A stretch of 64,000 nt of DNA from Loxodes magnus (Eukaryota; Ciliophora; Karyorelictea; Loxodida; Loxodidae), in contig CAMPDV010002369.1 of NCBI GenBank assembly GCA_946699065.1, positions 1-64,000 on the forward strand, written 5' to 3'. Every line of letters begins with the position of its first letter. The stretch's first letter is position 1. Made by a program: the position numbers and the translations under genes. Below, piece by piece: positions 1-64,000 of this stretch. The notes under the pieces are model-generated. The model did not search any database and had not been told where the DNA came from. It was given only the letters and a program-made list of their open reading frames with translations.

Positions 1-3000
1 GTATCGGGAAGTTATGATTATACGGTGAGACTATGGGACGTCAAGACAGGTACCTGTAAGACCATGAGTGGTCACACTAGTCATGTATGATCTGTGGCTA
101 TATCCAGTGATTCAGAGTTCATCGTATCGGGAAGTTATGATAATACGGTGAGACTATGGGACGTCAAGACAGGTACCTGTAAGACCATGAGTGGTCACAC
201 TAGTCATGTATGATCTGTGGCTATATCCAGTGATTCAGAGTTCATCGTATCGGGAAGTGGAGATTATACGGTGAGACTATGGGACGTCAAGACAGGTACC
301 TGTAAGACCATGAGTGGTCACACTAGTCATGTATGATCTGTGGCTATATCCAGTGATTCAGAGTTCATCGTATCGGGAAGTGGAGATTATACGGTGAGAC
401 TATGGGACGTCAAGACAGGTACCTGTAAGACCATGAGTGGTCACACAAATTCTGTATATGCTGTGGCTATATCCAGTGATTCAGAGTTCATCGTATCGGG
501 AAGTTATGATAATACGGTGAGACTATGGGACGTCAAGACAGGTACCTGTAAGACCATGAGTGGTCACACTAGTCATGTATGATCTGTGGCTATATCCAGT
601 GATTCAGAGTTCATCGTATCGGGAAGTGGAGATTATACGGTGAGACTATGGGACGTCAAGACAGGTACCTGTAAGACCATGAGTGGTCACACTAGTCATG
701 TATGATCTGTGGCTATATCCAGTGATTCAGAGTTCATCGTATCGGGAAGTGGAGATTATACGGTGAGACTATGGGACGTCAAGACAGGTACCTGTAAGAC
801 CATGAGTGGTCACACTAGTCATGTATTATCTGTGGCTATATCCAGTGATTCAGAGTTCATCGTATCGGGAAGTGCAGATTAGACGGTGAGACTATGGGAC
901 GTCAAGACAGGTACCTGTAAGACCATGAGTGTTCACACTGGTTATGTATGATCTGTGGCTATATCCAGTGATTCAGAGTTCATCGTATCGGGAAGTGCAG
1001 ATTATACGGTGAGACTATGGGACGTCAAGACAGGTACCTGTAAGACCATGAGTGGTCACACAAATTCTGTATATGCTGTGGCTATATCCAGTGATTCAGA
1101 GTTCATCGTATCGGGAAGTGGAGATTATACGGTGAGACTATGGGACGTCAAGACAGGTACCTGTAAGACCATGAGTGGTCACACTAGTTAAGTATTATCT
1201 GTGGCTATATCCAGTGATTCAGAGTTCATCGTATCGGGAAGTGCAGATAATACGGTGAGACTATGGGAAGTCAAGACAGGTACCTGTAAGACCATGAGTG
1301 GTCACACAGGTTATGTATTATCTGTGGCTATATCCAGTGATTCAGAGTTCATCGTATCGGGAAGTGGAGATTAGACGGTGAGACTATGGGACGTCAAGAC
1401 AGGTACCTGTAAGACCATGAGTGGTCACACAAATTCTGTATATGCTGTGGCTATATCCAGTGATTCAGAGTTCATCGTATCGGGAAGTGGAGATTATACG
1501 GTGAGACTATGGGACGTCAAGACAGGTACCTGTAAGACCATGAGTGGTCACACTAGTTAAGTATTATCTGTGGCTATATCCAGTGATTCAGAGTTCATCG
1601 TATCGGGAAGTTATGATAATACGGTGAGACTATGGGACGTCAAGACAGGTACCTGTAAGACCATGAGTGGTCACACTAGTTATGTATTATCTGTGGCTAT
1701 ATCCAGTGATTCAGAGTTCATCGTATCGGGAAGTTATGATTATACGGTGAGACTATGGGACGTCAAGACAGGTACCTGTAAGACCATGAGTGGTCACACT
1801 AATTCTGTATGATCTGTGGCTATATCCAGTGATTCAGAGTTCATCGTATCGGGAAGTTATGATTATACGGTGAGACTATGGGACGTCAAGACAGGTACCT
1901 GTAAGACCATGAGTGGTCACACTAGTCATGTATGATCTGTGGCTATATCCAGTGATTCAGAGTTCATCGTATCGGGAAGTTATGATAATACGGTGAGACT
2001 ATGGGACGTCAAGACAGGTACCTGTAAGACCATGAGTGGTCACACTAGTCATGTATGATCTGTGGCTATATCCAGTGATTCAGAGTTCATCGTATCGGGA
2101 AGTTATGATTATACGGTGAGACTATGGGACGTCAAGACAGGTACCTGTAAGACCATGAGTGGTCACACTAGTTATGTATTATCTGTGGCTATATCCAGTG
2201 ATTCAGAGTTCATCGTATCGGGAAGTTATGATTATACGGTGAGACTATGGGAAGTCAAGACAGGTACCTGTAAGACCATGAGTGGTCACACTAGTTAAGT
2301 ATTATCTGTGGCTATATCCAGTGATTCAGAGTTCATCGTATCGGGAAGTGCAGATTATACGGTGAGACTATGGGACGTCAAGACAGGTACCTGTAAGACC
2401 ATGAGTGGTCACACAGGTTATGTATGATCTGTGGCTATATCCAGTGATTCAGAGTTCATCGTATCGGGAAGTGCAGATTATACGGTGAGACTATGGGACG
2501 TCAAAACAGGTACCTGTAAGACCATGAGTGGTCACACTAATGTTGTATCTGCTGTGGCTATATCCAGTGATTCAGAGTTCATCGTATCGGGAAGTTATGA
2601 TTATACGGTGAGACTATGGGACGTCAAGACAGGTACCTGTAAGACCATGAGTGGTCACACTAGTCATGTATGATCTGTGGCTATATCCAGTGATTCAGAG
2701 TTCATCGTATCGGGAAGTGGAGATTATACGGTGAGACTATGGGACGTCAAGACAGGTACCTGTAAGACCATGAGTGGTCACACTAATGTTGTATCTGCTG
2801 TGGCTATATCCAGTGATTCAGAGTTCATCGTATCGGGAAGAAGAGATTAGACGGTGAGACTATGGGACGTCAAGACAGGTACCTGTAAGACCATGAGTGG
2901 TCACACTAGTTATGTATTATCTGTGGCTATATCCAGTGATTCAGAGTTCATCGTATCGGGAAGTTATGATTATACGGTGAGACTATGGGAAGTCAAGACA

Positions 3001-3840
3001 GGTACCTGTAAGACCATGAGTGGTCACACTAGTTAAGTATTATCTGTGGCTATATCCAGTGATTCAGAGTTCATCGTATCGGGAAGTGCAGATTATACGG
3101 TGAGACTATGGGACGTCAAGACAGGTACCTGTAAGACCATGAGTGGTCACACAGGTTATGTATGATCTGTGGCTATATCCAGTGATTCAGAGTTCATCGT
3201 ATCGGGAAGTGCAGATTATACGGTGAGACTATGGGACGTCAAGACAGGTACCTGTAAGACCATGAGTGGTCACACAGGTTATGTATGATCTGTGGCTATA
3301 TCCAGTGATTCAGAGTTCATCGTATCGGGAAGTGCAGATTATACGGTGAGACTATGGGACGTCAAAACAGGTACCTGTAAGACCATGAGTGGTCACACTA
3401 ATGTTGTATCTGCTGTGGCTATATCCAGTGATTCAGAGTTCATCGTATCGGGAAGTTATGATTATACGGTGAGACTATGGGACGTCAAGACAGGTACCTG
3501 TAAGACCATGAGTGGTCACACTAGTCATGTATGATCTGTGGCTATATCCAGTGATTCAGAGTTCATCGTATCGGGAAGTGGAGATTATACGGTGAGACTA
3601 TGGGACGTCAAGACAGGTACCTGTAAGACCATGAGTGGTCACACTAATGTTGTATCTGCTGTGGCTATATCCAGTGATTCAGAGTTCATCGTATCGGGAA
3701 GAAGAGATTAGACGGTGAGACTATGGGACGTCAAGACAGGTACCTGTAAGACCATGAGTGGTAACACTAATGTTGTATCTGCTGTGGCTATATCCAGTGA
3801 TTCAGAGTTCATCGTATCGGGAAGTTATGATTATACGGTG
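1..3840 (+). CDS. WD40 array open frame, block A (needs stop reassignment)
   Basis: This is 1280 codons in one frame starting at base 1 of the window, about 31 WD40 blades, and it is incomplete at the 5' end. The frame has no indel until an extra G near 3843. Under the standard code it is interrupted repeatedly, by TGA at unit position 40 (first at 88-90), TAG at 17 (880-882) and TAA at 38 (1189-1191). All core blade residues are kept. If those codons are sense it would be part of one giant propeller protein; if not, it is a minisatellite derived from one. No promoter, start site or signal sequence is visible. Confidence 0.35.
88..90 (+). other. Recurrent in-frame TGA, unit position 40 (first copy)
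   Basis: The codon sits in SHV-TGA-SVAISSD. TGA occupies this place in a large share of units throughout the window; other units have TTA (Leu), TAT (Tyr), TCT (Ser) or ATT/ATA-type codons. In WD40 proteins of the HET-E/cyanobacterial type the aligned position is very often Trp (SVWSVAFSPD), so Trp is the natural reading if TGA is sense here. Confidence 0.9.
880..882 (+). other. Recurrent in-frame TAG, unit position 17 (first copy)
   Basis: The context is ADx followed by TVRLWD. Most units have TAT (Tyr) or AAT (Asn) here; a recurrent minority on both halves have TAG. In WD40 blades this residue, just before T-V-x-[IL]-W, is often Lys, Asn, Gln or Glu, so Gln or Glu would fit if TAG is sense. 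Confidence 0.88.
1189..1191 (+). other. Recurrent in-frame TAA, unit position 38 (first copy)
   Basis: The context is GHTS-TAA-VLSV. The alternative codons at this place are TAT (Tyr), CAT (His), TCT (Ser) and GTT (Val). TAA occurs in many units, nearly always with Ser at 37 and Leu at 40, so it forms a stable haplotype. The position is a loop residue where a polar residue is normal. Confidence 0.88.
2431..3714 (+). repeat. Duplicated block at 7-unit spacing (861 bp)
   Basis: About 2431-2853 recurs at about 3292-3714. Both carry ADY with the silent AAA for Lys25, then NVVSA, YDY, SHV-TGA, GDY, NVVSA, and a unit with Arg at 15 and TAG at 17. A spacing of seven units equals one canonical propeller, though other block spacings here are not multiples of seven. 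Confidence 0.85.
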
Positions 3841-3844
3841 AGGA

Positions 3845-6800
3845 CTATGGGACGTCAAGACAGGTACCTGTAAGACCATGAGTGGTCACACTAGTCATGT
3901 ATGATCTGTGGCTATATCCAGTGATTCAGAATTCATCGTATCGGGAAGTTATGATTATACGGTGAGACTATGGGACGTCAAGACAGGTACCTGTAAGACC
4001 ATGAGTGGTCACACTAGTCATGTATGATCTGTGGCTATATCCAGTGATTCAGAGTTCATCGTATCGGGAAGTTATGATTATACGGTGAGACTATGGGACG
4101 TCAAGACAGGTACCTGTAAGACCATGAGTGGTCACACTAGTTAAGTATTATCTGTGGCTATATCCAGTGATTCAGAGTTCATCGTATCGGGAAGTTATGA
4201 TTATACGGTGAGACTATGGGACGTCAAGACAGGTACCTGTAAGACCATGAGTGGTCACACTAGTCATGTATGATCTGTGGCTATATCCAGTGATTCAGAG
4301 TTCATCGTATCGGGAAGTGGAGATTATACGGTGAGACTATGGGACGTCAAGACAGGTACCTGTAAGACCATGAGTGGTCACACTAGTTAAGTATTATCTG
4401 TGGCTATATCCAGTGATTCAGAGTTCATCGTATCGGGAAGTGGAGATTATACGGTGAGACTATGGGACGTCAAGACAGGTACCTGTAAGACCATGAGTGG
4501 TCACACAAATTCTGTATATGCTGTGGCTATATCCAGTGATTCAGAGTTCATCGTATCGGGAAGTGGAGATTATACGGTGAGACTATGGGACGTCAAGACA
4601 GGTACCTGTAAGACCATGAGTGGTCACACAGGTTATGTATGATCTGTGGCTATATCCAGTGATTCAGAGTTCATCGTATCGGGAAGTGGAGATTATACGG
4701 TGAGACTATGGGACGTCAAGACAGGTACCTGTAAGACCATGAGTGGTCACACTAGTCATGTATGATCTGTGGCTATATCCAGTGATTCAGAGTTCATCGT
4801 ATCGGGAAGTGGAGATTATACGGTGAGACTATGGGACGTCAAGACAGGTACCTGTAAGACCATGAGTGGTCACACTAGTCATGTATGATCTGTGGCTATA
4901 TCCAGTGATTCAGAGTTCATCGTATCGGGAAGTTATGATAATACGGTGAGACTATGGGACGTCAAGACAGGTACCTGTAAGACCATGAGTGGTCACACTA
5001 GTTATGTATTATCTGTGGCTATATCCAGTGATTCAGAGTTCATCGTATCGGGAAGTTATGATTATACGGTGAGACTATGGGACGTCAAGACAGGTACCTG
5101 TAAGACCATGAGTGGTCACACTAGTTAAGTATTATCTGTGGCTATATCCAGTGATTCAGAGTTCATCGTATCGGGAAGTTATGATTATACGGTGAGACTA
5201 TGGGAAGTCAAGACAGGTACCTGTAAGACCATGAGTGGTCACACTAATGTTGTATCTGCTGTGGCTATATCCAGTGATTCAGAGTTCATCGTATCGGGAA
5301 GTGGAGATTATACGGTGAGACTATGGGACGTCAAGACAGGTACCTGTAAGACCATGAGTGGTCACACTAGTCATGTATGATCTGTGGCTATATCCAGTGA
5401 TTCAGAGTTCATCGTATCGGGAAGTTATGATAATACGGTGAGACTATGGGACGTCAAGACAGGTACCTGTAAGACCATGAGTGGTCACACTAGTCATGTA
5501 TGATCTGTGGCTATATCCAGTGATTCAGAGTTCATCGTATCGGGAAGTGGAGATTATACGGTGAGACTATGGGACGTCAAGACAGGTACCTGTAAGACCA
5601 TGAGTGGTCACACTAGTCATGTATGATCTGTGGCTATATCCAGTGATTCAGAGTTCATCGTATCGGGAAGTTATGATAATACGGTGAGACTATGGGACGT
5701 CAAGACAGGTACCTGTAAGACCATGAGTGGTCACACTAGTTATGTATTATCTGTGGCTATATCCAGTGATTCAGAGTTCATCGTATCGGGAAGTTATGAT
5801 TATACGGTGAGACTATGGGACGTCAAGACAGGTACCTGTAAGACCATGAGTGGTCACACTAGTTAAGTATTATCTGTGGCTATATCCAGTGATTCAGAGT
5901 TCATCGTATCGGGAAGTTATGATTATACGGTGAGACTATGGGACGTCAAGACAGGTACCTGTAAGACCATGAGTGGTCACACTAGTTAAGTATTATCTGT
6001 GGCTATATCCAGTGATTCAGAGTTCATCGTATCGGGAAGTGCAGATAATACGGTGAGACTATGGGAAGTCAAGACAGGTACCTGTAAGACCATGAGTGGT
6101 CACACTAATTCTGTATTATCTGTGGCTATATCCAGTGATTCAGAGTTCATCGTATCGGGAAGTGGAGATTATACGGTGAGACTATGGGACGTCAAGACAG
6201 GTACCTGTAAGACCATGAGTGGTCACACTAGTTAAGTATTATCTGTGGCTATATCCAGTGATTCAGAGTTCATCGTATCGGGAAGTTATGATTATACGGT
6301 GAGACTATGGGAAGTCAAGACAGGTACCTGTAAGACAATGAGTGGTCACACAGGTTATGTATGATCTGTGGCTATATCCAGTGATTCAGAGTTCATCGTA
6401 TCGGGAAGTGGAGATTATACGGTGAGACTATGGGACGTCAAGACAGGTACCTGTAAGACCATGAGTGGTCACACTAGTTAAGTATTATCTGTGGCTATAT
6501 CCAGTGATTCAGAGTTCATTGTATCGGGAAGTTATGATAATACGGTGAGACTATGGGACGTCAAGACAGGTACCTGTAAGACAATGAGTGGTCACACTAG
6601 TTAAGTATTATCTGTGGCTATATCCAGTGATTCAGAGTTCATCGTATCGGGAAGTGCAGATTATACGGTGAGACTATGGGACGTCAAAACAGGTACCTGT
6701 AAGACCATGAGTGGTCACACTAATTCTGTATTATCTGTGGCTATATCCAGTGATTCAGAGTTCATCGTATCGGGAAGTTATGATTATACGGTGAGACTAT

Positions 6801-9800
6801 GGGACGTCAAGACAGGTACCTGTAAGACCATGAGTGGTCACACTAGTTAAGTATTATCCGTGGCTATATCCAGTGATTCAGAGTTCATCGTATCGGGAAG
6901 TGGAGATTATACGGTGAGACTATGGGACGTCAAGACAGGTACCTGTAAGACCATGAGTGGTCACACTAGTCATGTATGATCTGTGGCTATATCCAGTGAT
7001 TCAGAGTTCATCGTATCGGGAAGTGCAGATTATACGGTGAGACTATGGGACGTCAAGACAGGTACCTGTAAGACCATGAGTGGTCACACTAGTCATGTAT
7101 GATCTGTGGCTATATCCAGTGATTCAGAGTTCATCGTATCGGGAAGTTATGATTATACGGTGAGACTATGGGACGTCAAGACAGGTACCTGTAAGACCAT
7201 GAGTGGTCACACTAGTCATGTATGATCTGTGGCTATATCCAGTGATTCAGAGTTCATCGTATCGGGAAGTTATGATTATACGGTGAGACTATGGGACGTC
7301 AAGACAGGTACCTGTAAGACCATGAGTGGTCACACTAGTCATGTATGATCTGTGGCTATATCCAGTGATTCAGAGTTCATCGTATCGGGAAGTTATGATT
7401 ATACGGTGAGACTATGGGACGTCAAGACAGGTACCTGTAAGACCATGAGTGGTCACACTAGTCATGTATGATCTGTGGCTATATCCAGTGATTCAGAGTT
7501 CATCGTATCGGGAAGTGGAGATAATACGGTGAGACTATGGGACGTCAAGACAGGTACCTGTAAGACCATGAGTGGTCACACAAATTCTGTATATGCTGTG
7601 GCTATATCCAGTGATTCAGAGTTCATCGTATCGGGAAGTGGAGATTATACGGTGAGACTATGGGACGTCAAGACAGGTACCTGTAAGACCATGAGTGGTC
7701 ACACAGGTTATGTATGATCTGTGGCTATATCCAGTGATTCAGAGTTCATCGTATCGGGAAGTGGAGATTATACGGTGAGACTATGGGACGTCAAGACAGG
7801 TACCTGTAAGACCATGAGTGGTCACACTAGTCATGTATGATCTGTGGCTATATCCAGTGATTCAGAGTTCATCGTATCGGGAAGTGGAGATTATACGGTG
7901 AGACTATGGGACGTCAAGACAGGTACCTGTAAGACCATGAGTGGTCACACTAGTCATGTATGATCTGTGGCTATATCCAGTGATTCAGAGTTCATCGTAT
8001 CGGGAAGTTATGATAATACGGTGAGACTATGGGACGTCAAGACAGGTACCTGTAAGACCATGAGTGGTCACACTAGTTATGTATTATCTGTGGCTATATC
8101 CAGTGATTCAGAGTTCATCGTATCGTGAAGTAGAGATTATACGGTGAGACTATGGGACGTCAAGACAGGTACCTGTAAGACCATGAGTGGTCACACTAGT
8201 CATGTATGATCTGTGGCTATATCCAGTGATTCAGAGTTCATCGTATCGGGAAGTGGAGATTATACGGTGAGACTATGGGACGTCAAGACAGGTACCTGTA
8301 AGACCATGAGTGGTCACACAAATTCTGTATATGCTGTGGCTATATCCAGTGATTCAGAGTTCATCGTATCGGGAAGTGGAGATTATACGGTGAGACTATG
8401 GGACGTCAAGACAGGTACCTGTAAGACCATGAGTGGTCACACTAGTTAAGTATTATCTGTGGCTATATCCAGTGATTCAGAGTTCATCGTATCGGGAAGT
8501 TATGATTATACGGTGAGACTATGGGACGTCAAGACAGGTACCTGTAAGACAATGAGTGGTCACACAGGTTATGTATGATCTGTGGCTATATCCAGTGATT
8601 CAGAGTTCATCGTATCGGGAAGTGGAGATTATACGGTGAGACTATGGGACGTCAAGACAGGTACCTGTAAGACCATGAGTGGTCACACTAGTCATGTATG
8701 ATCTGTGGCTATATCCAGTGATTCAGAGTTCATCGTATCGGGAAGTGGAGATTATACGGTGAGACTATGGGACGTCAAGACAGGTACCTGTAAGACCATG
8801 AGTGGTCACACTAGTCATGTATGATCTGTGGCTATATCCAGTGATTCAGAGTTCATCGTATCGGGAAGTTATGATAATACGGTGAGACTATGGGACGTCA
8901 AGACAGGTACCTGTAAGACCATGAGTGGTCACACTAATGTTGTATCTGCTGTGGCTATATCCAGTGATTCAGAGTTCATCGTATCGTGAAGTAGAGATTA
9001 TACGGTGAGACTATGGGACGTCAAGACAGGTACCTGTAAGACCATGAGTGGTCACACTAGTCATGTATGATCTGTGGCTATATCCAGTGATTCAGAGTTC
9101 ATCGTATCGGGAAGTTATGATTATACGGTGAGACTATGGGACGTCAAGACAGGTACCTGTAAGACCATGAGTGGTCACACTAGTCATGTATGATCTGTGG
9201 CTATATCCAGTGATTCAGAGTTCATCGTATCGGGAAGTTATGATTATACGGTGAGACTATGGGACGTCAAGACAGGTACCTGTAAGACCATGAGTGGTCA
9301 CACTAGTCATGTATGATCTGTGGCTATATCCAGTGATTCAGAGTTCATCGTATCGGGAAGTGGAGATAATACGGTGAGACTATGGGACGTCAAGACAGGT
9401 ACCTGTAAGACCATGAGTGGTCACACAAATTCTGTATATGCTGTGGCTATATCCAGTGATTCAGAGTTCATCGTATCGGGAAGTGGAGATTATACGGTGA
9501 GACTATGGGACGTCAAGACAGGTACCTGTAAGACCATGAGTGGTCACACAGGTTATGTATGATCTGTGGCTATATCCAGTGATTCAGAGTTCATCGTATC
9601 GGGAAGTGGAGATTATACGGTGAGACTATGGGACGTCAAGACAGGTACCTGTAAGACCATGAGTGGTCACACTAGTCATGTATGATCTGTGGCTATATCC
9701 AGTGATTCAGAGTTCATCGTATCGGGAAGTGGAGATTATACGGTGAGACTATGGGACGTCAAGACAGGTACCTGTAAGACCATGAGTGGTCACACTAGTC

Positions 9801-12800
9801 ATGTATGATCTGTGGCTATATCCAGTGATTCAGAGTTCATCGTATCGGGAAGTTATGATAATACGGTGAGACTATGGGACGTCAAGACAGGTACCTGTAA
9901 GACCATGAGTGGTCACACTAGTTATGTATTATCTGTGGCTATATCCAGTGATTCAGAGTTCATCGTATCGTGAAGTAGAGATTATACGGTGAGACTATGG
10001 GACGTCAAGACAGGTACCTGTAAGACCATGAGTGGTCACACTAGTCATGTATGATCTGTGGCTATATCCAGTGATTCAGAGTTCATCGTATCGGGAAGTG
10101 GAGATTATACGGTGAGACTATGGGACGTCAAGACAGGTACCTGTAAGACCATGAGTGGTCACACAAATTCTGTATATGCTGTGGCTATATCCAGTGATTC
10201 AGAGTTCATCGTATCGGGAAGTGGAGATTATACGGTGAGACTATGGGACGTCAAGACAGGTACCTGTAAGACCATGAGTGGTCACACTAGTTAAGTATTA
10301 TCTGTGGCTATATCCAGTGATTCAGAGTTCATCGTATCGGGAAGTTATGATTATACGGTGAGACTATGGGACGTCAAGACAGGTACCTGTAAGACAATGA
10401 GTGGTCACACAGGTTATGTATGATCTGTGGCTATATCCAGTGATTCAGAGTTCATCGTATCGGGAAGTGGAGATTATACGGTGAGACTATGGGACGTCAA
10501 GACAGGTACCTGTAAGACCATGAGTGGTCACACTAGTCATGTATGATCTGTGGCTATATCCAGTGATTCAGAGTTCATCGTATCGGGAAGTGGAGATTAT
10601 ACGGTGAGACTATGGGACGTCAAGACAGGTACCTGTAAGACCATGAGTGGTCACACTAGTCATGTATGATCTGTGGCTATATCCAGTGATTCAGAGTTCA
10701 TCGTATCGGGAAGTTATGATAATACGGTGAGACTATGGGACGTCAAGACAGGTACCTGTAAGACCATGAGTGGTCACACTAATGTTGTATCTGCTGTGGC
10801 TATATCCAGTGATTCAGAGTTCATCGTATCGTGAAGTAGAGATTATACGGTGAGACTATGGGACGTCAAGACAGGTACCTGTAAGACCATGAGTGGTCAC
10901 ACTAGTCATGTATGATCTGTGGCTATATCCAGTGATTCAGAGTTCATCGTATCGGGAAGTAGAGATTAGACGGTGAGACTATGGGACGTCAAGACAGGTA
11001 CCTGTAAGACCATGAGGGGTAACACTAATGTTGTATCTGCTGTGGCTATATCCAGTGATTCAGAGTTCATCGTATCGGGAAGTGCAGATTATACGGTGAG
11101 ACTATGGGACGTCAAGACAGGTACCTGTAAGACCATGAGTGGTCACACAAATTCTGTATATGCTGTGGCTATATCCAGTGATTCAGAGTTCATCGTATCG
11201 GGAAGTGGAGATTATACGGTGAGACTATGGGACGTCAAGACAGGTACCTGTAAGACCATGAGTGGTCACACTAGTTAAGTATTATCCGTGGCTATATCCA
11301 GTGATTCAGAGTTCATCGTATCGGGAAGTGGAGATTATACGGTGAGACTATGGGACGTCAAGACAGGTACCTGTAAGACCATGAGTGGTCACACTAGTCA
11401 TGTATGATCTGTGGCTATATCCAGTGATTCAGAGTTCATCGTATCGGGAAGTGGAGATTATACGGTGAGACTATGGGACGTCAAGACAGGTACCTGTAAG
11501 ACCATGAGTGGTCACACTAGTCATGTATGATCTGTGGCTATATCCAGTGATTCAGAGTTCATCGTATCGGGAAGTTATGATAATACGGTGAGACTATGGG
11601 ACGTCAAGACAGGTACCTGTAAGACCATGAGTGGTCACACTAGTCATGTATGATCTGTGGCTATATCCAGTGATTCAGAGTTCATCGTATCGGGAAGTGG
11701 AGATTATACGGTGAGACTATGGGACGTCAAGACAGGTACCTGTAAGACCATGAGTGGTCACACAAATTCTGTATATGCTGTGGCTATATCCAGTGATTCA
11801 GAGTTCATCGTATCGGGAAGTGGAGATTAGACTGTGAGACTATGGGACGTCAAGACAGGTACCTGTAAGACCATGAGTGGTCACACTAGTCATGTATTAT
11901 CTGTGGCTATATCCAGTGATTCAGAGTTCATCGTATCGGGAAGTTATGATTATACGGTGAGACTATGGGACGTCAAGACAGGTACCTGTAAGACCATGAG
12001 TGGTCACACAGGTTATGTATTATCTGTGGCTATATCCAGTGATTCAGAGTTCATCGTATCGGGAAGTGCAGATAATACGGTGAGACTATGGGAAGTCAAG
12101 ACAGGTACCTGTAAGACCATGAGTGGTCACACTAGTCATGTATGATCTGTGGCTATATCCAGTGATTCAGAGTTCATCGTATCGGGAAGTGGAGATTATA
12201 CGGTGAGACTATGGGACGTCAAGACAGGTACCTGTAAGACCATGAGTGGTCACACTAGTCATGTATGATCTGTGGCTATATCCAGTGATTCAGAGTTCAT
12301 CGTATCGGGAAGTAGAGATTAGACGGTGAGACTATGGGACGTCAAGACAGGTACCTGTAAGACCATGAGGGGTAACACTAATGTTGTATCTGCTGTGGCT
12401 ATATCCAGTGATTCAGAGTTCATCGTATCGGGAAGTGCAGATTATACGGTGAGACTATGGGACGTCAAGACAGGTACCTGTAAGACCATGAGTGGTCACA
12501 CAAATTCTGTATATGCTGTGGCTATATCCAGTGATTCAGAGTTCATCGTATCGGGAAGTGGAGATTATACGGTGAGACTATGGGACGTCAAGACAGGTAC
12601 CTGTAAGACCATGAGTGGTCACACTAGTTAAGTATTATCCGTGGCTATATCCAGTGATTCAGAGTTCATCGTATCGGGAAGTGGAGATTATACGGTGAGA
12701 CTATGGGACGTCAAGACAGGTACCTGTAAGACCATGAGTGGTCACACTAGTCATGTATGATCTGTGGCTATATCCAGTGATTCAGAGTTCATCGTATCGG

Positions 12801-14995
12801 GAAGTGGAGATTATACGGTGAGACTATGGGACGTCAAGACAGGTACCTGTAAGACCATGAGTGGTCACACTAGTCATGTATGATCTGTGGCTATATCCAG
12901 TGATTCAGAGTTCATCGTATCGGGAAGTTATGATAATACGGTGAGACTATGGGACGTCAAGACAGGTACCTGTAAGACCATGAGTGGTCACACTAGTTAA
13001 GTATTATCTGTGGCTATATCCAGTGATTCAGAGTTCATCGTATCGGGAAGTTATGATTATACGGTGAGACTATGGGAAGTCAAGACAGGTACCTGTAAGA
13101 CCATGAGTGGTCACACAAATTCTGTATATGCTGTGGCTATATCCAGTGATTCAGAGTTCATCGTATCGGGAAGTGGAGATTATACGGTGAGACTATGGGA
13201 CGTCAAGACAGGTACCTGTAAGACCATGAGTGGTCACACTAGTTAAGTATTATCCGTGGCTATATCCAGTGATTCAGAGTTCATCGTATCGGGAAGTGGA
13301 GATTATACGGTGAGACTATGGGACGTCAAGACAGGTACCTGTAAGACCATGAGTGGTCACACTAGTCATGTATGATCTGTGGCTATATCCAGTGATTCAG
13401 AGTTCATCGTATCGGGAAGTGCAGATTATACGGTGAGACTATGGGACGTCAAGACAGGTACCTGTAAGACCATGAGTGGTCACACTAGTTAAGTATTATC
13501 TGTGGCTATATCCAGTGATTCAGAGTTCATCGTATCGGGAAGTGGAGATTATACGGTGAGACTATGGGACGTCAAGACAGGTACCTGTAAGACCATGAGT
13601 GGTCACACTAGTTAAGTATGATCTGTGGCTATATCCAGTGATTCAGAGTTCATCGTATCGGGAAGTGCAGATAATACGGTGAGACTATGGGACGTCAAGA
13701 CAGGTACCTGTAAGACCATGAGTGGTCACACTAGTCATGTATGATCTGTGGCTATATCCAGTGATTCAGAGTTCATCGTATCGGGAAGTGGAGATTATAC
13801 GGTGAGACTATGGGACGTCAAGACAGGTACCTGTAAGACCATGAGTGGTCACACTAGTTATGTATTATCTGTGGCTATATCCAGTGATTCAGAGTTCATC
13901 GTATCGGGAAGTGGAGATTATACGGTGAGACTATGGGACGTCAAGACAGGTACCTGTAAGACCATGAGTGGTCACACTAGTTAAGTATTATCTGTGGCTA
14001 TATCCAGTGATTCAGAGTTCATCGTATCGGGAAGTGGAGATTATACGGTGAGACTATGGGACGTCAAGACAGGTACCTGTAAGACCATGAGTGGTCACAC
14101 TAGTTATGTATTATCTGTGGCTATATCCAGTGATTCAGAGTTCATCGTATCGGGAAGTAGAGATAATACGGTGAGACTATGGGACGTCAAGACAGGTACC
14201 TGTAAGACCATGAGTGGTCACACTAATTCTGTATTATCTGTGGCTATATCCAGTGATTCAGAGTTCATCGTATCGGGAAGTTATGATTATACGGTGAGAC
14301 TATGGGACGTCAAGACAGGTACCTGTAAGACCATGAGTGGTCACACTAATGTTGTATCTGCTGTGGCTATATCCAGTGATTCAGAGTTCATCGTATCGGG
14401 AAGTTATGATTATACGGTGAGACTATGGGACGTCAAGACAGGTACCTGTAAGACCATGAGTGGTCACACTAGTTAAGTATTATCTGTGGCTATATCCAGT
14501 GATTCAGAGTTCATCGTATCGGGAAGTTATGATTATACGGTGAGACTATGGGAAGTCAAGACAGGTACCTGTAAGACAATGAGTGGTCACACAGGTTATG
14601 TATGATCTGTGGCTATATCCAGTGATTCAGAGTTCATCGTATCGGGAAGTGGAGATTATACGGTGAGACTATGGGACGTCAAGACAGGTACCTGTAAGAC
14701 CATGAGTGGTCACACTAGTTAAGTATTATCTGTGGCTATATCCAGTGATTCAGAGTTCATCGTATCGGGAAGTGGAGATTATACGGTGAGACTATGGGAC
14801 GTCAAGACAGGTACCTGTAAGACCATGAGTGGTCACACTAGTTAAGTATTATCTGTGGCTATATCCAGTGATTCAGAGTTCATCGTATCGGGAAGTGCAG
14901 ATTATACGGTGAGACTATGGGACGTCAAAACAGGTACCTGTAAGACCATGAGTGGTCACACTAATTCTGTATCTGCTGTGGCTATATCCAGTGAT
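3845..14995 (+). CDS. WD40 array open frame, block B (needs stop reassignment)
   Basis: This block holds 3717 codons, about 91 WD40 blades, in a single uninterrupted phase between an extra base near 3843 and another near 14996. In-frame stops occur only at unit positions 13, 17, 38 and 40. The TGA at 13 appears at 8126-8128 and in three further copies near 8.99, 9.97 and 10.83 kb, always with Arg at 15. Keeping the frame over 11 kb is notable for a repeat, but recent amplification alone could produce it. The two flanking shifts may be sequencing errors, because the mirror arm lacks them. In that case blocks A and B are one frame. Confidence 0.35.
7213..10905 (+). repeat. Tandem duplication of a 15-unit block (1845 bp)
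   Basis: About 7213-9058 and about 9058-10905 have the same order of variants at 1845-bp spacing. Markers that repeat exactly are the GDN-NSVYA-GDY-GYV run (7475 and 9320), TGA at position 13 (8126 and 9971; 8987 and 10832) and the silent ACA for Thr31 (near 8550 and 10395). This is a higher-order repeat from a recent unequal exchange. The mirror arm carries the same arrangement near 21250-24940. Confidence 0.88.
8126..8128 (+). other. In-frame TGA at unit position 13 linked to Arg15
   Basis: GGA for Gly13 of the SGS motif is replaced by TGA, and AGA (Arg) always follows at position 15. Further copies lie near 8987, 9971 and 10832, with mirror copies near 21312, 22170, 23163 and 24025. Others are near 43452, 48613, 51313, 52309, 57228, 58085, 58815, 59685 and 59930. 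Glu (GAA) also occurs at this position near 55260, 56240 and 60790, so position 13 is not fixed as Gly. Confidence 0.85.
10870..12993 (+). repeat. Duplicated block at 11-unit spacing (1353 bp)
   Basis: The tract at about 10870-11640 recurs at about 12223-12993. Shared markers are TAG at position 17, then the ATGAGGGGTAAC form (Ser33 to Arg with His35 to Asn) near 11013 and 12366, then ADY, NSVYA, GDY, TAA at 38 and the silent TCC for Ser41. The copies are identical over the shared part as far as I compared them. Confidence 0.85.
13994..14476 (+). CDS. Four-blade WD40 stretch open under the standard code
   Basis: A 160-codon stretch inside the array with no stop. Its four blades have x-D-x triplets GDY, RDN, YDY and YDY and linking blocks SYVLS, NSVLS and NVVSA. 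The apparent GTG start is simply the Val codon that opens every unit, so it is not a believable initiation site. The stretch ends where the next unit carries TAA at position 38. It is best read as part of the larger array frame. An identical protein lies in the mirror arm at 17677-18159. Confidence 0.2.
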   Translation: MAISSDSEFIVSGSGDYTVRLWDVKTGTCKTMSGHTSYVLSVAISSDSEFIVSGSRDNTVRLWDVKTGTCKTMSGHTNSVLSVAISSDSEFIVSGSYDYTVRLWDVKTGTCKTMSGHTNVVSAVAISSDSEFIVSGSYDYTVRLWDVKTGTCKTMSGHTS

Positions 14996-16070
14996 CTCAG
15001 AGTTCATCGTATCGGGAAGTGGAGATTATACGGTGAGACTATGGGACGTCAAGACAGGTACCTGTAAGACCATGAGTGGTCACACTAGTCATGTATGATC
15101 TGTGGCTATATCCAGTGATTCAGAGTTCATCGTATCGGGAAGTTATGATAATACGGTGAGACTATGGGACGTCAAGACAGGTACCTGTAAGACCATGAGT
15201 GGTCACACTAGTCATGTATGATCTGTGGCTATATCCAGTGATTCAGAGTTCATCGTATCGGGAAGTGGAGATTATACGGTGAGACTATGGGACTTCAAGA
15301 CAGGTACCTGTAAGACCATGAGTGGTCACACTAATTCTGTATTATCTGTGGCTATATCCAGTGATTCAGAGTTCATCGTATCGGAAGTGGAGATTATACG
15401 GTGAGACTATGGGACGTCAAGACAGGTACCTGTAAGACCATGAGTGGTCACACTAGTTATGTATTATCCGTGGCTATATCCAGTGATTCAGAGTTCATCG
15501 TATCGGGAAGTGGAGATTATACGGTGAGACTATGGGACGTCAAGACAGGTACCTGTAAGACCATGAGTGGTCACACTAGTTAAGTATTATCTGTGGCTAT
15601 ATCCAGTGATTCAGAGTTCATCGTATCGGGAAGTGGAGATTATACGGTGAGACTATGGGACGTCAAGACAGGTACCTGTAAGACAATGAGTGGTCACACA
15701 GGTTATGTATGATCTGTGGCTATATCCAGTGATTCAGAGTTCATCGTATCGGGAAGTGGAGATTATACGGTGAGACTATGGGAAGTCAAGACAGGTACCT
15801 GTAAGACAATGAGTGGTCACACAGGTTATGTATGATCTGTGGCTATATCCAGTGATTCAGAGTTCATCGTATCGGGAAGTGGAGATTATACGGTGAGACT
15901 ATGGGACGTCAAGACAGGTACCTGTAAGACAATGAGTGGTCGTACAGGTTATGTATGATCTGTGGCTATATCCAGTGATTCAGAGTTCATCGTATCGGGA
16001 AGTGGAGATTATACGGTGAGACTATGGGGACGTCAAGACAGGTACCTGTAAGACCATGAGTGGTCACACT

Positions 16071-16084
16071 AGTCATACATGACT
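16071..16084. other. Inversion point of the palindrome (2-nt centre)
   Basis: The forward array stops inside the variable block after AGTCAT (16071-16076). Two bases, AC, follow, and then ATGACT begins the reverse array. The right arm is the reverse complement of the left arm extended by GT, the two bases that normally follow AGTCAT in a unit. The switch is therefore a fold-back with a 2-nt asymmetry and no inserted sequence. Such a tight centre fits snap-back priming, a missed-adapter or template-complement chimeric read, or a real fold-back inversion. Confidence 0.92.
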
Positions 16085-19000
16085 AGTGTGACCACTCATG
16101 GTCTTACAGGTACCTGTCTTGACGTCCCATAGTCTCACCGTATAATCTCCACTTCCCGATACGATGAACTCTGAATCACTGGATATAGCCACAGATCATA
16201 CATAACCTGTACGACCACTCATTGTCTTACAGGTACCTGTCTTGACGTCCCATAGTCTCACCGTATAATCTCCACTTCCCGATACGATGAACTCTGAATC
16301 ACTGGATATAGCCACAGATCATACATAACCTGTGTGACCACTCATTGTCTTACAGGTACCTGTCTTGACTTCCCATAGTCTCACCGTATAATCTCCACTT
16401 CCCGATACGATGAACTCTGAATCACTGGATATAGCCACAGATCATACATAACCTGTGTGACCACTCATTGTCTTACAGGTACCTGTCTTGACGTCCCATA
16501 GTCTCACCGTATAATCTCCACTTCCCGATACGATGAACTCTGAATCACTGGATATAGCCACAGATAATACTTAACTAGTGTGACCACTCATGGTCTTACA
16601 GGTACCTGTCTTGACGTCCCATAGTCTCACCGTATAATCTCCACTTCCCGATACGATGAACTCTGAATCACTGGATATAGCCACGGATAATACATAACTA
16701 GTGTGACCACTCATGGTCTTACAGGTACCTGTCTTGACGTCCCATAGTCTCACCGTATAATCTCCACTTCCCGATACGATGAACTCTGAATCACTGGATA
16801 TAGCCACAGATAATACAGAATTAGTGTGACCACTCATGGTCTTACAGGTACCTGTCTTGACGTCCCATAGTCTCACCGTATAATCTCCACTTCCCGATAC
16901 GATGAACTCTGAATCACTGGATATAGCCACAGATCATACATGACTAGTGTGACCACTCATGGTCTTACAGGTACCTGTCTTGACGTCCCATAGTCTCACC
17001 GTATTATCATAACTTCCCGATACGATGAACTCTGAATCACTGGATATAGCCACAGATCATACATGACTAGTGTGACCACTCATGGTCTTACAGGTACCTG
17101 TCTTGACGTCCATAGTCTCACCGTATAATCTCCACTTCCCGATACGATGAACTCTGAATCACTGGATATAGCCACAGCAGATACAGAATTAGTGTGACCA
17201 CTCATGGTCTTACAGGTACCTGTTTTGACGTCCCATAGTCTCACCGTATAATCTGCACTTCCCGATACGATGAACTCTGAATCACTGGATATAGCCACAG
17301 ATAATACTTAACTAGTGTGACCACTCATGGTCTTACAGGTACCTGTCTTGACGTCCCATAGTCTCACCGTATAATCTCCACTTCCCGATACGATGAACTC
17401 TGAATCACTGGATATAGCCACAGATAATACTTAACTAGTGTGACCACTCATGGTCTTACAGGTACCTGTCTTGACGTCCCATAGTCTCACCGTATAATCT
17501 CCACTTCCCGATACGATGAACTCTGAATCACTGGATATAGCCACAGATCATACATAACCTGTGTGACCACTCATTGTCTTACAGGTACCTGTCTTGACTT
17601 CCCATAGTCTCACCGTATAATCATAACTTCCCGATACGATGAACTCTGAATCACTGGATATAGCCACAGATAATACTTAACTAGTGTGACCACTCATGGT
17701 CTTACAGGTACCTGTCTTGACGTCCCATAGTCTCACCGTATAATCATAACTTCCCGATACGATGAACTCTGAATCACTGGATATAGCCACAGCAGATACA
17801 ACATTAGTGTGACCACTCATGGTCTTACAGGTACCTGTCTTGACGTCCCATAGTCTCACCGTATAATCATAACTTCCCGATACGATGAACTCTGAATCAC
17901 TGGATATAGCCACAGATAATACAGAATTAGTGTGACCACTCATGGTCTTACAGGTACCTGTCTTGACGTCCCATAGTCTCACCGTATTATCTCTACTTCC
18001 CGATACGATGAACTCTGAATCACTGGATATAGCCACAGATAATACATAACTAGTGTGACCACTCATGGTCTTACAGGTACCTGTCTTGACGTCCCATAGT
18101 CTCACCGTATAATCTCCACTTCCCGATACGATGAACTCTGAATCACTGGATATAGCCACAGATAATACTTAACTAGTGTGACCACTCATGGTCTTACAGG
18201 TACCTGTCTTGACGTCCCATAGTCTCACCGTATAATCTCCACTTCCCGATACGATGAACTCTGAATCACTGGATATAGCCACAGATAATACATAACTAGT
18301 GTGACCACTCATGGTCTTACAGGTACCTGTCTTGACGTCCCATAGTCTCACCGTATAATCTCCACTTCCCGATACGATGAACTCTGAATCACTGGATATA
18401 GCCACAGATCATACATGACTAGTGTGACCACTCATGGTCTTACAGGTACCTGTCTTGACGTCCCATAGTCTCACCGTATTATCTGCACTTCCCGATACGA
18501 TGAACTCTGAATCACTGGATATAGCCACAGATCATACTTAACTAGTGTGACCACTCATGGTCTTACAGGTACCTGTCTTGACGTCCCATAGTCTCACCGT
18601 ATAATCTCCACTTCCCGATACGATGAACTCTGAAATCACTGGATATAGCCACAGATAATACTTAACTAGTGTGACCACTCATGGTCTTACAGGTACCTGT
18701 CTTGACGTCCATAGTCTCACCGTATAATCTGCACTTCCCGATACGATGAACTCTGAATCACTGGATATAGCCACAGATCATACATGACTAGTGTGACCAC
18801 TCATGGTCTTACAGGTACCTGTCTTGACGTCCCATAGTCTCACCGTATAATCTCCACTTCCCGATACGATGAACTCTGAATCACTGGATATAGCCACGGA
18901 TAATACTTAACTAGTGTGACCACTCATGGTCTTACAGGTACCTGTCTTGACGTCCCATAGTCTCACCGTATAATCTCCACTTCCCGATACGATGAACTCT

Positions 19001-22000
19001 GAATCACTGGATATAGCCACAGCATATACAGAATTTGTGTGACCACTCATGGTCTTACAGGTACCTGTCTTGACTTCCCATAGTCTCACCGTATAATCAT
19101 AACTTCCCGATACGATGAACTCTGAATCACTGGATATAGCCACAGATAATACTTAACTAGTGTGACCACTCATGGTCTTACAGGTACCTGTCTTGACGTC
19201 CCATAGTCTCACCGTATTATCATAACTTCCCGATACGATGAACTCTGAATCACTGGATATAGCCACAGATCATACATGACTAGTGTGACCACTCATGGTC
19301 TTACAGGTACCTGTCTTGACGTCCCATAGTCTCACCGTATAATCTCCACTTCCCGATACGATGAACTCTGAATCACTGGATATAGCCACAGATCATACAT
19401 GACTAGTGTGACCACTCATGGTCTTACAGGTACCTGTCTTGACGTCCCATAGTCTCACCGTATTATCATAACTTCCCGATACGATGAACTCTGAATCACT
19501 GGATATAGCCACGGATAATACTTAACTAGTGTGACCACTCATGGTCTTACAGGTACCTGTCTTGACGTCCCATAGTCTCACCGTATAATCTCCACTTCCC
19601 GATACGATGAACTCTGAATCACTGGATATAGCCACAGCATATACAGAATTTGTGTGACCACTCATGGTCTTACAGGTACCTGTCTTGACGTCCCATAGTC
19701 TCACCGTATAATCTGCACTTCCCGATACGATGAACTCTGAATCACTGGATATAGCCACAGCAGATACAACATTAGTGTTACCCCTCATGGTCTTACAGGT
19801 ACCTGTCTTGACGTCCCATAGTCTCACCGTCTAATCTCTACTTCCCGATACGATGAACTCTGAATCACTGGATATAGCCACAGATCATACATGACTAGTG
19901 TGACCACTCATGGTCTTACAGGTACCTGTCTTGACGTCCCATAGTCTCACCGTATAATCTCCACTTCCCGATACGATGAACTCTGAATCACTGGATATAG
20001 CCACAGATCATACATGACTAGTGTGACCACTCATGGTCTTACAGGTACCTGTCTTGACTTCCCATAGTCTCACCGTATTATCTGCACTTCCCGATACGAT
20101 GAACTCTGAATCACTGGATATAGCCACAGATAATACATAACCTGTGTGACCACTCATGGTCTTACAGGTACCTGTCTTGACGTCCCATAGTCTCACCGTA
20201 TAATCATAACTTCCCGATACGAATGAACTCTGAATCACTGGATATAGCCACAGATAATACATGACTAGTGTGACCACTCATGGTCTTACAGGTACCTGTC
20301 TTGACGTCCCATAGTCTCACAGTCTAATCTCCACTTCCCGATACGATGAACTCTGAATCACTGGATATAGCCACAGCATATACAGAATTTGTGTGACCAC
20401 TCATGGTCTTACAGGTACCTGTCTTGACGTCCATAGTCTCACCGTATAATCTCCACTTCCCGATACGATGAACTCTGAATCACTGGATATAGCCACAGAT
20501 CATACATGACTAGTGTGACCACTCATGGTCTTACAGGTACCTGTCTTGACGTCCCATAGTCTCACCGTATTATCATAACTTCCCGATACGATGAACTCTG
20601 AATCACTGGATATAGCCACAGATCATACATGACTAGTGTGACCACTCATGGTCTTACAGGTACCTGTCTTGACGTCCCATAGTCTCACCGTATAATCTCC
20701 ACTTCCCGATACGATGAACTCTGAATCACTGGATATAGCCACAGATCATACATGACTAGTGTGACCACTCATGGTCTTACAGGTACCTGTCTTGACGTCC
20801 CATAGTCTCACCGTATAATCTCCACTTCCCGATACGATGAACTCTGAATCACTGGATATAGCCACGGATAATACTTAACTAGTGTGACCACTCATGGTCT
20901 TACAGGTACCTGTCTTGACGTCCCATAGTCTCACCGTATAATCTCCACTTCCCGATACGATGAACTCTGAATCACTGGATATAGCCACAGCATATACAGA
21001 ATTTGTGTGACCACTCATGGTCTTACAGGTACCTGTCTTGACGTCCCATAGTCTCACCGTATAATCTGCACTTCCCGATACGATGAACTCTGAATCACTG
21101 GATATAGCCACAGCAGATACAACATTAGTGTTACCCCTCATGGTCTTACAGGTACCTGTCTTGACGTCCCATAGTCTCACCGTCTAATCTCTACTTCCCG
21201 ATACGATGAACTCTGAATCACTGGATATAGCCACAGATCATACATGACTAGTGTGACCACTCATGGTCTTACAGGTACCTGTCTTGACGTCCCATAGTCT
21301 CACCGTATAATCTCTACTTCACGATACGATGAACTCTGAATCACTGGATATAGCCACAGCAGATACAACATTAGTGTGACCACTCATGGTCTTACAGGTA
21401 CCTGTCTTGACGTCCCATAGTCTCACCGTATTATCATAACTTCCCGATACGATGAACTCTGAATCACTGGATATAGCCACAGATCATACATGACTAGTGT
21501 GACCACTCATGGTCTTACAGGTACCTGTCTTGACGTCCCATAGTCTCACCGTATAATCTCCACTTCCCGATACGATGAACTCTGAATCACTGGATATAGC
21601 CACAGATCATACATGACTAGTGTGACCACTCATGTCTTACAGGTACCTGTCTTGACGTCCCATAGTCTCACCGTATAATCTCCACTTCCCGATACGATGA
21701 ACTCTGAATCACTGATATAGCCACAGATCATACATAACCTGTGTGACCACTCATTGTCTTACAGGTACCTGTCTTGACGTCCCATAGTCTCACCGTATAA
21801 TCATAACTTCCCGATACGATGAACTCTGAATCACTGGATATAGCCACAGATAATACTTAACTAGTGTGACCACTCATGGTCTTACAGGTACCTGTCTTGA
21901 CGTCCCATAGTCTCACCGTATAATCTCCACTTCCCGATACGATGAACTCTGAATCACTGGATATAGCCACAGCATATACAGAATTTGTGTGACCACTCAT

Positions 22001-25000
22001 GGTCTTACAGGTACCTGTCTTGACGTCCCATAGTCTCACCGTATAATCTCCACTTCCCGATACGATGAACTCTGAATCACTGGATATAGCCACAGATCAT
22101 ACATGACTAGTGTGACCACTCATGGTCTTACAGGTACCTGTCTTGACGTCCCATAGTCTCACCGTATAATCTCTACTTCACGATACGATGAACTCTGAAT
22201 CACTGGATATAGCCACAGATAATACATAACTAGTGTGACCACTCATGGTCTTACAGGTACCTGTCTTGACGTCCCATAGTCTCACCGTATTATCATAACT
22301 TCCCGATACGATGAACTCTGAATCACTGGATATAGCCACAGATCATACATGACTAGTGTGACCACTCATGGTCTTACAGGTACCTGTCTTGACGTCCCAT
22401 AGTCTCACCGTATAATCTCCACTTCCCGATACGATGAACTCTGAATCACTGGATATAGCCACAGATCATACATGACTAGTGTGACCACTCATGGTCTTAC
22501 AGGTACCTGTCTTGACGTCCCATAGTCTCACCGTATAATCTCCACTTCCCGATACGATGAACTCTGAATCACTGGATATAGCCACAGATCATACATAACC
22601 TGTGTGACCACTCATGGTCTTACAGGTACCTGTCTTGACGTCCCATAGTCTCACCGTATAATCTCCACTTCCCGATACGATGAACTCTGAATCACTGGAT
22701 ATAGCCACAGCATATACAGAATTTGTGTGACCACTCATGGTCTTACAGGTACCTGTCTTGACGTCCCATAGTCTCACCGTATTATCTCCACTTCCCGATA
22801 CGATGAACTCTGAATCACTGGATATAGCCACAGATCATACATGACTAGTGTGACCACTCATGGTCTTACAGGTACCTGTCTTGACGTCCCATAGTCTCAC
22901 CGTATAATCATAACTTCCCGATACGATGAACTCTGAATCACTGGATATAGCCACAGATCATACATGACTAGTGTGACCACTCATGGTCTTACAGGTACCT
23001 GTCTTGACGTCCCATAGTCTCACCGTATAATCATAACTTCCCGATACGATGAACTCTGAATCACTGGATATAGCCACAGATCATACATGACTAGTGTGAC
23101 CACTCATGGTCTTACAGGTACCTGTCTTGACGTCCCATAGTCTCACCGTATAATCTCTACTTCACGATACGATGAACTCTGAATCACTGGATATAGCCAC
23201 AGCAGATACAACATTAGTGTGACCACTCATGGTCCTTACAGGTACCTGTCTTGACGTCCCATAGTCTCACCGTATTATCATAACTTCCCGATACGATGAA
23301 CTCTGAATCACTGGATATAGCCACAGATCATACATGACTAGTGTGACCACTCATGGTCTTACAGGTACCTGTCTTGACGTCCCATAGTCTCACCGTATAA
23401 TCTCCACTTCCCGATACGATGAACTCTGAATCACTGGATATAGCCACAGATCATACATGACTAGTGTGACCACTCATGGTCTTACAGGTACCTGTCTTGA
23501 CGTCCCATAGTCTCACCGTATAATCTCCACTTCCCGATACGATGAACTCTGAATCACTGGATATAGCCACAGATCATACATAACCTGTGTGACCACTCAT
23601 TGTCTTACAGGTACCTGTCTTGACGTCCCATAGTCTCACCGTATAATCATAACTTCCCGATACGATGAACTCTGAATCACTGGATATAGCCACAGATAAT
23701 ACTTAACTAGTGTGACCACTCATGGTCTTACAGGTACCTGTCTTGACGTCCCATAGTCTCACCGTATAATCTCCACTTCCCGATACGATGAACTCTGAAT
23801 CACTGGATATAGCCACAGCATATACAGAATTTGTGTGACCACTCATGGTCTTACAGGTACCTGTCTTGACGTCCCATAGTCTCACCGTATAATCTCCACT
23901 TCCCGATACGATGAACTCTGAATCACTGGATATAGCCACAGATCATACATGACTAGTGTGACCACTCATGGTCTTACAGGTACCTGTCTTGACGTCCCAT
24001 AGTCTCACCGTATAATCTCTACTTCACGATACGATGAACTCTGAATCACTGGATATAGCCACAGATAATACATAACTAGTGTGACCACTCATGGTCTTAC
24101 AGGTACCTGTCTTGACGTCCCATAGTCTCACCGTATTATCATAACTTCCCGATACGATGAACTCTGAATCACTGGATATAGCCACAGATCATACATGACT
24201 AGTGTGACCACTCATGGTCTTACAGGTACCTGTCTTGACGTCCCATAGTCTCACCGTATAATCTCCACTTCCCGATACGATGAACTCTGAATCACTGGAT
24301 ATAGCCACAGATCATACATGACTAGTGTGACCACTCATGGTCTTACAGGTACCTGTCTTGACGTCCCATAGTCTCACCGTATAATCTCCACTTCCCGATA
24401 CGATGAACTCTGAATCACTGGATATAGCCACAGATCATACATAACCTGTGTGACCACTCATGGTCTTACAGGTACCTGTCTTGACGTCCCATAGTCTCAC
24501 CGTATAATCTCCACTTCCCGATACGATGAACTCTGAATCACTGGATATAGCCACAGCATATACAGAATTTGTGTGACCACTCATGGTCTTACAGGTACCT
24601 GTCTTGACGTCCCATAGTCTCACCGTATTATCTCCACTTCCCGATACGATGAACTCTGAATCACTGGATATAGCCACAGATCATACATGACTAGTGTGAC
24701 CACTCATGGTCTTACAGGTACCTGTCTTGACGTCCCATAGTCTCACCGTATAATCATAACTTCCCGATACGATGAACTCTGAATCACTGGATATAGCCAC
24801 AGATCATACATGACTAGTGTGACCACTCATGGTCTTACAGGTACCTGTCTTGACGTCCCATAGTCTCACCGTATAATCATAACTTCCCGATACGATGAAC
24901 TCTGAATCACTGGATATAGCCACAGATCATACATGACTAGTGTGACCACTCATGGTCTTACAGGTACCTGTCTTGACGTCCCATAGTCTCACCGTATAAT

Positions 25001-28000
25001 CATAACTTCCCGATACGATGAACTCTGAATCACTGGATATAGCCACAGATCATACATGACTAGTGTGACCACTCATGGTCTTACAGGTACCTGTCTTGAC
25101 GTCCCATAGTCTCACCGTATAATCTGCACTTCCCGATACGATGAACTCTGAATCACTGGATATAGCCACAGATCATACATGACTAGTGTGACCACTCATG
25201 GTCTTACAGGTACCTGTCTTGACGTCCCATAGTCTCACCGTATAATCTCCACTTCCCGATACGATGAACTCTGAATCACTGGATATAGCCACGGATAATA
25301 CTTAACTAGTGTGACCACTCATGGTCTTACAGGTACCTGTCTTGACGTCCCATAGTCTCACCGTATAATCATAACTTCCCGATACGATGAACTCTGAATC
25401 ACTGGATATAGCCACAGATAATACAGAATTAGTGTGACCACTCATGGTCTTACAGGTACCTGTTTTGACGTCCCATAGTCTCACCGTATAATCTGCACTT
25501 CCCGATACGATGAACTCTGAATCACTGGATATAGCCACAGATAATACTTAACTAGTGTGACCACTCATTGTCTTACAGGTACCTGTCTTGACGTCCCATA
25601 GTCTCACCGTATTATCATAACTTCCCGATACAATGAACTCTGAATCACTGGATATAGCCACAGATAATACTTAACTAGTGTGACCACTCATGGTCTTACA
25701 GGTACCTGTCTTGACGTCCCATAGTCTCACCGTATAATCTCCACTTCCCGATACGATGAACTCTGAATCACTGGATATAGCCACAGATCATACATAACCT
25801 GTGTGACCACTCATTGTCTTACAGGTACCTGTCTTGACTTCCCATAGTCTCACCGTATAATCATAACTTCCCGATACGATGAACTCTGAATCACTGGATA
25901 TAGCCACAGATAATACTTAACTAGTGTGACCACTCATGGTCTTACAGGTACCTGTCTTGACGTCCCATAGTCTCACCGTATAATCTCCACTTCCCGATAC
26001 GATGAACTCTGAATCACTGGATATAGCCACAGATAATACAGAATTAGTGTGACCACTCATGGTCTTACAGGTACCTGTCTTGACTTCCATAGTCTCACCG
26101 TATTATCTGCACTTCCCGATACGATGAACTCTGAATCACTGGATATAGCCACAGATAATACTTAACTAGTGTGACCACTCATGGTCTTACAGGTACCTGT
26201 CTTGACGTCCCATAGTCTCACCGTATAATCATAACTTCCCGATACGATGAACTCTGAATCACTGGATATAGCCACAGATAATACTTAACTAGTGTGACCA
26301 CTCATGGTCTTACAGGTACCTGTCTTGACGTCCCATAGTCTCACCGTATAATCATAACTTCCGATACGATGAACTCTGAATCACTGGATATAGCCACAGA
26401 TAATACATAACTAGTGTGACCACTCATGGTCTTACAGGTACCTGTCTTGACGTCCCATAGTCTCACCGTATATCATAACTTCCCGATACGATGAACTCTG
26501 AATCACTGGATATAGCCACAGATCATACATGACTAGTGTGACCACTCATGGTCTTACAGGTACCTGTCTTGACGTCCCATAGTCTCACCGTATAATCTCC
26601 ACTTCCCGATACGATGAACTCTGAATCACTGGATATAGCCACAGATCATACATGACTAGTGTGACCACTCATGGTCTTACAGGTACCTGTCTTGACGTCC
26701 CATAGTCTCACCGTATTATCATAACTTCCCGATACGATGAACTCTGAATCACTGGATATAGCCACAGATCATACATGACTAGTGTGACCACTCATGGTCT
26801 TACAGGTACCTGTCTTGACGTCCCATAGTCTCACCGTATAATCTCCACTTCCCGATACGATGAACTCTGAATCACTGGATATAGCCACAGCAGATACAAC
26901 ATTAGTGTGACACTCATGGTCTTACAGGTACCTGTCTTGACTTCCCATAGTCTCACCGTATAATCATAACTTCCCGATACGATGAACTCTGAATCACTGG
27001 ATATAGCCACAGATAATACTTAACTAGTGTGACCACTCATGGTCTTACAGGTACCTGTCTTGACGTCCCATAGTCTCACCGTATAATCATAACTTCCCGA
27101 TACGATGAACTCTGAATCACTGGATATAGCCACAGATAATACATAACTAGTGTGACCACTCATGGTCTTACAGGTACCTGTCTTGACGTCCCATAGTCTC
27201 ACCGTATTATCATAACTTCCCGATACGATGAACTCTGAATCACTGGATATAGCCACAGATCATACATGACTAGTGTGACCACTCATGGTCTTACAGGTAC
27301 CTGTCTTGACGTCCCATAGTCTCACCGTATAATCTCCACTTCCCGATACGATGAACTCTGAATCACTGGATATAGCCACAGATCATACATGACTAGTGTG
27401 ACCACTCATGGTCTTACAGGTACCTGTCTTGACGTCCCATAGTCTCACCGTATAATCTCCACTTCCCGATACGATGAACTCTGAATCACTGGATATAGCC
27501 ACAGATCATACATAACCTGTGTGACCACTCATGGTCTTACAGGTACCTGTCTTGACGTCCCATAGTCTCACCGTATAATCTCCACTTCCCGATACGATGA
27601 ACTCTGAATCACTGGATATAGCCACAGCATATACAGAATTTGTGTGACCACTCATGGTCTTACAGGTACCTGTCTTGACGTCCCATAGTCTCACCGTATA
27701 ATCTCCACTTCCCGATACGATGAACTCTGAATCACTGGATATAGCCACAGATAATACTTAACTAGTGTGACCACTCATGGTCTTACAGGTACCTGTCTTG
27801 ACGTCCCATAGTCTCACCGTATAATCTCCACTTCCCGATACGATGAACTCTGAATCACTGGATATAGCCACAGATCATACATGACTAGTGTGACCACTCA
27901 TGGTCTTACAGGTACCTGTCTTGACGTCCCATAGTCTCACCGTATAATCATAACTTCCCGATACGATGAACTCTGAATCACTGGATATAGCCACAGATAA

Positions 28001-31000
28001 TACTTAACTAGTGTGACCACTCATGGTCTTACAGGTACCTGTCTTGACGTCCCATAGTCTCACCGTATAATCATAACTTCCCGATACGATGAACTCTGAA
28101 TCACTGGATATAGCCACAGATCATACATGACTAGTGTGACCACTCATGGTCTTACAGGTACCTGTCTTGACGTCCCATAGTCTCACCGTATAATCATAAC
28201 TTCCCGATACGATGAATTCTGAATCACTGGATATAGCCACAGATCATACATGACTAGTGTGACCACTCATGGTCTTACAGGTACCTGTCTTGACGTCCCA
28301 TAGTCTCACCGTATAATCATAACTTCCCGATACGATGAACTCTGAATCACTGGATATAGCCACAGCAGATACAACATTAGTGTTACCACTCATGGTCTTA
28401 CAGGTACCTGTCTTGACGTCCCATAGTCTCACCGTCTAATCTCTTCTTCCCGATACGATGAACTCTGAATCACTGGATATAGCCACAGCAGATACAACAT
28501 TAGTGTGACCACTCATGGTCTTACAGGTACCTGTCTTGACGTCCCATAGTCTCACCGTATAATCTCCACTTCCCGATACGATGAACTCTGAATCACTGGA
28601 TATAGCCACAGATCATACATGACTAGTGTGACCACTCATGGTCTTACAGGTACCTGTCTTGACGTCCCATAGTCTCACCGTATAATCATAACTTCCCGAT
28701 ACGATGAACTCTGAATCACTGGATATAGCCACAGCAGATACAACATTAGTGTGACCACTCATGGTCTTACAGGTACCTGTTTTGACGTCCCATAGTCTCA
28801 CCGTATAATCTGCACTTCCCGATACGATGAACTCTGAATCACTGGATATAGCCACAGATCATACATAACCTGTGTGACCACTCATGGTCTTACAGGTACC
28901 TGTCTTGACGTCCCATAGTCTCACCGTATAATCTGCACTTCCCGATACGATGAACTCTGAATCACTGGATATAGCCACAGATCATACATAACCTGTGTGA
29001 CCACTCATGGTCTTACAGGTACCTGTCTTGACGTCCCATAGTCTCACCGTATAATCTGCACTTCCCGATACGATGAACTCTGAATCACTGGATATAGCCA
29101 CAGATAATACTTAACTAGTGTGACCACTCATGGTCTTACAGGTACCTGTCTTGACTTCCCATAGTCTCACCGTATAATCATAACTTCCCGATACGATGAA
29201 CTCTGAATCACTGGATATAGCCACAGATAATACATAACTAGTGTGACCACTCATGGTCTTACAGGTACCTGTCTTGACGTCCCATAGTCTCACCGTCTAA
29301 TCTCTTCTTCCCGATACGATGAACTCTGAATCACTGGATATAGCCACAGCAGATACAACATTAGTGTGACCACTCATGGTCTTACAGGTACCTGTCTTGA
29401 CGTCCCATAGTCTCACCGTATAATCTCCACTTCCCGATACGATGAACTCTGAATCACTGGATATAGCCACAGATCATACATGACTAGTGTGACCACTCAT
29501 GGTCTTACAGGTACCTGTCTTGACGTCCCATAGTCTCACCGTATAATCATAACTTCCCGATACGATGAACTCTGAATCACTGGATATAGCCACAGCAGAT
29601 ACAACATTAGTGTGACCACTCATGGTCTTACAGGTACCTGTTTTGACGTCCCATAGTCTCACCGTATAATCTGCACTTCCCGATACGATGAACTCTGAAT
29701 CACTGGATATAGCCACAGATCATACATAACCTGTGTGACCACTCATGGTCTTACAGGTACCTGTCTTGACGTCCCATAGTCTCACCGTATAATCTGCACT
29801 TCCCGATACGATGAACTCTGAATCACTGGATATAGCCACAGATAATACTTAACTAGTGTGACCACTCATGGTCTTACAGGTACCTGTCTTGACTTCCCAT
29901 AGTCTCACCGTATAATCATAACTTCCCGATACGATGAACTCTGAATCACTGGATATAGCCACAGATAATACATAACTAGTGTGACCACTCATGGTCTTAC
30001 AGGTACCTGTCTTGACGTCCCATAGTCTCACCGTATAATCATAACTTCCCGATACGATGAACTCTGAATCACTGGATATAGCCACAGATCATACATGACT
30101 AGTGTGACCACTCATGGTCTTACAGGTACCTGTCTTGACGTCCCATAGTCTCACCGTATTATCATAACTTCCCGATACGATGAACTCTGAATCACTGGAT
30201 ATAGCCACAGATCATACATGACTAGTGTGACCACTCATGGTCTTACAGGTACCTGTCTTGACGTCCCATAGTCTCACCGTATAATCATAACTTCCCGATA
30301 CGATGAACTCTGAATCACTGGATATAGCCACAGATCATACAGAATTAGTGTGACCACTCATGGTCTTACAGGTACCTGTCTTGACGTCCCATAGTCTCAC
30401 CGTATAATCATAACTTCCCGATACGATGAACTCTGAATCACTGGATATAGCCACAGATAATACATAACTAGTGTGACCACTCATGGTCTTACAGGTACCT
30501 GTCTTGACGTCCCATAGTCTCACCGTATTATCATAACTTCCCGATACGATGAACTCTGAATCACTGGATATAGCCACAGATAATACTTAACTAGTGTGAC
30601 CACTCATGGTCTTACAGGTACCTGTCTTGACGTCCCATAGTCTCACCGTATAATCTCCACTTCCCGATACGATGAACTCTGAATCACTGGATATAGCCAC
30701 AGCATATACAGAATTTGTGTGACCACTCATGGTCTTACAGGTACCTGTCTTGACGTCCCATAGTCTCACCGTCTAATCTCCACTTCCCGATACGATGAAC
30801 TCTGAATCACTGGATATAGCCACAGATAATACATAACCTGTGTGACCACTCATGGTCTTACAGGTACCTGTCTTGACTTCCCATAGTCTCACCGTATTAT
30901 CTGCACTTCCCGATACGATGAACTCTGAATCACTGGATATAGCCACAGATAATACTTAACTAGTGTGACCACTCATGGTCTTACAGGTACCTGTCTTGAC

Positions 31001-32147
31001 GTCCCATAGTCTCACCGTATAATCTCCACTTCCCGATACGATGAACTCTGAATCACTGGATATAGCCACAGCATATACAGAATTTGTGTGACCACTCATG
31101 GTCTTACAGGTACCTGTCTTGACGTCCCATAGTCTCACCGTATAATCTGCACTTCCCGATACGATGAACTCTGAATCACTGGATATAGCCACAGATCATA
31201 CATAACCAGTGTGAACACTCATGGTCTTACAGGTACCTGTCTTGACGTCCCATAGTCTCACCGTCTAATCTGCACTTCCCGATACGATGAACTCTGAATC
31301 ACTGGATATAGCCACAGATAATACATGACTAGTGTGACCACTCATGGTCTTACAGGTACCTGTCTTGACGTCCCATAGTCTCACCGTATAATCTCCACTT
31401 CCCGATACGATGAACTCTGAATCACTGGATATAGCCACAGATCATACATGACTAGTGTGACCACTCATGGTCTTACAGGTACCTGTCTTGACGTCCCATA
31501 GTCTCACCGTATAATCTCCACTTCCCGATACGATGAACTCTGAATCACTGGATATAGCCACAGATCATACATGACTAGTGTGACCACTCATGGTCTTACA
31601 GGTACCTGTCTTGACGTCCCATAGTCTCACCGTATTATCATAACTTCCCGATACGATGAACTCTGAATCACTGGATATAGCCACAGCATATACAGAATTT
31701 GTGTGACCACTCATGGTCTTACAGGTACCTGTCTTGACGTCCCATAGTCTCACCGTATAATCTCCACTTCCCGATACGATGAACTCTGAATCACTGGATA
31801 TAGCCACAGATCATACATGACTAGTGTGACCACTCATGGTCTTACAGGTACCTGTCTTGACGTCCCATAGTCTCACCGTATAATCTCCACTTCCCGATAC
31901 GATGAACTCTGAATCACTGGATATAGCCACAGATCATACATGACTAGTGTGACCACTCATGGTCTTACAGGTACCTGTCTTGACGTCCCATAGTCTCACC
32001 GTATTATCATAACTTCCCGATACGATGAACTCTGAATCACTGGATATAGCCACAGATCATACATGACTAGTGTGACCACTCATGGTCTTACAGGTACCTG
32101 TCTTGACGTCCCATAGTCTCACCGTATAATCATAACTTCCCGATACG
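16079..32147 (-). repeat. Right arm of 16-kb near-perfect inverted repeat
   Basis: Mirror image of 1-16076. Private single-base changes seen here are losses near 17110, 18710, 20430, 21633, 21714, 26091, 26370, 26473 and 26910, and gains near 18634, 20222 and 23234. Most fall in homopolymer runs of two or three bases, such as CCC to CC or GG to G. Substitutions private to one arm are scarce. The array continues without a seam past 32147, so the true outer boundary lies at or beyond the left window edge. More indels than substitutions is what two reads of one molecule would give. Confidence 0.93.
17677..18159 (-). CDS. Mirror copy of the four-blade open stretch
   Basis: This encodes the same 160 residues as the + strand stretch at 13994-14476; their coordinates sum to 32153. 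It supports the exactness of the palindrome. The GTG at its upstream end is an internal Val codon, and the stop is the TAA variant at unit position 38. It is not a separate gene. Confidence 0.2.
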   Translation of the reverse strand: MAISSDSEFIVSGSGDYTVRLWDVKTGTCKTMSGHTSYVLSVAISSDSEFIVSGSRDNTVRLWDVKTGTCKTMSGHTNSVLSVAISSDSEFIVSGSYDYTVRLWDVKTGTCKTMSGHTNVVSAVAISSDSEFIVSGSYDYTVRLWDVKTGTCKTMSGHTS

Positions 32148-32911
32148 ATGAACTCTGAATCACTGGATATAGCCACAGATCATACAGAATTAGTGTGACC
32201 ACTCATGGTCTTACAGGTACCTGTCTTGACGTCCCATAGTCTCACCGTATAATCATAACTTCCCGATACGATGAACTCTGAATCACTGGATATAGCCACA
32301 GATAATACATAACTAGTGTGACCACTCATGGTCTTACAGGTACCTGTCTTGACGTCCCATAGTCTCACCGTATTATCATAACTTCCCGATACGATGAACT
32401 CTGAATCACTGGATATAGCCACAGATAATACTTAACTAGTGTGACCACTCATGGTCTTACAGGTACCTGTCTTGACGTCCCATAGTCTCACCGTATAATC
32501 TCCACTTCCCGATACGATGAACTCTGAATCACTGGATATAGCCACAGCATATACAGAATTTGTGTGACCACTCATGGTCTTACAGGTACCTGTCTTGACG
32601 TCCCATAGTCTCACCGTATAATCTGCACTTCCCGATACGATGAACTCTGAATCACTGGATATAGCCACAGATCATACATAACCAGTGTGAACACTCATGG
32701 TCTTACAGGTACCTGTCTTGACGTCCCATAGTCTCACCGTCTAATCTGCACTTCCCGATACGATGAACTCTGAATCACTGGATATAGCCACAGATAATAC
32801 ATGACTAGTGTGACCACTCATGGTCTTACAGGTACCTGTCTTGACGTCCCATAGTCTCACCGTATAATCTCCACTTCCCGATACGATGAACTCTGAATCA
32901 CTGGATATAGC
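26912..32911 (-). CDS. WD40 array open frame, block D (needs stop reassignment)
   Basis: These 2000 codons lie in one - strand frame, about 49 blades, between a lost base near 26910 and a 2-base gain near 32913. The block contains the outer part of the right palindrome arm, mirroring roughly 1-5240, and continues past the mirrored segment without a break. In-frame TGA, TAA and TAG occur only at the variable unit positions. The extra G near 3843 of the left arm is absent at the mirror site, so here the frame passes that point cleanly, which suggests the left-arm shift is an error or a private mutation. Confidence 0.33.
31201..32830 (-). repeat. Duplicated block at 12-unit spacing (1476 bp)
   Basis: The rare Gly34 to Val unit followed by TAG at 17 appears near 31201-31280 and again near 32677-32756, 1476 bp apart. 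One copy lies inside the palindrome arm and the other just outside its mirrored extent. This shows block duplication across the apparent palindrome edge. Confidence 0.8.
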
Positions 32912-32919
32912 CAGCAGAT

Positions 32920-35900
32920 ACATACATGACTAGTGTGACCACTCATGGTCTTACAGGTACCTGTCTTGACGTCCCATAGTCTCACCGTATTATCTCCACT
33001 TCCCGATACGATGAACTCTGAATCACTGGATATAGCCACAGATCATACATGACTAGTGTGACCACTCATGGTCTTACAGGTACCTGTCTTGACGTCCCAT
33101 AGTCTCACCGTATAATCTGAACTTCCCGATACGATGAACTCTGAATCACTGGATATAGCCACAGATCATACATGACTAGTGTGACCACTCATGGTCTTAC
33201 AGGTACCTGTCTTGACGTCCCATAGTCTCACCGTATTATCATAACTTCCCGATACGATGAACTCTGAATCACTGGATATAGCCACAGCAGATACAACATT
33301 AGTGTGACCACTCATGGTCTTACAGGTACCTGTCTTGACGTCCCATAGTCTCACCGTCTAATCTCCACTTCCCGATACGATGAACTCTGAATCACTGGAT
33401 ATAGCCACAGATAATACAGAATTAGTGTGACCACTCATGGTCTTACAGGTACCTGTCTTGACTTCCCATAGTCTCACCGTATTATCTGCACTTCCCGATA
33501 CGATGAACTCTGAATCACTGGATATAGCCACAGCATATACAGAATTTGTGTGACCACTCATGGTCTTACAGGTACCTGTCTTGACGTCCCATAGTCTCAC
33601 CGTCTAATCTCCACTTCCCGATACGATGAACTCTGAATCACTGGATATAGCCACAGATCATACATGACTAGTGTGACCACTCATGGTCTTACAGGTACCT
33701 GTCTTGACGTCCCATAGTCTCACCGTATTATCATAACTTCCCGATACGATGAACTCTGAATCACTGGATATAGCCACAGATCATACATGACTAGTGTGAC
33801 CACTCATGGTCTTACAGGTACCTGTCTTGACGTCCCATAGTCTCACCGTATAATCTCCACTTCCCGATACGATGAACTCTGAATCACTGGATATAGCCAC
33901 AGCAGATACATAACCTGTGTGACCACTCATGGTCTTACAGGTACCTGTCTTGACGTCCCATAGTCTCACCGTATTATCATAACTTCCCGATACGATGAAC
34001 TCTGAATCACTGGATATAGCCACAGATCATACATGACTAGTGTGACCACTCATGGTCTTACAGGTACCTGTCTTGACGTCCCATAGTCTCACCGTATAAT
34101 CATAACTTCCCGATACGATGAACTCTGAATCACTGGATATAGCCACAGCAGATACAACATTAGTGTGACCACTCATGGTCTTACAGGTACCTGTTTTGAC
34201 GTCCCATAGTCTCACCGTATAATCTGCACTTCCCGATACGATGAACTCTGAATCACTGGATATAGCCACAGATCATACATAACCTGTGTGACCACTCATG
34301 GTCTTACAGGTACCTGTCTTGACGTCCCATAGTCTCACCGTATAATCTGCACTTCCCGATACGATGAACTCTGAATCACTGGATATAGCCACAGATAATA
34401 CTTAACTAGTGTGACCACTCATGGTCTTACAGGTACCTGTCTTGACTTCCCATAGTCTCACCGTATAATCATAACTTCCCGATACGATGAACTCTGAATC
34501 ACTGGATATAGCCACAGATAATACATAACTAGTGTGACCACTCATGGTCTTACAGGTACCTGTCTTGACGTCCCATAGTCTCACCGTATAATCTCCACTT
34601 CCCGATACGATGAACTCTGAATCACTGGATATAGCCACAGCAGATACATAACCTGTGTGACCACTCATGGTCTTACAGGTACCTGTCTTGACGTCCCATA
34701 GTCTCACCGTATAATCTCCACTTCCCGATACGATGAACTCTGAATCACTGGATATAGCCACAGATAATACAGAATTAGTGTGACCACTCATGGTCTTACA
34801 GGTACCTGTCTTGACTTCCCATAGTCTCACCGTATTATCTGCACTTCCCGATACGATGAACTCTGAATCACTGGATATAGCCACAGATAATACATAACTA
34901 GTGTGACCACTCATGGTCTTACAGGTACCTGTCTTGACGTCCCATAGTCTCACCGTATAATCATAACTTCCCGATACGATGAACTCTGAATCACTGGATA
35001 TAGCCACAGATAATACATAACTAGTGTGACCACTCATGGTCTTACAGGTACCTGTCTTGACGTCCCAAAGTCTCACCGTATTATCATAACTTCCCGATAC
35101 GATGAACTCTGAATCACTGGATATAGCCACAGATAATACTTAACTAGTGTGACCACTCATGGTCTTACAGGTACCTGTCTTGACGTCCCATAGTCTCACC
35201 GTATAATCTCCACTTCCCGATACGATGAACTCTGAATCACTGGATATAGCCACAGCATATACAGAATTTGTGTGACCACTCATGGTCTTACAGGTACCTG
35301 TCTTGACGTCCCATAGTCTCACCGTCTAATCTCCACTTCCCGATACGATGAACTCTGAATCACTGGATATAGCCACAGATCATACATGACTAGTGTGACC
35401 ACTCATGGTCTTACAGGTACCTGTCTTGACGTCCCATAGTCTCACCGTATTATCATAACTTCCCGATACGATGAACTCTGAATCACTGGATATAGCCACA
35501 GCAGATACAACATTAGTGTGACCACTCATGGTCTTACAGGTACCTGTCTTGACGTCCCATAGTCTCACCGTATTATCATAACTTCCCGATACGATGAACT
35601 CTGAATCACTGGATATAGCCACAGATAATACTTAACTAGTGTGACCACTCATGGTCTTACAGGTACCTGTCTTGACGTCCCATAGTCTCACCGTATAATC
35701 TCCACTTCCCGATACGATGAACTCTGAATCACTGGATATAGCCACAGCATATACAGAATTTGTGTGACCACTCATGGTCTTACAGGTACCTGTCTTGACG
35801 TCCCATAGTCTCACCGTCTAATCTCCACTTCCCGATACGATGAACTCTGAATCACTGGATATAGCCACAGATCATACATGACTAGTGTGACCACTCATGG

Positions 35901-38900
35901 TCTTACAGGTACCTGTCTTGACGTCCCATAGTCTCACCGTATAATCTCCACTTCCCGATACGATGAACTCTGAATCACTGGATATAGTCACAGCAGATAC
36001 ATAACCTGTGTGACCACTCATGGTCTTACAGGTACCTGTCTTGACGTCCCATAGTCTCACCGTATTATCATAACTTCCCGATACGATGAACTCTGAATCA
36101 CTGGATATAGCCACAGATCATACATGACTAGTGTGACCACTCATGGTCTTACAGGTACCTGTCTTGACGTCCCATAGTCTCACCGTATTATCATAACTTC
36201 CCGATACGATGAACTCTGAATCACTGGATATAGCCACAGATCATACATGACTAGTGTGACCACTCATGGTCTTACAGGTACCTGTCTTGACGTCCCATAG
36301 TCTCACCGTATTATCATAACTTCCCGATACGATGAACTCTGAATCACTGGATATAGCCACAGATCATACATGACTAGTGTGACCACTCATGGTATTACAG
36401 GTACCTGTCTTGACGTCCCATAGTCTCACCGTATAATCTCCACTTCCCGATACGATGAACTCTGAATCACTGGATATAGCCACAGCAGATACATAACCTG
36501 TGTGACCACTCATGGTCTTACAGGTACCTGTCTTGACGTCCCATAGTCTCACCGTATAATCTCCACTTCCCGATACGATGAACTCTGAATCACTGGATAT
36601 AGCCACAGATAATACAGAATTAGTGTGACCACTCATGGTCTTACAGGTACCTGTCTTGACTTCCCATAGTCTCACCGTATTATCTGCACTTCCCGATACG
36701 ATGAACTCTGAATCACTGGATATAGCCACAGATAATACATAACTAGTGTGACCACTCATGGTCTTACAGGTACCTGTCTTGACGTCCCATAGTCTCACCG
36801 TATAATCATAACTTCCCGATACGATGAACTCTGAATCACTGGATATAGCCACAGATAATACATAACTAGTGTGACCACTCATGGTCTTACAGGTACCTGT
36901 CTTGACGTCCCATAGTCTCACCGTATTATCTCTACTTCCCGATACGATGAACTCTGAATCACTGGATATAGCCACAGATCATACATGACTAGTGTGACCA
37001 CTCATGGTCTTACAGGTACCTGTCTTGACGTCCCATAGTCTCACTGTCTAATCTCCACTTCCCGATACGATGAACTCTGAATCACTGGATATAGCCACAG
37101 CAGATACATAACCTGTGTGACCACTCATGGTCTTACAGGTACCTGTCTTGACGTCCCATAGTCTCACCGTATAATCTCCACTTCCCGATACGATGAACTC
37201 TGAATCACTGGATATAGCCACAGATAATACAGAATTAGTGTGACCACTCATGGTCTTACAGGTACCTGTCTTGACGTCCCATAGTCTCACCGTATTATCA
37301 TAACTTCCCGATACGATGAACTCTGAATCACTGGATATAGCCACAGATCATACATGACTAGTGTGACCACTCATGGTCTTACAGGTACCTGTCTTGACGT
37401 CCCATAGTCTCACCGTATAATCATAACTTCCCGATACGATGAACTCTGAATCACTGGATATAGCCACAGATAATACATGACTAGTGTGACCACTCATGGT
37501 CTTACAGGTACCTGTCTTGACGTCCCATAGTCTCACCGTATAATCTCCACTTCCCGATACGATGAACTCTGAATCACTGGATATAGCCACAGATAATACT
37601 TAACTAGTGTGACCACTCATGGTCTTACAGGTACCTGTCTTGACGTCCCATAGTCTCACCGTATAATCTCCACTTCCCGATACGATGAACTCTGAATCAC
37701 TGGATATAGCCACAGCATATACAGAATTTGTGTGACCACTCATGGTCTTACAGGTACCTGTCTTGACGTCCCATAGTCTCACCGTCTAATCTCCACTTCC
37801 CGATACGATGAACTCTGAATCACTGGATATAGCCACAGATCATACATGACTAGTGTGACCACTCATGGTCTTACAGGTACCTGTCTTGACGTCCCATAGT
37901 CTCACCGTCTAATCTCTACTTCCCGATACGATGAACTCTGAATCACTGGATATAGCCACAGCAGATACAACATTAGTGTGACCACTCATGGTCTTACAGG
38001 TACCTGTCTTGACGTCCCATAGTCTCACCGTATTATCATAACTTCCCGATACGATGAACTCTGAATCACTGGATATAGCCACAGATCATACATGACTAGT
38101 GTGACCACTCATGGTCTTACAGGTACCTGTCTTGACGTCCCATAGTCTCACCGTATTATCATAACTTCCCGATACGATGAACTCTGAATCACTGGATATA
38201 GCCACAGATCATACATGACTAGTGTGACCACTCATGGTCTTACAGGTACCTGTCTTGACGTCCCATAGTCTCACCGTATAATCTCCACTTCCCGATACGA
38301 TGAACTCTGAATCACTGGATATAGCCACAGATAATACTTAACCTGTGTGACCACTCATGGTCTTACAGGTACCTGTCTTGACGTCCCATAGTCTCACCGT
38401 ATTATCATAACTTCCCGATACGATGAACTCTGAATCACTGGATATAGCCACAGATCATACATGACTAGTGTGACCACTCATGGTCTTACAGGTACCTGTC
38501 TTGACGTCCCATAGTCTCACCGTATAATCATAACTTCCCGATACGATGAACTCTGAATCACTGGATATAGCCACAGATCATACATGACTAGTGTGACCAC
38601 TCATGGTCTTACAGGTACCTGTCTTGACGTCCCATAGTCTCACCGTATTATCATAACTTCCCGATACGATGAACTCTGAATCACTGGATATAGCCACAGA
38701 TCATACATGACTAGTGTGACCACTCATGGTCTTACAGGTACCTGTCTTGACGTCCCATAGTCTCACCGTATAATCTCCACTTCCCGATACGATGAACTCT
38801 GAATCACTGGATATAGCCACAGCAGATACAACATTAGTGTGACCACTCATGGTCTTACAGGTACCTGTCTTGACGTCCCATAGTCTCACCGTATAATCTC

Positions 38901-41900
38901 CACTTCCCGATACGATGAACTCTGAATCACTGGATATAGCCACAGATCATACATGACTAGTGTGACCACTCATGGTCTTACAGGTACCTGTCTTGACGTC
39001 CCATAGTCTCACCGTATAATCTCCACTTCCCGATACGATGAACTCTGAATCACTGGATATAGCCACAGATCATACATAACCTGTGTGACCACTCATTGTC
39101 TTACAGGTACCTGTCTTGACTTCCCATAGTCTCACCGTATAATCATAACTTCCCGATACGATGAACTCTGAATCACTGGATATAGCCACAGATAATACAG
39201 AATTAGTGTGACCACTCATGGTCTTACAGGTACCTGTTTTGACGTCCCATAGTCTCACCGTATAATCTGCACTTCCCGATACGATGAACTCTGAATCACT
39301 GGATATAGCCACAGATCATACATGACTAGTGTGACCACTCATGGTCTTACAGGTACCTGTCTTGACGTCCCATAGTCTCACCGTCTAATCTCTACTTCCC
39401 GATACGATGAACTCTGAATCACTGGATATAGCCACAGCAGATACAACATTAGTGTGACCACTCATGGTCTTACAGGTACCTGTCTTGACGTCCCATAGTC
39501 TCACCGTATAATCATAACTTCCCGATACGATGAACTCTGAATCACTGGATATAGCCACAGATAATACTTAACTAGTGTGACCACTCATGGTCTTACAGGT
39601 ACCTGTCTTGACGTCCCATAGTCTCACCGTATTATCATAACTTCCCGATACGATGAACTCTGAATCACTGGATATAGCCACAGATAATACTTAACTAGTG
39701 TGACCACTCATGGTCTTACAGGTACCTGTCTTGACGTCCCATAGTCTCACCGTATAATCTCCACTTCCCGATACGATGAACTCTGAATCACTGGATATAG
39801 CCACAGCATATACAGAATTTGTGTGACCACTCATGGTCTTACAGGTACCTGTCTTGACGTCCCATAGTCTCACCGTCTAATCTCCACTTCCCGATACGAT
39901 GAACTCTGAATCACTGGATATAGCCACAGATCATACATGACTAGTGTGACCACTCATGGTCTTACAGGTACCTGTCTTGACGTCCCATAGTCTCACCGTA
40001 TAATCTCCACTTCCCGATACGATGAACTCTGAATCACTGGATATAGCCACAGCAGATACAACATTAGTGTGACCACTCATGGTCTTACAGGTACCTGTCT
40101 TGACGTCCCATAGTCTCACCGTATTATCATAACTTCCCGATACGATGAACTCTGAATCACTGGATATAGCCACAGATAATACATAACTAGTGTGACCACT
40201 CATGGTCTTACAGGTACCTGTCTTGACGTCCCATAGTCTCACCGTATTATCATAACTTCCCGATACGATGAACTCTGAATCACTGGATATAGCCACAGAT
40301 CATACATGACTAGTGTGACCACTCATGGTCTTACAGGTACCTGTCTTGACGTCCCATAGTCTCACCGTATAATCTCCACTTCCCGATACGATGAACTCTG
40401 AATCACTGGATATAGCCACAGATCATACATGACTAGTGTGACCACTCATGGTCTTACAGGTACCTGTCTTGACGTCCCATAGTCTCACCGTATTATCATA
40501 ACTTCCCGATACGATGAACTCTGAATCACTGGATATAGCCACAGATCATACATGACTAGTGTGACCACTCATGGTCTTACAGGTACCTGTCTTGACGTCC
40601 CATAGTCTCACCGTATAATCTCCACTTCCCGATACGATGAACTCTGAATCACTGGATATAGCCACAGCAGATACAACATTAGTGTGACCACTCATGGTCT
40701 TACAGGTACCTGTCTTGACTTCCCATAGTCTCACCGTATAATCATAACTTCCCGATACGATGAACTCTGAATCACTGGATATAGCCACAGATAATACTTA
40801 ACTAGTGTGACCACTCATGGTCTTACAGGTACCTGTCTTGACGTCCCATAGTCTCACCGTATAATCATAACTTCCCGATACGATGAACTCTGAATCACTG
40901 GATATAGCCACAGATAATACATAACTAGTGTGACCACTCATGGTCTTACAGGTACCTGTCTTGACGTCCCATAGTCTCACCGTATTATCATAACTTCCCG
41001 ATACGATGAACTCTGAATCACTGGATATAGCCACAGATCATACATGACTAGTGTGACCACTCATGGTCTTACAGGTACCTGTCTTGACGTCCCATAGTCT
41101 CACCGTATAATCTCCACTTCCCGATACGATGAACTCTGAATCACTGGATATAGCCACAGATCATACATGACTAGTGTGACCACTCATGGTCTTACAGGTA
41201 CCTGTCTTGACGTCCCATAGTCTCACCGTATTATCATAACTTCCCGATACGATGAACTCTGAATCACTGGATATAGCCACAGATCATACATGACTAGTGT
41301 GACCACTCATGGTCTTACAGGTACCTGTCTTGACGTCCCATAGTCTCACCGTATAATCTCCACTTCCCGATACGATGAACTCTGAATCACTGGATATAGC
41401 CACAGCAGATACAACATTAGTGTGACCACTCATGGTCTTACAGGTACCTGTCTTGACGTCCCATAGTCTCACCGTATAATCTCCACTTCCCGATACGATG
41501 AACTCTGAATCACTGGATATAGCCACAGATAATACTTAACTAGTGTGACCACTCATGGTCTTACAGGTACCTGTCTTGACGTCCCATAGTCTCACCGTAT
41601 AATCTCCACTTCCCGATACGATGAACTCTGAATCACTGGATATAGCCACAGATAATACTTAACTAGTGTGACCACTCATGGTCTTACAGGTACCTGTCTT
41701 GACGTCCCATAGTCTCACCGTATAATCTCCACTTCCCGATACGATGAACTCTGAATCACTGGATATAGCCACAGATAATACAGAATTAGTGTGACCACTC
41801 ATGGTCTTACAGGTACCTGTCTTGACTTCCCATAGTCTCACCGTATTATCTGCACTTCCCGATACGATGAACTCTGAATCACTGGATATAGCCACAGATA

Positions 41901-44436
41901 ATACATAACTAGTGTGACCACTCATGGTCTTACAGGTACCTGTCTTGACGTCCCATAGTCTCACCGTATAATCATAACTTCCCGATACGATGAACTCTGA
42001 ATCACTGGATATAGCCACAGATAATACATAACTAGTGTGACCACTCATGGTCTTACAGGTACCTGTCTTGACGTCCCATAGTCTCACCGTATAATCTCTA
42101 CTTCCCGATACGATGAACTCTGAATCACTGGATATAGCCACAGATCATACATGACTAGTGTGACCACTCATTGTCTTACAGGTACCTGTCTTGACGTCCC
42201 ATAGTCTCACCGTCTAATCTCTTCTTCCCGATACGATGAACTCTGAATCACTGGATATAGCCACAGCAGATACAACATTAGTGTGACCACTCATTGTCTT
42301 ACAGGTACCTGTCTTGACGTCCCATAGTCTCACCGTATAATCTGCACTTCCCGATACGATGAACTCTGAATCACTGGATATAGCCACAGATAATACTTAA
42401 CTAGTGTGACCACTCATGGTCTTACAGGTACCTGTCTTGACGTCCCATAGTCTCACCGTATAATCTCCACTTCCCGATACGATGAACTCTGAATCACTGG
42501 ATATAGCCACAGATCATACATAACCTGTGTGACCACTCATTGTCTTACAGGTACCTGTCTTGACGTCCCATAGTCTCACCGTATAATCATAACTTCCCGA
42601 TACGATGAACTCTGAATCACTGGATATAGCCACAGATAATACTTAACTAGTGTGACCACTCATGGTCTTACAGGTACCTGTCTTGACGTCCCATAGTCTC
42701 ACCGTATAATCTCCACTTCCCGATACGATGAACTCTGAATCACTGGATATAGCCACAGATAATACAGAATTAGTGTGACCACTCATGGTCTTACAGGTAC
42801 CTGTCTTGACTTCCCATAGTCTCACCGTATTATCTGCACTTCCCGATACGATGAACTCTGAATCACTGGATATAGCCACAGATAATACATAACTAGTGTG
42901 ACCACTCATGGTCTTACAGGTACCTGTCTTGACGTCCCATAGTCTCACCGTATAATCATAACTTCCCGATACGATGAACTCTGAATCACTGGATATAGCC
43001 ACAGATAATACATAACTAGTGTGACCACTCATGGTCTTACAGGTACCTGTCTTGACGTCCCATAGTCTCACCGTATTATCTCTACTTCCCGATACGATGA
43101 ACTCTGAATCACTGGATATAGCCACAGATAATACTTAACTAGTGTGACCACTCATGGTCTTACAGGTACCTGTCTTGACGTCCCATAGTCTCACCGTATA
43201 ATCTCCACTTCCCGATACGATGAACTCTGAATCACTGGATATAGCCACAGCATATACAGAATTTGTGTGACCACTCATGGTCTTACAGGTACCTGTCTTG
43301 ACGTCCCATAGTCTCACCGTATAATCTCCACTTCCCGATACGATGAACTCTGAATCACTGGATATAGCCACAGCAGATACAACATTAGTGTGACCACTCA
43401 TGGTCTTACAGGTACCTGTCTTGACGTCCCATAGTCTCACCGTATAATCTCTACTTCACGATACGATGAACTCTGAATCACTGGATATAGCCACAGCAGA
43501 TACAACATTAGTGTGACCACTCATGGTCTTACAGGTACCTGTCTTGACGTCCCATAGTCTCACCGTATTATCATAACTTCCCGATACGATGAACTCTGAA
43601 TCACTGGATATAGCCACAGATCATACATGACTAGTGTGACCACTCATGGTCTTACAGGTACCTGTCTTGACGTCCCATAGTCTCACCGTATAATCTCCAC
43701 TTCCCGATACGATGAACTCTGAATCACTGGATATAGCCACAGATCATACATGACTAGTGTGACCACTCATTGTCTTACAGGTACCTGTCTTGACGTCCCA
43801 TAGTCTCACCGTATAATCTCCACTTCCCGATACGATGAACTCTGAATCACTGGATATAGCCACAGCAGATACATAACCTGTGTGACCACTCATGGTCTTA
43901 CAGGTACCTGTCTTGACGTCCCATAGTCTCACCGTATTATCATAACTTCCCGATACGATGAACTCTGAATCACTGGATATAGCCACAGATAATACAGAAT
44001 TAGTGTGACCACTCATGGTCTTACAGGTACCTGTCTTGACGTCCCATAGTCTCACCGTATAATCTCCACTTCCCGATACGATGAACTCTGAATCACTGGA
44101 TATAGCCACAGATCATACATGACTAGTGTGACCACTCATGGTCTTACAGGTACCTGTCTTGACGTCCCATAGTCTCACCGTATTATCATAACTTCCCGAT
44201 ACGATGAACTCTGAATCACTGGATATAGCCACAGATCATACATGACTAGTGTGACCACTCATGGTCTTACAGGTACCTGTCTTGACGTCCCATAGTCTCA
44301 CCGTATAATCTCCACTTCCCGATACGATGAACTCTGAATCACTGGATATAGCCACAGATAATACTTAACTAGTGTGACCACTCATGGTCTTACAGGTACC
44401 TGTCTTGACGTCCCATAGTCTCACCGTATAATCTGC
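32920..44436 (-). CDS. WD40 array open frame, block E, longest clean frame
   Basis: These 3839 codons, about 94 WD40 blades, lie in one - strand frame with no indel that I could find. This is the longest clean block. Unit phase is identical in every stretch I checked from 33.0 to 44.1 kb. In-frame stops are again limited to the variable positions. Long stop-free runs occur inside it under the standard code: 34402-35130, 36364-36975, 41659-42141 and 42643-43125. Rare core changes are Ala2 to Thr near 35988, Lys30 to Asn near 36394 and a silent Leu change near 35068. It is not mirrored within this window, so it is not explained by the fold-back. It is either part of a very large WD40 gene with sense-read stops, or a homogenised minisatellite. 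Confidence 0.38.
34402..35130 (-). CDS. Six-blade WD40 stretch open under the standard code
   Basis: 242 codons without a stop. Reading on the - strand, the triplets are YDN, YDY, ADN, GDY, GDY and YDY, with blocks SYVLS, SYVLS, NSVLS, GYVSA and SYVLS between them. Two blades have Glu in place of Asp at position 23. The frame ends at a TAA at position 38 of the next unit. The SYVLS-YDY-SYVLS-ADN-E-NSVLS-GDY core recurs at 36364-36975, 41659-42141, 42643-43125 and 45470-45952, so it is a higher-order repeat block. The GTG start is an internal Val. Confidence 0.22.
   Translation of the reverse strand: MAISSDSEFIVSGSYDNTVRLWDVKTGTCKTMSGHTSYVLSVAISSDSEFIVSGSYDYTVRLWDVKTGTCKTMSGHTSYVLSVAISSDSEFIVSGSADNTVRLWEVKTGTCKTMSGHTNSVLSVAISSDSEFIVSGSGDYTVRLWDVKTGTCKTMSGHTGYVSAVAISSDSEFIVSGSGDYTVRLWDVKTGTCKTMSGHTSYVLSVAISSDSEFIVSGSYDYTVRLWEVKTGTCKTMSGHTS
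36364..36975 (-). CDS. Five-blade WD40 stretch open under the standard code
   Basis: 203 codons without a stop, closely related to 34402-35130 but beginning with triplet RDN. The order of blades is otherwise the same through GYVSA. A private Lys to Asn change at unit position 30 lies near 36394. The frame ends at TGA, position 40. It is an in-frame segment of block E, not an independent gene. Confidence 0.2.
   Translation of the reverse strand: MAISSDSEFIVSGSRDNTVRLWDVKTGTCKTMSGHTSYVLSVAISSDSEFIVSGSYDYTVRLWDVKTGTCKTMSGHTSYVLSVAISSDSEFIVSGSADNTVRLWEVKTGTCKTMSGHTNSVLSVAISSDSEFIVSGSGDYTVRLWDVKTGTCKTMSGHTGYVSAVAISSDSEFIVSGSGDYTVRLWDVKTGTCNTMSGHTSHV
41659..42141 (-). CDS. Four-blade WD40 stretch, higher-order repeat copy 1
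   Basis: 160 codons without a stop: RDY-SYVLS-YDY-SYVLS-ADN-E-NSVLS-GDY. The encoded protein is identical to that at 45470-45952 and differs by one residue (RDY to RDN) from 42643-43125. These are copies of one block spread by unequal exchange or gene conversion. The start is an internal Val codon and the end is TAA at position 38. Confidence 0.2.
   Translation of the reverse strand: MAISSDSEFIVSGSRDYTVRLWDVKTGTCKTMSGHTSYVLSVAISSDSEFIVSGSYDYTVRLWDVKTGTCKTMSGHTSYVLSVAISSDSEFIVSGSADNTVRLWEVKTGTCKTMSGHTNSVLSVAISSDSEFIVSGSGDYTVRLWDVKTGTCKTMSGHTS
42643..43125 (-). CDS. Four-blade WD40 stretch, higher-order repeat copy 2
   Basis: 160 codons without a stop, 984 bp (8 units) from the copy at 41659-42141. 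The only protein difference is Asn in place of Tyr at position 17 of the first blade. It lies in the same array frame, block E. Confidence 0.2.
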   Translation of the reverse strand: MAISSDSEFIVSGSRDNTVRLWDVKTGTCKTMSGHTSYVLSVAISSDSEFIVSGSYDYTVRLWDVKTGTCKTMSGHTSYVLSVAISSDSEFIVSGSADNTVRLWEVKTGTCKTMSGHTNSVLSVAISSDSEFIVSGSGDYTVRLWDVKTGTCKTMSGHTS

Positions 44437-44940
44437 ATTCCCGATACGATGAACTCTGAATCACTGGATATAGCCACAGCATATACAGAATTTGTGTGAC
44501 CACTCATGGTCTTACAGGTACCTGTCTTGACGTCCCATAGTCTCACCGTATTATCATAACTTCCCGATACGATGAACTCTGAATCACTGGATATAGCCAC
44601 AGATCATACATGACTAGTGTGACCACTCATGGTCTTACAGGTACCTGTCTTGACGTCCCATAGTCTCACCGTATAATCTCCACTTCCCGATACGATGAAC
44701 TCTGAATCACTGGATATAGCCACAGATAATACTTAACTAGTGTGACCACTCATGGTCTTACAGGTACCTGTCTTGACGTCCCATAGTCTCACCGTATAAT
44801 CTGCATTCCCGATACGATGAACTCTGAATCACTGGATATAGCCACAGCATATACAGAATTTGTGTGACCACTCATGGTCTTACAGGTACCTGTCTTGACG
44901 TCCCATAGTCTCACCGTCTAATCTCCACTTCCCGATACGA
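44370..44940 (-). repeat. Duplicated three-unit block with a shared one-base loss
   Basis: The form ATCTGCATTCCCG, one C short of the usual GCACTTCCCG, occurs at 44431 and 44799, 368 bp apart, with the same flanking unit order (TAA at 38 on one side, NSVYA on the other). The same shortened form recurs at 48735. A frameshifting loss has therefore been copied with its block. Confidence 0.85.
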
Positions 44941-47266
44941 TGAACTCTGAATCACTGGATATAGCCACAGATAATACAGAATTAGTGTGACCACTCATGG
45001 TCTTACAGGTACCTGTCTTGACGTCCCATAGTCTCACCGTATAATCTGCACTTCCCGATACGATGAACTCTGAATCACTGGATATAGCCACAGATAATAC
45101 TTAACTAGTGTGACCACTCATGGTCTTACAGGTACCTGTCTTGACGTCCCATAGTCTCACCGTATAATCTGCACTTCCCGATACGATGAACTCTGAATCA
45201 CTGGATATAGCCACAGATAATACTTAACTAGTGTGACCACTCATGGTCTTACAGGTACCTGTCTTGACGTCCCATAGTCTCACCGTATAATCTCCACTTC
45301 CCGATACGATGAACTCTGAATCACTGGATATAGCCACAGATCATACATAACCTGTGTGACCACTCATTGTCTTACAGGTACCTGTCTTGACGTCCCATAG
45401 TCTCACCGTATAATCATAACTTCCCGATACGATGAACTCTGAATCACTGGATATAGCCACAGATAATACTTAACTAGTGTGACCACTCATGGTCTTACAG
45501 GTACCTGTCTTGACGTCCCATAGTCTCACCGTATAATCTCCACTTCCCGATACGATGAACTCTGAATCACTGGATATAGCCACAGATAATACAGAATTAG
45601 TGTGACCACTCATGGTCTTACAGGTACCTGTCTTGACTTCCCATAGTCTCACCGTATTATCTGCACTTCCCGATACGATGAACTCTGAATCACTGGATAT
45701 AGCCACAGATAATACATAACTAGTGTGACCACTCATGGTCTTACAGGTACCTGTCTTGACGTCCCATAGTCTCACCGTATAATCATAACTTCCCGATACG
45801 ATGAACTCTGAATCACTGGATATAGCCACAGATAATACATAACTAGTGTGACCACTCATGGTCTTACAGGTACCTGTCTTGACGTCCCATAGTCTCACCG
45901 TATAATCTCTACTTCCCGATACGATGAACTCTGAATCACTGGATATAGCCACAGATCATACATGACTAGTGTGACCACTCATTGTCTTACAGGTACCTGT
46001 CTTGACGTCCCATAGTCTCACTGTCTAATCTGCACTTCCCGATACGATGAACTCTGAATCACTGGATATAGCCACAGATCATACATGACTAGTGTGACCA
46101 CTCATGGTCTTACAGGTACCTGTCTTGACGTCCCATAGTCTCACCGTCTAATCTGCACTTCCCGATACGATGAACTCTGAATCACTGGATATAGCCACAG
46201 ATCATACATAACCTGTGTGACCACTCATGGTCTTACAGGTACCTGTCTTGACGTCCCATAGTCTCACCGTATAATCTCCACTTCCCGATACGATGAACTC
46301 TGAATCACTGGATATAGCCACAGCAGATACATAACCTGTGTGACCACTCATGGTCTTACAGGTACCTGTCTTGACGTCCCATAGTCTCACCGTATAATCA
46401 TAACTTCCCGATACGATGAACTCTGAATCACTGGATATAGCCACAGATCATACATGACTAGTGTGACCACTCATGGTCTTACAGGTACCTGTCTTGACGT
46501 CCCATAGTCTCACCGTCTAATCTGCACTTCCCGATACGATGAACTCTGAATCACTGGATATAGCCACAGATAATACATAACTAGTGTGACCACTCATGGT
46601 CTTACAGGTACCTGTCTTGACGTCCCATAGTCTCACCGTATTATCTCTACTTCCCGATACGATGAACTCTGAATCACTGGATATAGCCACAGATCATACA
46701 TGACTAGTGTGACCACTCATTGTCTTACAGGTACCTGTCTTGACGTCCCATAGTCTCACCGTATAATCTGCACTTCCCGATACGATGAACTCTGAATCAC
46801 TGGATATAGCCACAGATAATACTTAACTAGTGTGACCACTCATGGTCTTACAGGTACCTGTCTTGACTTCCCATAGTCTCACCGTATAATCATAACTTCC
46901 CGATACGATGAACTCTGAATCACTGGATATAGCCACAGATAATACATAACTAGTGTGACCACTCATGGTCTTACAGGTACCTGTCTTGACGTCCCATAGT
47001 CTCACCGTATAATCATAACTTCCCGATACGATGAACTCTGAATCACTGGATATAGCCACAGATCATACAGAATTAGTGTGACCACTCATGGTCTTACAGG
47101 TACCTGTCTTGACGTCCCATAGTCTCACCGTATTATCTCCACTTCCCGATACGATGAACTCTGAATCACTGGATATAGCCACAGATCATACATGACTAGT
47201 GTGACCACTCATGGTCTTACAGGTACCTGTCTTGAATTCCCATAGTCTCACCGTATAATCTCTACT
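44807..47266 (-). CDS. WD40 array open frame, block F (needs stop reassignment)
   Basis: 820 codons, about 20 blades, in one - strand frame between a lost base near 44804 and another near 47267. The piece at 45470-45952 is open for 160 codons under the standard code and repeats the 41659-42141 block exactly at the protein level. Two identical one-base losses, in units ending the stretch at about 44436 and 44804, separate this block from block E. Because both are the same change 368 bp apart, they look like a copied mutation. Confidence 0.3.
45470..45952 (-). CDS. Four-blade WD40 stretch, higher-order repeat copy 3
   Basis: 160 codons without a stop, with the same protein as 41659-42141 about 31 units away (3811 bp, which is 31 units minus the two one-base losses in between). 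It is part of the array frame and not a separate gene. Confidence 0.2.
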   Translation of the reverse strand: MAISSDSEFIVSGSRDYTVRLWDVKTGTCKTMSGHTSYVLSVAISSDSEFIVSGSYDYTVRLWDVKTGTCKTMSGHTSYVLSVAISSDSEFIVSGSADNTVRLWEVKTGTCKTMSGHTNSVLSVAISSDSEFIVSGSGDYTVRLWDVKTGTCKTMSGHTS

Positions 47267-50200
47267 TACGATACGATGAACTCTGAATCACTGGATATAG
47301 CCACAGATAATACATAACCTGTGTGACCACTCATGGTCTTACAGGTACCTGTCTTGACGTCCCATAGTCTCACCGTCTAATCTGCACTTCCCGATACGAT
47401 GAACTCTGAATCACTGGATATAGCCACAGATAATACTTAACTAGTGTGACCACTCATGGTCTTACAGGTACCTGTCTTGACGTCCCATAGTCTCACCGTA
47501 TAATCTCCACTTCCCGATACGATGAACTCTGAATCACTTGATATAGCCACAGATCATACATGACTAGTGTGACCACTCATGGTCTTACAGGTACCTGTCT
47601 TGACGTCCCATAGTCTCACCGTATTATCTCTACTTCCCGATACGATGAACTCTGAATCACTGGATATAGCCACAGATCATACATGACTAGTGTGACCACT
47701 CATGGTCTTACAGGTACCTGTCTTGACGTCCCATAGTCCTCACCGTATAATCTCCACTTCCCGATACGATGAACTCTGAATCACTGGATATAGCCACAGA
47801 ATATACAGAATTTGTGTGACCACTCATGGTCTTACAGGTACCTGTCTTGACGTCCCATAGTCTCACCGTATTATCTCCACTTCCCGATACGATGAACTCT
47901 GAATCACTGGATATAGCCAACAGATAATACTTAACTAGTGTGACCACTCATGGTCTTACAGGTACCTGTCATGAACGTCCATAGTCTCACCGTCTAATCT
48001 CTACTTCCCGATACGATGAACTCTGAATCACTGGATATAGCCACAGATCATACATGACTAGTGTGACCCACTCATGGTCTTACAGGTACCTGTCTTGACG
48101 TCCCATAGTCTCACCGTATAATCTCCACTTCCCGATACGATGAATTCTGAATCACTGGATATAGCCACAGATAATACTTAACTAGTGTGACCACTCATGG
48201 TCTTACAGGTACCTGTCTTGACGTCCCATAGTCTCACCGTATAATCTCCACTTCCCGATACGATGAACTCTGAATCACTGGATATAGCCACAGATCATAC
48301 ATAACTGTGTGACCACTCATTGTCTTACAGGTACCTGTCTTGACTTCCCATAGTCTCACCGTATAATCATAACTTCCCGATACGATGAACTCTGAATCAC
48401 TGGATATAGCCACAGATAATACTTAACTAGTGTGACCACTCATGGTCTTACAGGTACCTGTCTTGACGTCCCATAGTCTCACCGTCTAATCTCCACTTCC
48501 CGATACGATGAACTCTGAATCACTGGATATAGCCACAGATAATACATGACTAGTGTGACCACTCATGGTCTTACAGGTACCTGTCTTGACGTCCCATAGT
48601 CTCACCGTATAATCTCTACTTCACGATACGATGAACTCTGAATCACTGGATATAGCCACAGATCATACATGACTAGTGTGACCACTCATGGTCTTACAGG
48701 TACCTGTCTTGACGTCCCATAGTCTCACCGTATAATCTGCATTCCCGATACGATGAACTCTGAATCACTGGATATAGCCACAGCATATACAGAATTTGTG
48801 TGACCACTCATGGTCTTACAGGTACCTGTCTTGACGTCCCATAGTCTCACCGTCTAATCTCCACTTCCCGATACGATGAACTCTGAATCACTGGATATAG
48901 CCACAGATCATACATGACTAGTGTGACCACTCATGGTCTTACAGGTACCTGTCTTGACGTCCCATAGTCTCACCGTCCTAATCTCTACTTCCCGATACGA
49001 TGAAACTCTGAATCACTGGATATAGCCACAGATCATACATGACTAGTGTGACCACTCATGGTCTTACAGGTACCTGTCTTGACGTCCCATAGTCTCACCG
49101 TATAATCATAACTTCCCGATACGATGAACTCTGAATCACTGGATATAGCCACAGATAATACAGAATTAGTGTGACCACTCATGGTCTTACAGGTACCTGT
49201 CTTGACGTCCCATAGTCTCACCGTATAATCTCCACTTCCCGATACGATGAACTCTGAATCACTGGATAAGCCACAGATAATACAGAATTAGTGTGACCAC
49301 TCATGGTCTTACAGGTACCTGTCTTGAATTCCCATAGTCTCACCGTATAATCATAACTTCCCGATACGATGAACTCTGAATCACTGATATAGCCACAGAT
49401 ATACATAACTAGTGTGACCACTCATGGTCTTACAGGTACCTGTCTTGACGTCCCATAGTCTCACCGTCTAATCTCTACTTCCGATACGATGAACTCTGAA
49501 TCACTGGATATAGCCACAGCAGATACAACATTAGTGTGACCACTCATGGTCTTACAGGTACCTGTCTTGACGTCCCATAGTCTCACCGTATTATCATAAC
49601 TTCCCGATACGATGAACTCTGAATCACTGGATATAGCCACAGATCATACATGACTAGTGTGACCACTCATGGTCTTACAGGTACCTGTCTTGACGTCCCA
49701 TAGTCTCACCGTCTAATCTCCACTTCCCGATACGATGAACTCTGAATCACTGGATATAGCCACAGATCATACATGACTAGTGTGACCACTCATGGTCTTA
49801 CAGGTACCTGTCTTGACGTCCCATAGTCTCACCGTCTAATCTCTACTTCCCGATACGATGAACTCTGAATCACTGGATATAGCCACAGATCATACATGAC
49901 TAGTGTGACCACTCATGGTCTTACAGGTACCTGTCTTGACGTCCCATAGTCTCACCGTATAATCATAACTTCCCGATACGATGAACTCTGAATCACTGGA
50001 TATAGCCACAGATAATACAGAATTAGTGTGACCACTCATGGTCTTACAGGTACCTGTCTTGACGTCCCATAGTCTCACCGTATAATCTCCACTTCCCGAT
50101 ACGATGAACTCTGAATCACTGGATATAGCCACAGATAATACAGAATTAGTGTGACCACTCATGGTCTTACAGGTACCTGTCTTGAATTCCCATAGTCTCA

Positions 50201-52594
50201 CCGTATAATCATAACTTCCCGATACGATGAACTCTGAATCACTGGATATAGCCACAGATAATACATAACTAGTGTGACACTCATGGTCTTACAGGTACCT
50301 GTCTTGACGTCCCATAGTCTCACCGTCTAATCTCTACTTCCCGATACGATGAACTCTGAATCACTGGATATAGCCAAAGATCATACATGACTAGGTGTGA
50401 CCACTCATGGTCTTACAGGTACCTGTCTTGACGTCCCATAGTCTCACAGTCTAATCTGCACTTCCCGATACGATGAACTCTGAATCACTGGATATAGCCA
50501 CAGCATATACAACATTAGTGTGACCACTCATGGTCTTACAGGTACCTGTCTTGACTTCCATAGTCTCACCGTATAATCATAACTTCCCGATACGATGAAC
50601 TCTGAATCACGGATATAGCCACAGATAATACATAACTAGTCTGACCACTCATGGTCTTACAGGTACCTGTCTTGACGTCCCATAGTCTCACCGTATTATC
50701 TCCACTTCCCGATACGATGAACTCTGAATCACTGGATATAGCCACAGATCATACATAATGTGTGTGACCACTCATGGTCTTACAGGTACCTGTCTTGACG
50801 TCCCATAGTCTCACCGTATAATCTCCACTTCCCGATACGATGAACTCTGAATCACTGGATATAGCCACAGATCATACATGACTAGTGTGACCACTCATGG
50901 TCTTACAGGTACCTGTCTTGAAGTCCCATAGTCTCACCGTATTATCTCCACTTCCCGATACGATGAACTCTGAATCACTGGATATAGCCACAGCATATAC
51001 AACATTAGTGTGACCACTCATGGTCTTACAGGTACCTGTCTTGACTTCCCATAGTCTCACCGTATTATCATAACTTCCCGATACGATGAACTCTGAATCA
51101 CTGGATATAGCCACAGATAATACTTAACTAGTGTGACCACTCATGGTCTTACAGGTACCTGTCTTGACGTCCCATAGTCTCACCGTATAATCTCTACTTC
51201 CCGATACGATGAACTCTGAATCACTGGATATAGCCACAGATCATACATGACTAGTGTGAGCACTCATGGTCTTACAGGTACCTGTCTTGACGTCCCATAG
51301 TCTCACCGTATAATCTCTACTTCACGATACGATGAACTCTGAATCACTGGATATAGCACAGATCATACATGACTAGTGTGACCACTCATGGTCTTACAGG
51401 TACCTGTCTTGACGTCCCATAGTCTCACCGTATTATCTCTACTTCCCGATACGATGAACTCTGAATCACTGGATATAGCCACAGCATATACAGAATTTTG
51501 TGTGACCCACTCATGGTCTTACAGGTACCTGTCTTGACGTCCCATAGTCTCACCGTATTATCTCCACTTCCCGATACGATGAACCTCTGAATCACTGGAT
51601 ATAGCCACAGATCATACATGACTAGTGTGACCACTCATGGTCTTACAGGTACCTGTCTTGACGTCCCATAGTCTCACCGTATAATCTCCACTTCCCGATA
51701 CGATGAACTCTGAATCACTGGATATAGCCACAGCAGATACATAACCTGTGTGACCACTCATGGTCTTACAGGTACCTGTCTTGACGTCCCATAGTCTCAC
51801 CGTATAATCTGCACTTCCCGATACGATGAACTCTGAATCACTGGATATAGCCACAGCATATACAGAATTTTTGTGACCACTCATGGTCTTACAGGTACCT
51901 GTCTTGACGTCCCATAGTCTCACCGTATAATCTCCACTTCCCGATACGATGAACTCTGAATCACTGGATATAGCCACAGCATATACAACATTAGTGTGAC
52001 CACTCATGGTCTTACAGGTACCTGTCTTGACTTCCCATAGTCTCACCGTATAATCATAACTTCCCGATACGATGAACTCTGAATCACTGATATAGCCACA
52101 GATAATACTTAACTAGTGTGACCACTCATGGTCTTACAGGTACCTGTCTTGACGTCCCATAGTCTCACCGTATAATCTCTACTTCCCGATACGATGAACT
52201 CTGAATCACTGGATATAGCCACAGATCATACATGACTAGTGTGACCACTCATGGTCTTACAGGTACCTGTCTTGACGTCCCATAGTCTCACCGTATAATC
52301 TCTACTTCACGATACGATGAACTCTGAATCACTGGATATAGCCACAGATCATACATGACTAGTGTGACCACTCATGGTCTTACAGGTACCTGTCTTGACT
52401 TCCCATAGTCTCACCGTATTATCTCTACTTCCCGATACGATGAACTCTGAATCACTGGATATAGCCACAGCATATACAGAATTTGTGGTGACCACTCATG
52501 GTCTTACAGGTACCTGTCTTGACGTCCCATAGTCTCACCGTATTATCTCCACTTCCGATACGATGAACTCTGAATCACTGGATATAGCCACAGA

Positions 52595-53083
52595 TCATAC
52601 ATGACTAGTGTGACCACTCATGGTCTTACAGGTACCTGTCTTGACGTCCCATAGTCTCACCGTATAATCTCCACTTCCCGATACGATGAACTCTGAATCA
52701 CTGGATATAGCCACAGCAGATACATAACCTGTGTGACCACTCATGGTCTTACAGGTACCTGTCTTGACGTCCCATAGTCTCACCGTATAATCTCCACTTC
52801 CCGATACGATGAACTCTGAATCACTGGATATAGCCACAGCATATACAGAATTTTTGTGACCACTCATGGTCTTACAGGTACCTGTCTTGACGTCCCATAG
52901 TCTCACCGTATAATCTCCACTTCCCGATACGATGAACTCTGAATCACTGGATATAGCCACAGCAGATACATAACCTGTGTGACCACTCATGGTCTTACAG
53001 GTACCTGTCTTGACGTCCCATAGTCTCACCGTATTATCATAACTTCCCGATACGATGAACTCTGAATCACTGGATATAGCCAC
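52595..53083 (-). CDS. Four-blade WD40 stretch open under the standard code
   Basis: 162 codons without a stop inside the indel-rich part. Triplets are YDN, GDY, GDY and GDY with blocks GYVSA, the HKNSVYA form, and GYVSA. The Lys at unit position 36 (AAA for ACA) is a variant seen mainly in this half of the window. The frame ends at TGA, position 40. The GTG start is an internal Val. Confidence 0.18.
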   Translation of the reverse strand: MAISSDSEFIVSGSYDNTVRLWDVKTGTCKTMSGHTGYVSAVAISSDSEFIVSGSGDYTVRLWDVKTGTCKTMSGHKNSVYAVAISSDSEFIVSGSGDYTVRLWDVKTGTCKTMSGHTGYVSAVAISSDSEFIVSGSGDYTVRLWDVKTGTCKTMSGHTSHV

Positions 53084-54839
53084 AGATCATACATGACTAG
53101 TGTGACCACTCATGGTCTTACAGGTACCTGTCTTGACGTCCCATAGTCTCACCGTATAATCATAACTTCCCGATACGATGAACTCTGAATCACTGGATAT
53201 AGCCACAGATCATACATGACTAGTGTGACCACTCATGGTCTTACAGGTACCTGTCTTGACGTCCCATAGTCTCACCGTATTATCATAACTTCCCGATACG
53301 ATGAACTCTGAATCACTGGATATAGCCACAGATCATACATGACTAGTGTGACCACTCATGGTCTTACAGGTACCTGTCTTGACGTCCCATAGTCTCACCG
53401 TATAATCTCCACTTCCCGATACGATGAACTCTGAATCACTGGATATAGCCACAGCAGATACAACATTAGTGTGACCACTCATGGTCTTACAGGTACCTGT
53501 CTTGACGTCCCATAGTCTCACCGTATAATCTCCACTTCCCGATACGATGAACTCTGAATCACTGGATATAGCCACAGATCATACATGACTAGTGTGACCA
53601 CTCATGGTCTTACAGGTACCTGTCTTGACGTCCCATAGTCTCACCGTATAATCTCCACTTCCCGATACGATGAACTCTGAATCACTGGATATAGCCACAG
53701 ATATTACAGAACTAGTGTGACCACTCATGGTCTTACAGGTACCTGTCTTGACGTCCCATAGTCTCACCGTCTAATCTGCACTTCCCGATACGATGAACTC
53801 TGAATCACTGGATATAGCCACAGATAATACATAACCTGTGTGACCACTCATTGTCTTACAGGTACCTGTCTTGACGTCCCATAGTCTCACCGTCTAATCT
53901 GCACTTCCCGATACGATGAACTCTGAATCACTGGATATAGCCACAGATAATACATAACTAGTGTGACCACTCATGGTCTTACAGGTACCTGTCTTGACGT
54001 CCCATAGTCTCACCGTATAATCTCCACTTCCCGATACGATGAACTCTGAATCACTGGATATAGCCACAGCATATACAACATTAGTGTGACCACTCATGGT
54101 CTTACAGGTACCTGTCTTGACGTCCCATAGTCTCACCGTATAATCATAACTTCCCGATACGATGAACTCTGAATCACTGGATATAGACACAGATCATACA
54201 TGACTAGTGTGACCACTCATGGTCTTACAGGTACCTGTCTTGACGTCCCATAGTCTCACCGTATAATCTGCACTTCCCGATACGATGAACTCTGAATCAC
54301 TGGATATAGCCACAGCATATACAGAATTTTGTGACCACTCATGGTCTTACAGGTACCTGTCTTGACGTCCCATAGTCTCACCGTCTTATCTGCACTTCCC
54401 GATACGATGAACTCTGAATCACTGGATATAGCCACAGATCATACATGACTAGTGTGACCACTCATGGTCTTACAGGTACCTGTCTTGACGTCCCATAGTC
54501 TCACCGTATAATCTCTACTTCCCGATACGATGAACTCTGAATCACTGGATATAGCCACAGATCATACATGACTAGTGTGACCACCTCATGGTCTTACAGG
54601 TACCTGTCTTGACGTCCCATAGTCTCACCGTATAATCTCCACTTCCGATACGATGAACTCTGAATCACTGGATATAGCCACAGCAGATACATGACTAGTG
54701 TGACCACTCATGGTCTTACAGGTACCTGTCTTGACGTCCCATAGTCTCACCGTATAATCTCCACTTCCCGATACGATGAACTCTGAATCACTGGATATAG
54801 CCACAGCAGATACATAACCTGTGTGACCACTCATGGTCT

Positions 54840-56340
54840 TACAGGTACCTGTCTTGACGTCCCATAGTCTCACCGTATAATCTCTACTTCCCGATACGAT
54901 GAACTCTGAATCACTGGATATAGCCACAGCAGATACATAACCTGTGTGACCACTCATGGTCTTACAGGTACCTGTCTTGACGTCCCATAGTCTCACCGTA
55001 TAATCTCTACTTCCCGATACGATGAACTCTGAATCACTGGATATAGCCACAGATCATACATGACTAGTGTGACCACTCATGGTCTTACAGGTACCTGTCT
55101 TGACGTCCCATAGTCTCACCGTATTATCTCTACTTCCCGATACGATGAACTCTGAATCACTGGATATAGCCACAGCATATACAGAATTTGTGTGACCACT
55201 CATGGTCTTACAGGTACCTGTCTTGACGTCCCATAGTCTCACCGTATAATCTCTACTTTCCGATACAATGAACTCTGAATCACTGGATATAGCCACAGAT
55301 AATACAGAATTAGTGTGACCACTCATGGTCTTACAGGTACCTGTCTTGAATTCCCATAGTCTCACCGTATAATCTGCACTTCCCGATACGATGAACTCTG
55401 AATCACTGGATATCGCCACAGATAATACATAACTAGTGTGACCACTCATGGTCTTACAGGTACCTGTCTTGACTCCCATAGTCTCACCGTATAATCATAA
55501 CTTCCCGATACGATGAACTCTGAATCACTGGATATAGCCACAGATCATACATGACTAGTGTGACCACTCATGGTCTTACAGGTACCTGTCTTGACGTCCC
55601 ATAGTCTCACCGTATAATCTCCACTTCCCGATACGATGAACTCTGAATCACTGGATATAGCCACAGCAGATACAACATTAGTGTGACCACTCATGGTCTT
55701 ACAGGTACCTGTCTTGACGTCCCATAGTCTCACCGTATAATCTCCACTTCCCGATACGATGAACTCTGAATCACTGGATATAGCCACAGCAGATACATAC
55801 CTGTGTGACCACTCATGGTCTTACAGGTACCTGTCTTGACGTCCCATAGTCCTCACCGTATAATCTCTACTTCCCGATACGATGAACTCTGAATCACTGG
55901 ATATAGCCACAGCAGATACATAACCTGTGTGACCACTCATGGTCTTACAGGTACCTGTCTTGACGTCCCATAGTCTCACCGTATAATCTCTACTTCCCGA
56001 TACGATGAACTCTGAATCACTGGATATAGCCACAGATCATACATGACTAGTGTGACCACTCATGGTCTTACAGGTACCTGTCTTGACGTCCCATAGTCTC
56101 ACCGTATTATCTCTACTTCCCGATACGATGAACTCTGAATCACTGGATATAGCCACAGCATATACAGAATTTGTGTGACCACTCATGGTCTTACAGGTAC
56201 CTGTCTTGACGTCCCATAGTCTCACCGTATAATCTCTACTTTCCGATACAATGAACTCTGAATCACTGGATATAGCCACAGATAATACAGAATTAGTGTG
56301 ACCACTCATGGTCTTACAGTACCTGTCTTGAATTCCCATA
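54840..56340 (-). repeat. Duplicated block at about 8-unit spacing with Gly13 to Glu marker
   Basis: About 54840-55350 and about 55850-56340 have the same order: RDY with GYVSA, RDY, SHV-TGA, RDN, NSVYA, a unit with Glu at 13 (SES) plus the silent ATT for Ile10, NSVLS, then a Glu23-Phe24 unit. The spacing is about 982 bp, which is 8 units less small losses. The Glu13 and ATT markers near 55258 and 56240 are both rare, so the blocks share a recent ancestor. Confidence 0.8.
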
Positions 56341-57757
56341 GTCTCACCGTATAATCATAACTTCCCGATACGATGAACTCTGAATCACTGGATATAGCCA
56401 CAGCATATACAACATTAGTGTGACCACTCATGGTCTTACAGGTACCTGTCTTGACTTCCCATAGTCTCACCGTATAATCATAACTTCCCGATACGATGAA
56501 CTCTGAATCACTGGATATAGCCACAGATAATACATAACTAGTGTGACCACTCATGGTCTTACAGGTACCTGTCTTGACGTCCCATAGTCTCACCGTATAA
56601 TCTCCACTTCCCATACGATGAACTCTGAATCACTGGATATAGCCACAGCAGATACAACATTAGTGTGACCACTCATGGTCTTACAGGTACCTGTCTTGAC
56701 GTCCCATAGTCTCACCGTATAATCTCCACTTCCCGATACGATGAACTCTGAATCACTGGATATAGCCACAGCAGATACATAACCTGTGTGACCACTCATG
56801 GTCTTACAGGTACCTGTCTTGACGTCCCATAGTCTCACCGTATAATCTCCACTTCCCGATACGATGAACTCTGAATCACTGGATATAGCCACAGATAATA
56901 CTTAACTAGTGTGACCACTCATGGTCTTACAGGTACCTGTCTTGACTTCCCATAGTCTCACCGTATAATCATAACTTCCCGATACGATGAACTCTGAATC
57001 ACTGGATATAGCCACAGATAATACATAACTAGTGTGACCACTCATGGTCTTACAGGTACCTGTCTTGACGTCCCATAGTCTCACCGTATTATCTGCACTT
57101 CCCGATACGATGAACTCTGAATCACTGGATATAGCCACAGCAGATACATAACCTGTGTGACCACTCATGGTCTTACAGGTACCTGTCTTGACGTCCCATA
57201 GTCTCACCGTATAATCTCTACTTCACGATACGATGAACTCTGAATCACTGGATATAGCCACAGATCATACATGACTAGTGTGACCACTCATGGTCTTACA
57301 GGTACCTGTCTTGACTTCCCATAGTCTCACCGTATTATCTCTACTTCCCGATACGATGAACTCTGAATCACTGGATATAGCCACAGATAATACATAACTA
57401 GTGTGACCACTCATGGTCTTACAGGTACCTGTCTTGACGTCCCATAGTCTCACCGTCTAATCTCTACTTCCCGATACGATGAACTCTGAATCACTGGATA
57501 TAGCCACAGATCATACATGACTAGTGTGACCACTCATGGTCTTACAGGTACCTGTCTTGACGTCCCATAGTCTCACAGTCTAATCTGCACTTCCCGATAC
57601 GATGAACTCTGAATCACTGGATATAGCCACAGCATATACAACATTAGTGTGACCACTCATGGTCTTACAGGTACCTGTCTTGACTTCCCATAGTCTCACC
57701 GTATAATCATAACTTCCCGATACGATGAACTCTGAATCACGGATATAGCCACAGATA

Positions 57758-60700
57758 TACATAACTAGTCTGACCACTCATGGTCTTACAGGTACCTGTC
57801 TTGACGTCCCATAGTCTCACCGTATTATCTCCACTTCCCGATACGATGAACTCTGAATCACTGGATATAGCCACAGATCATACATAATGTGTGTGACCAC
57901 TCATGGTCTTACAGGTACCTGTCTTGACGTCCCATAGTCTCACCGTATAATCTCCACTTCCCGATACGATGAACTCTGAATCACTGGATATAGCCACAGA
58001 TCATACATGACTAGTGTGACCACTCATGGTCTTACAGGTACCTGTCTTGACGTCCCATAGTCTCACCGTATAATCTCTACTTCACGATACGATGAACTCT
58101 GAATCACTGGATATAGCCACAGATCATACATGACTAGTGTGACCACTCATGGTCTTACAGGTACCTGTCTTGACGTCCCATAGTCTCACCGTATAATCTC
58201 CACTTCCCTATACGATGAATTCTGAATCACTGGATATAGCCACAGATCATACATGACTAGTGTGACCACTCATGGTCTTACAGGTACCTGTCTTGACGTC
58301 CCATAGTCTCACCGTATAATCTCCACTTCCCGATACGATGAACTCTGAATCACTGGATATAGCCACAGATGATACAGAATTTGTGTGACCACTCATGGTC
58401 TTACAGGTACCTGTCTTGACGTCCCATAGTCTCACCGTATTATCTCCACTTCCCGATACGATGAACTCTGAATCACTGGATATAGCCACAGCATATACAA
58501 CATTAGTGTGACCACTCATGGTCTTACAGGTACCTGTCTTGACTTCCCATAGTCTCACCGTATAATCATAACTTCCCGATACGATGAACTCTGAATCACT
58601 GGATATAGCCACAGATAATACTTAACTAGTGTGACCACTCATGGTCTTACAGGTACCTGTCTTGACGTCCCATAGTCTCACCGTATAATCTCTACTTCCC
58701 GATACGATGAACTCTGAATCACTGGATATAGCCACAGATCATACATGACTAGTGTGACCACTCATGGTCTTACAGGTACCTGTCTTGACGTCCCATAGTC
58801 TCACCGTATAATCTCTACTTCACGATACGATGAACTCTGAATCACTGGATATAGCCACAGATCATACATGACTAGTGTGACCACTCATGGTCTTACAGGT
58901 ACCTGTCTTGACGTCCCATAGTCTCACCGTCTAATCTCCACTTCCCGATACGATGAACTCTGAATCACTGGATATAGCCACAGATCATACATGACTAGTG
59001 TGACCACTCATGGTCTTACAGGTACCTGTCTTGACGTCCCATAGTCTCACCGTATAATCTCCACTTCCCTATACGATGAATTCTGAATCACTGGATATAG
59101 CCACAGATCATACATGACTAGTGTGACCACTCATGGTCTTACAGGTACCTGTCTTGACGTCCCATAGTCTCACAGTCTAATCTGCACTTCCCGATACGAT
59201 GAACTCTGAATCACTGGATATAGCCACAGATCATACATGACTAGTGTGACCACTCATGGTCTTACAGGTACCTGTCTTGACGTCCCATAGTCTCACCGTA
59301 TTATCTCCACTTCCCGATACGATGAACTCTGAATCACTGGATATAGCCACAGCATATACAACATTAGTGTGACCACTCATGGTCTTACAGGTACCTGTCT
59401 TGACTTCCCATAGTCTCACCGTATAATCATAACTTCCCGATACGATGAACTCTGAATCACTGGATATAGCCACAGATAATACTTAACTAGTGTGACCACT
59501 CATGGTCTTACAGGTACCTGTCTTGACGTCCCATAGTCTCACCGTATAATCTCTACTTCCCGATACGATGAACTCTGAATCACTGGATATAGCCACAGAT
59601 CATACATGACTAGTGTGACCACTCATGGTCTTACAGGTACCTGTCTTGACGTCCCATAGTCTCACCGTATAATCTCTACTTCACGATACGATGAACTCTG
59701 AATCACTGGATATAGCCACAGATCATACATGACTAGTGTGACCACTCATGGTCTTACAGGTACCTGTCTTGACGTCCCATAGTCTCACCGTATTATCTCC
59801 ACTTCCCGATACGATGAACTCTGAATCACTGGATATAGCCACAGATAATACTTAACTAGTGTGACCACTCATGGTCTTACAGGTACCTGTCTTGACGTCC
59901 CATAGTCTCACCGTATAATCTCTACTTCACGATACGATGAACTCTGAATCACTGGATATAGCCACAGATCATACATGACTAGTGTGACCACTCATGGTCT
60001 TACAGGTACCTGTCTTGACGTCCCATAGTTTCACCGTATAATCTCCACTTCCCGATACGATGAACTCTGAATCACTGGATATAGCCACAGCATATACAGA
60101 ATTTTTGTGACCACTCATGGTCTTACAGGTACCTGTCTTGACGTCCCATAGTCTCACCGTATAATCTCTACTTCCCGATACGATGAACTCTGAATCACTG
60201 GATATAGCCACAGATCATACATGACTAGTGTGACCACTCATGGTCTTACAGGTACCTGTCTTGACGTCCCATAGTCTCACCGTATAATCTCTACTTCCCG
60301 ATACGATGAACTCTGAATCACTGGATATAGCCACAGATCATACATGACTAGTGTGACCACTCATGGTCTTACAGGTACCTGTCTTGACTTCCCATAGTCT
60401 CACCGTATTATCTGCACTTCCCGATACGATGAACTCTGAATCACTGGATATAGCCACAGATCATACATAAATAGTGTGACCACTCATGGTCTTACAGGTA
60501 CCTGTCTTGACGTCCCATAGTCTCACCGTATAATCTCTACTTCCCGATACGATGAACTCTGAATCACTGGATATAGCCACAGATCATACATAAATAGTGT
60601 GACCACTCATGGTCTTACAGGTACCTGTCTTGACTTCCCATAGTCTCACCGTATTATCTGCACTTCCCGATACGATGAACTCTGAATCACTGGATATAGC

Positions 60701-61381
60701 CACAGATAATACTTAACTAGTGTGACCACTCATGGTCTTACAGGTACCTGTCTTGACGTCCCATAGTCTCACCGTATAATCTCTACTTTCCGATACAATG
60801 AACTCTGAATCACTGGATATAGCCACAGCAGATACATAATGTGTGTGACCACTCATGGTCTTACAGGTACCTGTCTTGACGTCCCATAGTCTCACCGTAT
60901 AATCTGAACTTCCCGATACGATGAACTCTGAATCACTGGATATAGCCACAGATCATACATGACTAGTGTGACCACTCATGGTCTTACAGGTACCTGTCTT
61001 GACGTCCCATAGTCTCACCGTATAATCTCTACTTCCCGATACGATGAACTCTGAATCACTGGATATAGCCACAGATCATACATGACTAGTGTGACCACTC
61101 ATGGTCTTACAGGTACCTGTCTTGACGTCCCATAGTCTCACCGTATAATCTCCACTTCCCGATACGATGAACTCTGAATCACTGGATATAGCCACAGATC
61201 ATACATAACTAGTGTGACCACTCATGGTCTTACAGGTACCTGTCTTGACTTCCCATAGTCTCACCGTATTATCTGCACTTCCCGATACGATGAACTCTGA
61301 ATCACTGGATATAGCCACAGATCATACATAAATAGTGTGACCACTCATGGTCTTACAGGTACCTGTCTTGACGTCCCATAG
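57758..61381 (-). CDS. WD40 array open frame, block G (needs stop reassignment)
   Basis: 1208 codons, about 29 blades, in one - strand frame between a lost base near 57754 and a gain near 61384. It contains many units with TGA at 40 and several with the linked TGA at 13 plus Arg at 15 (near 58085, 58815, 59685 and 59930). The 984-bp duplicated segments around 58247-58612 and 59231-59473 lie here. Rare variants include Arg20 to Lys near 60030 and Ser at position 15 (SDY) near 60908. The clean frame directly after the broken region is striking. Confidence 0.32.
58247..59473 (-). repeat. Duplicated block at 8-unit spacing (984 bp)
   Basis: The order YDY-E-NVVYA-GDN is found at 58247-58612 and 59231-59473, 984 bp apart, and both are followed by TAA at 38, an Arg unit, SHV-TGA, then the TGA-13/Arg-15 unit. 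The TATACGATGAATTCTG form near 58208 and 59072 (Ser12-Gly13 region altered) is also shared. Confidence 0.78.
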
Positions 61382-61691
61382 TCCTCACCGTATAATCTCT
61401 ACTTCCCGATACGATGAACTCTGAATCACTGGATATAGCCACAGATCATACATAAATAGTGTGACCACTCATGGTCTTACAGGTACCTGTCTTGACGTCC
61501 CATAGTCTCACCGTATAATCTCTACTTCCCGATACAATGAACTCTGAATCACTGGATATAGCCACAGCAGATACATAATGTGTGTGACCACTCATGGTCT
61601 TACAGGTACCTGTCTTGACGTCCCATAGTCTCACCGTATTATCATAACTTCCCGATACGATGAACTCTGAATCACTGGATATAGCCACAGA

Positions 61692-62549
61692 TCATACATG
61701 ACTAGTGTGACCACTCATGGTCTTACAGGTACCTGTCTTGACGTCCCATAGTCTCACCGTATAATCTGCACTTCCCGATACGATGAACTCTGAATCACTG
61801 GATATAGCCACAGCAGATACAACATTAGTGTTACCACTAATGGTCTTACAGGTACCTGTCTTGACGTCCCATAGTCTCACCGTATTATCTCCACTTCCCG
61901 ATACGATGAACTCTGAATCACTGGATATAGCCACAGATAATACATAACTAGTGTGACCACTCATGGTCTTACAGGTACCTGTCTTGACGTCCCATAGTCT
62001 CACCGTATTATCTGCACTTCCCGATACGATGAACTCTGAATCACTGGATATAGCCACAGCAGATACATAACCTGTGTGACCACTCATGGTCTTACAGGTA
62101 CCTGTCTTGACGTCCCATAGTCTCACCGTATAATCTCCACTTCCCGATACGATGAACTCTGAATCACTGGATATAGCCACAGATAATACAGAACTAGTGT
62201 GACCACTCATGGTCTTACAGGTACCTGTCTTGACGTCCCATAGTCTCACCGTATTATCTGCACTTCCCGATACGATGAACTCTGAATCACTGGATATAGC
62301 CACAGCAGATACATAATGTGTGTGACCACTCATGGTCTTACAGGTACCTGTCTTGACGTCCCATAGTCTCACCGTATAATCTGAACTTCCCGATACGATG
62401 AACTCTGAATCACTGGATATAGCCACAGATAATACATAACTAGTGTGACCACTCATGGTCTTACAGGTACCTGTCTTGACGTCCCATAGTCTCACCGTAT
62501 TATCTCCACTTCCCGATACGATGAACTCTGAATCACTGGATATAGCCAC
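61692..62549 (-). CDS. Seven-blade WD40 stretch, longest standard-code frame
   Basis: 285 codons without a stop, the longest in the window and exactly seven units, one canonical propeller. Triplets in order are GDN, SDY, ADN, GDY, ADN, GDN and ADY, with linking blocks SYVLS, HYVSA, SSVLS, GYVSA, SYVLS and NVVSA. The last inter-blade segment reads TISGNT, with Met32 to Ile and His35 to Asn, a loss of the usually conserved GH histidine. The apparent GTG start is the internal Val of a unit; upstream is TAA at position 38 and the end is TGA at position 40. It is most likely an accidental stop-free run of the array, but it is the best candidate for a self-contained propeller under the standard code. 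Confidence 0.28.
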   Translation of the reverse strand: MAISSDSEFIVSGSGDNTVRLWDVKTGTCKTMSGHTSYVLSVAISSDSEFIVSGSSDYTVRLWDVKTGTCKTMSGHTHYVSAVAISSDSEFIVSGSADNTVRLWDVKTGTCKTMSGHTSSVLSVAISSDSEFIVSGSGDYTVRLWDVKTGTCKTMSGHTGYVSAVAISSDSEFIVSGSADNTVRLWDVKTGTCKTMSGHTSYVLSVAISSDSEFIVSGSGDNTVRLWDVKTGTCKTISGNTNVVSAVAISSDSEFIVSGSADYTVRLWDVKTGTCKTMSGHTSHV

Positions 62550-64000
62550 AGATAATACTTAACTAGTGTGACCACTCATGGTCTTACAGGTACCTGTCTT
62601 GACGTCCCATAGTCTCACCGTATTATCATAACTTCCCGATACGATGAACTCTGAATCACTGGATATAGCCACAGCATATACAACATTAGTGTGACCACTC
62701 ATGGTCTTACAGGTACCTGTCTTGACGTCCCATAGTCTCACCGTATAATCTCCACTTCCCGATACGATGAACTCTGAATCACCTGGATATAGCCACAGAT
62801 CATACATGACTAGTGTGACCACTCATGGTCTTACAGGTACCTGTCTTGACGTCCCATAGTCTCACCGTCTAATCTCTACTTCCCGATACGATGAACTCTG
62901 AATCACTGGATATAGCCACAGATAATACATAACTAGTGTGACCACTCATGGTCTTACAGGTACCTGTCTTGACGTCCCATAGTCTCACCGTATTATCATA
63001 ACTTCCCGATACGATGAACTCTGAATCACTGGATATAGCCACAGCATATACAGAATTTTTGTGACCACTCATGGTCTTACAGGTACCTGTCTTGACGTCC
63101 CATAGTCTCACCGTATAATCTCCACTTCCCGATACGATGAACTCTGAATCACTGGATATAGCCACAGATAATACATAACTAGTGTGACCACTCATGGTCT
63201 TACAGGTACCTGTCTTGACGTCCCATAGTCTCACCGTCTAATCTCTACTTCCCGATACGATGAACTCTGAATCACTGGATATAGCCACAGATAATACATA
63301 ACTAGTGTGACCACTCATGGTCTTACAGGTACCTGTCTTGACGTCCCATAGTCTCACCGTATTATCTCCACTTCCCGATACGATGAACTCTGAATCACTG
63401 GATATAGCCACAGCAGATACATAACCTGTGTGACCACTCATGGTCTTACAGGTACCTGTCTTGACGTCCCATAGTCTCACCGTATAATCTCCACTTCCCG
63501 ATACGATGAACTCTGAATCACTGGATATAGCCACAGATCATACATGACTAGTGTGACCACTCATGGTCTTACAGGTACCTGTCTTGACGTCCCATAGTCT
63601 CACCCGTATTATCTCTACTTCCCGATACGATGAACTCTGAATCACTGGATATAGCCACAGCAGATACATAACCTGTGTGACCACTCATGGTCTTACAGGT
63701 ACCTGTCTTGACGTCCCATAGTCTCACCGTATAATCTCACCTTCCCGATACGATGAACTCTGAATCACTGGATATAGCCACAGCAGATACATAACCTGTG
63801 TGACCACTCATGGTCTTACAGGTACCTGTCTTGACGTCCCATAGTCTCACCGTATTATCATAACTTCCCGATACGATGAACTCTGAATCACTGGATATAG
63901 CCACAGATAATACAGAATTAGTATGACCACTCATGGTCTTACAGGTACCTGTCTTGACGTCCCATAGTCTCACCGTATAATCTCTACTTCCCGATACGAT

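What the first reader, a model, noticed from the sequence alone, without database searches (positions are those of the whole stretch)
1..64000. In-frame stops sit only at variable surface positions: possible reassignment of all three stop codons
TGA, TAA and TAG recur many times in frame, but I find them at only four unit positions (13, 17, 38, 40), all of which also vary among sense codons. A decaying array should collect stops anywhere a single change allows, for example at the Trp22, Gln-like or Ser codons of the core. TGA at 40 aligns with the usual Trp of SVWSVAFSPD in HET-E-like WD40 repeats. Codes reading TGA as Trp and TAA/TAG as Gln or Glu are known in Condylostoma and karyorelict ciliates, Blastocrithidia and some Amoebophrya. 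With such a code, clean frames of 11 kb appear.
Basis: partly seen in the sequence, partly recalled or inferred. Interest (0 to 1): 0.82.

Follow-up and report, generated by a model that had tools for sequence, protein, structure and literature searches.

The report
Giant WD40 array containing stop codons
A very long stretch of almost identical protein-repeat DNA, of the kind that builds receptor surfaces, carries "stop" signals at the variable positions where receptors change, which suggests but does not prove that its unknown owner reads those signals as amino acids.

Summary
The whole window is one 123-bp (41-codon) WD40 array. Bases 1-16073 are a fold-back copy of 16082 onward (99.9%), so 388 complete units are counted. 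They hold 279 in-frame stop copies: codons 40 (165), 38 (58), 17 (40), 13 (13), 12 (2), 15 (1). By distinct events the clustering is not significant (P=0.13), and "clean frames" are trivial once no codon stops.

Better evidence exists. Codons 15, 17, 38 and 40 are the hypervariable sites of HET-E-type receptor repeats. TGA40, TAA38 and TAG17 are common there and largely recombine like sense alleles, while core variants stay rare; a neutral model gave this in 3 of 15,000 runs. Rare core variants still favour third codon positions (15 of 25, 8.7 expected, P=0.004), as if translation passes the stops. Homologues favour Trp at 40 and Gln at 17. No genome is held, so the code itself is untested. 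Partly supported, about 0.5; main rival: a dead, amplified array.

The parts
1..16073 (+). WD40 array, left arm (129 complete units split out): mirror copy of 16082 onward, either a fold-back artefact or a palindromic duplication
16074..16081 (.). 8-nt spacer at the fold-back turn; the sense strand switches here
16082..64000 (-). WD40 array, right arm: 388 complete 41-codon units, the data set counted here; no end of the array is seen in the window
33040..44355 (-). longest stretch of the right arm without any irregular unit (11,316 bp)
33040..35991 (-). 24 units read with TGA=W, TAA=Q, TAG=Q (P0121), used as search query
35128..35988 (-). seven units' length (287 residues) modelled with TGA=W, TAA=Q, TAG=Q; pLDDT 96.3
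58982..59104 (-). unit with TAG at core codon 12, against the 'only four positions' claim; a second such unit starts at 58243
24923..24923 (-). start of the longest exact higher-order duplication found (15 unit types, distance 15 units)

Best explanation
This is a very long, concertedly evolving WD40 array of the 'high internal conservation' type used as the variable sensor of NLR/STAND receptors (HET-E-like). Units fold into seven-bladed propellers whose top-face residues (codons 15, 17, 38, 40) diversify while the rest is homogenised by unequal exchange and gene conversion. TGA, TAG and TAA are old, common alleles at codons 40, 17 and 38 and are (or were, while the array evolved) read as amino acids, most likely TGA=Trp and TAG/TAA=Gln, as in Condylostoma, Parduczia and Amoebophrya ex K. 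veneficum. Shown: array, mirror arms, hypervariable sites, allele behaviour, codon-phase constraint. Inferred: the code, expression, receptor function, the exchange mechanism, the organism.
For: Hypervariable codon pairs 15/17 and 38/40 flank near-invariant D16 and invariant V39 (387 and 388 of 388). This matches the spacing of the positively selected Podospora NWD codons 7/9 and 25/27 around 8 and 26 (PMC1805685, passages) and the entropy peaks of 82 conserved arrays among 240 homologues. Stops at variable codons reaching >=10%: 3 of 11 reachable, against 0 of 67 core synonymous (P=0.002) and 1 of 287 of all non-stop core changes (P=1.5e-4); at >=3%: 4 of 11 against 1 of 67 (P=0.001) and 2 of 287 (P=1.5e-5); at >=4.5%: 3 of 11 against 1 of 67 (P=0.008) and 2 of 287 (P=4e-4). 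Neutral dead-array simulation: 3 of 15,000 runs with >=3 such stops at >=10% and <=1 core variant at >=10%. TAG17 occurs with three of four common codon-15 alleles, TGA40 in 10 in-block contexts; rarefied other-block partners are 9.2 and 9.7 against 7.4-12.3 for sense alleles at 15, 17, 38 and 40. Core variants at third positions: 17 of 27 in units of standard length, expected 9.5, P=0.0013 (all units 17 of 29, P=0.004); rare ones 15 of 25, P=0.004; those only in stop-bearing units 9 of 14, P=0.018. No indel is shared by both mirrored arms. Profile: W ranks first at 40, Q first at 17. Model with stops as W/Q: pLDDT 96.3, pTM 0.92.
Against: No conserved gene, tRNA, transcript or peptide of this genome could be examined. 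TGA13 (13 copies) falls where 0 of 786 homologous units have Trp and TAG12 where 0 of 391 have Gln; both, with TGA15, are of the G:C>T:A class that leads among core changes (12 of 29) and look like ordinary nonsense. TAA38 is uninformative in the profile and is the least reassorted of the three common stops (7.0 rarefied partners, just below the lowest sense allele, GTT38, 7.4). The profile method is weak: true residues of sense codons at these sites often rank low (His at 38 ranks 19th), and the same Trp/Gln pattern would arise from nonsense change in a dead array. A translated run of at least 388 units (about 15,900 aa) is extreme. TGG is never seen at 40, nor CAA/CAG at 17 or 38. The synonymous excess is weaker than the third-position excess (P=0.03-0.05 overall, 0.05-0.16 for rare subsets), singletons alone give P=0.057, and third-position diversity is driven mainly by two variants, D23E and a synonymous T31. 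The variable-codon set was chosen after seeing the data, the tests overlap, and the SNVs are not fully independent.
Confidence: 0.52

Rival explanations
1. A dead, satellite-like array: the WD40 exon of a standard-code NLR-type gene was inactivated, gained a few stops, and was then amplified; hypervariable alleles are relics of its coding past and the stops are ordinary nonsense spread by unequal exchange.
For: Stops are in frame and frequent; the distinct-event test gives only P=0.13; TGA13, TAG12, TGA15 look like new nonsense; Podospora NWD pseudogenes are a precedent (passages) and WD40 repeats with stop codons occur in het-d alleles (passages); prior odds favour pseudogenes over a code with no free stop (judgement).
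Against: Common stops outnumber common core changes far beyond a neutral model; rare core variants still show third-position excess, also in stop-bearing units; no shared indels in the 129 mirrored units.
Confidence: 0.3
2. A silent donor reservoir: untranslated itself, but exchanging units with expressed arrays elsewhere, which would import codon-phase constraint and hypervariability; stops persist because the donor is not translated.
For: Paoletti et al. propose exchange between pseudogene and active WD repeats in Podospora (passages); reassortment between and within blocks here.
Against: Exchange with active standard-code arrays should dilute stops and gives no reason for them to be common only at hypervariable codons; no expressed partner is known.
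Confidence: 0.12
3. Standard code, with the transcript recoded: A-to-I editing would turn all three stops into UGG (Trp) (recalled, from no call).
For: Trp ranks first at 40 and second at 38.
Against: Trp is about 1 of 786 at codon 17 and 0 of 786 at 13; would need hundreds of sites edited in one message.
Confidence: 0.03
4. Artefact of sequencing or assembly.
For: Mirror arms with one-arm indels; fold-back reads are a known ONT/PacBio artefact.
Against: Could explain the mirror and the frameshifts, not the stops: identical in 129 of 129 mirrored units and in many haplotypes.
Confidence: 0.03

Closest known systems
HNWD/NWD (HET-D, HET-E, HET-R) WD40 sensor repeats of Podospora anserina and other high-internal-conservation NLR repeats
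   Same: WD40 units over 85% alike, homogenised core, the same spacing of hypervariable codons in two pairs around constrained residues, signs of repeat shuffling (passages)
   Different: 41 codons instead of the usual 42-43; at least 388 units instead of about ten; all three stop codons as common alleles; no NACHT/HET part seen in the window
Nuclear codes without a dedicated stop: Condylostoma, Parduczia (UAA/UAG=Q, UGA=W), Amoebophrya sp. ex Karlodinium veneficum
   Same: All three stops in frame; Q at 17 and W at 40 are the best-ranked readings
   Different: Known there from many genes and from tRNAs for UAA/UAG; here a single locus. Amoebophrya Kv is 65.2% AT, this array about 56% AT
Blastocrithidia nonstop code (UAR=E, UGA=W)
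   Same: All three stops as sense (abstract in search listings)
   Different: Glu is a poor fit at codon 17 (0.022 against 0.37 for Gln)
2ymu (highly repetitive WD40 propeller), Tako8 and WRAP-T designed propellers, 5yzv PkwA
   Same: Among the closest solved sequences and folds; v31WRAP-T (7bid) TM 0.93, rmsd 1.0
   Different: Proteins of about 290-580 residues, not arrays of hundreds of units

Membership tests
High-internal-conservation WD40 sensor array (HNWD/NLR type) | WD40 repeats | tested here: met
   PF00400 1.4e-30 for a typed mosaic of units with TGA read as W; propeller-like model of the window's own read-through, pLDDT 96.3
High-internal-conservation WD40 sensor array (HNWD/NLR type) | units over 85% alike | tested here: met
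   94-95% matches
High-internal-conservation WD40 sensor array (HNWD/NLR type) | two pairs of hypervariable codons around constrained ones, diversifying | tested here: met
   codons 15/17 and 38/40; 16 near-invariant, 39 invariant; dN/dS by site not computed
High-internal-conservation WD40 sensor array (HNWD/NLR type) | NACHT or NB-ARC core and N-terminal effector | not testable with these tools
   window is repeats from end to end
High-internal-conservation WD40 sensor array (HNWD/NLR type) | open reading frame under the standard code | tested here: not met
   247 of 388 units carry a stop; longest stop-free run 6 units
Nuclear code with UAA/UAG=Q and UGA=W | in-frame stops inside sequence under codon-level constraint | tested here: inconclusive
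   third-position excess, P from 0.001 to 0.08 over ten overlapping subsets; one locus only
Nuclear code with UAA/UAG=Q and UGA=W | stops at conserved Trp/Gln of conserved genes | not testable with these tools
   no genome held; at this locus W first at 40, Q first at 17, TAA38 uninformative, 13 and 12 misfit
Nuclear code with UAA/UAG=Q and UGA=W | cognate suppressor tRNAs or altered tRNA-Trp | not testable with these tools
   no tRNA in the window
RIP-mutated pseudogene | C>T at CpA depletes CpA | tested here: not met
   CpA-containing codons TCA7 and ACA26 intact in 388 of 388, CAC35 in 381 of 388; C>T/G>A only 7 of 29 core changes
Untranslated satellite | variants without codon phase | tested here: not met
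   core diversity 0.0019/0.0010/0.0135 at codon positions 1/2/3 and 17 of 27 distinct variants at third positions; an older coding history cannot be fully excluded

The most novel reading that the evidence does not exclude
In an organism with no dedicated stop codon, 'stop' codons are working alleles in the diversifying surface of an immune-type receptor array: a single frame of at least 388 WD40 units (about 15,900 residues, roughly 55 propellers) in which TGA, TAG and TAA encode Trp and Gln at positions under diversifying selection, without terminating translation.
Probability: 0.4. Interest if true: 0.82.

Novelty: new variant of a known kind. Interest (0 to 1): 0.56.

Why it matters
If true, it links two rare things: genetic codes without a free stop codon, and fast-diversifying receptor repeats. 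It would show natural alleles moving between stop and sense codons at sites under diversifying selection, and give hundreds of in-frame stops in one message for testing how such organisms avoid premature termination. If false, it is still an unusual case of a receptor-type repeat turned into an array of at least 47.9 kb, and a caution that fold-back assembly can double such data.

Tried and rejected
Finding the organism: exact 30-mer in viral contigs (none); protein patterns in viral contigs (none) and genome contigs (38 stretches matched a pattern, 9 confirmed, all at most 60% identity); blastn in phages and plasmids (none); three protein searches, of which I saw the best 120 of 4,577, the best 120 of 4,627 and 17 of 17: best identity 60%, nothing that looks like the same organism.

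RIP or C>T decay: rejected, see membership test. A short intron hiding the stop-bearing part: not tested by any search; rejected by inspection, since the stretch around codons 38-41 and 1-6 encodes canonical WD40 residues and removing 23 nt would break the frame. Diversity-generating retroelement: not tested by any search; set aside because the variants do not follow an adenine-only pattern (pattern recalled). Identifying it as Amoebophrya sp. Kv: no evidence; composition differs. Literature: searches on WD40 arrays with stop codons, high internal conservation or satellites returned 0, 1, 0 and 1 papers, the two judged irrelevant by title.

Limits: the profile came from hits to queries containing W at 40 and (P0121) Q at 17 and 38, so it is biased towards those residues; the hosts' codes were not checked. 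The simulations depend on assumed exchange and founder settings. Four SNV subsets and six overlap; P values are descriptive. Results against or weak: synonymous excess P=0.03-0.05 for three subsets and 0.31 for singletons, 0.05-0.16; rare variants only in stop-free units 5 of 8 (P=0.08); rare variants with <=4 copies 13 of 23 (P=0.019). Units dropped: partial units at the ends and at the turn. The '123-nt' rows leave out the 40 odd-length units; 3 units of 123 nt with a compensated insertion and deletion remain in them.
Full report
WHAT IS THERE. Tandem Repeats Finder covers the full 64 kb with one 123-bp unit (130.7 copies on + for 1-16073, 389.8 on - for the rest, 94-95% matches). The unit is 41 codons; a typed composite of such units with TGA read as Trp matches PF00400 at 1.4e-30. 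The first 16,073 bases are the mirror image of the sequence from 16,082 on, with an 8-nt turn between them. Over 16 kb the arms differ by 16 single-base indels, one isolated substitution and one four-base difference within a unit. Each indel is in one arm only, so I take those frameshifts as consensus errors. Fold-backs are a known long-read artefact (PMC12870357, abstract and Background section); whether this one is an artefact or a real palindrome cannot be told here. Counts below therefore use the 388 complete units of the right arm.

THE STOPS. 279 copies: TGA40 165, TAA38 58, TAG17 40, TGA13 13, TAG12 2, TGA15 1; 141 of 388 units are stop-free and the longest stop-free run is 6 units. The 129 paired units of the two arms have the same stop content, 129 of 129. 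The claim of only four positions fails at codons 12 and 15. Counted as distinct events the preference for variable codons is not significant: 5 of 6 events, with 11 of 21 reachable stops lying in variable codons, P=0.13. The core expectation is 1.46 nonsense variants and 1 is seen. An 11.3-kb stretch has no irregular unit, but with all three stops read as sense every frame is open, so this speaks only to indels.

WHY THE STOPS STILL LOOK LIKE ALLELES. In Podospora NWD repeats, codons 7, 9, 25 and 27 are under positive selection, in pairs around constrained codons 8 and 26 (PMC1805685, passages). Here 38/40 around V39 (388 of 388) and 15/17 around D16 (387 of 388) have the same spacing, allowing for a unit one codon shorter. 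As a control, 82 conserved arrays found among 240 homologues have their highest within-array entropy at 15, 38, 37, 40, 17 and 36; ours peaks at 38, 15, 40, 37 and 17. The three common stops are at three of these four codons. At >=10% frequency there are 3 of 11 reachable stops at variable codons against 0 of 67 synonymous and 1 of 220 non-synonymous core changes (P=0.002 against synonymous, 1.5e-4 against both). Simulating an untranslated array founded by stop-free units gave >=3 stops at >=10% in 12 of 15,000 runs over six settings, and in 3 of 15,000 together with <=1 core variant at >=10% (a first trial of 180 runs gave 0).

RECOMBINATION AND CONSTRAINT. TAG17 is combined with three of the four common codon-15 alleles, TGA40 with four codon-38 alleles and 10 in-block contexts; TAA38 nearly always goes with TTA40 (57 of 58). 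Rarefied partner numbers are 9.2 (TAG17), 7.0 (TAA38) and 9.7 (TGA40), against 7.4-12.3 for sense alleles at codons 15, 17, 38 and 40, so TAA38 lies just below that range. TGA13 occurs in one in-block context and so looks young. Core variants are biased to third codon positions: 17 of 27 in units of standard length (9.5 expected from the same mutation types, P=0.0013; all units 17 of 29, P=0.004); synonymous 10 of 27 (5.8 expected, P=0.033); core diversity 0.0019, 0.0010 and 0.0135 at codon positions 1, 2 and 3, the last driven mainly by D23E (39 units) and a synonymous T31 (18 units). Rare variants (<=6 copies), which should be younger than the common stops, keep the bias: 15 of 25 (P=0.004; all units 15 of 27, P=0.012), and 9 of 14 for those only in stop-bearing units (P=0.018); 5 of 8 for those only in stop-free units (P=0.08). 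Their synonymous excess is weaker (P=0.05-0.16), and singletons alone reach P=0.057. Every unit has a stop at or at most 6 units before it, on average 0.58 units. If translation stopped there, such selection could not act.

WHICH AMINO ACIDS. With the homologue profile Trp ranks first at 40 (0.27) and Gln first at 17 (0.37); TAA38 is uninformative, and TAA38 with TAG17 give Arg 0.30 and Gln 0.28. Calibration on sense codons is poor, so this is weak. TGA13 and TAG12 contradict a uniform Trp/Gln reading: with codon 13 added to 40 Trp falls to 0.007, with codon 12 added to 17 Gln falls to 0.005. The same Trp/Gln pattern would arise if a dead array had lost Trp and Gln codons by nonsense change, so it does not separate the hypotheses. 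Seven units' length read with TGA=W and TAR=Q give a confident all-strand model (pLDDT 96.3, pTM 0.92), matching seven-bladed designed propellers and natural WD40 domains. Model residue n is codon n+1: codon 13 ends strand 8-13, 15 and 17 lie in the loop before strand 17-22, 38 just precedes and 40 lies in strand 38-43; these loops are on the top face of WD40 propellers (top-face assignment recalled).

KNOWN CONTEXT. Codes with UAA/UAG=Q and UGA=W exist in Condylostoma and Parduczia (PMC4967479, passages) and are inferred in Amoebophrya ex K. veneficum, where about half the gene models contain stops (PMC6394959 and PMC12005148, passages). Blastocrithidia uses UAR=E (abstract in listings), which fits codon 17 poorly. 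The best-scoring listed protein is from the fungus Ceratobasidium, 49% over 72% of the query, followed by bacterial nSTAND, NB-ARC and NACHT WD40 proteins among others. Also looked at, passages only: PMC12222747, PMC4986451, PMC11890096.

VERDICT. The array, its hypervariable sites and its stop alleles are real. That the stops are read as sense is the reading favoured by the allele-frequency and codon-phase tests, but it rests on one locus of an unidentified genome; an amplified dead array remains a serious rival.

Noticed in passing
16074-16081: Turn of a mirror palindrome with arms of at least 16,073 bp at about 99.9% identity; the first 16 kb add no independent units.
   Followed up: yes
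16082-64000: Core substitutions are led by G:C>T:A (12 of 29 distinct), a transversion-rich spectrum.
   Followed up: partly
16082-64000: Higher-order repeats: unit types recur at lags of 6, 7, 8 and 15 units (z 4.3, 7.0, 5.1, 7.7), with one exact 15-unit duplication from 24923; seven units is one propeller.
   Followed up: partly
44400-57900: Units of odd length cluster here (25 of 40 in the right arm start between 44477 and 57874), suggesting lower consensus quality in this stretch.
   Followed up: no
12680-12689 and 19464-19470: The only multi-base difference between the mirrored arms swaps the codon 15/17 alleles of one unit, hinting at haplotype mixing or polishing error.
   Followed up: no
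16082-64000: Codon 13 departs from GGA (TGA 13, GAA 3, GTA 1) only in units with AGA at codon 15, 17 of 17.
   Followed up: no
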